Of a DNA stretch of 64,000 nucleotides, positions 1 through 64,000 are shown one piece after another. Below the pieces are notes generated by a model. That model had not been told where the DNA came from. It made no database searches and was given only the letters and a program-made list of their open reading frames with translations. Where the stretch lies: contig CM049306.1 in assembly GCA_026874595.1 (NCBI GenBank), positions 8,736,519 to 8,800,518 of the forward strand. Direction: 5' to 3'. The position numbers and the translations under genes were made by a program. Positions within the stretch are counted from its first letter, which is position 1. The number at the start of each line of letters is the position of its first letter. The stretch comes from Sipunculus nudus. Its lineage: Eukaryota; Annelida; Sipuncula; Golfingiida; Sipunculidae.

Positions 1-208
1 ATGTTAAATCTGCAAAAACATGGGATTATTAATAAAGAATGTACCATTTGAGTCATATCCATAAAGAATAATTTTATTCTTTTATTTACATAATTTAAAT
101 CATTAAGAAAACTGAAGGATTTCACCCATGTTGTATCATGTGCAATTCCTTTTTAGTTATCTTGAATAGGGAGTAGTGATTTAAATTCCAAGTAGTCTGT
201 ATTTGCAG

Positions 209-427
209 CCATGTATAATCCAAGATACAACAATAGAGAGAGCAAAATCTTTAATCACTGGAATGAAAGAATCAAAACAACTGCCAGAACACCTGGACTG
301 CTCAGAGTTGAATCGAGCCATCTTGTTCCTCCTGAACCATGTGCACCTAATGACTCCAGCAGGCCAGACAACTGTACTGCAGACACTCCATGAAATCATG
401 AAACTCCACCCAAAGCTACCATCACAG
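209..427 (+). CDS. AP5B1: AP5B1 exon (first in window)
   Basis: Internal exon of 73 codons, phase 0 at both ends, between a TTTGCAG acceptor and an AG|GTAAGA donor. It encodes a helical stretch that includes LNRAILFLLNHVHLMTPAGQ. I recognise this as the human AP5B1 segment around residues 270-300, where a leucine-rich helix is followed by LLTPVAQ. AP5B1 is the large beta subunit of AP-5, a HEAT-repeat adaptor complex that works with SPG11/SPG15 on late endosomes and lysosomes. About 250 N-terminal residues must lie left of the window. The last 21 bp of the exon seed a minisatellite running into the intron. Family knowledge supports the identity; the exon borders are read directly. Confidence 0.83.
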
Positions 428-880
428 GTAAGATCCCTCCACCCAACACTACCGTCACCAGTATGATCCCTCGAATCAAAACTACCATCACAGGTATGAT
501 CCCTCCAGTCAAAACTACCATCACAGGTATGATCCCTCCAGTCAGAACTACCATCACAGGTATGATCCCTCCAGTCAAAACTACCATCACAGGTATGATC
601 ACTCCATCCAAAACCACCATCACAGGTATGATCCCTCCATCCAAAACTACCATCACAGGTATGATCCCTCCATCCAAAACTACCATCACAGGTATGATCC
701 CTCCATCCAAAACTACCATCACACGTATGATCCCTCTACCCAAAACTACCATCAGAGGTTTGATCCCTCTCCCTGAAACTGCCATCACAGGTTTGATCTC
801 TCCAGCCAAAACTACCATCACAGGTTTGATCTCTCCAGCCAAAACTACCATCACAGGTTTGATCCCTCCATCCAAAACTC
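407..880 (+). repeat. 33-bp minisatellite over the exon 1 donor
   Basis: About 14 tandem copies of a 33-bp unit. The first copy is the last 21 bp of the AP5B1 exon plus the first 12 bp of the intron. Later copies keep the CATCACAG|GT core, so each holds a donor-like AG|GT. Because 33 is a multiple of 3, both strands stay open over the array, giving spurious ORFs. The distal copies (745-880) are more diverged, with GTTTGATC replacing GTATGATC. Confidence 0.93.
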
Positions 881-1288
881 ACTTCCACTTAGTCTTTTTT
901 TAGATAAATTCCAAACAGTAACTAAAACATTGATGCATAGGTAACCTTGATATTTGCAGTGCATTTGCATTGTTTTTAGCTTGATTCATTCATTGATGAA
1001 GTGGCACCTCTTACAACACAAGTTATATTGTAATTTAGGGTATTTCCAAAATGTACCAAAGAAAATTAACATCTTCAGTTGTATGCTGAAATAAATGAAG
1101 TTGTCACTAGATGTCATTTTTCTTTCCTTATTGAGTGTCATACTTTTCCAACCTCCCATTGTTAGGCAGGTATGTAAGTCTGTATATCATTTAAATCAAA
1201 CATAACAGACACAATTCAATATTGTGCGTCAGGCTTATTTTGCAGATTAGATAAAATTTCCTTTCTGAAAATCCTGTTTACCTTTCAG
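881..1288. other. AP5B1 intron, rest of intron after exon 1
   Basis: AT-rich single-copy intron sequence that ends in the polypyrimidine tract and CAG before 1289. I see no mobile element or coding potential in it. Confidence 0.6.
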
Positions 1289-1369
1289 TTGCTGGGCCAG
1301 TACTGTCAGAGGTCAGTCAACTCCACCAGTCCCTTGCTGTTCCATCTGAGTCACAGAATCCTTTCAGAG
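1289..1369 (+). CDS. AP5B1: AP5B1 exon 2 of window
   Basis: Exon of 27 codons, phase 0 to phase 0, between CCTTTCAG and GAG|GTTAGT. It encodes a short HEAT-type helix pair (LLGQYCQRSV, then PLLFHLSHRILSE). The position matches the leucine-rich stretch that follows LLTPVAQ in human AP5B1. The frame is open and continues the frame of exon 209-427. Confidence 0.78.
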
Positions 1370-1838
1370 GTTAGTCATAATCAAAGCAAGATAATTAGTT
1401 CCACCTTTTTGTTTTTTTTTGTAGGAATATATGTGAGTTACTGAATAATATTTTGTTAGGCTCTATGTATGAAGACATCATCAGTGTGTAGAGCTCATAA
1501 CAAATAAACCAGACTTAATTTATATTAGATATTATTTTTTTTTTCACTTTATCACTGAGTCATTAGACAAAACCCAAGTTTGGTTACAGTAATGGTTATT
1601 GTAATAGATAATTATTGTAATAGATAATTTATTTCTTTTTACAGTGAGATAGCCAGGCTTTTTTCAGAGATAAATACTTACAGGGGCTGGTTATTCTTAT
1701 TTATTAATTGCAACTTTTAAATAGTAGTTGATACAGAAACCAGGACGCTGTTTTGTAATCGTGAGTTATTTATATCAGATTAATGATTTTTGATGGTGTA
1801 CTTATTTACTTACTGGTGACCCTGTGTGCTGTGTTTAG

Positions 1839-1955
1839 TTACAGAAGCCAGACAAGGTCAGTCTTCAGACAGATCTGATGGAGGCATGCACAGTTGGCTT
1901 CACCCTGCCACTGGAGCTCAAACTGCTGTGTCTGCAGTGGTTTCATGCTGATCAG
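1839..1955 (+). CDS. AP5B1: AP5B1 exon 3 of window
   Basis: Exon of 39 codons, phase 0 to phase 0, acceptor TGTTTAG and donor CAG|GTAGTG. An alternative acceptor 6 bp downstream (TTACAG) would stay in frame. The product includes LPLELKLLCLQWFHADQ, corresponding to the HLFYLHCVLSF-type helix in the human protein. The next exon is almost 16 kb away because the intron holds the 59-bp array and its insertions. Confidence 0.78.
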
Positions 1956-2905
1956 GTAGTGTATTCTATAACAATATCTGTCTCAGGTGTGAAATTGGTT
2001 TTATTGATGTTGAAATTATGACTGCTTTTTTCGTAATAACTCTACTTGTTTTGTTTATTTTGTTTTTTTGCTTATCTTTTATTGTTTGAATCTCAAAGTT
2101 ACATTCTTTTAATGACAGAGTGTTGATAGAAACCATTTATGTGAATGAATGAGAGAAATAGTGAGAAATTCAGTAATTTAAATGGTACACAATTATAGTC
2201 TGTTCCACTACCCCGTTCTGATTTTTCACAATTATTTTTAGGTTAGGAAAATATGCCAGACAAAACTTGCAGACAGAGGAAATGCATAATATTTGGTATC
2301 CTAACTGCTTCTGATATAAATAATATTTCCTTTACAGCCTGTCTGACTTATCACTTATATCTCTGTGATTCATGGCATCCCTAACAGGTGACCACTGTTT
2401 ATCCTTCAGGCATATGGTTATGATGTTATGTGTGCCAAAGCAGTTAAGCACATGAACAAATAGAATACAACCTTACTGTTTACAATGGGCAGCTCCTGGT
2501 CATTAGCTCCTCAGTCATAGGTGTCTCCTTTGTACATAATGTCTATCATGACATCACTGTTCCCTGCCATGTCCATTTCATGTGGATTGTGGAAAGATGT
2601 CGCTAAATGTAGGATTGTTTATCACATTCCCTTTTAATAAATTGTTTTTGAGAAAATTAAATCAAATAAATTGTAATTTTAACAGTTAATCACACACGTT
2701 TCTCTCTCTGTCCATGGTGCCAAATATTTTGTTTGTTTGCCGTACTAAAAAATTGAAAAACAATAGATGGACAGGGACATTTGAACAAACATTGAGTGAT
2801 ATTGAAACAATTTTAGTATTCTGGGCATTATATTGATGAAGAGTTTTTCAAGGGTAGCAGGTTTGATCAAGACAGGATACATGGTTCATTTATTATATTT
2901 ATTGC
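1956..2905. other. AP5B1 intron, proximal part
   Basis: AT-rich intron sequence between the donor at 1955 and the first 59-bp repeat unit. I see no repeat family, ORF or RNA gene in it. Confidence 0.6.
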
Positions 2906-4851
2906 TGGTACTATCACATGTTGGAGAGATACCTGAAGATACACTTAATGACATCCTGATGATTGTTAACCTTCATAGGTTGGAGAGATACCTGCAGATA
3001 CACTTAAAGACACCCTGATGATTGTTCCCTTCACAGGTGGGAGAGATACCTGAAAATACACTTAATGACATCCTGATGGTTGTTAACCTTCATAGGTGGA
3101 GAGATACCTGCAGATACACTTAACGACACCTTGATGATTGTTAACCTTCACAGGTGGGAGAGATACCTGCAGATACACTTAACGACACCCTGATGATTGT
3201 TAACCTTCACAGGTGGGAGAGATACCTGCAGATACACTTTACGACACCCTGATGATTGTTAACCTTCACAGATGGGTAAGATACCTGCAGATACACTTAA
3301 CAACACCCTGATGATTGTTTACCTACACAGGTGGGAGAGCTATCTGCAGATACACTTAATGACACCCTGATGATTTTTAACCTTCACAGGTGGGAGAGAT
3401 ACCTGCAGATACACTTAACAACACCCTGATGATTGTTTACCTTCACAGGTGGGAGAGATCCTGCAGATACACTTAATAACATCCTGATGATTGTTAACCT
3501 TCATAGGTGAGAGAAATACCTGCAGATACACTTAACAATGACACCCTGGTGATTGTTTACCTTCACAGGTGGGAGAGCTATCTGCAGATACACTTAATGA
3601 CACCCGGATGATTTTTAACTTCACAGGTGTGAGAGATACCTGCAGATACACTTAAAGACACCCTGATGATTGTTTACCTCCACAGGTGGGAGAGATACCT
3701 GCAGATACACTTAACCACACCCTGATGATTGTTTTCCTTCACAGATGGGAGAGATACCTGCAGATACACTTAACGACACCCTGATGATTGTTTACCTTCA
3801 CAGGTGGGAGAGATACCTGCAGATACACTTAACGACATCTTGTGATTGTTAACCTTCACAGGTGGAAGAGATACCTGCAGATACACTTAATGATATCCTG
3901 ATGATTGTTAACCCTCACAGGTGGGAGAGATACCTTCAGATACACTTAACGACACCCTGATGATAGTTAGCCTTCACAGGTGGGAGAAATACCTGCAGAT
4001 ACACTTAATGACATCCTAATGATTGTTAACCCTCACAGATGGGAGAGATACCTTCAGATACACTTAATGACATCCTGATGATAGTTAGCCTTCACAGGTG
4101 GGAGAAATACCTGCAGATACACTTAACAACAACTGTATGATTTTTAAACTTCACAGGTGGGAGAGATACCTGCAGATACACTTAATGACACCCTGATGAT
4201 TGTTGACCTACACAGGTGGGAGAGATACCTGCAGATACACTAAACGACACCCTGATGCTTGTTAATCTTCACAGGTGGGAGAGATACCTGCAGATACACT
4301 TAACAACACCCTGATGATTGTTTACCTTCACAGGTGGGAGAGATACCTGCAGATACACTTAACGACACCCTGATGATTTTTAACCTTCACAGGTGGGAGA
4401 GATACCTGCAGATACACTTAACGACACCCTGATGATTGTTCCCTTCACAGGTAGGAGAGAAACCTGAAGATACATTTAATGACATCCTGATGATTTTTAA
4501 CCTTTATAGGTGGGAGAGATACCTGCACCTACACTTAAGGACACCCTGATGATTGTTCCCTTCACAGGTAGGAGAGAAACCTGAAGATACACTTAACGAC
4601 ACCCTGATGATTGTTTACCTTCACAGGTGGGAGAGATACCTTCAGATACACTTAATGACATCCTGATGATAGTTAGCCTTCACAGGTGGGAGAAATACCT
4701 GCAGATACACTTAATGACACCCTGATGATTGTTAACCTTCACAGGTGAGAGAAATACCTGCAGATACACTTAACAATGACACCCTGATGATTGTTTACCT
4801 TCACAGGTGGGAGAGTTACCTGCAGATACACTTAATGACACCCGGATGATT
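2906..4851 (+). repeat. 59-bp acceptor-derived array, left block
   Basis: About 33 tandem copies of a 59-bp unit with consensus core CTTCACAG|GTGGGAGAGAT. Each unit equals the last 16 bp of an intron plus the first 43 bp of the AP5B1 exon at 17912. Sporadic 57-62-bp variants occur. The block is cut at 4852 by a Helentron-like insertion and resumes at 10636. The first copies are the most diverged. Confidence 0.95.
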
Positions 4852-4899
4852 TTTAGCTCAGCTGACTGAAAGTCATCTGAGCTATAGCGATCACTCTTT

Positions 4900-4932
<33 letters not shown>

Positions 4933-4952
4933 CCGTCTGTCCGTCTGTCTGT

Positions 4953-7900
4953 CCGTTAACCAGGCACAAATCGTAACCGCTGGACCTAGAACCTTGTAAC
5001 TTGGCATTCTGAGAGGTCCATGAAAAATCTCCTTGGAAACCAGAAATTAGGTCTCTGTTACCCATATCCTTCGAGCTATGGGGCCCCAAAGTACCCCCCA
5101 GAAAAGTCCAAAATTTCATACAAAAACTTTAATATCTCATTAACTACTTGACTGATGGTCATGATTTTTGGCATACATATTGATCATGAGAGGTTCCATC
5201 AGTTCCTGAAGACTGGTGGCGCCACCTGTATTTTTCGATTTTTTACGAATTTTTTTCTCTATTTTTGAGACCTTTAAAAATGTGAACATCTGTTAACAAG
5301 GCACAAATCGTAATGACTGGACTTAGAATCTTTATTCTCGACACACTGAGAGACCTATGAAAAGTCTCCATGGAAACCAGAAATTAGGTCTCTGTTACCC
5401 ATATCCTTCCAGCTATGGGGCCCCAAACTACCCCCCCAGAAAAGTAAAAAATTTCAAACAATAACTTCAATATCTCATTAAATACTTGACTGATGGTCAT
5501 GATTTTTGTCATACATATTGATCATGAGATGTTCCATCACTTCCTACAGACTGGTGGCGCCACCTGTATCTTTCAATTTTTTACGAATTTTTTCTCTATT
5601 TTTGAGACCTTTCAAAATGTAAACATCTGTTAACAAGGCACAAATCGTAAAGACTGGACCTAGAATCTTCATTCTTGACACACTGAGAGACCTATGAAAA
5701 GTCTCCATGGAAACCAGAAATTAGGTCTCTGTTACCTATATTCTTCGAGCTATGGAGCCCCAAAGTACCCCCAAGAAAAGTAAAAAATTTCATACAAAAA
5801 CTTCAATATCTCATTAACTACTTGACTGATGGTCATGATTTGTAGCATAACTATTGATCATGAGATGTGTCATCACTTCCTGCAGACTGGTGGTGCCACC
5901 TTTATTGTTAGATTTTTTACTATTTTTTCCTCTGTTTTTGAGACCTTTAAGGATGCTGTCATCTGTTAGCATGGCACAAATCGTAACGACTGGACCTAGA
6001 ATCTTCATTCTTGACACACTGAGAGGTCCATGAAAAATATCCTTGGAAACCAGAAATTAGGTCTCTGTTAATTAAATCCTTCGAGCTATGGGGCACCAAA
6101 GTACCCCCCCCCCCCAGAGTAGTCAAAAATTTCATACAAAAACTTCAATATCTCAATAACTACATCACTGATGGTCATGATTTTTGGCATACATATTGAT
6201 TATGAAATGTTCCATCAGTTCCTGCAGACTTGTGGCGCCACCTGTATTGTTTGATTTTTTACGATTTTTTCCTCTATTTTTGAGACCTTTAAGGATGCTG
6301 TCATCTGTTAACTTGGCACAAATCATAACGACTGGACCTAGAATCTTAATTCTCGACACACTGAGAGACCTATGAAAAGTCTCCATGGAAACCAAAATTA
6401 GGTCTCTGTTACCCATTTTCTTCAAGCTAAGGAGCCTTAAAGTACCCCCAAGAAAAGTAAAAAAATTCATACAAAAACTTCAGTATCTCATTAACTACTT
6501 GAATGATGGTCATGATTTGTGGCATAACTATTGATCATGAGATGTATCATCTGTTTCTGCAGACTGGTGGCACCACCTGTATCGTTCGATTTTTTACGAT
6601 TTTTTCCTCTATTTTTGAGACCTTTAAGGATGCTGTCATCTGTTAGCATGGCACAAATCGTAACGACTGGACCTAGAATCTTCATTCTCAACACACTAGA
6701 AGACCTATGAAAAGTCTCCATGGAAACTAGAAATTAGGTCTCTGTTACCCATATCCTTTGAGCTATGGGGCCCCAAAGTACCCCCCCCCAGAGTAGTCAA
6801 AAATTTCATACAAAAACTTCAATATCTCAATAACTACATAACTATGTTCATGATTTTTGGCATACATATTGATTATGAGATGTTCCATCAGTTCCTGCAG
6901 ACTGGTGGCGCCACCTATATTGTTTGATTTTTTTACGATTTCTTCCTCTATTTTTGAGACTTTTAAGGATGCTGTCATCTGTTAGTATGGCACAAATCGT
7001 AACGACTGGACCTAGAATCTTCATTCTCGATACACTGAGAGACCTATGAAAAGTCTCCATGGAAACCAGAAATTAGGTCTCTGTTACCCATATCCTTCGA
7101 GCTATGGGGCCCCAAAGTACCCCTCAGAGTAGTCAAAAATTTCATACAAAAACTTCAATATCTCAATAACTACATCACTGATGGTCATGATTTGTGGCAT
7201 AACTATTGATCAAGAGGTGTTCCATCAGTTCCTGCAGACTGGTGGCACAACCTGTATTTGTTCGGGTTTTTTTTTACGAATGTTTTATCTATTTTTGAGA
7301 CCTTTAAAGATATTAACATCTGTTAACAGGGCACAAATCATAAAAACTGGACCTAGAATCTTCATTCTTGACACACAGGGAGACCCATGAAAATTCTCAA
7401 TGGAAACCTGAAATTAGGTCTCTGTTACCCATATTCTTTAGGCTGTATGGCTCCAAATTACACCCCAGAATAATGGAAAATTTGATACAAAAAGTGCAGT
7501 ATCTCAATAACTATAAGACTGATGGTCATAATTTTTGCATACATATTGATCATGAGCTGTTCCATCAGTTTCTGCAAAGAGGGTGCGCCACCTCTATTTT
7601 TTTCAAATTTTTACGAATTTTTTTTCTCTTTTTTCGAGACCTTTGAAGATGTGGTTATCTATCAAGAGGGTACAAATTGCAACAACTTGACCTAGAAACT
7701 TCATTCTTGTCATGCAAGGAGGCCCATGAAGAGTGCCTGTGGAAACTTGAAATTAGGTCTCTGTTACCCATATCCTTCAAGCTATAGGACTCTGAAGTAT
7801 CCCTCAGAATAATGGACAATTTGATTCAAAAGCTGAAGTATCTGAACAACTAATATGGAGATCATCATGATTCTTTGCATGGATATTGACCATTAAGTGT
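4953..7900 (+). repeat. 338-bp tandem core of the Helentron-like element
   Basis: About nine diverged copies of a unit of roughly 338 bp. They start near 4953, 5291, 5629, 5966, 6308, 6642, 6982, 7321 and 7661, each at GTTAACNNGGCACAAATC. Most units carry the palindrome GGTGGCGCCACC or a variant and an ATTAGGTCTCTGTTACCCAT block. The same unit recurs at 58.64-59.1 kb and 62.33-63.2 kb. The small ORFs over it are not coding. Confidence 0.88.
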
Positions 7901-8063
7901 TTTTAGCTCAGCTGACTGTAAGTCATCTGAAGTATCCCTCAGAATAATGGACAATAGCTCAAGTGTCTAAACAACTATTGCAGTGATCACCATGATTCTT
8001 TGCATGGATATTGATCATGGAATGTGTCATCAGTTTCTGCAGTATCGTGGTGCCACCTGTATT

Positions 8064-10635
8064 TTTAGCTCAGCTGACTATAAGTCATCTGAGCTATAGT
8101 CGTGGTCCATTGTCCGTCGTCCGTCCGTCCGTCTGTCTGTCCGTCCGTCTGTCCGTAGATGTGGCATGTTTTGAAACCGTAAGACCTAGGAATCCAAAAT
8201 TCGGCATAATGTTAGATGTCCCCAAGATCTCCTACCAAGCCGAAAACTGGGTGTTTGCAACTTCGTTCCTTTGAGAAATTAAGGAAAAACCTCAATTTTT
8301 TATTAAAAACCTATTTTCACACTTCAGGACTGCCTAATATCAAAACCACTCATCTGTTTTACCTCATATTTACTATAAATATTCCTCTATATAGTTCCTA
8401 TGTACATGCCAGAAATTATGTCTGTATTATTTAATTTAAAAAAGTTATGGGCCCAAACATAATGCATTTTGTAAAAAATCAGAAATGATATTTGATCACT
8501 TAACACAAAAAATGTTAATGCTATGGACCTTTTTTCCAGTAATATAACTTTAATTAATCAAAATTAAATTGTATACCCAAAATTAGATGAAAATCTTTTA
8601 AATTTTTTAAAATATTAATAAAAAAAAAAATCGGTACCTTAAATTTTGCCCAACTTTGACCATGGCACGTTTTTTTCCTGTAAGTACTGTGGATTTAATT
8701 TTCACAGCATGTTTTTGTTAGCATTTCAACTGTTAACACCAAAAATTTGAAACCAGTTGATCAAAAACTGTAGATTTTAATCAAGTTTTCAAGCACCATG
8801 TAACATATTGTTTACATCAAGCTAGTGTTATGCAGTTTGCAAGAGCTCAGCTCCCCAGCTTCAGCTCTAAGTTCCTTAAATTCGGCATACAGTTAGATGT
8901 CTCCAAAATGCCCTACCATGCCAAGAATTTGGTCTCTAGGACATTCGAGATATTAATGAAAAACTTTATTTTTCCATTAAAAACCCATTGTTACACTTCA
9001 AGACTGCCTAATATCAAAACCACTGATCTGACTTTAATCATAAATAATATGCATATTTTTCATTCTCTATGCACATGCCAGAATGATGTCAGTATTGTGT
9101 AATTGTTTTAAGTTATGGGCCCAAACATAATGCACTTTGTAAAAAATCAAGAAATATATTTACTCCCTTAACAAGAGCATTGCTGAAGCTAGAGATTTTT
9201 TTGTCAGGGATGTAACATTATTTAATCAAGATTCAATTGAATACCCAAAATTAGTACCTTAAATTTTGCCCAACTGTGACCATGGCACGTTTGTTTCCCG
9301 TGAGCACTGTTGATATAATTTTCATATCATGCACACATAAGCATTTCAGCTTTTTAGTTTAGAAAGCTGAAAGAAATTGGCCAAAAATTGTAGCTTTAAT
9401 TAATGTTTTTTATGAGACCCTGTCAGACTTTGGCTCTCTCCAGCCCCCTTTGAGTCACCTGTATGTTGACCTTGTTGACCTTTCATCAAATTATGCACGC
9501 TTGAGGCGAGGCATACATGGAATCCAGGCAGCTTATGGCAAGCCACAGTTGATCCAGGTGTCCAACCCAACTCATCTAGTAGTTTTAACCAAGAACATAA
9601 CAAAAAACAATAAATTAATAAATTTTTATTGGTTTTTAATAACAAATTAAAGAAAAATAGAAAAGGAATTTGTTAGTTTATAATAACAGGAAATTAACTT
9701 GCAGTTACTGATGATATAAGAATCTTGTATCGTTGGGTAGAATGTCACATATTCCAAATAACACCATGCAGTCACCTATGGCATTTTTCAGTTCAATTTT
9801 AATGATAAAGAAGTAAATCATATTATTCATTACTAATCATTAGGGATAATATGAAGGAAATTAGACAAAGATGCAGTTGATAATATTAATCTAGATTCCT
9901 GCTGTGTTTAGTGTGTACATTGATGTGAAATTAGTCCAAAATGAATTTTTTACAGTTATTTTTTAATATAAATAAAAGCCATAAAACCAGGTACTTATGA
10001 TCATTATTTAAATGTGTGAATTTTGTATATTCTGGATTCTCAACATCATTGTATGGTGAAAACTGAATAAATTCCAGACATGGTGCAAATACTTTGTAAT
10101 TGTATTTAAATACGAATATGATTTTGTACTCCATTATAAAATTTCTTGCATAAAGAATGGGAATTCAGGTAAAAATGAAAATATATGAATACTCGTGCAA
10201 ATACTTTCAAAATGTATTCATGAATGCATTCATGAATATATTCTTTAATATTATTTTAAAAATCATATCAGTTATATTTCATTTTAAAAAATCATATGAT
10301 TCTCTTATTATTTTTAATAAAAATTATATTTGGGACAGTATTTGTATTTTTTAAAATAAATAGTTAAACTCTTATATTATATGTTCTGCTTATAAGTTAT
10401 ATGGCCAAGTCAAAATCTGTGTGACAATAGTAATCCATTTGTTAATAAAATAAATGAAATCAATCCTCTTCCCTGTCTCCAAAGGTACTATCAAAATCAT
10501 ACATAAGCTAAACAACAACAACTCATAATACAGCTTATATTTATTACCACACAAAACTAGCATGTGCCTCATTTCTAAATAATATTTTTTTATCATATAT
10601 AACAGCTGAGCGTCGTGACCCATAGGTCCCTTGTT
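8064..10635 (+). mobile_element. Second Helentron-like element sharing the 3' end
   Basis: A second TTTTAGCTCAGCTGACTATA 5' terminus starts at 8064, inside the CACCTGTATTTTT segment of a 338-bp core unit. From there the sequence is closely related throughout to the element at 36051-38711, including GCCCAAACATAATG blocks and the same 3' end. The region is AT-rich and I see no convincing gene in it. Confidence 0.78.
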
Positions 10636-13600
10636 AACCTTCACAGGTAGGAGAGATACCTGCAGATACACTTAAAGACACCCTGATGATTGTTTACCTC
10701 CACAGGTGGGAGAGATACCTGCAGATACACTTAATGACATCCTGTGATTGTTAGCCTTCGCAGGTGGGAGAGATGCCTGCAGATACACTTAATGACCATC
10801 TAATGATTGTTAACCCTCACAGGTGGGAGAGATACCTGCAGATACACTTAACGACACCCTGATGATTGTTTACCTTCACAGGTGGGAAAGATACCTGCAG
10901 ATACACTTAACGACATCCTGTGATTGTTAACCTTCACAGGTGGAAGAGATACCTGCAGATACACTTAATGACATCCTGATGATTGTAAACCCTCACAGGT
11001 GGGAGAGATACCTTCAGATACACTTAACGACACCCTGATGATAGTGAGCCTTCACAGGTGGGAGAAATACCTGCAGATACACTTAATGACATCCTAATGA
11101 TTGTTAACCCTCACAGATGGGAGAGATACCTTCAGATACACTTAATGACATCCTGATGATAGTTAGCCTTCACAGGTGGGAGAAATACCTGCAGATACAC
11201 TTAACAACACCTGTATGATTTTTAACCTTCACAGGTGGGAGAGATACCTGCAGATACACTTAATGACACCCTGATGATTGTTTACATACACAGGTGGGAG
11301 AGATACCTGCAGATACACTTAACAACACCCTGATGATTGTTTACCTTCACAGGTGGGAGAGATACCTGCAGATACACTTAACGACACCCTGATGATTTTT
11401 AACCTTCACAGGTGGGAGAGATACCTGCAGATCCACTTAAGGACACCCTGATGATTGTTCCCTTCACAGGTAGGAGAGAAACCTGAACATACATTTAATG
11501 ACATCCTGATGATTTTTAACCTTCATAGGTGGGAGAGATACCTGCAGATACACTTAATGACATCCTGATGATTGTTAGCCTTCACAGGTGGGAGAGATAC
11601 CTGCAGATACACTTTATGACATCCTAATGATTGTTAACCCTCACAGATGGGAGAGATACCTTCAGATACACTTAATGACATCCTGATGATAGTTAGCCTT
11701 CACAGGTGGGAGAAATACCTGCAGATACACTTAAGGACACCCTGATGATTGTTAACCTTCACAGGTGAGAGAAATACCTGCAGATACACTTAACAATGAC
11801 ACCCTGGTGATTGTTTACCTTCACAGGTGGGAGAGTTACCTGCAGATACACTTAATGACACCCGGATGATTTTTAACCTTCACAGGTGGGAGAGATACCT
11901 GCAGATACACTTAAAGACACCCTGATGATTGTTTACCTCCACAGGTGGGAGAGATACCTGCAGATACACTTAATGACATCCTGTGATTGTTAGCCTTCGC
12001 AGGTGGGAGAGATACCTGCAGATACACTTAATGACCCCCTAATGATTGTTAACCCTCACAGGTGGGAGAGATACCTGTAGATACACTTAATGACCTCCTA
12101 ATGATTGTTAACCCTTACAGGTGGGAGAGATACCTGTAGATACACTTAACAACACCCTAATGATTGTTTACCTACATAGGTGGGAGAGATACCTGCAGAT
12201 ACACTGAACAACACCCTGATGATTGTTTACCTTCACAGGTGGGAGAGAAACCTGCAGATCCACTTAAGGACACCCTGATGATTGTTTACCTTCACAGGTG
12301 GGAGAGATACCTGCAGATACACTTAACAACGGAACCCTGGTGTTTGTTAACCTTCACAGGTGGGAGAGATACCTGCAGATACACTTAACGACACCCTGAT
12401 GATTATTTACCTTTACAGGTGGGAGAGATGCCTGCAGATACACTTAATTACACCTGGATGATTTTTAACCTTCAAAGGTGGGAGAGATACCTGCAGATAC
12501 ACTTAAAGACACCCTGATGATTGTTTACCTCCACAGGTGGGAGAGATACCTGCAGATACACTTATTGACATCCTGTGATTGTTAGCCTTCGCAGGTGGGA
12601 GAGATACCTGCAGATACACTTAATGACCCCCTAATGATTGTTAACCCTCACAGGTGGGAGAGATACCTGTAGATACACTTAATGACCTCTTAATGATTTT
12701 TAACCCTCACAGGTGGGAGAGATACCTGTAGATACACTTAACAACACCCTAATGATTGTTTACCTTCATAGGTGGGAGAGATACCTGCAGATACACTGAA
12801 CAACACCCTGATGATTGTTTACCTTCACAGGTGGGAGAGAAACCTGCAGATCCACTTAAGGACACCCTGATGATTGTTTACCTTCACAGGTGGGAGAGAT
12901 ACCTGCAGATACACTTAACAACCAAACCCAGGTGTTTGTTAACCTTCACAGGTGGGAGAGATACCTGCAGATCTACTTAAGGACACCCTGATGATTGTTT
13001 ACCTTCACAGGTGCGAGAGATACCTGCAGATACACTTAACAACCAAACCCAGGTGTTTGTTAACCTTCACAGGTGGGAGAGATACCTGCAGATACACTTA
13101 ACGACACCCTGATGATTATTTACCTTCACAGGTGGGAGAGATGCCTGCAGATACACTTAATGACACCCTGATGATTTTTAACCTTCATAGGTGGGAAAGA
13201 TACCTGCAGATACACTTAACGACATCCTGATGATTGTTCCCTTCACAGGTAGGAGAGAAACCTGAAGATACATTTAATCACATCCTGATGATTTTTAACC
13301 TTCATAGGTGGGAGAGATACCTGCAGATACACTTAAGGACACCCTGATGATTGTTAACCTTCACAGGTAGGAGAGAAACCTGAAGATACATTAAATGACA
13401 TCCTGATGATTTTTAACCTTCATAGGTGGGAGAGATACCTGCACCTACACTTAACAACACCCTGATGATTGTTAACCTTCACAGATGGGAGAGAAACCTG
13501 CAGATACACTTAATGACACCCTGATGATTGTTAACCCTCACAGGTGGGAGAGATACCTGTAGATACACTTAATGACCTCTTAATGATTTTTAACCCTCAC

Positions 13601-16296
13601 AGGTGGGAGAGATATCTGTAGATACACTTAACAACACCCTAATGATTGTTTACCTTCATAGGTGGGAGAGATACCTGCAGATACAATGAACAACACCCTG
13701 ATGATTGTTTACCTTCACAGGTGGGAGAGAAACCTGCAGATCCACTTAAGGACACCCTGATGATTGTTTACCTTCACAGGTGGGAGAGATACCTGCAGAT
13801 ACACTTAACAACCAAACCCAGGTGTTTGTTAACCTTCACAGGTGGGAGAGATACCTGCAGATCAACTTAAGGACACCCTGATGATTGTTTACCTTCACAG
13901 GTGGGAGAGATACCTGCAGATACACTTAACAACCAAACCCAGGTGTTTGTTAACCTTCACAGGTGGGAGAGATACCTGCAGATACACTTAACGACACCCT
14001 GATGATTATTTACCTTCACAGGTGGGAGAGATGCCTGCAGATACACTTAATGACACTCTGATGATTTTTAACCTTCACAGGTGGGAGAGATACCTGCAGA
14101 TACACTTAACGACATCCTGATGATTGTTCCCTTCACAGGTAGGAGAGAAACCTGAAGATACATTTAATCACATCCTGATGATTTTTAACCTTCATAGGTG
14201 GGAGAGATACCTGCAGATACACTTAAGGACACCCTGATGATTGTTAACCTTCACAGGTAGGAGAGAAACCTGAAGATACATTAAATGACATCCTGATGAT
14301 TTTTAACCTTCATAGGTGGGAGAGATACCTGCACCTACACTTAACAACACCCTGATGATTGTTAACCTTCACAGATGGGAGAGAAACCTGCAGATACACT
14401 TAACGACACCCTGATGATTGTTTACCTTCACAGGTGGGAGAGATACCTGCAGATACACATAATGACATCCTGTGATTGTTAACCTTCACAGGTGGGAGAG
14501 ATACCTGCAGATACACTTAATGACATCCTGATGATTGTTAGCCTTCACAGGTGGGAGAGATACCTGCAGATACACTTAATGACATCCTAATGATTGTTAA
14601 CCCTCACAGATGGGAGAGATACCTTCAGATACACTTAATGACATCCTGATGATAGTTAGCCTTCACAGGTGGGAGAAATACCTGCAGATACACTTAAGGA
14701 CACCCTGATGATTGTTAACCTTCACAGGTGAGAGAAATACCTGCAGATACACTTAACAATGACACCCTGGTGATTGTTTACCTTCACAGGTGGGAGAGTT
14801 ACCTGCAGATACACTTAATGACACCCGGATGATTTTTAACCTTCACAGGTGGGAGAGATCCCTGCAGTTACACTTAAAGACACCCTGATGATTGTTTACC
14901 TCCACAGGTGGGAGAGATACCTGCAGATACACTTAATGATATCCTGTGATTGTTTGCCTTCGCAGGTGGGAGAGATACCTGCAGATACACTTAATGACCC
15001 CCTAATGATTGTTAACCCACGCAGGTGGGAGAGATACCTGTAGATACACCTAATGACCTCCTAATGATTGTTAACCCTTACAGGTGGGAGAGATACCTGT
15101 AGATACACTTAACAACACCCTAATGATTGTTTACCTTCATAGGTGGGAGAGATACCTGCAGATACACTGAACAACACCCTGATGATTGTTTACCTTCACA
15201 GGTGGGAGAGAAACCTGCAGATCCACTTAAGGACACCCTGATGATTGTTTACCTTCACAGGTGGGAGAGATACCTGCAGATACACTTAACAACGAAACCC
15301 TGGTGTTTGTTAACCTTCACAGGTGGGAGAGATACCTGCAGATACACTTAACGACACCCTGATGATTATTTACCTTCACAGGTGGGAGAGATGCCTGCAG
15401 ATACACTTAATGACACCCGGATGATTTTTAACCTTCTCAGGTGGGAGAGATACCTGCAGATACACTTAAAGACACCCTGATGATTGTTTACCTCCACAGG
15501 TGGGAGAGATACCTGCAGATACACTTATTGACATCCTGTGATTGTTAGCCTTCGCAGGTGGGAGAGATACCTGCAGATACACTTAATGACCCCCTAATGA
15601 TTGTTAACCCTCACAGGTGGGAGAGATACCTGTAGATACACTTAATGACCTCCTAATGATTTTTAACCCTCACAGGTGGGAGAGATACCTGTAGATACAC
15701 TTAACAACACCCTAATGATTGTTTACCTTCATAGGTGGGAGAGATACCTGCAGATACACTGAACAACACCCTGATGATTGTTTACCTTCACAGGTGGGAG
15801 AGAAACCTGCAGATCCACTTAAGGACACCCTGATGATTGTTTACCTTCACAGGTGGGAGAGATACCTTCAGATACACTTAACAACAAAACCCAGGTGTTT
15901 GTTAACCTTCACAGGTGGGAGAGATACCTGCAGATACACTCAACGACACCCTGATGATTATTTACCTAAACAGGTGGGAGAGATGCCTGCAGATACACTT
16001 AATGACACCCTGATGATTTTTAACCTTCAGAGGTGGGAAAGATACCTGCAGATACACTTAACGACACTCTGATGATTTTTAACCTTCACAGGTGGGAGAG
16101 ATACCTGCAGATACACTAAAAGAAATCCTGATGATTGTTCCCTTCACAGGTAGGAGAGAAACCTGAAGATACATTTAATGACATCCTGATGATTTTTAAC
16201 CTTCATAGGTGTGAGATATACCTGCACATACACTTAAGAACACCCTGATGATTGTTTACCTTCACAGGTGGTAGTGATACCTGCAGATACACTTAA
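10636..16296 (+). repeat. 59-bp acceptor-derived array, main block
   Basis: About 96 more copies of the 59-bp unit. Higher-order structure is visible. A ten-unit block near 12164 recurs 592 bp later, and again at 15127 and 15719. A long segment around 11820-13000 recurs 2963 bp (about 50 units) downstream. The block ends at ACACTTAA, where a LINE is inserted. Open frames such as those at 12164 or 15719 come from repeat periodicity and are not genes. Confidence 0.95.
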
Positions 16297-17638
16297 TAAT
16301 AATAATAATAATGAATAGTACTTATATAGCGCTGAACTCCAAAATCAGACTCACAGCGCTTGCAGTTTTACACATCAGTTACACAATATATAAATATATA
16401 AGCACACTCACACACACATACACACCTACTCACCCACACACACCCGACATTACATGTATGGTAAATGTTGCTAAGTACAAAATGCCTGCAGAAATAGGTA
16501 TGTTTTAAGATTTGTCTTAAAAGTATTGATAGTGGGGGATTTTCTAAGTTCAGCTGGAAGGGAATTTCTAGATCTTAGGGGCAATATAACTAAAAGAACG
16601 TTCACCGACTTTCGTACGGCACTTAGGCAATATTAGAAGACTTTCATTAGAAGAGCGTAGGGTGCGCACCGGCCGATAAATACATAGTTTTGACGAAAGA
16701 TATGGTGGCAGTGATCCATCAAAATATCTATAAACAAGGACTGCGAGTTTGTATTGTATCCGATGCTGAACTGGCAGCCAGTGGAGTTCCTTAAGTAACG
16801 GCGTAACGTGGTCCCTTTTTCGTTTTTTAAGAATAACACGGGCTGCATTATTTTGAAGCATTTGAAACCATGAGATTTGTTCTAACGGTGAACCTACCAA
16901 AATTGAATTACAATAATCAAGGCGTGATGTAATAGTAGCACAGACTAGCCTAGCACAAATGCTGGAGGTTAGGAAACGCCGGATGGAAGCAATACATCGG
17001 AGTTCGAGAAAAACTGCACGACACACGCTATTAAAATGATCATGCATGGAAAGTGTTCGATCAATTTTCACACCGAGGTAATTCACAGAAGTCTGGAAAG
17101 TGACATTACTACCACAAACGCTAAGGGGGGCGTTGTTAATCATCTGAAGACAGGAGTGAGAGCCAACTGGCATAACTTCGGTCTTATCAGTATTCAGTTT
17201 AAGTTTGTTGCTGGTCATCCAAGAGAGGAGATCTTCAATACAATTCTGTATACTCAACTGTACAGAACTAAATTGGTCCGGTTCGTTACTTTTAGATAGC
17301 TTGGTGTCATCCACATACTTATGAAAAGCACAATTATGAGCAGTTATAATATCAGACAAAGGTTGTGAATATAAAGTGAAAAGTACAGGCCCCAACACGG
17401 AACCCTGGGGGACACCGTACAATAGAGAGCATGGGTCAGACAATCTACTGTCAACAATAACAGCTTGGGAGCGGTTTATGAGGAAAACCATGAAAGTACT
17501 GTGTCATGTATACCAAATGTCAGTTGAAGTCTTTTAAGCAATATTGAATGATCTAGCGTGTCAAACGCCGCACTTAGGTCTAACAAAGCTATCAGAGAAA
17601 CGTGTTTCTTGTCTGTCGCCGTAAGAAGACCATCCAAA
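16297..17638 (-). mobile_element. 5'-truncated CR1/L2-like LINE in the 59-bp array
   Basis: A minus-strand non-LTR retrotransposon whose 3' end (left) is a short (TAA)n tract. It is flanked by an exact 8-bp target duplication, ACACTTAA, at 16289-16296 and 17639-17646. Its 5' end is lost within the reverse transcriptase region. The reading frame to the right of 17491 encodes an RT motif ([10 protein letters not shown]) in another frame. Confidence 0.88.
16568..17491 (-). pseudogene. Reverse transcriptase fragment of a CR1/L2-like LINE
   Basis: A 307-residue open frame covering the second half of a LINE reverse transcriptase. It carries GVPQGSVLGP, the catalytic box as YVDD (usually YADD), and the thumb and C-terminal region with LHWLPVQHRIQYK and PPYLSSKL, typical of CR1/L2-group elements. 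It has no start codon of its own. A small deletion near 17480 separates it from the upstream RT motifs, so it is a dead fragment. Confidence 0.85.
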
Positions 17639-17954
17639 ACACTTAACGACACCCTGATGATTGTTAACCTTCACAGCTGGGAGAGATACCTGCAGATACA
17701 CTTAACGACACCCTGATGATTGTTAACCTTCACAGGTGGGAGAGATACCTGCAGATACACTTAATGACATCCTGTGATTGTTAGACTTCACAGGTGGGAG
17801 AGATACCTGTAGATACACTAAATGACATCCAATAGATTGTTTACCCTCACAGGTGGGAGAGATACCTGCAGATACACTTAATGACACCCTGATGATTGTT
17901 TACCTTCACAGGTGGGAGAGATACCTGCTGATACACTTAATGACATCCTGATGA
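17639..17954 (+). repeat. 59-bp array, final copies ending in the parent exon
   Basis: About five last copies of the 59-bp unit to the right of the LINE. The final unit is the genuine acceptor and start of the AP5B1 exon at 17912. The match ends at GACATCCTGATGA, after 43 bp of exon. This identifies the parent sequence of the array. Confidence 0.93.
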
Positions 17955-18044
17955 AGCTTGCTCCATCACCATTTGACAACACTGAGGTTCAGAAGAGAAA
18001 ACTTCTACATGTGGCAGACCTGGTGCCTGCTCACACCACTCCCG
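17912..18044 (+). CDS. AP5B1: AP5B1 exon 4 of window, parent of the 59-bp array
   Basis: Exon of 133 bp, phase 0 in and phase 1 out, acceptor TACCTTCACAG and donor CCCG|GTAAGC. It encodes VGEIPADTLNDILMKLAPSP and then a Q-KRKLL helix, continuing the frame of the exon at 1839. The first 43 bp are shared with every array unit. The divergent downstream sequence and the perfect phase match to 34466 show it is the real exon. Confidence 0.82.
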
Positions 18045-18292
18045 GTAAGCTTCATGATTTACAAGCATTTTGTTCAGTTGTCAGCAATGTTTTTATGGGA
18101 ATAGAGCATGGTTGCAGGTCATAGAATTTTTCATTCTTTCTTTATTGTATTTTCAAAATGCATTAAGGGGATCATTAAATGTATTTCTGTCACATATTTT
18201 TGCAAATCTGCTCACTTACATATCCATAATAAAAACAAAGTAAAGAAATACGTGGATATACTGGAATTTTTAATTCATGCCTTCATTACCAC

Positions 18293-18956
18293 TTAACTAG
18301 ATTATTGTAACTCTGCTATGCGGACTTACAGCAGCTATAATTGATAGGCTTTAGCGTGTGCAGAACATAGTAGCTAGTTTAGTATTCTCACTAAAAGTGC
18401 AAACATGATCATATAACACTTTACATACTTCACTGGTTACCAATGCATTAAAGAGTAAAATTTAAGATTCTGGTCTTTCTGTTTAAAGTCACAATTAACT
18501 TGGTTCCAGTGTATCTCCAAAACTACCTAAGTCAATGTGATTCACTTACAGAATTGTGTTCAAATTAACAAAATCTTTTTATATGTACCTTTCACCTAAT
18601 CAGCAGTGATTCAAAATATAGCATTTAGGATTGCAGGTTCTGGAATAAAGCTACCCAAAACATTGAGAATCTGTTCAGTCCTAACACAGTTTAAACGCAA
18701 ACTATAAACATATCTACTTGCTGAGTACCATGATTCTATTAACTGACACTTTTTGGACTGTCAGTCTGGCATTTTATCATATTTATATCTCATGTATAAC
18801 CATTAAACTTGTTTGATATACTTTTGCTGCGTATTCTTAGTATTTATAGTATCACTATTACATGTATGTATGCATGCATTGCATTGATTTTACTCTTGAT
18901 AAGATGTATTATTATTATAATAATTATTTTTATTATTAACATTATTATTATTATTG

Positions 18957-19003
<47 letters not shown>

Positions 19004-19007
19004 TTTA

Positions 19008-19057
<50 letters not shown>

Positions 19058-19063
19058 TAGAAT
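18293..19063 (+). mobile_element. Degenerate L2/CR1-like LINE 3' fragment with (ATT)n tail
   Basis: The plus strand encodes broken pieces of the C-terminal RT region of an L2-type element: CTAGATTATTGTAACTCTGC (LDYCNS), then LQRVQN-like and TLHWLP-like parts, with many stops. It is followed at 18906-19060 by a long (ATT)n tract, the usual microsatellite tail. Isoleucine- or asparagine-only frames over the tract are artefacts. Confidence 0.65.
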
Positions 19064-20059
19064 CCTTAGATATTTTGTGTGTGGCAACTACCAGAGATGA
19101 GAGTAAAAAGTGGTTATCAGCATGTTGGTTTAAGCAGTCTATGCACTTGAAATATGGGTAGGCACATTAGGAATATTGTCCTATGATATTTCAACAATAA
19201 TAAATTCCAATAATAGAAATTCCAACAATTGTAACACATTTTACAAAATTTCCCCTTTACTTAAATTTACAATTCAGTCTAGTTCCCTGTTATCACAAAT
19301 TGATTAGGTGATGATTCATGTAATGGCATCATAGCTGATAAACTAAAATACATACACTGTGACAGTGATGATGTTCCACAAAAAATTTCAACTAGCAAAG
19401 TGTCAGTCACCAGATGTGAATGCATGAAGTAAATTGACATTGATTTAAATTTTTACATTACCTCAGATGTTTGAAATTTGTTATGTGGGGCAAGGTGTGT
19501 TAATTTTTTAGCAAGGCCACACATCCATACCCCTTAGATGTTTAAAAAAAACTTCAGATGCTCTTAGTATTTACATGTTCAAACTTAAATTGGAGCACAC
19601 ATGGGCATTAAGCTGTGCATATGGTTAAATCAGAATCAGTATGTGAGTAGTTAATGTTTTTTCAAAAATGTCACTGAGACTCAAAAAAACTACATAAAAA
19701 AAACAGAAATAAAGCAGAGAAAGTAAAACCAAGATGAGATTATGTATATAGTTTATTTACAAATAAATAACCTAACATATACAATATGTGTATGATATGT
19801 GGTCTGTACACTTGCATTAATATGTCAATGCATCACTTATTGATGATGAAAAGAATGAAGATCATGAGTTCATGCTGAGGTTGATTCAATAAATAGTAAT
19901 GTTTAGATACAAAACACCATGACAGATGAAGGAATACTGAAGAAATGTAAAACCAGAAACAATGTCATCAATATAATAATGCATCTTGGCAGAGTATTTA
20001 ACAAATTAACAAAGTTAATCTTCAATATTTATAATATCATATAGTGCTTGGTATTTAGA
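19064..20059. other. Intron; likely 3'UTR end of TALE copy 1
   Basis: AT-rich sequence without ORFs. A minus-strand AATAAA (TTTATT at 19752-19757) is the first strong poly(A) signal downstream of the minus-strand TALE gene. The 3'UTR would therefore include the whole 38-bp array. Confidence 0.45.
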
Positions 20060-21917
20060 TCAGTGTAGCCTGGTCTTCTTGAAGGACTGCAGGTACATCA
20101 GTGTAGCCTGGTTCTCTTGCTGGGCTGCAGGAACATCAGTGTAGCCTGGTCCTCTTGCTGGGCTGCAGGTACATCCCTGTAGCCTGGTTCTCTTGCTGGG
20201 CTGCAGGTACATCAGTGTAGCCTGGTCCTCTTGACTGACTGCAGGTACATCATTGTAGCCTGGTCCTCTTGGTGGGCTGCAAGTACATCAGTGTATCCTG
20301 GTCCTCTTGCTGGGCTGCAGGTACATCAGTGTAGCCTTGTCCTCTTGGTGGGCTGCAAGTACATCAGTATAGCCTGGTCCTCCTGCTTGGCTGCAGGTAC
20401 ATCAGTGTAGCCTCGTTCTCTTGCTAGGCTGCAGGTACATCAGTGTAGCCTGGTCCTCTTGATTGACTGCAGGTACATCAGTGTAGCCTGGTCCTCCTGC
20501 TTGGCTGCAGGTACATCAGTGTAGCCTGGTCCTCTTGGTGGGCTGCAGGTACATCAGGGTAGCCTGGTCCTCCTGCTTGGCTGCAGGTACATCAGTGTAG
20601 CCTGGTCCTCTTGGTGGGCTGCAGGTACATCAGTGTAGCCTGGTCCTCCTGCTTGGCTGCATGTACATCAGTGTAGCCTGGTCCTCTTGCTGGGCTGCGT
20701 GTACATCAGTGTAGCCTGGTCCTCTTGATTGACTGCAGGTACATCAGTGTAGCCTGGTCCTCTTGATTGACTGCAGGTACATCAGTGTAGCCTGGTCCTC
20801 TTGGTGGGCTGCAGGTACATCAGTGTAGCCTGGTCCTCTTGATTGACTGCAGGTACATCAGTGTAGCCTGGTCCTCTTGGTGGGCTGCAGGTACATCAGT
20901 GTAGCCTGGTCCTCTTGATTGACTGCAGGTACATCAGTGTAGCCTGGTCCTCTTGCTGGGCTGCGTGTACATCAGTGTAGCCTGGTCCTCTTGATTGACT
21001 GCAGGTACATCAGTGTAGCCTGGTCCTCTTGATTGACTGCAGGTACATCAGTGTAGCCTGGTCCTCTTGGTGGGCTGCAGGTACATCAGTGTAGCCTGGT
21101 CCTCTTGATTGACTGCAGGTACATCAGTGTAGCCTGGTCCTCTTGATTGACTGCAGGTACATCAGTGTAGCCTGGTCCTCTTTCTGGGCTGCGTGTACAT
21201 CAGTGTAGCCTGGTCCTCTTGATTGACTGCAGGTACATCAGTGTAGCCTGGTCCTCTTGATTGACTGCAGGTACATCAGTGTAGCCTGGTCCTCTTGATT
21301 GACTGCAGGTACATCAGTGTAGCATGGTCCTCTTGGTTGGCTGCAGGTACATCAGTGTAGCCTGGTCCTCTTGATTGACTGCAGGTACATCAGTGTAGCC
21401 TGGTCCTCTTGATTGACTGCAGTTACATCAGTGTAGCCTGGTCCTCTTGCTGGGCTGCGTGTACATCAGTGTAGCCTGGTCCTCTTGATTGACTGCAGGT
21501 ACATCAGTGTAGCCTGGTCCTCTTGATTGACTGCAGGTACATCAGTGTAGCCTGGTCCTCTTGATTGACTGCAGGTACATCAGTGTAGCCTGGTCCTCTT
21601 GATTGACTGCAGGTACATCAGTGTAGCCTGGTCCTCTTGATTGACTGCAGGTACATCAGTGTAGCCTGGTCCTCTTGATTGACTGCAGGTACATCAGTGT
21701 AGCCTGGTCCTCTTGATTGACTGCAGGTACATCAGTGTAGCCTGGTCCTCTTGATTGACTGCAGGTACATCAGTGTAGCCTGGTCCTCTTGATTGACTGC
21801 AGGTACATCAGTGTAGCATGGTCCTCTTGATTGACTGCAGGTACATCAGTGTAGCCTCATTCTTTTGCTAGGCTGCAGGTACATCAGTGTAGCCTGGTCC
21901 TCTTGCTGGGCTGCAGG
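20060..21917 (-). repeat. 38-bp array from the 3' end of TALE copy 1
   Basis: About 49 tandem copies of a 38-bp unit, on the minus strand CAGCAAGAGGACCAGGCTAC followed by ACTGATGTACCTGCAG. The first unit contains the final codons of the TALE gene, its TGA stop and a few 3'UTR bases. Two sub-types alternate (TTGATTGA versus TTGCTGGG or TTGGTGGG on the plus strand), with blocks of TTGATTGA homogenised in the middle. Confidence 0.95.
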
Positions 21918-23131
21918 TTCTGTTGGATGAGGGAGGATATTTCTTGTACAATGGCACCAGGAGCTGCCCCGCTGTTACTTGCTGTCAGGTTTTGACACAG
22001 ACTGACCAGTTGCTCCTCCAGCTTCCTCTTCTGTCTCTTGGGGCCGGTGTTAAAGCTGCGGTTACGTCTGTTGTTGAACCACGAGTTGACCTGGGTCACG
22101 GTGATGCCTCCTCGCTGTGCCATGTCTTCCTTCTCCTCTTGACTGGGGTAGGGGTGAGCCAGGTGTTGGTCAAACCAGCTGTCCATGATGGCTACGGCCT
22201 CCTTGCTCAGGAACTTGGGTTTACAACGATACTTGGTCCTTGTCTGTCTCTGTTCTGGACAGGTGGCGACACTGCTGGCAGGCTGCTGCTGCTCTGTAGT
22301 TGTCACTGTGGTGGTGACTGATTTCTGAGTCTTGTTGACTTTGACAGGTTTGTGTGGTGTTCGTTTGATGAGAGATGTTGGTGACAGTGGTGGGAAGACA
22401 TCCTCTTCTGTGAATGACAGCGGTGACAGAGGAAGCAGATCTTCCTTACTGATCCCAGACAGTGACACGGCTGTAGCAATGGTGCTGTTTTTGTCTCTGC
22501 TGGTACAGTCAGGACTGCTGGTATTCTCTGATTCCTTGCTGTTTCTCAAGTCTTTAGATGGTGTTGGTGAATAGCTACTGCTGCCCTCTAGTGACAGTGA
22601 TGGTAATGAGTGTATCCCTGAGTCTCTGGTGGTTGAAGGTGTGTTGTTGAAGCTCTGTTTGCTGCTAGACAGATCCTGAGTGAACCTTGACCCCTGACCT
22701 CTGGTGACCTGTGAGTGCCAATTTGGTGTAGAGTGTATGGGTGTGTAGTACATCATCTGTGGGCTGCTAGGTACACGGGTCCCTGGGTACAGGTACTGCT
22801 GGCTGGGGTAGCTCCACTGGGGGTACATGTAGCTGCTGACTGCTGGTGAGTAGCCTGATGCTGGATGAACCCCTGGCTGTGCTTGTGTGGTGCTGTATCT
22901 GTACATTTCCATGTGGTGCAGTCCTGTGGTGACACCTCCATACTGTGGTGAATGGTATCCTGGGTAGCCATAATGATGATACTGCTGGGTACCAGTGACC
23001 TGTGCTGCCCTCTGTGTATAACTCAGGTACTGATGGTTTTTGTGGTATCCCTGTTGTCCTGGGTAGGACCCCTGTGTACTGGTCTGTGATGTTTGTTCTA
23101 CAATCTGGGATCTGGTCTGAAGTAGATTCAT
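21884..23131 (-). CDS. TALE-class homeobox gene, copy 1
   Basis: An intact intronless ORF of 415 residues beginning ATGAATCTACTTCAG. The N-terminal two thirds is rich in Y, P, S, Q, G and T and looks disordered (probable activation or repression region). The homeodomain spans about residues 303-365. It carries the three-residue loop extension HPYPS between helices 1 and 2 that defines TALE proteins, and the recognition helix QVNSWFNNRRNR (W351). A basic KRQKRKLEEQL follows, and the tail is PSKRTRLH. It is expected to be a nuclear DNA-binding protein. Spiralian-specific TALE genes (SPILE group) act in early blastomere specification; membership is inferred, not shown. It lies antisense within a 16.4-kb AP5B1 intron. 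Confidence 0.92.
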   Translation of the reverse strand: MNLLQTRSQIVEQTSQTSTQGSYPGQQGYHKNHQYLSYTQRAAQVTGTQQYHHYGYPGYHSPQYGGVTTGLHHMEMYRYSTTQAQPGVHPASGYSPAVSSYMYPQWSYPSQQYLYPGTRVPSSPQMMYYTPIHSTPNWHSQVTRGQGSRFTQDLSSSKQSFNNTPSTTRDSGIHSLPSLSLEGSSSYSPTPSKDLRNSKESENTSSPDCTSRDKNSTIATAVSLSGISKEDLLPLSPLSFTEEDVFPPLSPTSLIKRTPHKPVKVNKTQKSVTTTVTTTEQQQPASSVATCPEQRQTRTKYRCKPKFLSKEAVAIMDSWFDQHLAHPYPSQEEKEDMAQRGGITVTQVNSWFNNRRNRSFNTGPKRQKRKLEEQLVSLCQNLTASNSGAAPGAIVQEISSLIQQNLQPSKRTRLH

Positions 23132-23480
23132 GATGAAGTGATGATTACTAACAACAAGAGCAGTGTTACTTGATGGTTACTCAGTCACTGTGATGTACTC
23201 ACAACATGAGCTCAGTATTTATACTCCATCACACAAACTGACAGGTTTGACACCTGAGTTTTAGTCAACACCTTACAAGTGACACTAACAATGACATCAC
23301 TGTACAATAATTTATCATACTTAATTCCTTGAGCCAGGGAGTGATGTTTGTGAGTTTGTTTGGAGGTTTAATTAATTACTCCTGAGTTTGACTCAAACCT
23401 GCTCAACCTGTCACTGAGTCCTGAGTAGCTGGAGTCACTCGAGTGGAACTCATTAAAGCACTGCTTAGTGTGACTCAGAA
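23132..23480 (-). promoter_or_regulatory. Conserved upstream block of TALE copy 1
   Basis: This 350-bp region is conserved in sequence with the upstream regions of copies 2 and 3. It contains repeated ACTCA/TGAGT motifs, an AATTAATTA homeodomain-type site and a GACACTAACAATGACATCAC stretch. Coding-level conservation outside an ORF points to shared promoter or enhancer elements, or to recent duplication. Confidence 0.6.
23216..23223 (-). promoter_or_regulatory. TATA box of TALE copy 1
   Basis: TATAAATA on the minus strand about 92 bp before the ATG, followed by CTGAGCTCATG. Position and context are the same in all three TALE copies, so it is very likely the core promoter, giving a 5'UTR of about 60 bases. 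Confidence 0.75.
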
Positions 23481-24690
23481 ATAAGGTAAGTAACATGCAT
23501 GACAAAAATGGACTTATAAGTATACAGTTCAGTTGATGTATAACTGGAGGATTTTAGGTTTTTGTATGAGTGTTAAAATTAACAGTATTTATGGGTTTCA
23601 ACTTGACCCTAGATTTCTACAATGATTCAGAGGAAAGGATGAACATGTTAATTCTCAGTAGCTTGAATCACTTGTGTGGAAATTATTAGAGCATCTTTAG
23701 GTGTTACTTACTATCTGGCATAGACCAAATTCATATAATTCTTGTAAGATAATTAAATGTAAGTGGAACCATGCAGTAGTACATATAGTTGAATCCTGTA
23801 CTGCTACAATTAACCAGAGAGAACATATGTGGAACTATATTTATGATAAATTATCCGATAAGTAGGAGGCACAGTTGGTTGCCCTGTCTGACACTGAACT
23901 CATAAGAGCCTTGATAAAAGCGTACATTGAATATGGATTAAATGAATCTACCGGACACAAACACTATTTGGCCACTTTGCTGGATCAGGTCTCTCTCTTC
24001 TTCAAGGAATGGAAGAAGATTCTTCATGAACTATCTTGAATTAGTCAAATAACATTAATTGCCTGTATGCCATACAACATGGAATGTTTTCCTATTTACC
24101 TTTCATGATTATTGGTTTGTAATTTGTTATGATTTTGTATTAATTACTTCTGTATGACATTTTGTACGTCGATCATCGCTTTGTCAGAGGAAATAAAGGT
24201 TAACAACAACATATAATTCTTGTAAGATAATTAAGTGTAAGAGGAGCCATGGAACATTTTAATTTGAGGAACAGCTAGGTAGTATCTGTGTAGTATAAAT
24301 TTGGAACTGGAGTATATATATGTAACTTTACAAATGAAATTACTGTTTTTACATTGAGTTTTCTGGAATTTTTATAAATAATTTTTCAGTCATGGATAAA
24401 GTAATGTTGCATTTCTTACATGAAACAACGCTAAACTGGCTTTCCTTAACCATGTGTTCTTGATTAACAAAATACTATACACCTTATTTTATATTATTAC
24501 ACTCTAGAGATGGAAATAAATCAAATGCCTAATGGGTCTTGATGATAAGCTAACACATATAATGATATTTTTTTATGCATAAATGTACAGTTAAAAAGAG
24601 CGAACAGCTCAGTGATCCTTGAAACAAAAACAAGACAACCGACTCATGGTTCATGTTACTTTGCTGAGTAGCACAACATAATAGCCAAAC
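23481..24690. other. Intergenic intron sequence with a small retroelement remnant
   Basis: Mostly unrecognised AT-rich DNA. Between 23870 and 24215 the plus strand encodes a short stretch (ALIKAYIEYGL, then FFKEWKKILHELS and a stop) ending in AATAAAGGTTAACAACAAC. This looks like the 3' end of a retroelement ORF and tail; the family was not identified. A 25-bp direct repeat (ATAATTCTTGTAAGATAATT) occurs at both 23735 and 24211. Confidence 0.4.
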
Positions 24691-24699
24691 AATCACAAG

Positions 24700-25359
24700 T
24701 GATAGGAGCTCATAAGTTTGAAGATGGCCAATTAAGTTGTACCTTGGCTTGGCAGGAAGATGATTTTGAGCACCCAGTCAGTCAGATAGGGCACAAATTG
24801 TATCCGCTAGGCCTAGAATCTTCTGAGATGATATTCGGGCAGATCCTGGGTAAATCTGCATGGAAACCTGAAATTAGGTCATGGTGAACTATATCCTGTG
24901 AGCCATGAGTCATTTCAGCACCCTGACAATCAGATGGGCACAAATTGTATCTGCCAGCCCTAAAATATTTCAATGCCATATACAGGGAAGTCTTGGGCAA
25001 TCTTAAATTAGGTCATATTGACCTATATTACTGGCCAAAACATTTTAAGCACCTAGACAGTCAGATAGGGTACAAAACTTCACTGTTGGACTAGAATCTT
25101 CTGTCTTGATATCCAGGGATGTTCTTCAAAATTGTGCATGGTCATTTTTAGCTCAGCCAACTGCATAAAAAAGGCTAGATTTAATGGGAATGGCAGGACA
25201 TATTATCATGAAACTTTTTTTTCTTGTTGATTTTGAAGAACTTTAATTACTAGTGTTTAATGTGAGATTCACATAAAAAAATTGGCATTCAGGTGATAAA
25301 ATTCTTTTTGTGCATGTTTTCCTAGTCAGCTGAGCATCATGACCCATGGGTCACTTGTT
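24700..25359 (+). mobile_element. Helentron-like element, partial plus a short copy
   Basis: Blocks of GGGCACAAATTGTATCNGC and GAAATTAGGTCAT match the core of the family at 62.3-63.2 kb but lack its 5' end. A short copy with its own TTTTTAGCTCAGCCAACTG start at 25147 ends at 25359. Its 3' end is the family terminus with GTCAGCTGAGCATC and the perfect 14-bp palindrome TGACCCATGGGTCA followed by CTTGTT. Confidence 0.72.
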
Positions 25360-25360
25360 A

Positions 25361-28300
25361 GCGCAGGAGTGGGTTGCCATGTTGGCCTGAAAAGTGAAAT
25401 TGTGCATGTCCAAAAATCTTGTATGCCTCCAGCTCGTATTCAACAGTGGTGGCGCCATCTGCTATTGTTATTGTATGCTATCCATCTGTTTGTTTGCTTT
25501 AAATGAAAATCGTTCATATCTCATGAGTGGATGGATGTATCAGCTTGAAAATTTGCATGTTTATCTGTCTTGGATAGCTTTGTTGTAGACCAGACAGTTG
25601 GCTCCACCTGCTGTTCCATTTTTGTGGAATACATTGATGCACTTTTTCTCAGTAGTGGATTGGTGTCTGTGCCTGAAATTTTGCATGGTGTATCCATCTA
25701 TAGATCTGGTTTATGTTAAGATTGCACATATATGAGGAGTTAAATTGGCATCACTGATGCTACAAATTCGAAGTCATGCCATGTCAGGAACATTCAATGC
25801 CCAACTTTACCCATGCCTCTTTGATTTGGTGGATACATGTAGTCCCTTGTCGACTGCCTGTTTTCTAGTTTTACAGTTGAAGTCCCTTTGTAAATTGTTG
25901 TTATACAGACTTGAACAGTCAGAAGAGTCACTTTTGAAGTGCTCACAATTAAGTCTAGACTGCTTAGCTAATTAATTAAATTGCAGTCAAAGTTTTCTTA
26001 ATGCACCATGTCTCAAAATATAGTAAAAATGCAAACAAAACTAGATATTTCTTGGCACTGCAGGTGCCATAGTATCCCCAGACAATTAACCCCCCCCCCC
26101 TTAAGAATAGCCCCCCCCCCCCGATCTTTAGCAGCATATACTGACACTTGGCAAGCGACTATGGTTTTTTTCCATCTATCAGCTTGAGAAACAATATTTT
26201 TCACCAAATATAAGGACCAATATGTTGAATATCTTTTGGGAAAGGAGCATTGATTTATTTTATGAAAATGGGAAGGTAGGTGGTGCCACCTGTCTGGTTT
26301 ACGAGAAAATTTTCCAAGATGGATAGACATGCCAAATTTAAGACCTTAACCTTGAACCACTCCAGAGAAATGAGCAATTTTCACCCAAAGCATGTGTAGA
26401 GGTGGATGCCACCGCAAAACAATTGCAGATGGCACCACCAGTCTGTGTACAAGATGGAGCAGTCCAAGATCTATTGATATGCACAATCACAGGCCAATAG
26501 GGCAGATCATTCCTCAGAAAAGAGCATTAATTGTATCGCCAGACATAGTCTGGAGATACTATGGTTTAGGCACGGTTGCGCCGCCGCGGCCGCGATTTCT
26601 TTTGGACACAATAACTAAAAAAATATTTCAAGGATCTTTTTCAAACTTGACACATTTATAGATATAGGTGAGAGGACGAAGCCTATTTAAAATGGGGTCA
26701 TGACCTCAACTAGGAGAGTGACCTTGACCTTGAATAGATCCATTTTTGGGGAAAATCACACAAATTCTTAAATATCTCAAGAAATCTTTCATGGATTTAT
26801 CCAAAAATCAAGTTGGACAAAGATCTTGGATAGTGATGTCATGTACCGGAAACTGGTGGTGCCACCTAGTATCCTTTTCTTGTTTTTGTGCCGTTTAATA
26901 CCCCCATCATTGCCACTTGACATTACTTTTAGCATCACAAGTCAAAAACTGATTGACAGATTTCTTTAATATTATGCATGTACATAGGTATGGGTTATGG
27001 GATGATGTATATTAAAGTTGGGGTCATGACCTTTCCTTTGAGAGTGGCTTTGACCTTGAATATTACCATATATGGTGAAAATCACATAAAATCATGAATA
27101 TCTTAAAAAGGGATGCATGGATTGGTCCAAAAATCAAGTTGACGGAAGATCTTGGATAGTTTTGTTATTTGCAGAAGAAAGGTGGCGCCACCTGTTGTCC
27201 TTTTCTTGTTTTTTGCGCCTTTGAATACCCCATCATTGCCACTTGACAGTATATACTGTGAGCATTATAAGTCAAACAGTAATGGACAGATTTCTTTCAT
27301 GTTATGCATGTATATAGATATGGTTTATGGAATGAGGTATATTTAATTTTAAATTTAATTGTAAAATTTAATTTAATATAAATTATTTTTTTTAAATTTA
27401 ATTTTTTTTCAAATGTTGGATATTTTGGAATGCAGTTTATTGATTTGGGGTCATGACCGTGACTATGAGAGTGACCTTGACCTTGAATATTCCCATATTT
27501 GGTGAAAAACATAAAATCATGAATATCTTAAAAAGGGCCACTTGACAGCACTGTGAGCATTATAAGTCAAAAACCCCTTGATCAATTGTCCTTCCCAATC
27601 CAAAATATTCCTATATTTTGTACAAATGTTTCTCACATTCATTGCTAAAATACAAATACATCACATTATATCAACAAAATACCGCAAAAACTTCATTTGT
27701 CTGGCGATACTATGGCACCAGCGGTGCCAAGAAATGTCTAGTTTTTTTTATGGAAACAGGAAGGTAGGTGGTGCCACCTGTCTGGTTTACAAGAAAACTT
27801 TCCAAGATGGATGGACATGCCAAACTTCAGACCAATACCTTGAACCAATCAGAAGATATGAGCAATTTTCACCCAAATCACATGTACAGTTTGACGCCAT
27901 GCCAAAACAATTGCAGATGGTGCCACCAGTCTTGAGTACAAGATGGAGGAGACCAAAATCTATGAATATACACATTTTCAGGCCAATAGGACAAATCACT
28001 TCTCAGAAAAGGGCATTAATTTATTCTACAACAACAGGAAGGTAGGTGGCTCCACCTGTCTGGTTTATGAGTAAACTTTCCAAGATGGATGGACATGCCA
28101 AATTTCAGACTTATACCTTGAACCACTCCAGAGATATGAGCAATTTTCACCTAAAGCAAACGTACAGATGGACGCCACACAATTACGATTGCAGATAGAG
28201 CCACCAGTCTTCAATACAAAATTGAGGTATCAAAGATCAATGGACATGCACAATTTCAGCCCTACTGTCCATTAGTTTTAGACTTATAGTGCTCCCAGTA

Positions 28301-29970
28301 CTGTCAAGAGGCAATGATGAGGATTAAAAGGTCCAAAAACAAGAAATGGACAGAAGGTGGTGCCACCTGTCTTCCAAAGAAGACACAACTATCTAAGATC
28401 TTTGGTTAAATTGATTTTTGGACCAATCCATGCATCCCTTATTGAGATATTTATGATTTTGTGTGATTTTTCACCATATATGGCAATTTTCAAGGTCAAG
28501 GCCACTCTCATAGGTAAGGTCATGACCCCAATTAAAATATACATCATCCTATAACCCATGTCTATGAATATGCATAATATGAAAGAATTCTGTCCATTAG
28601 TTTTAGACTTATACTGCTCACAGTACTGTTAAGTGGCGATGATGGGGTATTAAAAGGAGCAAAAACAAGAAAAGAATAAGAGGTGGTGCGACCAGTTTCC
28701 GGTATATGACAACACTATCCAAGATCTTCGGTCAAGTTGATTTTTGGATCAATCCATGCATGATTTCTTGAGATATTTAAGAATTTGTGTGATTTTCCCA
28801 CAAAATGGACCTATTAAAGGTCAAGGTCATTCTCCTAGTGAAGTTCATGACCCCATTTTAAATAGGCTTCATCCTCTCACCCATATCTATGCACATGTTT
28901 AGTTTGGTAAAGATCCATAAAACATTTTTTGAGTTATCGCATCCAAACAAAATCTCTGTAGTGGCGGCGGCGGCGGCGCGACCATGCTTAAACCATAGTA
29001 TCCCCACTTTGTCTGAGGATACAATAAATAGTTGGCACCACCAGTCTTATTCTGTATTAACAATAAGAATACCAAAGTTTCAGGACAAGACATGAACACA
29101 TCTGGGGAAATGACACAATGGCTGGAACTAGGCAGTCTCAGTTTTATAGGTGGCACAGCCAGTCTTGCTCACTTAACAAATATATGACGACCAATGATCA
29201 CCACATGTTTTAGGGCAGTACATGAATCCACTGCTGAGAAAATGACATAATTGCTGTTTTTTGTCATGCTCAAAAACAAGAGTGAAATTTGTGAATAAAA
29301 ATATAGATGGCACCACCAGTCCAGTTCAAGTCATCAAACTATCCATGATCAATGAGCATACCAAGTTTCACGGCAATAGACAACTGACAGCTGAGAAAAT
29401 GGCTCAATAGCTCTTAATTGGCAGTCTAAAAAACACAACTAAATATTTGTAATAAATGAATAAACAAGAGGTAGCACCACTAGTTTCATAGTGCAATCAA
29501 CCTTTCCAAGCTGATATGCAAAACATCCATTTACTCTTTAGATTTTCGAGATTTCATGAAATTTTAATAAAAATGGATGAAATGCAGTGATATTCAACAA
29601 AGTAAAGTAACATTTCTAACAAAATTTAGTTGAAAATTTACAAGCTGACATTAATATATATGAAATGAGATACTTTATTTTAATTTTGTATTTTAAATGA
29701 GTCTCACATTCATAGTGCAAAAACATGTTTTTGCTATGTAACTCACAGATTATAGATCACTATGACCTATTTAATTTGGAGGTTTCATAGGGGATTTCAC
29801 CAGGACCTGTTTGGATGTTACGCAAGAACTTTCTAGGTCTAACAGTTATGATCTGTTCCCTGCTAACAGACGGCCTGCTGGAAGGCGGGAAAGGCAGCAG
29901 TCAAAGACCCATTGCTATAGCTTAAGCCTGACTTACAGTGAGCTAAGCTAAAAAAAGTTAGATGTGTATG
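25361..29970. mobile_element. Mosaic of related non-autonomous elements with a large inverted repeat
   Basis: The region is built from diverged units sharing GGTGGNGCCACCTG, CCAAGATGGATGGACATGCC and GTCATGACCCC. Direct copies lie at about 26270, 27765 and 28040. The segment 26.53-27.3 kb pairs in reverse complement with 28.3-29.0 kb, centred near 27.78 kb. A minus-oriented 5' terminus (TTTTTTTAGCTTAGCTCACT) lies near 29950, matching the plus-oriented one at 60650. No gene is supported; the short ORFs are inconsistent and non-conserved. Confidence 0.65.
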
Positions 29971-31077
29971 TCCAATATGCCTGATTAAACAATGGATTTT
30001 CCATCAGTTGAACTAATATATTGTATTTATACAGCCTTGAAAAGGGACTGTTTATATATTTGTTGACAGTACTCTGCTTGTACAAATTATTACTCTAATC
30101 ATGTACATTTATTTTGCATCATAACAGTTACGTGTATGAAGGGTGTCAGAATAAACCATCACAGTCTCTGAGATGTTATCTGGATGTACTAGAGGTATTT
30201 AACAACGTGACGGGAAAAGTATAAGGTTATTGAGGAAAAGGCTGGAGATATAGTTTAATGAAGTTCTGGTTAAAAAAAAGACTATCTGCATTGTCTGCTG
30301 GCAATATCGATGAAGTTATCCCAGTCAGAATGGTGACAATGAATTATTTCACCAAATGCTGAGTCCACTGCTAAATGTGGGTACTGACTGTCTTGCCTTA
30401 ATATTAATTGAAATGTGAATGTAATGTCACTTTAGACACTCAAAGGCATAAATATTTGTGTTTCTTTTAATCTATTTTGTCAGATACATTATAATTCAAC
30501 AACTCCTGTCAGCTGTTAGCGCCAGATCGGCCCTCTGACATTATGGCCAGATCACTGGCTTGCCAGAGTGCCTGGACATCTAACTCTGAGGATCGCATTA
30601 TAAGGCCCCTTGAGGATGCAAATATTTTTGTCATTTTTGACAATGCCTCATTGCTTCCAAGTATCGTGTCACTTCAAATAAACCCACTAGACCTTTTAAT
30701 AAGTTTCTTATCTCTCCAATGACACCTACCATGTGTGTGAACTATTCCATTATAACCCAATATATTTGTATATTGTTCTGCATGTATGGGAGATTTCTAC
30801 CTGTGGTCTGCCTGCTGACTGTATGCCGAGATATGGTTATAAAGCGTGGCATGGACTTGCAGGGCGGTTCTCAATTTGGCTTGTGTCACGACTCAGTAGG
30901 GGGTCCTAACTGAGTCATGTTTGTCACGGCTAGTCAGCTGTTTAATCCTAACATCAGGCCAACTCCAAAACTATTGCTATTATTATACATTCATTTATTG
31001 ACTCATCACTGATATCTGCACACTTGAATAGATATATTCATTCCACAAGTAAGAAAACATATATCATTTTATATCAC
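29971..31077. other. Intron between element mosaic and TALE copy 2
   Basis: No gene recognised. The right-hand part (about 30940-31077) is homologous in inverted orientation to the 3' flank of TALE copy 3 (about 56730-56970), sharing TTTTGGAGTTGGCCTG and AGTGTGCAGATATCAGT. Confidence 0.55.
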
Positions 31078-31083
31078 TTTATT
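31078..31083 (-). terminator. Poly(A) signal of TALE copy 2
   Basis: Minus-strand AATAAA in the context TTAATAAAGTGATAT, matching AAATAAAGTGATAT at 56727 downstream of copy 3. Conservation of this 3'UTR end supports its use. The 38-bp array would lie inside the 3'UTR. Confidence 0.65.
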
Positions 31084-31310
31084 AATATATACATATGGCA
31101 CTTTGTTCTTATAATTATATAATGATACATGAAACACTGCACACATATTTTAATCACATACAGTGATATACATAACATGATTTACAGATCTTTATACAAA
31201 TAAATACTAAATGACTTTTTGTACAGTGTGATATGAGGGCTTAAGATGAGAAATAAAACAAAGAATGGGACATGAAATCATGAAAAAATGTCACAAAGTC
31301 AGTCTCTTTA

Positions 31311-31982
31311 ACGTGGCTGGTCCTCATGCTGGGCTGTAGGTACATCAGTGTAGCCTGGTCCTCTTTCTGGGCTGCAGGTACATCAATGTAGCCTGGTCCT
31401 CTTTCCAGGCTGTAGGTACATCAGTGTAGCCTAGTCCTCTTTCCGGGCTGTAGGTACATCAGTGTAGCCTGGTCCTCATGCTGGGCTGCAGGTACATCAG
31501 TGTAGACTGGTTCTCTTGCTTTGCTGCAGGTACATCAGTGTAGCCTGGTTCTCTTGATGGGCTGTAGGTACATCAGTGTAGCCTGGTCCTCTTGGTTGGC
31601 TGCAGGTACATCAGTGTAGCCTGGTCCTCTTGCTGGGCTGCAGGTACATCAGTGTAGACTGGTTCTCTTGCTTTACTGCAGGTACATCAGTGTAGCCTGG
31701 TTCTCTTGCTGGGCTGCAGGTACATCAGTGTAGCCTGGTCTTCCTACTGGGCTGCAGGTACATCAGTGTAGCCTGGTTCTCTTGATGGGCTGCAGGTACA
31801 TCAGTGTAGCCTTTTCCTCTTGCTGGGCTGCAGGTACATCAGTGTAGACTGGTTCTCTTGCTTTGCTGCAGGTACATCAGTGTAGCCTGGTCCTCTTGCT
31901 GGGCTGCAGGTACATCAGTGTAGGCTGGCTCTCATGCTGGGCTGCAGGTACATCAGTGTAGCCTGGTTCTCTTGCTGGGCAC
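31311..31982 (-). repeat. 38-bp array from the 3' end of TALE copy 2
   Basis: About 18 copies of the same 38-bp unit as at copies 1 and 3, starting with the last codons and stop of copy 2. The copies are less homogeneous than at copy 1 and include variants such as TAGACTGGTTCTCTTGCTTT. Confidence 0.93.
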
Positions 31983-33203
31983 CAGATTCTGTTGGATGAG
32001 ACTGGAGATCTCTTGTACGATGACACCAGGAACTGCCCCGCTGTTACTTGCTGTTAAGTTCTGACACAGGCTGAGCAGTTGCTCCTCCAGCTTCCTCTTC
32101 TGTCTCTTGGGGCCTGTGTTGAAGCTGCGGTTACGTCTGTTGTTGAACCACGAGTTGACCTGGGTCAGGGTGATGCCTCCTCGCTGTGCCATGTCTTCCT
32201 TCTCCTCTTGACTGGGGTAGGGGTGAGCCAGGTGTTGATCAAACCAGCTGTCCATGATGGTTACAGCCTCCTTGCTCAGGAACTTGGGTTTACAGCGAGA
32301 CTTGGTCCTTGTCTGTCTCTGTTCTGGACAGGTAGTGACACTGCTGGCAGGCTCCTGCTGCTCTGTAGTTACTGTCACTGTGGTGGTGACAGATTTCTGA
32401 GTCTTGTTGACTGTGACAGGTTTGTGTGGTGTTCGTTTGATGAGAGATGTTGGTGACAGTGGTGGGAAGACATCCTCCTCTGTGAATGACAGCGGTGACA
32501 GAGGAAGCAGATCTTCCCTACTGATCCCAGACAGTGAGAGGGCTATAGCAATGGTGCTGTTCTTGTCTCTGCTGGTACAGTCAGGGCTGCTGGTATTCTC
32601 TGATTCCTTGCTGTTTCTCAAGTCTTTAGATGGTGTTGGTGAGTAGCTACTGCTGCCCTCTAGTGACAGTGATGGTAACGAGTGTATCCCTGAGTCTCTG
32701 GTGGTTGAAGGTGTGTTGTTGAAGCTCTGTTTGCTGCTAGACAGATCCTGAGTGAACCTTGACCCCTGACCTCTGGTGACCTGTGAGTGCCAATTGGGTG
32801 TAGAGTGTACAGGTGTGTAGTACATCAGCTGGGGACTGCTGGGTACACTGGTGCCTGGGTACAGGTACTGCTGGCTGGGGTAGCTCCACTGGGGGTACAT
32901 GTAGCTACTGACTGCTGGTGAGTAGCCTGATGCTGGATGAACCCCTGGCTGTGCTGGTGTGGTGCTGTATCTGCACATGTCCATGTGGTGCAGTCCTTTG
33001 GTGACACCTCCATACTGTGGTGAATGGTATCCTGGGTAGCCATAGTGAGGATACTGCTGGGTACCAGTGACCTGTGCTGCCCTCTGTGTATAACTCAGGT
33101 TCTGATGGTCTTTGTGGTATCCCAGTTGACCTGGAAATGACCCCTGTGTACCAGTCTGTGATGTTTGTCCCACAACCTTGTATCTGGTCTGAAGTAGATC
33201 CAT
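31953..33203 (-). CDS. TALE-class homeobox gene, copy 2
   Basis: An intact intronless ORF of 416 residues starting MDLLQTRYKVVGQTSQ, nearly identical to the other two copies over its whole length. The TALE homeodomain again has HLAHPYPSQEEKEDMAQRGG and helix 3 QVNSWFNNRRNR. It differs from copy 1 at a few positions, for example AVTIMDSWF for AVAIMDSWF and GITLTQV for GITVTQV. The C-terminus is PSKRTRLH with V instead of Q before it. Very few replacement changes lie in the homeodomain while the N-terminal region varies, suggesting selection on DNA binding. It is antisense to AP5B1, in the same intron as copy 1, about 8.8 kb apart. Confidence 0.92.
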   Translation of the reverse strand: MDLLQTRYKVVGQTSQTGTQGSFPGQLGYHKDHQNLSYTQRAAQVTGTQQYPHYGYPGYHSPQYGGVTKGLHHMDMCRYSTTPAQPGVHPASGYSPAVSSYMYPQWSYPSQQYLYPGTSVPSSPQLMYYTPVHSTPNWHSQVTRGQGSRFTQDLSSSKQSFNNTPSTTRDSGIHSLPSLSLEGSSSYSPTPSKDLRNSKESENTSSPDCTSRDKNSTIAIALSLSGISREDLLPLSPLSFTEEDVFPPLSPTSLIKRTPHKPVTVNKTQKSVTTTVTVTTEQQEPASSVTTCPEQRQTRTKSRCKPKFLSKEAVTIMDSWFDQHLAHPYPSQEEKEDMAQRGGITLTQVNSWFNNRRNRSFNTGPKRQKRKLEEQLLSLCQNLTASNSGAVPGVIVQEISSLIQQNLVPSKRTRLH

Positions 33204-33540
33204 GATGAAGTGATGATTACAAACAACAAGAGCAGTGTTACTTGATGGTTACTCAGTCACTGTGATGTACTCACAACATGAGCTCAGTATTTATACTCCA
33301 TCACACAAACTGACAGGTTTGACACTAGTTTTTGTCAACACCTTACAAGTGACACTAACAATGACATCACTGTTCAGGAATTTGTCAAACTCAGCTCAGT
33401 AAGCCATACAGTGAAGTTTGTGAGTTTGTTTGGAGGTTTAATTAATTAGTCCTGAGTTTGTTTGATTCAAACTGTCACTGAGTCCTGAGTAGCAGGAGTC
33501 ACTCAGTTGGAAATCATTAGAGCACTGTATACTTGTTACC
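33204..33540 (-). promoter_or_regulatory. Conserved upstream block of TALE copy 2
   Basis: Homologous to 23132-23480 and, in inverted orientation, 54550-54890. It shares TGACAGGTTTGACAC, ACTTGTAAGGTGTTGAC, AATTAATTAAACCTCC and repeated ACTCA/TGAGT motifs. Similarity fades beyond about 33540. Confidence 0.6.
33288..33295 (-). promoter_or_regulatory. TATA box of TALE copy 2
   Basis: TATAAATA on the minus strand, about 92 bp before the ATG, in the same CTGAGCTCATGTTGTGAG context as the other copies. Confidence 0.75.
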
Positions 33541-33712
33541 AAAAATCAGGCATTAAAAATGTTTAATAGAATCTTACTAATTAGTGTCCACTTGATGAAA
33601 AGAATATTTCAGCTGATGAACAGTTAATGATATCAAATTGCTTGGTTTAGTTAACATTACACTTTATTTAGAGTATGAATAAAACTAATTTTATCTTTAA
33701 TCTTGAGTAAAT

Positions 33713-33771
<59 letters not shown>

Positions 33772-34465
33772 AATAAATAGAGTAATAAATAGATCATAGC
33801 ATTTTCATTTATAAATAATTCAGATGTTCTATTTCAGGTGTATTCATTTAGAAATAGGAGAGTTTATTACCCTATCAGGACTATCTCCTTAAAATGATAC
33901 AGAGTCTATCTGCAACATTATTATGTTTTAACAGAAAAGTGCAAATGTATTACATTATGATGTAATGAGAATATTACTAACTTATAATATATTAAAAAAA
34001 ATTAAGGACTTTTATCTTAATTGTAACAGAGACTTACCAACTCAAAATCAGCTCACAGTAACAAAAACCAATTAATTAACCTTTTCCATTATTATTTAAT
34101 AGTAACAGAGATGTATATCTTTTCAATAAGTTTGATATCTGAATTATTATTTGGGTACATGTAATTTTTATTAAAATTTTAGTGTCTACTCTCATATTGT
34201 GAAGAGTTGGTCTGCCATTCTGCGCAGCATAATATTTCCCTGAATTAAATAACTTTCCAAAGCTGATATTGAGCTGCATGCTGCTACTAGACTGAGTAGG
34301 AAGGCAAAGTGTGAACTGTAAAGATGGGACTGACACCATCCATGATATCAGACTATAAACCCCAAAGTTTACCTGTAAACATAATGTAAAATACATTCCT
34401 TACATATAATTCACAAACTGTTGTGAGTAGTATGTTTTCTGGACATCTTTGATGTTTCTTTGCAG
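33541..34465. other. AP5B1 intron, distal part, with (AT)n tract
   Basis: An (AT)n microsatellite lies at about 33717-33775. The rest is AT-rich intron that ends in the TTTCTTTGCAG acceptor. No gene seen. Confidence 0.6.
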
Positions 34466-34619
34466 AAAAAGCAGTGACCATCTTGGAGACATGTTTAGCA
34501 AATCTGTACAAGGTGGTGTCAATGGGCGCATCAGGGAGAGTAGTTTCTGTTTTATTCCAGTGTTTGTATCACATCTTCTGCCAAAGCCAGCACCAGCTCA
34601 TAGCAGACCTTATCATCAG
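34466..34619 (+). CDS. AP5B1: AP5B1 exon 5 of window
   Basis: Exon of 154 bp, phase 1 in and phase 2 out, acceptor TTTCTTTGCAG and donor ATCAG|GTAAGT. The codon split with the exon at 17912 gives GAA. It encodes KAVTILETCLANLYKVVSMG, then VVSVLFQCLYHIFCQSQHQL, aligning with the ALATLCFQASYLVACCLAG helix of human AP5B1. Another open frame across the exon does not fit the neighbours. Strong match and correct phase. Confidence 0.87.
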
Positions 34620-34805
34620 GTAAGTACCTGTACAACACAGGCAGTTCAGGTCATATTCAGTTTAGGTTAGACCGTATCTTTGCAACACAAGTAGTATAAG
34701 TCATACTCATTTTAGGATAATCCCTGTTAGACCCAGTGGCATTAATTCTTCAAGGGTGGGGTCGGGGATGACTTGCATGGGAGAATAATTAAAGTTGGGG
34801 CTTTT

Positions 34806-34806
<1 letters not shown>

Positions 34807-34890
<84 letters not shown>
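34807..34890. repeat. (TA)n microsatellite
   Basis: About 40 AT dinucleotides on the left of a TIR transposon. A shorter (TA)n lies at the other end near 40531. Ile/Tyr-only frames here are artefacts. Confidence 0.95.
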
Positions 34891-35276
34891 CAGTCCAACC
34901 TGTCTGAACGACCACCTTTGAAATGCGGGCAACTGGCTATTATGACCACTGGATATCAGTCCCTTTTGAAATTCCGTTATAATATCTATAGACAAAACCT
35001 GTGAAAAACGACCACCTGGCTATTATGGATTACGGGCAGTTTTTCTCGACCAAAGCGATAAATTGACATGCCTAATGGGGGCACTCATTGAGCTACTTGT
35101 GACCAGCGCTGACTATTTGGTTGATTGACCATGTGTGAAGTTGCGATCACTTGCATAGCTGTTTGTTTTACTGGTGGTCGTTTGGGAGGAACCTTGACCC
35201 GGAGCCCTGGCTAGGCCACATGAATGGCTTACCGACCACATATGAATTGAGGTCCCCCGAAGTTAATCTGTGACCT

Positions 35277-36050
35277 GTGTCCCCATGGTTTGTCTTTGAT
35301 CTATTCAGTGTGTCAAGAAAGGAGTTAATTGTAATTATGGCAGACACTGTTGGACACTTACAAAAACAAATAGATATATTAGAGCTTTTTTGCTCCAGGT
35401 GGGGCATGGTAGTGAACTTGGTGAAAACAAAAGCAGTAGTATTCAGAAGGGGAGGCATATGTAGAAGGGTGGAAAGATGGTTTTATGTTGGGAAGGAAAT
35501 TGTGGTTACTCCAATCTATAAATATCTTGGAATAATGTTTTTTAGCAGATTACCATGGAACTTAGCACATAGCACATTGTCAACACAAGCAGAGAAAGCA
35601 TTGAATAGAATATATAGTATACAGTATAAATGTAACGGGTAACAGGTTGCCACCAGAAACTGCTGTTGAATTGTTTAATAAAATTGTTGTGCCAATTCTA
35701 ACATATGGAGCTGAAATATGCGGTTACAATAAAATTGAAATGAAAGAACGTGTACAAATTAAATACTGCAAACATATTTTGGGAGTAAATAGCACATGTA
35801 TAAATGCGGCAGTGTTAGGAGAGTTAGGAATGTTGCCACTGTATTGTATATATTATGTTAAATGCATTAAATACTGGTTACTTATACAGGAAATGGAAGT
35901 CAGCAGAATTCCAAAAAATTTTTATTTAAAAATGAAGGCACTAAGTGAATTAGGTAGAGTTACATGGGCTACAGCAGTTAAAACCTTATTATTTAGGTAC
36001 GGCTTTGGCTATGTATTGTTATCACAGGGTTTGGGGAACAAAGAACAATT
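35277..36050 (+). pseudogene. LINE RT C-terminal part, 5' of a nested insertion
   Basis: Two plus-strand frames with a shift near 35640 encode RT thumb and C-terminal regions (YKYLGIMFFSRLPWNL, then ILTYGAEICGY, then AVLGELGMLPLY). They are similar to the element at 45990-46469, so the same LINE family. The frame runs into the Helentron-like element at 36051 and continues at 38710. Confidence 0.82.
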
Positions 36051-38711
36051 TTTAGCTCAGCTGACTATAAGTCATCTGAGCTTAAGTCGTGGTCCATTGT
36101 CCGTTGTCCGTCCGTCTGTCTGTCCGACCGTCCGTCCGTCTGTCCGGATGTCTGTCCGTAATACTGGCACGTTTCGACACCATTGGACCTACGAATCTGA
36201 AATTTGCCATACAGTTAGATGTCCAAAAAATCTCCTGCCATGCCGAAAATTGGGTCAATAGGACTTCGTTCCTTCGAGATATTAAGGAAAAACCTCAATT
36301 TTTTATTAGAAATCTATTTTTACACTTCAGGACTGCCTAATATCAAAACCACTCATCTGGTTATCTTCATATTTACCATAAATATTCCTCTATATAGTTC
36401 CTATGTACATGCCAGAAATTAAGTCAGTATTATTTAATTTTAAAAAGTTATGGGCCCAAACATAATGGACTTTGTAAAAAAATCAGGAAAGATATTTGGT
36501 CACTTAAGACCAAAAGTGTTAAAGTTAGGGACTTTTTTTCAGTAATACAACTTTAATTGATCAAAATGTAATTGTATACCAAAAATTAGATCAAAAACTG
36601 TTAATTTTTTTTAAATATTGGCAAAAATATAACATTGGTACCTTAAATTTTGCCCAAGTTTGACCATGGCACTTTTTTTCCTCTAAGTACTGTGGATTTT
36701 ATTTTCACAGCATGTTTTTGTTAGCATTTTGTCTGTTAACACCAAAAATTTGAAACCAGTTGATCAAAAACTGTATATTTTATTCAAGTTTTCAAGCACC
36801 ATGTCACATCAAGTTTACATCAAGCTAGTGTTATGCAGTTTGCTAGAGCTCAGCTCCCCAGCTTCAGCTCAAAGTTCCTTAAATTTAGCAAACAGTTAGA
36901 TGTCTCCAAAATCCCCTACCATGCCAAGAATTTTATCACAAGGACCTAATTCCTTCGAAATATTAATGAAAAACTTAATTTTTTCATTAAAAACCCATTG
37001 TTACACTGTAAGACTGCCTAATATCAAAACCACTGATCTGACTTTGATCATATATAATATACATATTTTTCTATACATTCGCTATGCACATGCCAGAAAT
37101 GATGTCAGTATTTTGTAATTGTTTTAAGTTATGGGCCCAAACATAATGCACTTTTTAAAAAATCAAGAAATATATTTACTTCCTTAACAAGAGGATTGAT
37201 GAAGCTAGAGATTTTTTGTCAGGGATGTAACATTATTTAATCAAGATTCAATTGAATACCCAAAATTGGTTCTGAATTTTTCAAATTTTATAAGTTATTT
37301 GTATAAATATAAAATTAGTACCTTAAAATTTGCCCAACTTTGACCATGGCACGTTTGTTTCCTGAGAGCACTGTTGATATAATTTTCATATCATGCACAC
37401 ATAAGGATTTCATCTTTGTAGTTTAGAAAGCTGAAAGAAATTGGCCAAATATTGTAGCTTTTATTAATGTTTGTATGAGACCATGTCAAACCCAGGCTTA
37501 ATCCAGCCCCTCTTCAGTCACCTGTATGTTGACCATGTTGACCTTTCATCAGATTATGCATGCTTGAGCGAAGCATACACTGGGGCAGCCAGGCAGCTAA
37601 TGCCCAGCCACAGTTGATCCAGGTGTCTAACCCAACTCATCTAGTAGTTTTTTTGAAAAACAACATAACAATAAACAATAAATTAATAATTTTGTATTTG
37701 TTTTTTATAACAAATTAAAGAAAATTAATAGAAAAGGAATTTGTTAGTTGATGAGAAACTTAACTTGAAAATTAACTTGCAGTTACTGATGATGTAAGAA
37801 TCTTGTATGGATGGATTGAATGTCAATGTCAATGTTATTCCAAATAACACCATGCAGTCACCTATGGTATTTTTCAGTGAAATTTTAATGATAAAAAAAT
37901 AAATCATATTATTCATTACTAATCATTAGGGATCATATGAAGGATATTAATGATAGACAAAGATGCAGTTGATAATATTAATCTAGATTCTTCTGTGTCT
38001 AGTGTGTAGATTGATGTGAAAGTAGTCCAAAGAGAATATATTACATTTATTTTTTTTAATATAAATAAAAGCCATAAAACCAGGTACTTATGATCATTAT
38101 TTAAATTTGTGAATTTTGTATAATCTGGATTCTCAACATCTTTGTTTGGCTAAAACTGAATAAATACTAGACATGGTGCGAATGCTTTGCAATTGTATTT
38201 GAATACGAATATGAATATGTACTGCATTAAATATTTTATTGCATAAGAATGGGAATTCAGGTAAAAATGAAAGTATTTGAATACCAGTGCAGATGAATGC
38301 ATTCATGAATATATTCTATAATATTATTTCAATAATCATTTCAGTTATATTTTATTCTAAAAAATCATATGATTTTCTTCTTATTTTTTTTAATAAAAAT
38401 TATATTGGCACAATATTTGTTATTAAATTTTAATAAATAGTTAAACTCTTTTATAATATGTGCTGCTTATAAGTTATATGGCCAAGTCGAAATCTGTGTG
38501 ACAATAGCACTCCATTTGTTAATAAAATAAATGAAATCAATCCCCTTCCCTGTCTCCAAAGATACTATCAAAATCATACATAAGCTAAACACCAACAACT
38601 CATAATAAAGCTTATATTTATTACCACACAAAACAAGCATGTTCCTCTTTCCCAAATCATATTTTTTATCATATATAACAGCTGAGCGCCATGACCCATG
38701 GGTCCATTGTT
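36051..38711 (+). mobile_element. Helentron-like element inserted in a LINE ORF
   Basis: 2.66-kb element, from TTTTAGCTCAGCTGACTATA with a GTCC/GTCT-rich block to CAGCTGAGCGCCATGACCCATG and a CATTGTT terminus. It is inserted at TT in the LINE coding sequence: codons CAA TTT on the left continue as TTA AAT GAA on the right. Closely similar to 8064-10635. Internally AT-rich, with duplicated blocks GACCATGGCAC and CTGCCTAATATCAAAACCAC. No Rep/helicase gene. Confidence 0.85.
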
Positions 38712-39430
38712 AAATGAATGCAGTCAAAGAGTGATGGATTGTTCAAATCAAGAGTGGTCATCTGACATTGGAAGCAGAAACAGTGAAAAATGGTATAGAG
38801 AATATGAAACAAGTGTAACATTAGGATACTATTTGAGTATTATTAAATCAAAGTTTCTGAGAATGCTGCTAGCTAGATTTAGATGTGCTAATTATAAATT
38901 AAGAATAGAGGAGGGCAAATATAATGGTGAGATGTTACAAGAGGGAAAATGTTGATATTGTGAAACAAATGGTAAAATAGAAGTAGAAGATGAATGGCAT
39001 TTCCTGATGAAATGTAAACAGTATCAGGATATCAGAGAACAGTATTTGCCAGAACAATATTGGAAGACCTCTAGTAGTGAAACATTTATTGAACTGATGA
39101 ATGTTAAAAGAGAGGGTGTAGTAAAGAAATAAGCAATTTATCTTATGAAGGCGAGCAAAATAAGGGAAAAGAATCTAGAGGCCAAAGAGTAATACATAAC
39201 AGCACAGACTATAAAATGTTAATATGATATGTTGCATATATAATATGCTGAAAGTGTTATTCTACCAATAGGGTGGTATAGATGCTTATATATATGAAAA
39301 AAAGAAGAAAATTGGTACTTTGAAATGTGTCATGTAAAATCATAACAGGAACACTTTGTATTGGAATGTACCGGTGATGAAAGACTGTATTATTGGCCAG
39401 AGGCCTTGAATTACAATAAAATATTATTAT
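38712..39430 (+). pseudogene. LINE C-terminal part, 3' of the nested insertion
   Basis: Continuation of the LINE ORF after the insertion. It encodes LLARFRCANYKLRIEEG, then a broken C-terminal zinc-knuckle-like motif (C, then a stop, then YC, then EDEWHFLMKC) as in 45515-45967. It ends in a non-coding 3' tail with AATAAAATATTATTATTATA. In-frame stops show it is dead. Confidence 0.8.
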
Positions 39431-40530
39431 TATAAAAAAAAGGCGTTATTACAAAGAATGGATAATCTGTGATGTTCCTATGAAGCAAGTGATGTTAGTA
39501 ACCAGTGACTTCAGCAAACAGTTTTGAGGCGTTCATATGGGGGTTTGTAGCTGACAACGCAGTTTTTTTTATAACGTGGAGTTTATGGAAAGCGCATAGT
39601 TATTATAATATTCCACCAGAGAAATTAGCAGCTGCTCCTTGGCTGTGAATGTGGCCACCGCCACGAATTTCTGACAGCCATAACCGTTCTAAGAACTGGT
39701 TTGAGATCATTTAAAATTGCCCTACAGCCTGAAAATCTGCATTTTCTGTAAGGCCTTATTAATGGCCCGCTTGTATGCACGGTAGCCAGTTGGCAATATT
39801 CAGAAGAATTGCCGTTTAGGGCTATGCATATGAGTTGAAAGAACCAATAGCATGACGTGTCATCACTGTAGTTACCAATTCGAGTAAATGTGTACTCCTA
39901 TTTCTACTGTCACCTAAATCAACTCTTGTTCGGTCGTAGGGGTAAAGCGATGATTAAATCAACATTTGATGGTCAACTAACTAAGGTTTAATGCAAATTT
40001 GGTGGCAACACATGGTGATCATTAATTTTCAGGGGTTAAAACGGCGGTAAATAATGAGAGCATATTCACAAGGGCGATGTCAAATTCAATACTGGTGGCA
40101 CGCCGGTGTATATCTTATGTAAAAGAAAACCTGTATAATTAAAAACCAAATGCTAAGATTCTTGTTTATAATAGTAAAACCTCATTAAATTTTCAAACAA
40201 AAGTCCACCTGAATACGCGATTGGTTTTCGTGTCTTCAAATAATATTATCTGATATATCAATATTACAGATGTAAAGCGGACTGACAGAGTATATCATTG
40301 CCTTTTGTGTAAATGGTCTGTTGTTCTGTAAACGTTGTTAGAAATTAATTGAAAAAATTGTCCTTTAGACCTGTAAATGTGGCAGGTCTACTAATATGGA
40401 TACTTCCGTCATACATGTCATTCAAATTTGTGTCGTTCCTAAATTTTCAGAACCTGTCTAATACGACCACCTGTCTATTACGACCACTTTGCCCAGTCCC
40501 TTTGGTGGTCACATTAGACAGGTTTGACTA

Positions 40531-41239
40531 TATATATATATATATATAGACCCCAGCCACACACAGCTTTCAACCAACAAATGCCAGTGGTTGTTTAAAG
40601 TTTATGAAAGGTTATGGTTAGATATTTTAAGTTAGATTGTATCTGTACAGCACTGGCATTTCAGTCATATACAGTTTATGTTAGACTGTACCTGTACAAC
40701 ACAGGCTATACAGGTCATATTCAGTTTATGTTAGACTATATATGTACAACATAGGCAGTACAGGTCATGGTAATCTATTTTAGACTTCACTGTCAGGTGA
40801 GCAAGTGTTCATATGCAAAAGATCTTATCATGAATTTTCAAGAACACGTTAAACTATATGAGCATATTCCATTTAATGATGTTTGTTCACCTGGAGTCTA
40901 TTCAACTGCTGCTTTGTTTAGCAAGGTTTGAAGACCCCCCCCCCCCCACTCAGCCCAGGAACAGGGCCGAGAAATTATAACCCAATGAAAGTGCTATATC
41001 ATATTCCGCATCTGAAGTTTTAAAAACCATGGTAACCCTCCCTCATTGGTTTAATTCAAGTCTTGGCCCCTACACCCATGCCTTGATGTGAAACCTGGCA
41101 AACCTTGCACATCAAAGAAGGGATAAAAGCAAAGGAGGAATAGAATATCTGATGTGTAAAACCACCGCAAAGGGAGTGAAATATTGTATAATCTGATAAA
41201 TCAGGACTGTCTCTTCATTACTATAAACCTTGTTTGTAG
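40531..41239. other. AP5B1 intron before exon 6
   Basis: Unassigned intron sequence. It contains diverged direct repeats of a motif like GTTAGACTGTACCTGTACAACACAGG (in pieces at about 40630-40780). The same motif occurs at 34655-34700 just left of the transposon, indicating a local repeat interrupted by the insertion. A C-run lies at 40937. Confidence 0.5.
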
Positions 41240-41329
41240 GATGGTGAAAGGTGTGGTCTCCCAGCAACCTCAGCTTCTGCATCATTGTATCCATCTTGTG
41301 AGCAGCATCCAGTCACAGTGGCCTGAAAG
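41240..41329 (+). CDS. AP5B1: AP5B1 exon 6 of window
   Basis: Exon of 90 bp, phase 2 in and out, acceptor TTTGTAG and donor GAAAG|GTAAAC. It encodes MVKGVVSQQPQLLHHCIHL and VSSIQSQWPES. This corresponds to the LAQLYQARPMLAPHFVDLL region of the human protein. Codons split cleanly with both neighbours. Confidence 0.87.
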
Positions 41330-41776
41330 GTAAACACTACATGTACCAAAGTAGTGTGATCCCAGCAAGTTTTGTTTTGACCAGGCAGTGGTTAGCCAGA
41401 CAGATGCAGATTATCTGATTTCTGGCAAATAAAAAGTGCTGAACTATGATGCTGATATCAGACGTCATTTACATAGCCAGCCATTCAGATCTATCTCTTT
41501 TTTTTTTACCAAAATGAAGGTAACTTAATCTATATAACCAGTGATAAGTTTGTCATAATGCGTTACTTGATACAGTGGCGGCACCTGATGGCAAAATAGT
41601 TAACTACACCAGCAAGCACCAGGTGACATGAATTTACAGAGGTTCTAAATTTTGTGCAATATAAGCTCCTGCTAAAAGCACTAAAATTAAAACACAACTA
41701 ACAAATTTCCACAGTATATCAGCTAAATACATTTAATGATTTAATTTAAACAACAATGACTGACTGTTTGTTACAG

Positions 41777-41912
41777 CACTGTGCCTGATTACCTGCTGAC
41801 TGGTGTGTTAGACGAGGTCATCCAGCAGGGATCAGAGCAGCTGTCCAGCCACTTCACAGCCTACACCAGTCAGCTGCAGCATGCTGTCACCTGCAGCGCC
41901 ATCTCTCCTAAA
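41777..41912 (+). CDS. AP5B1: AP5B1 exon 7 of window
   Basis: Exon of 136 bp, phase 2 in and phase 0 out, acceptor TTGTTACAG and donor AAA|GTTAGT. It encodes VPDYLLTGVLDEVIQQGSEQ and a helix ending TCSAISPK, matching the human LREPLKVVLRQVV to LQMLAKVADGDAQ part. Confidence 0.85.
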
Positions 41913-42729
41913 GTTAGTAAACAGAAGTAATACCAAAATGTGTGCCATGTTTAGACTGTGCATATACTGTCAACTTAATTATTCCCAGGATTTTTCAGTT
42001 CATGGAAAAAATGAGTAGACAATGACCATGAATTCAGGAACTTAACAAATGATTGTCAGAAAAACAAATGTGAAGATCAGTCTGCCTCCATTAACATGTA
42101 ACAGGTATCTCAAGTGTTATAAATAGGAATCATTTTCTTATTTCACTTCAACAAACACAAAGTTTGTTGAAAAATATATTGTTTAACAGCCAGTGTCATG
42201 CACACATAACAATTAAAACAAACCTGGTTTAAATGGACTTATTCACATACCAGGCATGTTAAATATTCTTGAATATGCTTGAATATGCTTTCATTGGGCA
42301 CGATCAGTTGTTCTAAACATCAACTAAGTGTGAATACCACCTAATGAATCCAGATTTTCAAGCTTCAAACAAGTGGTTCTTCTTTAGTGTTTGTTCTTTT
42401 TGTTTGAGAGGTGTTGACTGAGGATTCACAATATGGCACCTCAGGTTGCGCCATGTTGTTGTGGTAAACAGGTCAATGTGGACAGTGTTTACTAACACAC
42501 AGAACCATAACAACAAATGAAACTTGCGAATTTGAGATAGTATGTCCATGTACCAGGATGGTTTTGCTGGAAATATTTGAATTCAGCCAAAATGAACTAA
42601 TAGTGTGGTTTAATACATACATGTATATTATCACAAATGATTATGTACCTTTAATATTTTATATTTTAACTACTAATTTATATGCCAGTAAAATTTAAAT
42701 TGAGCCCTGTCTTCTTCCATCATTAACAG

Positions 42730-42853
42730 AAGATTCTCAGTCTGCTTGGTCGACTGTGGGAGGCTGGTCAGGACAGTTGGACTGCTGGACATAGACTGCT
42801 GTCGGTGTGCAGGGCAGTCATGCAGCACCACAATATGAATGAAGCCTATCTGG
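42730..42853 (+). CDS. AP5B1: AP5B1 exon 8 of window
   Basis: Exon of 124 bp, phase 0 in and phase 1 out, acceptor CATTAACAG and donor CTGG|GTATGT. It encodes KILSLLGRLWEAG, then HRLLSVCRAVMQHHNMNEAY, which aligns with LLRVCRALLRAG of human AP5B1 and is one of the clearest diagnostic matches. Confidence 0.9.
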
Positions 42854-43329
42854 GTATGTCCACTAACTCCCATACATGGTCTTCATGGTGACAGATGCTG
42901 TTTTATCCACCTTATATCAGCTCATCTTCAAATTGTATGTAAAGCTGTAGACTGCATCTGTGAATGCCTCCCATATTGGTTGTAAATAATAAGTTGTAGC
43001 ATCAAGAGAGTGAAAAATTGTGCTCAGCACACTGTGTTTTAAATTATTTTAACAAGTGTTGGCATATTAATCATACAAATGGGTTATAATGTTAAGATCT
43101 GAAGTATGATATTATATGAACTGTAAAAAAGTATTTAAGTTTGTTGACTGGTTAAAAATTTGAGGTACATGATATATCAAATAGTCTTAACATATCATAA
43201 GCTTTCATAAGAACATGTATAAGATAAGCAGCCTGAGTGCAGTCAGATGCTGCGTCCACCCACTTTGTTTAACCATCATCTTTTATTATTCATCTGCCAG
43301 TGCTCAGCTTACAGTTTGTGCTGTTACAG

Positions 43330-43436
43330 AACTCGGGGACTTTCTGACTCTCATCTTCAACTACTCCACAGACCTGGATGTGAGAGACAGAGCCCAGCAG
43401 CTCTATACCATGTTTACCTGTCTGTCTGATAAAAAG
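43330..43436 (+). CDS. AP5B1: AP5B1 exon 9 of window, parent of the 39-bp array
   Basis: Exon of 107 bp, phase 1 in and phase 0 out, acceptor CTGTTACAG and donor AAAAG|GTGAGA. It encodes ELGDFLTLIFNYSTDLDVRD and RAQQLYTMFTCLSDKK. The human counterpart has DPDGRDHARLYYILL at this site, a strong orthology signature. The last 32 bp plus 7 bp of intron are amplified downstream. Confidence 0.92.
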
Positions 43437-44460
43437 GTGAGATATACCATGTTTACCTGTCTGTCTGATAAAAAAGTTGGAATATACCATGTTTACCTGT
43501 CTGTCTGATAAAAAGTTGAGGTTATACCATGTTTTCCTGTCTGTCTGATAAAAGGTGAGATATACCATGTTTACCTGTCTGTCTGATAAAAAGGTGAGGT
43601 TAGACCATGTTTACCTGTCTGTCTGATAAAAAAGTTGGAATATACCATGTTTACCTGTCTGTCTGATAAAAAGTTAAGGTTATACCATGTTTTCCTGTCT
43701 GTCTGATAAAAGGTGAGATATACCATGTTTACCTGTCTGTCTGATAAAAAAGTTGGAATATACCATGTTTACCTGTCTGTCTGATAAAAAGTTGAGGTTA
43801 TACCATGTTTTCCTGTCTGTCTGATAAAAGGTGAGATATACCATGTTTACCTGTCTGTCTGATAAAAAGTTGAGGTTATACCATGTTTTCCTGTCTGTCT
43901 GATAAAAGGTGAGATATACCATGTTTACCTGTCTGTCTGATAAAAAAGTTGGAATATACCATGTTTACCTGTCTGTCTGATAAAAAAGTTGGAATATACC
44001 ATGTTTACCTGTCTGTCTGATAAAAAGTTGAGGTTATACCATGTTTTCCTGTCTGTCTGATAAAAGGTGAGATATACCATGTTTACCTGTCTGTCTGATA
44101 AAAAGGTGAGGTTAGACCATGTTTACCTGTCTGTCTGATAAAAAGGTGAGATATACCATGTTTACCTGTCTGTCTGATAAAAATGTGAGATATACCATGT
44201 TTACCTGTCTGTCTGATAAAAAGGTGAGAAATACCATGTTTACCTGTCTGTCTGATAAAAAGGTGAGATATACCATGTTTACCTGTCTGTCTGATAAAAA
44301 GGTGAGATATACCATGTTTACCTGTCTGTCTGATAAAAAGGTGAGGTTAAACCATGTTTACCTGTCTGTCTGATAAAAGGTGAGATATACCATGTTTACC
44401 TGTCTGTCTGATAAAAAGATGAGGTTATACCATGTTTACATGTCTATCTGATAAAAAGGT
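43400..44460 (+). repeat. 39-41-bp donor-derived minisatellite
   Basis: About 27 tandem copies beginning with the authentic exon end. The unit is ACCATGTTTACCTGTCTGTC, then TGATAAAAAG|GTGAGATAT. Length variants of 37-41 bp reflect indels around the A-run and GTGAG/GTTGAG/GTTGGA variants. About half the copies retain a good AAG|GTGAG donor, so the natural donor is followed by many competitors. Confidence 0.95.
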
Positions 44461-44567
44461 GAGGGTATACTATTATACAAGTCTGTCTTATGAAATATGT
44501 GAGGTTATAACTGTGTCTTATGATTTGCAGGCATGGCTCTTATTCACTAACAATATATGTTTTGTAG

Positions 44568-44634
44568 GTTACAGCCATGTTGAACCAGCCTCAAAATACA
44601 AAAGACCATGAAAACATGGCCAACATAGTGAAAG
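44568..44634 (+). CDS. AP5B1: AP5B1 exon 10 of window
   Basis: Exon of 67 bp, phase 0 in and phase 1 out, acceptor GTTTTGTAG and donor GAAAG|GTAAAT. It encodes VTAMLNQPQNTKDHENMANI and VKG. It follows the LSDKK end of the previous exon, as the LAAPKLGVAL region follows LLAHL in human AP5B1. The intron after it holds the LINE. Confidence 0.78.
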
Positions 44635-45514
44635 GTAAATTGATTAGCTGAACATGATTGTTATACTGCATTTCATTAAAAATATTGTTACTTTGTATTA
44701 AGTACACAGAGTTCACAGGGTATATATGTCGGTATCAAAGATGCATATCAACACTTCTGGTCATATTTGTATGTGTATTGTGTAAATAAAAATTGTTAGG
44801 CCAGAGTGGTAATGAAATTAATGAACAGAACAGAACTTTATTCAGGAAAAATGGCCACAGGGCCTACAGTTCCCAACATGATTGACATAATTCAAGTTCT
44901 TATTTAACAACTGAATGAAAATGATCTGAATAAAGTCAGTTAAATGAACAAACTTAATATAAACACAGAGAACTAAATAAAGCAGAATTCTTAAAGCAGA
45001 ACAGACAGTGAATGCAAACAAAATGACAAGTATCAAAATAAATGCTGACAATAACATATGCATATATTTTCTTTAAATATACTGTGTGCACATGTAAGTT
45101 CTACACATGTTATCTGCCTGAAAATATTTAACATTTACCAGTATATATAAAAAATTGAATATAATAGAAGATATGTAAATAAATAAACAAACAAACGGAT
45201 GAACAGAAAAATATATAAACACTTAAATAATAGCTAGAGATATCTTACCTCTGCATGTATCCTTTAAGGAAATATAAAACAAGTTTTATTACAGTTCAGT
45301 GAACCGTTACAGTATAAAAATTATATAATACAGTATTCATATATTCAGCAGAATTCTTGTATTTAAAGTGCAGACTTTTAAACATTAAACAGAGATAATT
45401 TGGCTCTAGAATATATGTAATCGGAATATTATTATATGAGTATTTATTTAATTACTGACTTTATAACTAGATAGTTGCTTGCCTCTTCCTAAAGGCATGG
45501 TAAGTGTATGCTGC

Positions 45515-45967
45515 TTATTTACAAATCTCTATTTTATTGTCAGACTGAAGTATATGTAAGAAATTTTCAATTGATGCATTACGACATGTTTTCTTCAAAT
45601 ATGTTTCTCTTAAATCATCATACATTAAACATCTTAACAAAAAGTGATATTCATCTTCTATCTCATTTATACCATAGTTAATACAATACTGACATACTCT
45701 CTCTTCTTTATCCATATTAATGTGTCTACCCTTCTCTATTAGCAAGTTATGGTTTGAGCATCTTAATTGAGCTAATGCTTGTCTATATTTTTTATTTGGT
45801 ACACAAATATGATATTTCTCTAAAGTAATCATTGATTTAAAACTACTATATAGTTCCAATTTACTACTTTTCTGAACATCACTATACCAGTTTTGCACAA
45901 CCATATCCCTTATTCTTAATTTTAATCCTTGTATAAATAAATTTGAGTCCCCTACATCTTGTGCCAT
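45515..45967 (-). pseudogene. LINE ORF2 C-terminal fragment
   Basis: 150-residue frame at the C-terminus of ORF2. It carries LAQLRCSNHNLLIEKGRH followed by CQYC, then EDEYHFLLRC, a CCHC-like zinc knuckle typical of many invertebrate LINEs. It ends at a TAA at the start of the 3'UTR. It is separated from the RT part by a frameshift near 45980. Confidence 0.85.
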
Positions 45968-45989
45968 CCATACATATCCAAATCCTGCA

Positions 45990-46469
45990 CTAAAAAGTAT
46001 GTTTTATTTGTGTTGCCCATGTTATCTTTCCCTTTTCATCCATTTTATACAACATATTGTAAATGTGCTTTGGGTACCTTGAATCTGAATATCTGATTAA
46101 TTTAACCCAGTACTGAATACATTTGATTACTTGATTAACATACAATGGATATCTACCACATTCCCCTAATACAGCTAAATTAGATGTAGATGAACTTAAT
46201 TTCATGACATATTTACAAAATTTATACTGAACTTTTTCTATAATCTCACTCCTCTCATAACCCCATAATTCAGACCCATACAACAATATTAGTTTAATTA
46301 AACAGTCAAACAAATATAATACTTGTTTCATTGTTAAGTGACTACATTTTCTATGAAATGTTTTAATAATACCAAATGCTCTCTCTGTCTGTAGTACCTG
46401 TTGTTGCTGAGTTTTGTACCATGTTAATTTCATTGTAAAATATATACCCAGATATTTATAAAATGGCAC
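45990..46469 (-). pseudogene. LINE ORF2 RT thumb region
   Basis: 159-residue frame with FYKYLGIYFTMKLTWYK, LLYGSELWGYERSE and AVLGECGRYPLY, the segment after the RT catalytic box in this LINE family. It is 55-60% like the copy at 35.5-36.0 kb by eye. Offset in frame from both neighbours. Confidence 0.85.
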
Positions 46470-46503
46470 AATTTCAATTTTTCTATTATTATAATACCAT
46501 GCT

Positions 46504-46866
46504 TCAATTTTTTTTCAAAGGTCCACCATGCCTGAACACCATTATCTTTGTCTTATCAACATTAACCCTCATAACATATTTCAAACAATAATTATATAAC
46601 TGATTAATTTGATCTTGTAATCTCCCTACTGTATCACTAAAATTAACTAGATCATCTGCATACATTAACGTGTTCAGATTTGGTAGATTTTCATTTATAA
46701 AAATTCCCTGACAATCTGCATCATTAATTTGTGTATGAAACTCATTTATAAAAATTGAAAACAACAATGGACTCACCATACATCTTTGACATGTCCCGTT
46801 ATTACACCTGAAATAATTAGTTAATCCATAATCTGTCAGAACACATGATTTCATGTTACTATACAT
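46504..46866 (-). pseudogene. LINE ORF2 RT catalytic fragment
   Basis: 120-residue frame with CMVSPLLFSIFINEF and the catalytic LMYADDLV, followed by VNVDKTKIMVFRHGG. The residues before CMVSP are abnormal for the usual GVKQG. Upstream codons continue in another frame (DFTTAFDCIQHDL around 46915-46960), so frameshifts split the RT. Confidence 0.88.
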
Positions 46867-47162
46867 AGATTGTAATACCTTTAATATTTTCCCTTTTATA
46901 CTAGATTTAATAATAAATCATGTTGTATACAATCAAACGCTGTTGTAAAATCTATATATATACAATAAAACCTTTCTTCTTTCTCAACAAGTATTTCTGT
47001 ATTGCCCCCATCAGAGTAAAAGCATTGTCCACTGTCATATTTTCTTTTCTATATCCACCTTGTGCATCTGACAAGACACATTTATCTTCCACATGCAGCT
47101 GTAGTCTATTAATTAATATCTTTGTAAAAAGTTTATTAATTGTATTTAGAAGAGAGATTCCT

Positions 47163-48551
47163 CTATAGTTTTTGGGGATTTGTTGTTGGGCCCTTTTTAT
47201 GAATAGGGTATATTATAGCTTCACACCACTCCGATGGAAAAACACCTTTATTAAGGATACTATTAAATAACTGTAGGATATTTTCTGACAAATAAATAAA
47301 TGTCTGTTTCAATATTTCAACTGTTATTCCATCTGGGCCTGGCGATTTTCCATTTTTCATTTGATTAAGTGCTTGTTTAACTTCATCCATTGTTATTTTA
47401 CTATTTAATTCATCATCTTCCCAATTACAGTGACTTTCCTGTTTCAAGAAGTCACTGACGTATTGTTTAAACTGTATATCAACTTCAGTCTTTGAATTAT
47501 TCAGTAGTGTCATAAAATGCTCATACCAGTTTCTGGGTTCAATTCCTGTAGTTCTATGTTTTCTATTAATCATTTTTATGTTCTTCCACATAGTATTCAT
47601 ATCTGATGCACTTAATACTTTGTTTGCCTCATCAGCTAATCTCTTCTCTTTCTTTACTTTACAGATTTGTTTAAATTTTGATTTTGCATGCTTATAATTG
47701 TTAAGGTCAGTTATTACATTGGATTTTCTATATCTGTTTAGTGCTAAGTATTTATTATTTTTCATTAATTCACATTCCGCATCCCACCAATCTGGTTGTA
47801 ATACTTTTCTATTATCAAAATTCTTTACTTTACACTTTGTTGAGAGTCTCTGTAGAATCATTGTGAATATTGTACCTGCTTTATCAGGATTTGTTTCTAG
47901 CTCTTCCTTAAATGAATGTAATAATTGTACACCCACACCTTGTTGTAATTCTGAACATATTTTATCCAAATCCATTGTAGAAATCTTATATTTTTCCCAT
48001 TTCCTTAATTCAATGAATTGTGGTAATGCCTCCTCACTCCTTTCTTCCATTGTGTCAACAGTAAGTATACATCTTACAGGAAAGTGGTCAGAGATATCAC
48101 AATTCACAACCTTAAAACTTTGTATTAAACTAAATATCTGGCTACTAACTATTACATAAAAAAAAAAAAAAAAACTATAGTCAACCACACTGCAACCACT
48201 GTGTGTTATACAAGTGAATTCACCCGGTATATCTGGACTCACCCTACCATTCAGTATAAATAAATTTTTTTCACAACATAACTGCTGTAAAGTATATCCA
48301 AATTTGTTGGTTACACAATCTTTTGATATTCTTGGTACATTACATGTAATGCCCGATACAGAGGTGTCCACCCCAAGGTATTTCAGTGAATCATTTTCAA
48401 TTATATCTGTTACCTTTCCAGTTCTGGCATTAAAGTCTCCCATAATGATAAAATCTAAATCGCCATATTCTGTAATAGTTTCTGTTAATATGTTTTCTAG
48501 TCTAATGATCCCATCACTTTCTGTCTTGTTTTCATAAAAGGGAGAACCCAT
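47163..48551 (-). pseudogene. LINE ORF2 endonuclease and RT N-terminus
   Basis: 462-residue frame. It holds the APE-type endonuclease motifs IIMGDFNARTG and CDISDHFPVRC, a linker with WWDAECELMKNNKYLALNRY, then RT motifs MKNGKSPGPDGITVEILK and YPIHKKG. An A-run causes a polyphenylalanine stretch (around 48160). The frame ends early at 47163 because one extra base interrupts the NYRGISLL motif. The N-terminus (ITETWANDDDDY, GRGGVLVYV) lies upstream at about 48850-48564, behind an in-frame TAA at 48561-48563. Confidence 0.9.
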
Positions 48552-48958
48552 CGGGGCAACTTAACAACTTACTATAGCCAAATCAGTCAACACACCTAAC
48601 GTACCTTCCTTTATAATCAAAATAATTATGTCTGTGTATTTAATAACCTTCCTAATCACAACATCAGTGGTTTTGTGAACATATACCAAAACCCCACCTC
48701 TACCCAGCTCCCCCCTTGCTTTACCATATCCTTTATAATCTGTAAAAGCATGTATATAGTCATCATCATCATTTGCCCAGGTTTCTGTTATATCTATTAT
48801 ATGACTCTCATGTGCTAGTTTTTTTACTTCACTTGTGTCTAGTTATTTTTTAGTCCATTAGCAAGGTCAGTCTCCAAAGGTGAACCTGTAACAGAAAACA
48901 GATTAATTTGATCAGGATTTTCACATGAATTTAGTTTACCAAGACCCCGGCCTATTTC

Positions 48959-49605
48959 CTAGAATCTCCCCCTAACTGGCTTTATGTTCTCACTGGTATT
49001 GTCCCATACATAAGTTTGACCATCTAGGACCAGCTTGTCAAAATTAAGGTATGCTGATTTGCTATCTTCCCTGGCCTTTAGCATATGTGATATTAAGTTA
49101 CTTCTAACTTTCCTCACTGCTTCACTATAATCATTTACCACTCTTATTTCTGATTCCCTTAAATGCTCCCTAGACTTTTCCATTACAATTTCTTTCTCTT
49201 TGTACCGAGTAAACTTTATAATAACAGGCCTAGGTTTACCCCTCCTATTTTTAACAGGTAGCCTATGTGCTCTAGTTTATCATCTGTATCACAGTCAATT
49301 TTCAGCTTTTCTGTCACAACTTTTCTGATTTTCTCCTCGCAGTCTTTCCAAGTTTCCTTCCCCTCACTCTCTGGAATTCCATGAAAAATCGCATTCTGCC
49401 TTCTGGATTGGTCCTCAAGCTGATTACATTTTCTACGAAGGTCTTTGTTTTCTTGTTCCAGTTCTGTCACTCTCTCAACAACATTCTGCAGCCTAGACTC
49501 CAGGGTTTTGATTTGTCCAGCAAGTTCTGACAGTTGCTGTTGCCCATTTGACTGACCTGTTGGGTGTATACCAAAAGGGTCTCCCTCACTGACAGTGGTT
49601 GTCAT
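48959..49605 (-). pseudogene. LINE ORF1, coiled coil and RNA-binding-like part
   Basis: Two frames split near 49200 by a frameshift. The first (49605-49216) begins with a low-complexity start. It then has a heptad coiled coil (LAGQIKTLESRLQNVVERV, TELEQENKDLRRKCNQLED) followed by RRQNAIFHGIPES and EEKIRKVVTEKLKI, the arrangement seen in L1-type ORF1 proteins that chaperone element RNA. The second (49183-48959) carries the downstream EKSREHLRESEIRVVNDYSE part. Confidence 0.82.
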
Positions 49606-49871
49606 TTGGGATGGGAATGTGGCTGACTACCCTGACTGCTACTAACCGGTGTCGAAGTAAAACTTGAGTCAGCAACAGTTGTCCCCTCTAGGGTAATGCT
49701 ACCCTCTGCATTTGCAACAAGTTTATATTGTAATGTAGTCCTTGTGTTCGGGGGTACTTGTCTATTACCCTGCCCTTGGCCTTGTTTACTGGTCTTGGGA
49801 GGGCTGGTAGGTGGTCCGGAATTCAGCTCTACATCCCCCGCTAGCACCAAAAGTATACTTATCAGTATCAA
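49602..49871 (-). pseudogene. LINE ORF1 N-terminus with 2A-like motif
   Basis: An 89-residue frame that opens with a short hydrophobic stretch followed by AGDVELNSGP (codons at 49813-49835). 2A-like sequences ending DVExNPGP at the N-terminus of ORF1 are known in marine invertebrate APE-type LINEs. Here the first conserved proline is serine, which is expected to abolish or weaken ribosome skipping. The rest is a P/Q/S/T-rich linker leading to the coiled-coil part. The frame ends four bases past the next start. Confidence 0.78.
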
Positions 49872-50447
49872 GCACCTGACAGTTGGCTGGAGAAGTCTGT
49901 TGTTTACATGGAGAGTCTCCGGTTGCCCATGCGGGGCCTCTCATACCCGGAGTAAAAGTTCCTATTCTGGCCCTCCTGTCCTCTACACTGATGCCCATTT
50001 CAGTGTTTATGCGATATACAGCACTAATGAATGTTCATTTATCATGTAACACGTATCTTAATCTTCAAATTGCCTTAGGTATAAATATTTCCTATTCAGT
50101 TCTCTGCTTGTGGAAAGCATGTCCAACCGCTTCAGGTCTCTGTTACCCTTCAGGGTTACCGTTAATGTAAATCACATGTTTATTTAGAGTTAGACCTTGG
50201 TGGGTACAAAATAAGTGTTGGAAAATTTCTTTTTTTTTTTTTTTACAAATGCCTAAAGTGAGAATCATTATAAAGATCACAATTTTAGTTTTATATTCAA
50301 TTCTCCACTTCTCAAACTTTGATTTACTATTCTTTTTACCTCACTTTTTGTATATGCTATTTGTGTTATCATTTTCATTTTAGTGAACTTGGCATTTAAA
50401 ATATCATCACAATAACATGATATATAACATTTGTTATTATGTCACAG

Positions 50448-50514
50448 GTAATGGGGCCTTGATGTTGATTGGTCCAGCAGTTCATATAACAGAACCAGTG
50501 TTACAGCTTGTCAG
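50448..50514 (+). CDS. AP5B1: AP5B1 exon 11 of window
   Basis: Exon of 67 bp, phase 1 in and phase 2 out, acceptor TATGTCACAG and donor GTCAG|GTCAGC. It encodes GNGALMLIGPAVHITEPVLQ and LVR. It aligns with the human region APALVRLSLGSHR just after the HEAT solenoid. Confidence 0.72.
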
Positions 50515-51066
50515 GTCAGCAGGTTTATTCATGGTATACACTGTCAGTTGTTCATTTACTGAGACCCTCAGTACCTCTGCCTGTTACAAATGATCTTCAG
50601 TCTTTAGCCTTTTATTTGACAAATCTTCCCTAATTAATTTGCAAAATTACATGTTAAATAACTATCATCCCAGAGTAGTATTTTTCAACATATGGTTCTT
50701 CTTGTTGTTAGAATTGAAAGGTTGTATTGGTTAATGAGAAAACATTTTTGAGGAGAATTTTAACTCAGATGACTTAGCTCATGCTACCTGTTCTTTTAGT
50801 TTAGTTTAATCCCAAATACAATAGATGGTGCTGTTATATAACAAAAACTGGCTTACCTATCTTAATATCAATAGATAATACAACAACACATCCATGACAG
50901 ATGAACATGTTGTTTCACAGGCCATAGAAATACATATAAATAACATGGCCAAAGATAATTTGTAAAGTATGTGTAGTAAGCAACAGATACAACAAAAGTT
51001 TATTTCCAACCTTGCTCATTACATATTTCATCAGTATAATAAATTTATGTTTGTTGATTGTCTCAG

Positions 51067-51166
51067 AAGAACTGAACATCTTGTGATGTCGGACGTGATA
51101 AAAGGGCCTCTGATTCAGAGTAACAAACTGCTCCCTGTCATGATACACACAGATAGTTACCATCAG
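51067..51166 (+). CDS. AP5B1: Possible AP5B1 exon 12 of window
   Basis: Open stretch with acceptor GATTGTCTCAG and donor CATCAG|GTGGTG. It encodes RTEHLVMSDVIKGPLIQSNK and LLPVMIHTDSYHQ, and VIKGPL resembles RVKGPLPVLKL in human AP5B1. The phase in is correct. The phase out (0) does not fit the exon at 52501, so a small exon is missing or the donor is wrong. Confidence 0.5.
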
Positions 51167-51287
51167 GTGGTGCAGCAATAACCCCTTGAACAAATTAAGT
51201 GAAATACCTGAGAATTTAGGTGAAAATATTGGCATTGACTCCCCTTAGGACACATTTTTGCATCATTCATGACATTTCAAAACTAAA

Positions 51288-52348
51288 TACCGTATTTATT
51301 CTAAATTGGGGACCACTTAAAAATAATTAATTTTCTCAGAGGTTGAGATAATGGAGGATATTTGAAAATTATCTTCCTGCAGAATTTGCAGTGGTCGAGA
51401 TTTTAGAAGCATGCGGTGGGATAACCTTCCCTAGAGAACCCGAGCTGCTCTGATACTCGAGCGATCATATTGATTGAGTGATTATATGGGTGTTTATAAG
51501 TTTGTTTTGTTAATTTCCTACAAACGGGCTTCCAACTGTCACATGAAAAAATATGGAGTCCGCCAATGACTAATCAAACTGAGCTCAGTCACTTTACAAA
51601 ATGATCACTACTCGCGTATAGGTACGATCACTTGACTTAGACAGCAATTCATGTAACTACCAGCTGTTTCAAGTTTACCCACCAGGCGGCGATATTGGCA
51701 GGCCGAAAAGGGACAAGCAGCTGCACGGAAGTTGGAAGAAGGCTTTATAAAAAATAACTTCCTATTATCAGATAACTTTTATTTGTATAATACGTAATAA
51801 ATATAGGAAAGTATAGGCGCGTTAAATTACATACGACGGGAAATGGTCCTAGCTCCCATGCCCTCGATCGGGCCCTGTTTTGTACGTGTGGTCACCCATC
51901 CAAAAACTAGGCGGCATCGTTTAAGCTTAACTAAGATGACAGTTTCAACTGTGTCCCAGTTGTTCCACCGCGTGTGCCTTCCCGTTTCTTGAAATTCTTG
52001 CTAAATATCCCACGTGAATTGCACATGTGCGTGCCAGGAAAGGTACACAAGTTTGCTTCATATGGACACCCATTTGGAACTTGAACACTTTATCATGTTT
52101 ATATATTATAATGAAAAACGCATCTTTATATCTTCAAAATTTTTTTATTGCAAACAAGTTTGATGTGGATGCTCGGTGTAATAAGAATCTAGTCAGATAC
52201 AAACTGCGGTGCCCGCGAGAGATGGAGCATTTCACCTAAACATCGTCAACAGTCACGAAATTAGAGTCATTTTAGTAATTATGCTTTCAAAATATTTTTG
52301 GGGGTCGAGGAATAAGAGGAATTGCCAAATTGGAATAAATACGATACC
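51288..52348. mobile_element. Non-autonomous TIR element
   Basis: The left TACCGTATTTATTCTAAATT and the right AATTGGAATAAATACGATA form imperfect terminal inverted repeats about 1.06 kb apart within an AP5B1 intron. The interior is unrelated to the other elements in the window and has no transposase frame. Family not assigned. Confidence 0.6.
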
Positions 52349-52500
52349 TGCATATACAAGGCGTGGCCATGGAGGAGATGCATGACAAAAGTCATGTGTG
52401 ACCGCTTTCAGTTATAATATGGATGTTACATGTAAGATCAACAAATATTTTCTTGTTGTCGTTTACTAAAAAAACGAATAATTCATGTTCATTATTGTAG

Positions 52501-52565
52501 GAATGGACCAAGGCATGTCACCTGTGATAAGTTTAAGAATATTACCTATAAGGAAGACCCTGAAG
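52501..52565 (+). CDS. AP5B1: AP5B1 exon 13 of window
   Basis: Exon of 65 bp, acceptor TTATTGTAG and donor GAAG|GTAACT. In phase 2 it reads NGPRHVTCDKFKNITYKEDP, which continues without a stop into the exon at 52672. The competing frame hits a stop in the next exon. The amino-acid match to human is weak in this fast-evolving linker. Confidence 0.6.
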
Positions 52566-52671
52566 GTAACTTCTAACCTTATCATTTGGTTAATATTCAA
52601 TTTCATATTGATATTATCAGTTTCTAAATATATTATATGTAATATCCTCTCACTATTACTTTTCTCTGCAG

Positions 52672-52751
52672 CTCTGTCTTCCTTTCTCAAATATGTGGTG
52701 CAGCTTTGTGAAGTAACTTTTACATCTGGTCTTTCCTTTGAAGAGTTTGAA
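52672..52751 (+). CDS. AP5B1: AP5B1 exon 14 of window
   Basis: Acceptor TTTTCTCTGCAG is strong. The frame reads ALSSFLKYVVQLCEVTFTSG and LSFEEFE up to a weak donor GAA|GTTTAA; a stop follows immediately in the intron. It corresponds to the LELRFRVEGQLY type of beta-sandwich strand at the start of the C-terminal region of the human protein. The donor assignment is uncertain. Confidence 0.6.
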
Positions 52752-52846
52752 GTTTAAGATTACCTGTGTTCTGGTTAATGATATTTATGAATCATATACT
52801 TGCAATATCACATAGTAATTGCTTGTGTCACAAAACAGATTTGAAG

Positions 52847-52924
52847 AACCAGATCATCTGTGGCTTGACATCTCAGGTTTACACCAAGATCACCTTGGAC
52901 TACCATCTCTACTATGATTCAAGG
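52847..52924 (+). CDS. AP5B1: AP5B1 exon 15 of window
   Basis: The frame reads NQIICGLTSQVYTKITLDYH and LYYDSR before donor AGG|GTCAGA, and joins in phase to the next exon. The 5' border is uncertain. TTGAAG at 52846 keeps phase with the previous exon but has a poor pyrimidine tract, while AAACAG at 52838 is a better acceptor but changes the phase. Confidence 0.6.
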
Positions 52925-53622
52925 GTCAGAGCAAGTTTTTTTTTTTTACATTTTTAGACACAGGTACCCTGAAGCAAATCCCATTAACCAAGGTAACCCC
53001 CTAAAATATAAAGATATAAACACTCCAAAAATACCAATGCATTTGTTGCAACTCCTCTTCCCCACTGCTTTATTACCGTAAATTATCTAACTTAAGCCGC
53101 ATGTCTATTACAAGCCGCACCCAGACTTTCCCATACCCTGTCTGTGATGCCCTGAGAAAAAGAAGATCTGGAAAACCCCCTTTAAAGCTGCACCTAGTAA
53201 ACCAGGTGTCTTTGATATTATCATTAAACAATAAGCATTGACTAGCCATTGAGTTGTGGCTTACCATTGAAGGTGAAATTAATTTCACTATAATTATAAT
53301 TACTGCATATAAGTGGGGAAATTATTACTGCCCTGATTGAAAAGGGGTGCCCAATAGTGATCTTCTTGTCCATCTGGCTTTTCGTCCATCAGTGGTGCTT
53401 TCTTTTGCTCAAATTATTATACCATTTTGAGGAACTGGAATTCACAGTGTCAAAATTAAGGGCCTTTGTGATCCAAAACCTGTAGTTATATTATTACACT
53501 TGTGCTATAATTATTGCATATAAGTGAATGATCTTGTGATTTCACTGATGTAAGGTATTTGTGATCTTATGTGTGACTTTGCAATGTGTGCATTAAATTA
53601 GGAACATAATCTCTATTTCTAG

Positions 53623-53701
53623 GCCATTTCTGATGACCTTGGTGACCTGAATACTGCATTCCTGCAGTTTATGACACCAGAGACTTACCAGCCCCTGCCA
53701 G
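53623..53701 (+). CDS. AP5B1: AP5B1 exon 16 of window
   Basis: Exon of 79 bp, phase 0 in and phase 1 out, acceptor CTATTTCTAG and donor CCAG|GTATAG. It encodes AISDDLGDLNTAFLQFMTPE and TYQPLP. The following intron contains the plus-strand TALE gene. Confidence 0.75.
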
Positions 53702-54549
53702 GTATAGTACACTTGTATAAAAGTTATGTTAACACATTATATGATGATAGTAGATTTTAATGTCAAACATTTGAGTTAATATATGAAGGGATTCAAGCTA
53801 CATCATCCCAATTTGGATCAGAATATTTGACTTTCCTAAAACACCAGACAGCATCTTGTCAAGTCAGTATCACATATACTGTGTGCCAGTTGGTCCAGAT
53901 TTAGGTTTTGATAAACATTGAAATCAACAATAATAAGACCAATAAGTGGTCTGAATTGACAGGTGGTCTCATTTGACAAATCAGCTGTTGCCCATTTGAA
54001 CACTTTCTCTTAAGGGTGGTTTTAATAGACGGGTGATCTTTTTAGACAAGAGATCTTTCAAACATGTTCCACTTTATATAGCTAAATAATTGATACTATA
54101 GATTTACCTGTGTGTCATAGCTATCATTTATTGATTTAGTCCATTATTCTGACAACAAAACTTGTTAATAGATATTACATATAACAGTAGTTTAAAAGAT
54201 AAATAAATCAGTTCGACAGAAAATAAAAACCTGTGATTGTTTTAAGTTACAACACATTTTATAATGTTTACAAACGAATGTTAACTGGCAAATGTGTGAT
54301 TAAGTTGTGAATGCATTGAAATTAATGTCAGTTTGGTAGCTCTTGCCAATGTCAGCATAATTATTTAAATTTAATAACAGTTTTGTATACTCATACAAAA
54401 TAGGATAATTAGAATATCTTCATACTTATAAAACCTGTACTTAAACACATGCAAAAAAATTTATTTAAAATCATATCATGTTGTCTGTCTGCTTCCATGG
54501 TATATGTTGTGTACATGCAAGGAGTACCATTAATGAGTTCCACCTGATT
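53702..54549. other. AP5B1 intron before TALE copy 3
   Basis: AT-rich sequence with no recognised element or gene. Around 53940-54060 there are GACAGGTGGTCTCATTTGAC and related motifs resembling pogo-type TIR sequence (compare 40490-40530), possibly an old remnant. Confidence 0.4.
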
Positions 54550-54890
54550 GACTCATGCTGCTCAGGACTCAGTGACAGTTTGAGCAGGTTTGAGTCAAAC
54601 ATACTCAGTATTGACTAATTAAACCTCAAAACAACTCAGGACAGACCAATTAAAACTCAGAATGAACTCACAAACATCACTTCCTAGCTCATGAACTGAG
54701 TTTGACAAATTCCTGAACAGTGATGGCATTGTTAGTGTCACTTGTAAGGTGTTGACAAAAACTCATGTGTCAAACCTGTCAGTTTGTGTGATGGAGTATA
54801 AATACTGAGCTCATGTTGTGAGTACATCACACAGTGACTGAGTAACCATCAAGTAACATTGCTCTTGTTGTTAGTAATCATCACTTCATC
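54550..54890 (+). promoter_or_regulatory. Conserved upstream block and TATA box of TALE copy 3
   Basis: Homologous to the 5' flanks of copies 1 and 2. TATAAATA is at 54797-54804, 94 bp before the ATG. Upstream are CTCAGGACTCAGTGACAG, GGTTTGAGTCAAAC and CTAATTAAACCTC. The repeated TGAGTCA-like palindromes would suit bZIP factors, and TAATTA would suit homeodomain proteins; both are inferences. Confidence 0.65.
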
Positions 54891-56141
54891 ATGGATCTAC
54901 TTCAGACCAGATCCCAGGTTGTGGGACAAACATCACAGACCAATACACAGGGGTCATACCCAGGACAACAGGGATACCACAAAAACCATCAGTACCTGAG
55001 TTATACACAGAGGGCAGCACAGATCCTTGGTACCCAGCAGTATCCTCACTATGGTTACCCAGGATACCATTCACCACAGTATGGAGGTGCCACCACACCC
55101 CTCCACCACATGGACATGTGCAGATACAGCACCACACCAGCACAGCCAGGGGTTCATCCAGCATCAGGCTTCTCAACACCAGTCAGCAGCTACATGTTCC
55201 CCCAGTGGAGCTACCCCAGCCAGCAGTACCTGTACCCAGGGACCAGTGTACCCAGCAGTCCCCAGATGATGTACTACACACCTGTACACTCTACACCCAA
55301 GTGGCACTCACAGGTCACCAGAGGTCAGGGGTCAAGGTTCACTCAGGATCTGTCTAGCAGCAAACAGAGCTTCAACATTACACCTTCAACCACCAGAGAC
55401 TCAGGGATACACTCTTTACCATCACTGTCACTAGAGGGCAGCAGTAGCTACTCACCAACAGCATCTAAAGACTTGAGAAACAGCAAGGAATCAGAGAATA
55501 CCAGTAGTCCTGACTGTACCAGCAGAGACAAAAACAGCACCATCGCTACAGCCCTGTCACTGTCTGGGATCAGTAAGGAAGATCTGCTTCCTCTGTCACC
55601 GCTGTCATTCACAGAAGAGGACGTCTTCCCACCACTGTCACCAACATCTCTGATCAAACGAACACCACACAAACCTGTCACAGTCAACAAGACTCAGAAA
55701 TCAGTCACCACCACAGTGACAGTAACTACAGAGCAGCAGGAGCCTGCCAGCAGTGTCGCCACCTGTCCAGCACAGAGACAGACAAGCACCAAGTCTCGCT
55801 GTAAACCCAAGTTCCTGAGCAAGGAGGCTGTAGCCATCATGGACAGCTGGTTTGACCAACACCTGGCTCACCCCTACCCCAGTCAAGAGGAGAAGGAAGA
55901 CATGGCACTGCGGGGAGGCATCACCCTGACCCAGGTCAACTCATGGTTTAACAACAGACGTAACCGCAGCTTCAACACAGGCCCCAAGAGACAAAAGAGG
56001 AAGCTGGAGGAGCAACTGGTCAGTCTGTGTCAGAACTTAACAGCAAGTAACAGCGGGGCAGTTCCTGGTGCCATCGTACACGAGATCTCCTCCCTCATCC
56101 AACAGAATCTGCAGTCCAGCAAGAGGACCAGGCTACACTGA
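54891..56141 (+). CDS. TALE-class homeobox gene, copy 3
   Basis: An intact intronless ORF of 416 residues starting MDLLQTRSQVVGQTSQ. The whole protein aligns with copies 1 and 2. The homeodomain (about residues 304-366) has the TALE insertion HPYPS and WFNNRRNR, with MALRGG in place of MAQRGG. The N-terminal region is Tyr/Pro/Gln/Ser-rich, and the end is SSKRTRLH. It is on the sense strand of AP5B1, in the intron between 53701 and 57072, so its orientation is opposite to copies 1 and 2. Having its own TATA box and poly(A) signal argues for independent transcription. Confidence 0.92.
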   Translation: MDLLQTRSQVVGQTSQTNTQGSYPGQQGYHKNHQYLSYTQRAAQILGTQQYPHYGYPGYHSPQYGGATTPLHHMDMCRYSTTPAQPGVHPASGFSTPVSSYMFPQWSYPSQQYLYPGTSVPSSPQMMYYTPVHSTPKWHSQVTRGQGSRFTQDLSSSKQSFNITPSTTRDSGIHSLPSLSLEGSSSYSPTASKDLRNSKESENTSSPDCTSRDKNSTIATALSLSGISKEDLLPLSPLSFTEEDVFPPLSPTSLIKRTPHKPVTVNKTQKSVTTTVTVTTEQQEPASSVATCPAQRQTSTKSRCKPKFLSKEAVAIMDSWFDQHLAHPYPSQEEKEDMALRGGITLTQVNSWFNNRRNRSFNTGPKRQKRKLEEQLVSLCQNLTASNSGAVPGAIVHEISSLIQQNLQSSKRTRLH

Positions 56142-56524
56142 TGTACCTGCAGCCCAGCAAGAGGACCAGGCTACACTGATGTACCTGCAGCCCAGCAAGA
56201 GGACCAGGCTACACTTATGTACATGTAGCCTAGCAAGAGGACCAGGCTACACTGATATACCTGCAGTTCAGCAAGAGGTCCAGGCTACACTGATGTACCT
56301 ACAGCCCAGCAAGAGGACCAGGCTATACTGATGTACCTACAGCCCAGCAAAAGGACCAGGCTATACTGATGTACCTGCAGTTCAGCAAGAGAGCCAGAGT
56401 ACACTGACGTACCTGCAGTCCAGTAAGAAGGACCAGGCTACACTGATGTACCTGCAGTCCAGAAAGAGGACCAGGATACACTGACGTACCTGCAGTTCAG
56501 CAAGAGGACCAGGCTTTACACTTA
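56103..56524 (+). repeat. 38-bp array from the 3' end of TALE copy 3
   Basis: About 11 copies of the 38-bp unit CTGCAGCCCAGCAAGAGGAC plus CAGGCTACACTGATGTAC. The first copy is the final nine codons, TGA stop and 7 bp of 3'UTR. A frame-shifted ORF through the array (56068-56331) is a by-product. Confidence 0.94.
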
Positions 56525-56726
56525 AGAGACTGACTTTGTGACTTGTTCATGTTATTATGTTAATTTCTAATCATAAACCCTCATATCACATTGTATAAAA
56601 GGTCATTTAGTATTTATTTGTATAAAGGTCTGTAAAAAATATTATGTATATCACTGTATGTGATCAAAATGTGTGAACTGTGTGTCATGTATCATTATGA
56701 GAACAAAGTGCCATATGTATATATAA

Positions 56727-56732
56727 AATAAA
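56727..56732 (+). terminator. Poly(A) signal of TALE copy 3
   Basis: AATAAA in the context AAATAAAGTGATATT, about 590 bp after the stop and conserved with copy 2. Likely the mRNA 3' end signal. Confidence 0.65.
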
Positions 56733-56774
56733 GTGATATTAAAAGATATCTGCTTTCTTACTTGTGGAAAGAGT

Positions 56775-56907
56775 GTGTTTATACAAGTGTGCAGATATCA
56801 GTCATTAGTGTTTATACAAGTGTGCAGATATCAGTCATTAGTGTTTATACAAGTGTGCAGATATCAGTCATTAGTGTTTATACAAGTGTGCAGATATCAG
56901 TCATTAG
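56775..56907 (+). repeat. 33-bp tandem repeat, four copies
   Basis: Four near-identical copies of GTGTTTATACAAGTGTGCAG plus ATATCAGTCATTA. The copy 2 flank has only one related unit (about 31020), so the expansion is specific to the copy 3 locus. Confidence 0.92.
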
Positions 56908-57071
56908 TCAATAAATTAATATATAGCAAAAAGAGTAATAGTTTTGGAGTTGGCCTGGCATTATGATTAAAAAGCGTTAATTCAGTTTGTTGAATTATAT
57001 CTGACAAAATAGATGAAAAAAAACACAAATATTTCTGCCTATGACCCTCTTCATTGTGACATTTCACCTAG

Positions 57072-57243
57072 TCAGGCTGTCAATACCAACTTCTAAGGGT
57101 GAACCTGGCATTTGGTCAAATTCTTCATTCACACCAATGGCTCCTTTGGTATTGCCAGCAGACAATGTAGATAGTCTTTTTATTTCACCAGAACTTCATT
57201 GTATCCACCAAAACAGTTTTGCAGATACTATGTTTTCACATAG
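57072..57243 (+). CDS. AP5B1: AP5B1 exon 17 of window (last visible)
   Basis: Exon of 172 bp, phase 1 in and phase 2 out, excellent acceptor tract ending TTTCACCTAG and donor CATAG|GTCCAC. It encodes VRLSIPTSKGEPGIWSNSSF, then MAPLVLPADNVDSLFISPEL. The second part aligns with LPPLFVNFADLFLPFP of human AP5B1. The phase fits the exon at 53623. The last 80-100 residues are not visible and must lie right of the window or in an intron-separated exon I could not find. Confidence 0.8.
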
Positions 57244-57299
57244 GTCCACTGTGTTTGTTTCTGGAGATCTCCTTTAAGACATTTGGACCAACCTTTCCG

Positions 57300-58555
57300 A
57301 AACCAAGCATTACTATTGGGTCACATGTGAACTGGTGCCTAACAAAGACTAATGGCGCCACCTGCAATTCTTTTCATGCATTGTGAATCTGTTTCTTAGT
57401 GATAACAGCTAGCCCATATCTCAGGAGTGGTGCAATGTATTGGGCTGGAATTTTGCATGTCCATAGATTTTGGATACCTCCATCTTTTACTCAAGACTGG
57501 TGGCGTCATCTGCATTAGTTTTTGCATGGCATCCATCTGTACATTTGCTTTGGGTGAAAATTGCTCATATCTCAAGAGTGAATCAATGTATTGATCTGAA
57601 ATTTGGCATGTCCATCCATCTTGGAAAGTTTTCTCTTAGACCAGACAGATAGTGCCACCTACCTTCCTGTTTTTGTAGAATACATTGATGCCCTTTTCTC
57701 AAAAGTGGTTTTCCATATTTGCCTGAAATAGTCTATTGATCTTAGATACCTCCATCTCTTACTCAAGACTGGTGGTGCCATCTGCAATTGTTTTCCTGGG
57801 AGTCCATCCATCCATTAGCTTTGGGGGAAAATCAGGAGCGACTATAGAATCTGTTCTACCGATTTAGGGAAAAAAGTACCCCATCATTTTTCATCCTACC
57901 ATTTCCCCCTCAAGCATTTCTCAGACTCATTTTCAATTTTTCTGCCCATCTATAAGTCTGATATTTATTGGTAACACATGATACATCTGTAAACTGACCT
58001 GGCACTACCTTGGTTTGAACCTGCAAACTCATGATTTTTTACACTGCACTCTAAGTTTAACTATCTGAGCTTACTTGCTGAGATACCAGACTTGGGTTTC
58101 CTGATAATTATAACTCTGTTTTACAGTAGCACCACCTGACGTTTTTGTCAATAAATAATTTTATTTTAAATTGGGGGCCGTGCTTTGGTTAGTAACCAAG
58201 GTTTAATTTATCAACATATATATTTATTTTAAATTGGGGGCCGCCCCCTCAGACCCCCGCTAAGCATAAAAACCAAGGATGATATTTAAGGAGAGGGAGG
58301 AAAAATCTGAGAAACAATATTTTATGCAACACCTCAAAAATGGAGGACATGCTGTGAAATGTGTTAGAATGAGACAGTGTTAAAGATGGGAAATATGAAT
58401 ATACCAGGAAAAAAAACAAGTTCTGAAGAGATAGGAGTCATACAAGCATATTTTGTAGGAGTGGTACATGCATGTTTTGTCACAACTGAGGTACCCTGAG
58501 AATCACGGTTGGACAGGCACGGTAGGATGGATTCTATAGTTTGGCCAAAAATCAC
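57300..58555. mobile_element. Diverged non-autonomous element mosaic
   Basis: Units with GGCGCCACCTGC, CTCAAGACTGGTGGNGNCATC and CATGTCCATAGATNTTGGATA. They are reverse complements of, or parallel to, units at 25.4-28.3 kb. At 58140-58260 a TTTATTTTAAATTGGGGGCC motif occurs twice, suggesting a small duplicated insertion. No gene recognised. Confidence 0.55.
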
Positions 58556-59200
58556 TCAAATCTCAGAAGTGGATGGATGCATCAGCCTAAAATTTTGCAT
58601 ATTTATCCGTCTTTGTCTGGTGTCCATTTGTCTTTCTGTCCGTCCGTTAACCAGGCACAAATCTTAACTGCTGGACCTGGAATCTTCTAATTTGACATCC
58701 AGGGAGGTCCATAAAAAATCTCCTTGAAAACCTTAAATTAGGGTTCTGTTACCCATATCCTCCGAGTTATGGGGCTCAGAAGTACCCCCAAGAATAATTA
58801 AAAATTTGATACAAAAGCTCCAGTATCTGAACAACTAATGCATTGATCACCATGATTCTTTGCATGCTATTGATCATGGAGTGTTTCATCAGTTCCTGCA
58901 GACTGGTGGTGCCAGCTGGATTTTTTTTTAATGTTTACGCATTTTTTTCTCTATTTTTGAGACCTTCAAAGATGTGGTTGTCTATTAACAGGGTACAAAT
59001 CATAACCATTGGACCTAGAATCTCTAACTTGACATCCAGGGAAGTCCATGAAAAATCTACTTGGAAACCTGATATTAGGTACCCGTACCCATATCCTCTA
59101 AGCTATGCTTTAGTTGAATTGGGATACCACAAATAAAATTTGGCATTCAGATGATACAATTCCTTTAGTTAATATCTTCCCAGTCAGCTGAGCGTTGTAT
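58556..59200 (+). mobile_element. Helentron-like element fragment
   Basis: Two 338-bp core units (CCAGGCACAAATCTTAACTG at 58650 and GGGTACAAATCATAACC at 58990), preceded by a GTCC/GTCT-rich block. It ends in CAGTCAGCTGAGCG at 59194 without the terminal palindrome. Confidence 0.72.
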
Positions 59201-59507
59201 AATACATTGATGCACTTTTTCTCAGTAGTGGTTTGGTGTCTCGGCAGGAAATTTTGCATGTTCTTCCGTCTTGGGTAGATTTCTCATTCACAAGACTAGT
59301 GGCACCACCTGCAGTCATGGACTTGTAAATTACATTCATGCATTTATCTCAGGACTGGTTTAATATATCAGCCTGAAATTTCACATGTCCACAGATATAC
59401 CTTACTCCATCTTGTACACAAGTCTGGTGGTTCCATCTGCAATTGTTTTCACATAGTGTAGACCCATCATAGACCAGACAGTTGCGGCCACCTATGTTTT
59501 CATTTTT

Positions 59508-60160
59508 ATGCCCCCGCCACAAAGTGGCCGGGGCATATAGATCTACCCATGTCCGTCATTTCGTCCTTCTGTCCTTCCTAAACCAAACAGTTGTACAGAC
59601 TTTTTTTCGCAAGGCCTGCAGATATTGGCCTGATTTTTGGTGTGTTGGCAGATAATAACCAGTTATAGATCGAGTTTGCCTTTTTGTCCCGGTTGACCTA
59701 CTTTAGACCGTATGACGGCTCCTGAACATAGAAAATTACATGAAAAATTGAAATTTTCATAATGAGTGCACATGTACGGACTTTTTTTAACAATGCCAGC
59801 AGATAGAAGCCTTAATTCTGGTGTGTAGGCAAATTGTGACTAGTTACAGATCGAGTTCACATTTCGTCCTGGTAGACCTACTTTTGACCATTGACGGCTC
59901 CTAAACAAAGAAAATTTCATGAAAAATAGAAATTTTCATGACAAATGCACATGTATGGCGTTTTTTTTCCCAATGCTTGCAGATATTGGCCTAATTTTTG
60001 GTGTGTGGGCCCATAATGACCACTTACAGATCGAGTTCGCATTTTGTCCTTGTTCACCTATTTTGACCGTATGACAGCTCCTGAACATAGAATATTTTAC
60101 AAACTTAAATAAATATTTATAATTTGCTCCAGGCGGGGACATTCATTTCGTTCCAACACA
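59508..60160 (+). mobile_element. Element with 5' hairpin and about 180-bp internal repeats
   Basis: It begins with a near-perfect hairpin TATGCCCCCGCCAC-AAA-GTGGCCGGGGCATA (14-bp arms, one mismatch). Three diverged copies of a unit of about 180 bp follow (GTACNGACTTTTTTT, ATATTGGCCTNATTTTTGGT, ACAGATCGAGTT, GACGGCTCCTGAACA). It ends near GCTCCAGGCGGGGACATTCA. I recall similar GCCCCCGCC ends from mollusc repeats. It appears non-coding. Confidence 0.6.
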
Positions 60161-61387
60161 TCTAGCTGTAGAATATTTTGCCTTTTTCTCAGGAGTGGTT
60201 TGATTTATTCTTCTGAAAATTTGCATGTCCATAGATCTTGGAATTGTTTATCTTAAATACAAGACTGCTTAGGCCACCTACAATCAATTTCATCTTGTAT
60301 CCACCTGTAGATCTGTTTTTGGTGAAAATTTCACATATATAAGGAGTTTAAGTACTAGTATTATCAGCCAGCAATTTTAAAAGTTATTCATCTTTGATAA
60401 CTTTGTCATAGACAAGGCAGGTGGTTCAGAAGTAGTTTGATATATTGGCCTGAATTTTACATGTCTGGGATTATTTAGCTCATACATGCCTCACTTTATC
60501 CATGGCTCTGTAAATACTTGTTGTGGCTTGTCGCTTTTCTGATGGAAAATCCACTGTCTTACAGTGAGTTCCTCCATTCCAACTTAAGCTTAGCATCTGT
60601 CTTCTTACCACTGTTGAATCAGGCACATTAGACATACACACCTAACTTTTTTTAGCTTAGCTTACTGTAGGTCAGGCTTAAGTTATAGCAATGGGTCTTT
60701 GACTGCCGCCTTTCCCACTGTCCAGCTGGCTGTCTGTTAGCAGGGAACAGATCATAACTTTTAGACCTAGAAAGTTCTGGCGTAACATCCAAACAGGTCC
60801 TGGTGAAATCCCCTATGAAACCTCCAAATTAATTAGGTCATAGTGATCTATAATCTATTAGGTACATGACAGATACATGCTATTGACACCATGAAAGTGA
60901 GTATCTTTTGAGTGTTTAAGGCCAAAAAATTACTGAATTTACCAATTTACAAAATTAAAATAAAAATGTGTTCATGTCTTTTCCTGAAACTTTGATTATT
61001 TTATTGTTCATAGAAAGTTAGATGAGTTAACAGAGACTGGTGGTGCCACCTATTTATTTTGTTTGCATTTTATATTTGCTTAAAGAGAAATTATTCTTCA
61101 GCCATATCAGTGAGGAAACCAGACAAAAAAGGACAGTGAGCCCTCCAAAAGGCAGACTTTTCTGAGTGTTCCAATCCATTCAACAACAATTTACAGTTAG
61201 AGTTCAACAGTTAAATAATGTCCTGTATATACATATACATATAAATATACCTGCCAGCATTCAATTTAAACAAAATTAGTCCCTCCAGCACAATACCTCG
61301 GGCAATGTCTGTGCAATCACATATTTTGTCCTGAACTATCAAGAAAACAAATATTCCTGTCCCGCCAAGTTACAGAACTCTGATGGG
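60161..61387. mobile_element. Element mosaic with a TTTTTTTAGCTTAGCTTACT terminus
   Basis: At about 60540-60860 the sequence is the inverted counterpart of 29735-30010, sharing CAATGGGTCTTTGACTGC and AGCAGGGAACAGATCATAAC. Flanking sequence beyond the apparent 5' terminus is also shared, so either the element is longer or both belong to a segmental duplication. The rest is unassigned. Confidence 0.5.
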
Positions 61388-61905
61388 CATCAAGGTCCTA
61401 AAAGAATGTTAGGCTGTCATTTGACTTTATTAGAAATCAAGGTCCTAACAGAATGTTAGGCTGTCAATTGACTTTATTAGATATCAAGGTCCTAACAGAA
61501 TGTTAGGCTGTCATTTGACTTTATTAGATATCAAGGTCCTAACAGAATGTTAGGCTGTCATTTGACGTTATTAGATATCAAGGTCCTAACAGAATGTTAG
61601 GCTGTCATTTGACGTTATTAGATATCAAGGTCCTAACAGAATGTTAGGCTGTCATTTGACTTTATTAAATATCAAGGTCCTAACAGAATGTTAGGCTGTC
61701 ATTTGACTTTATTAGATATCAAGGTCCTAACAGAATGTTAGGCTGTCATTTGACGTTATTAGATATCAAGGTCCTAACAGAATGTTAGGCTGTCATTTGA
61801 CTTTATTATAAATATCAAGGTCCTAACAGAATGTTAGGCTGTCATTTCACTTATTGGGCATCAAGGTCCTAACAGAATGTTAGGCTGTCATTTGATTTAT
61901 TTCCA
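61388..61905. repeat. 47-bp satellite with hairpin core
   Basis: About 11 copies of a 47-bp unit: ATCAAGGTCCTAACAGAATG, then TTAGGCTGTCATTTGACTTT, then ATTAGAT. Each contains CCTAACA-GAA-TGTTAGG, a perfect 7-bp stem with a 3-base loop. The copies are highly uniform, except the terminal ones. Confidence 0.94.
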
Positions 61906-62248
61906 TCACTGAGGAGTCATGACATGAACTATGGTGTAAATTATTTTGTTTATAAAGAATGCATGCATTAGTAAAGCCAATATGTTGCTGTTACCTATCA
62001 CAATTACAGTATTACTTTTGGCCATGATGAAAAAAAAATATTAACATTTTCAGCAAGCTCGTTATAAACACAGTCATTGTATCCCCAGTCAAAGTCGGGG
62101 GATTACTATTTGTGGTCTGTTCCTTTTTCAAAATCAATCATCAGTTTGAGCAAACCAATCAATGATCGATTATTTATCAGTTCAGACAAATGTAAAGAAA
62201 TTACCTAGCCTGCATGTTTTTTTTTACCTTTCTTATATTTTCCTATTA
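61906..62248. other. Unassigned intron sequence
   Basis: No repeat family, ORF or RNA gene recognised between the 47-bp satellite and the next Helentron-like element. Confidence 0.5.
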
Positions 62249-63522
62249 TTAGCTCAGCTGACTGTAAGTCATCTTAGCTATAGCGATCACTCTTTGTCTG
62301 TTGTCCGTCCGGCCATTCAGCCGTCTGTCCGTTATAAAGGCACAAATTGTAACCACTGGACCTGGAACCTTCTAACTTTACATCCAGAGAGGTCCATTAA
62401 AAATATCCTTGGAAACCTGAAATTAGGTCTCTGTTACCCATATTGTTCCACTTATGGGGCTCCGAAGTACCCCCGAGAATAATGAAAAATTTGAAACAAA
62501 AGCTCAAGTATCTGAACAAATAATGCATTGATCACCATGAATTTTTGCATGGATATTGATCATGGAGTGTTTCTTCAGTTTCTGCAGACTGGTGGCACCA
62601 CCTGTATTTAAAAATTTTTTTTTACGATTATTTTTATCTATTTTTCAGACCTAAAAAAAAGATGCCGTCATCTGTTAACAGGGCACAGATCATAACCACT
62701 GGACCTGGAATCTTCTCACTGTTATTCCAGAGAGGTCTATGAAAAGTCTTCTTGGAAACCTGGAATTAGGTCTCTGTTACCCATATTCTTCCAGCTATGG
62801 GGCTCCAAAGTACCCCCCAGAATAATGAAAAATTTGATACATAAGCTCAAGTATCTGAACAACTAATGCATTGATTACAATGATTCTTGGCATGGAATAT
62901 AATCATGGAGTGTTTCATCAGTATCTGCAGACTGGTGGCACTACCTGTATTTTTTTACTATTTCTTTTATCTATTTTTGAGATCCTAAAAGATGCCGTCA
63001 TCTGTTAACAGGGCACAAATCGTAACGGCTCATCCTAGAATCTTATTTCTTGACATGCTGGGAGGCCTATGAAAAGTCTCCTTGGAAACTCAAAATTAGG
63101 TCTCTGTCACCCATATTGTCCGAGCTATGGGGCTCTGAAGTACCCCCCAGAATAATTGAAAATTTGATACCAAAGTAGGGCACAAATTGTACTCATGGGG
63201 CCCAGAATCTTCTAACTTGACATCCTGAAACTTCCTCAAAAGTTCTCCCCAGAAAGCTGAAATTGGGTCACAGTGACCTATATTCTCAGAGTTTTGGGGT
63301 ATGTTTGAGCACCCCAGAATTAATGCAAAATACACACAAATTGCCAGATTCCTCATTAAAGGCTGCTTTGATTGTCATCAAATTTGTTGTGCTTATGGGT
63401 CTTGATGAACTTAAGCTATTATGCATGAACAATGATGCCACCTATCTTAATTAGTTGTCTTTGCAAGGACATATTATCAACATGACAGTCGGCTGAGCGT
63501 CATGACCCATGGGTCACTTGTT
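62249..63522 (+). mobile_element. Helentron-like element, complete short copy
   Basis: 1.27 kb from TTAGCTCAGCTGACTGTAAG to CGGCTGAGCGTCATGACCC and the palindrome TGACCCATGGGTCA with CTTGTT. It has the GTCC-rich 5' block and about 2.5 core units (starts near 62330, 62670, 63010). It gives the clearest full-length structure of the family in this window. Confidence 0.8.
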
Positions 63523-63953
63523 ACTGAGATATGCTTTACAAAGTTTCAGTTTAATCAATTATAATAATCGAGAATTAAACCACAATCCAGGACATCTACT
63601 TAATTGTTGGCCCTCATAGTTCCGTGTATTATTTTAACTTCACCATGCAACAGCTAGGACTTTCATTTTATAACAGTTATGATGACTGCCGACATTACTG
63701 GTTTCACAGGCCTGCCAGAAAAATTACAGGCCTGTATATTTTTTTGTGTAAAAGCTAAAAAAAAGTAATTGAAAGCTTAAAATATAATTAATCACGTATG
63801 ATCTATTTGTATAATGTTAACTGCTGGGTAATTATTTCTATTTGTTTTCAGTTCGAAAAACTAGGTCACTTTTGTTTGATTTTCAGTGACATTATCAGCT
63901 TGATCATAATAAAAAATGTAACAGGTATCGATTTTTACATCTGATGGGTCTAT

Positions 63954-63954
<1 letters not shown>
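63523..63954. other. Unassigned AP5B1 intron or flank
   Basis: AT-rich sequence with no recognised feature. Confidence 0.5.

Positions 63955-64000
<46 letters not shown>
63955..64000. repeat. (TA)n microsatellite at window edge
   Basis: Pure TA dinucleotides to the end of the window. The tract continues beyond it. Confidence 0.95.

What the first reader, a model, noticed from the sequence alone, without database searches (positions are those of the whole stretch)
407..44460. Three minisatellites of one gene are each seeded exactly on a splice junction
AP5B1 carries three large tandem arrays, and every one has a repeat unit spanning an exon-intron boundary. The units are 21 bp exon + 12 bp intron (donor at 427), 16 bp intron + 43 bp exon (acceptor at 17911), and 32 bp exon + 7 bp intron (donor at 43436). 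In each case the array extends only to the intronic side and the terminal copy is the working splice site. Three of three is unlikely if minisatellites arise at random in about 57 kb containing 17 small exons. It suggests a shared process, such as tandem duplication anchored on AG|GT-bearing sequence, or selection that keeps splice-site copies. Tandem duplication of AGGT segments is a proposed route to new introns; here it appears as array expansion of existing sites.
Basis: partly seen in the sequence, partly recalled or inferred. Interest (0 to 1): 0.9.

Follow-up and report, generated by a model that had tools for sequence, protein, structure and literature searches.

The report
Tandem repeats grown from exon edges
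Three introns of one animal gene are swollen by short tandem repeats whose unit straddles the exon edge; this is a known oddity described in lancelets, and here it also appears at stop codons, so it is not special to splice sites.

Summary
The arrays are real. Three (33, 59 and 39 bp units) in an AP5B1 gene straddle splice junctions at donor 427, acceptor 17911 and donor 43436. A 12-exon chain with matching phases (465 aa, no stop) fits all of Pfam AP5B1_middle (E 2.4e-31); the profile crosses the first two junctions, the third rests on phase alone. Used as splice sites, 0 of 94, 0 of 24 and 1 of 13 decoy copies keep the frame open.

Such repeats are known in amphioxus as "mirages", with the same intron-gain model. 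"Three of three" leaves out other arrays. A 38 bp array sits on the stop codon of three TALE homeobox genes in the window, so the anchor looks like a coding edge rather than AG|GT. AGGT is not preferentially kept in two of the three families. The 57 kb null is too generous: with compact introns P is about 0.02-0.04 for 3 of 4 families, 0.08 if two-copy repeats count, against 5e-5 to 9e-4 with the window as target. A genome-wide test could not be run.

The parts
209..427 (+). AP5B1 exon 1 of the window chain, ends TCACAG|gtaaga
   Evidence: phase-consistent chain, Pfam
404..892 (+). 33 bp array straddling donor 427|428; 15 parsed units, AGGT intact in 12
   Evidence: TRF 404-879, unit table
1289..1369 (+). 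AP5B1 exon 2
1839..1955 (+). AP5B1 exon 3
2914..4855 (+). 59 bp array, first block, in intron 3; AGGT intact in 29 of 32 full units
10631..16297 (+). 59 bp array, second block; AGGT intact in 91 of 96
16571..17503 (-). reverse transcriptase fragment between the second and third block of the 59 bp array
   Evidence: PF00078 1.9e-14
17639..17954 (+). 59 bp array, third block; last unit straddles acceptor 17911|17912; AGGT intact in 4 of 5 full units
17912..18044 (+). AP5B1 exon 4, starts cttcacag|GTGGGA
34466..34619 (+). AP5B1 exon 5; its donor is abutted by a degenerate 50 bp family (34620-34719 and 40626-40768)
41240..41329 (+). AP5B1 exon 6
41777..41912 (+). AP5B1 exon 7
42730..42853 (+). AP5B1 exon 8
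43330..43436 (+). AP5B1 exon 9, ends AAAAAG|gtgaga
43404..44503 (+). 39 bp array straddling donor 43436|43437; 1067 of the 1131 bp of intron 9; AGGT intact in 15 of 28
44568..44634 (+). AP5B1 exon 10
   Evidence: phase and open frame only
50448..50514 (+). AP5B1 exon 11
   Evidence: phase and open frame only
51067..51166 (+). AP5B1 exon 12 (last in the tested chain)
   Evidence: phase and open frame only
20059..21918 (-). 38 bp array straddling the stop codon of TALE gene 1 (CDS 21887-23131)
31317..31980 (-). 38 bp array straddling the stop codon of TALE gene 2 (CDS 31956-33203)
56109..56515 (+). 38 bp array straddling the stop codon of TALE gene 3 (CDS 54891-56138, stop 56139-56141)

Best explanation
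These are 'mirage'-type minisatellites: a short local tandem duplication straddled the edge of a coding segment, and slippage or unequal crossing-over then expanded it into the unconstrained side (intron or 3'UTR). The exon-proximal copy is held by selection because it still carries the true splice site or stop codon; the other copies drift and homogenise. Duplications inside exons are removed by selection. Decoy copies cost little, because the proximal site is used and nearly all decoy use meets a stop. Shown: anatomy, frames, no general preference for AGGT. Inferred: slippage or unequal exchange, selection on the edge copy, and correct splicing. Whether coding edges are hit more often than chance is only modestly supported in this window.
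For: Junction-straddling units and phase-consistent exons. Decoy copies used as splice sites with the rest of the chain unchanged keep the frame open in 0 of 94, 0 of 24 and 1 of 13 cases. The same anatomy at the stop codon of three TALE paralogs, with different copy numbers (TRF 48.9, 17.5, 10.7) and, for gene 1, a different consensus. AGGT is not preferentially kept in the 33 and 39 bp arrays: 16 of 30 and 35 of 36 four-letter windows are at least as conserved. Papers describe the same structures in amphioxus at 5' and 3' boundaries and report that they seem not to disturb splicing.
Against: In the largest 59 bp block AGGT is among the best kept words (only 3 of 56 windows at least as conserved, its own included), which could mean some constraint; in the other two 59 bp blocks it is 14 and 41 of 56. 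The odds are below 0.05 under the compact-intron null with four families, though not when two-copy rows are added (0.079), so a real bias towards junctions is neither shown nor excluded. No RNA or population data here. The decoy test counts only exon extension, not skipping or re-splicing.
Confidence: 0.62

Rival explanations
1. A duplication process anchored on AG|GT itself, as in the intron-gain model, specifically seeds arrays at splice sites.
For: All three AP5B1 arrays sit on AG|GT junctions; 6 of 7 minisatellite consensus units of the window have AGGT on one or both strands, against 23-38% of random off-array windows of the same sizes.
Against: 12 of 24 junctions are AG|GT, so p=0.11. 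The TALE unit has AGGT only on the antisense strand and no splice site. Three of the six AGGT units hold a splice site anyway.
Confidence: 0.12
2. Chance: introns were small when the arrays began, so units of 33-59 bp often overlap a junction, and the pattern was chosen after it was seen.
For: Introns without large insertions have a median of 469 bp; P(at least 3 of 4) is 0.017, 0.020-0.037 with intron-specific lengths, and 0.079 if four two-copy rows in AP5B1 introns are counted. Intron 9 would be about 70 bp without its array.
Against: With the stop-codon family, 4 of 7 families are edge-anchored: odds 1.5e-6 to 1.3e-3 over the target sizes tried, 64, 46 and 20 kb, or 9.4e-6 to 8.9e-3 with six two-copy rows added; these were not redone with compact introns. 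Papers give independent examples in amphioxus.
Confidence: 0.2
3. Selection maintains multiple splice-site copies, for example for recursive or backup splicing.
For: AGGT intact in 91 of 96 units of the big 59 bp block; an acceptor followed at once by GT has the form of a recursive splice site (recalled).
Against: In the 39 bp array 13 of 28 copies have lost AGGT, and in the 33 bp array AGGT is no better kept than average. Decoys give broken frames.
Confidence: 0.06

Closest known systems
Amphioxus 'mirages' (Adh3, troponin C, globins BflGb6 and BflGb9, PGBD5)
   Same: Tandem repeats spanning exon-intron boundaries, at 5' and 3' ends, many but not all copies with AG/GT, units from 10 to about 160 bp, suggested route to new introns (section 16 of PMC3087553 and passages of PMC3902484).
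   Different: Here up to about 134 copies (TRF 32.9 + 95.8 + 5.4); the same anatomy also at stop codons; organism not identified (the TALE genes suggest a spiralian rather than a lancelet, inference only).
Human internal tandem repeats at exon-intron boundaries in segmental duplications (PMC2812944)
   Same: Minisatellites with about 30 bp units; those at exon-intron boundaries are linked to novel introns (passages).
   Different: Those modify exons or create introns in recent paralogs; here the existing junction is unchanged as far as the frame shows.
Intron gain by tandem duplication of AG/GT proto-splice sites (Rogers model, as cited in PMC3087553)
   Same: Duplicated AG|GT segments bracket potential GT...AG introns.
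   Different: No new intron was seen or tested here; copies enlarge an existing intron.

Membership tests
mirage (junction-spanning minisatellite) | tandem repeat unit spans an exon-intron boundary | tested here: met
   three arrays
mirage (junction-spanning minisatellite) | occurs at both 5' and 3' intron ends | tested here: met
   two donors, one acceptor
mirage (junction-spanning minisatellite) | many but not all copies retain AG/GT | tested here: met
   12/15, 15/28, 124/133 full units
mirage (junction-spanning minisatellite) | does not disturb regular splicing | not testable with these tools
   no RNA data; only frame logic
mirage (junction-spanning minisatellite) | length instability between haplotypes or somatic | not testable with these tools
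   one haplotype only; the arrays of three TALE paralogs differ in copy number
mirage (junction-spanning minisatellite) | reported so far in cephalochordates | tested here: inconclusive
   organism not identified; protein database off
AGGT tandem-duplication intron gain | a new intron between duplicated AGGT copies | not tested
   needs orthologous genes or RNA

The most novel reading that the evidence does not exclude
Coding edges (splice junctions and stop codons alike) are hotspots for minisatellite birth in several animal phyla, because exonic sequence is a preferred seed and only edge-straddling duplications survive; this steadily enlarges introns and loads them with ready-made AG|GT sites for new introns.
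Probability: 0.25. Interest if true: 0.7.

Novelty: new member of a known kind. Interest (0 to 1): 0.4.

Why it matters
If junction-straddling arrays are common outside lancelets, they offer a direct, testable source of intron growth and of duplicated AG|GT sites, which the intron-gain debate needs. The stop-codon cases suggest that the cause is the coding edge rather than splicing.

Tried and rejected
Rejected or not supported: AGGT-specific anchoring (p=0.11); selection for splice-site copies in the 33 and 39 bp arrays; an exon part in the 50 bp family at donor 34619. A first alignment ran into exon 5, but the exon tail scores no better than shuffles (p=0.13) and 27% of 790 other exonic 46-mers do as well. 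Degenerate old arrays at other junctions: none seen, 21 of 24 junctions at background. In that same% of 1500 random 50-mers score 50 or more, because arrays fill much of the window, so junctions (3 of 24) are not enriched for mere self-similarity; 2.3% of random 50-mers span an array edge. PDB search with the first trial protein: no match. Pfam found nothing in three long minus-strand ORFs of intron 10.

Dropped before counting: candidate exon segments 25736-25972 and 40755-40928, typed into the first trial protein, did not fit the phase chain. Candidate exons 52501-52565, 52839-52924 and 53623-53701 were left out of the chain and of all junction counts. The seven minisatellite families are the TRF rows with units of 33-59 bp and at least 2.9 copies; six repeats with units of 20-31 bp and 2.0-2.5 copies were left out, and one search gives the odds with them in: 1.8e-4 to 3.7e-3 instead of 5e-5 to 9e-4.

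Literature: nine paper searches were answered, eight on the repeats (one found no paper) and one on TALE genes. Each lists at most 20 titles, and I opened six papers. Among those six, junction-spanning minisatellites appear in amphioxus (PMC3087553, PMC3902484) and human boundary repeats in PMC2812944. Listed titles on tandem duplication and introns (such as PMC2891723, PMC4974935, PMC4039745) were not opened, so I cannot say that no other case is in print. Seen: passages and section 16 of PMC3087553; passages of PMC3902484, PMC2812944, PMC6905558, PMC6118893 and PMC8524836, and section 5 part 1 of the last. The founding Adh3 paper (PMC117041) is not held; what is said of it comes from citing papers. 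PMC6905558 has a 27 bp minisatellite within an abalone intron; whether it touches a junction was not seen.
Full report
What is there. Tandem Repeats Finder gives three arrays at the places named: 33 bp at 404-879, 59 bp in three blocks between 2914 and 17954, and 39 bp from 43404 to about 44500. I built a 12-exon chain by hand from GT/AG sites and reading phase: 209-427, 1289-1369, 1839-1955, 17912-18044, 34466-34619, 41240-41329, 41777-41912, 42730-42853, 43330-43436, 44568-44634, 50448-50514 and 51067-51166. It gives 465 residues without a stop and fits positions 1-367 of 367 of Pfam PF21588 AP5B1_middle, residues 30-388, with E 2.4e-31. The junctions at 427 (after residue 73) and 17911 (after residue 139) lie inside that match. 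The one at 43436 (after residue 387) lies at its end, so exon 10 onward rests on phase and open frame.

Only the exon-proximal copy works. With the rest of the chain unchanged, using another copy as the splice site gives a stop in 94 of 94 CACAG|GT decoys of the 59 bp array and 24 of 24 AG|GT decoys of the third, and in 12 of 13 in-register GT decoys of the first. The one open case in the first array adds 33 bp, at a copy that has lost its AG. This tests exon extension only; re-splicing of such products was not considered.

Are the copies kept as splice sites? The unit tables say mostly not. AGGT is intact in 12 of 15 units (33 bp), 15 of 28 (39 bp), and 29 of 32, 91 of 96 and 4 of 5 full units (the three 59 bp blocks). 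Of all four-letter windows, 16 of 30, 35 of 36, 14 of 56, 3 of 56 and 41 of 56 respectively are at least as conserved. Only the large 59 bp block hints at anything; in the 39 bp array 10 of 28 units carry a G-to-T change at the first intron base, in recurring variants.

Is three of three surprising? The window holds seven minisatellite families with units of 33-59 bp and at least 2.9 copies (33, 59, 38, 39, 50, 33b, 47), not three. With the window, or the window less its arrays, as target, at least 3 of 7 at junctions has odds of 5e-5 to 9e-4; with 20 kb, 1.7e-3 to 1e-2. With six two-copy repeats added these become 1.8e-4 to 3.7e-3 and 5e-3 to 3.5e-2. But introns 3, 4, 5 and 10 are long (5.8 to 16.4 kb). 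The 59 bp array in intron 3 is interrupted, in one gap by a reverse transcriptase fragment, and intron 4 holds two TALE genes with their arrays. The other seven introns have a median of 469 bp with arrays collapsed. At that size the odds of at least 3 of 4 intron families at junctions are 0.017, and 3 of 3 are 0.004. With intron-specific lengths, partly estimated by me, they are 0.020-0.037 and 0.011. With four two-copy rows in AP5B1 introns added, 0.079. At 1 kb and 2 kb the odds fall to 0.0022 and 0.0003. The excess is therefore modest, depends on the intron size assumed, and was chosen after the fact.

Not only splice sites. The 38 bp arrays at 20059-21918, 31317-31980 and 56109-56515 each include the last ten codons and the stop of a TALE homeobox gene (Homeobox_KN E 6.7e-14 to 3.5e-15). 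The unit is 30 coding bases, the stop and 5 bases of 3' sequence. The three proteins share 383-384 of 415-416 aligned residues, but the arrays differ in copy number (TRF 48.9, 17.5, 10.7) and gene 1 has its own consensus. This is the same anatomy at a coding edge without a splice site. I count it as one family, since the array may have been copied with the gene. A fourth AP5B1 family, 50 bp, begins right behind donor 34619 and resumes at 40626 in the same intron; an exon part is not supported.

What it is. Papers describe such repeats in amphioxus and call them mirages: globins BflGb6 and BflGb9, Adh3, troponin C and PGBD5, at 5' and 3' intron ends, with many but not all copies bearing AG/GT, and with an intron-gain model drawn from them. 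Human boundary minisatellites linked to novel introns are also in print. I file this as a new member of that kind. The species is not identified: the shared protein database was off and the genome search did not complete. The TALE paralogs suggest a spiralian such as a mollusc; that is inference from papers on SPILE genes and from recalled repeat signatures, not a test. If so, this would extend mirages beyond cephalochordates. I met no such case in the six papers opened from nine answered searches, which cover open-licence papers only and show capped lists.

Mechanism. The simplest account is duplication straddling a coding edge, growth by slippage or unequal exchange into the unconstrained side, and retention of the edge copy by selection. 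AP5B1 exons are richer in G+C (0.48) than the sequence outside arrays (0.36). Three of four edge-anchored units are GC-rich (0.48, 0.44, 0.55, but 0.36 for the 39 bp unit), while the three others are 0.33-0.36. A preference for exonic seeds is therefore possible but untested.

Noticed in passing
21887-23131 (-), 31956-33203 (-), 54891-56141 (+): Three TALE homeobox paralogs, each a single open frame of 415-416 codons with near-identical TATA-like upstream regions, two of them antisense inside AP5B1 intron 4; dN 0.040, dS 0.106 for copies 2 and 3, which fits purifying selection.
   Followed up: partly
16298-17638: Reverse transcriptase fragment between two blocks of the 59 bp array, with a TAA-repeat end and an ACACTTAA word at both flanks that may be a target-site duplication.
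   Followed up: partly
4955-7785 and 62339-63175: 336-343 bp satellite-like repeat in two places; the first lies next to GTCC-type simple repeats.
   Followed up: no
34620-34719 and 40626-40768: 50 bp family starting right at the donor of exon 5 and split by about 5.9 kb of other DNA.
   Followed up: partly
61389-61901: 47 bp array, about 11 copies, with AAGGT in the consensus unit and no exon seen beside it.
   Followed up: no
43404-44503: The 39 bp array has higher-order units of about 118 bp and makes up 1067 of the 1131 bp of its intron.
   Followed up: partly
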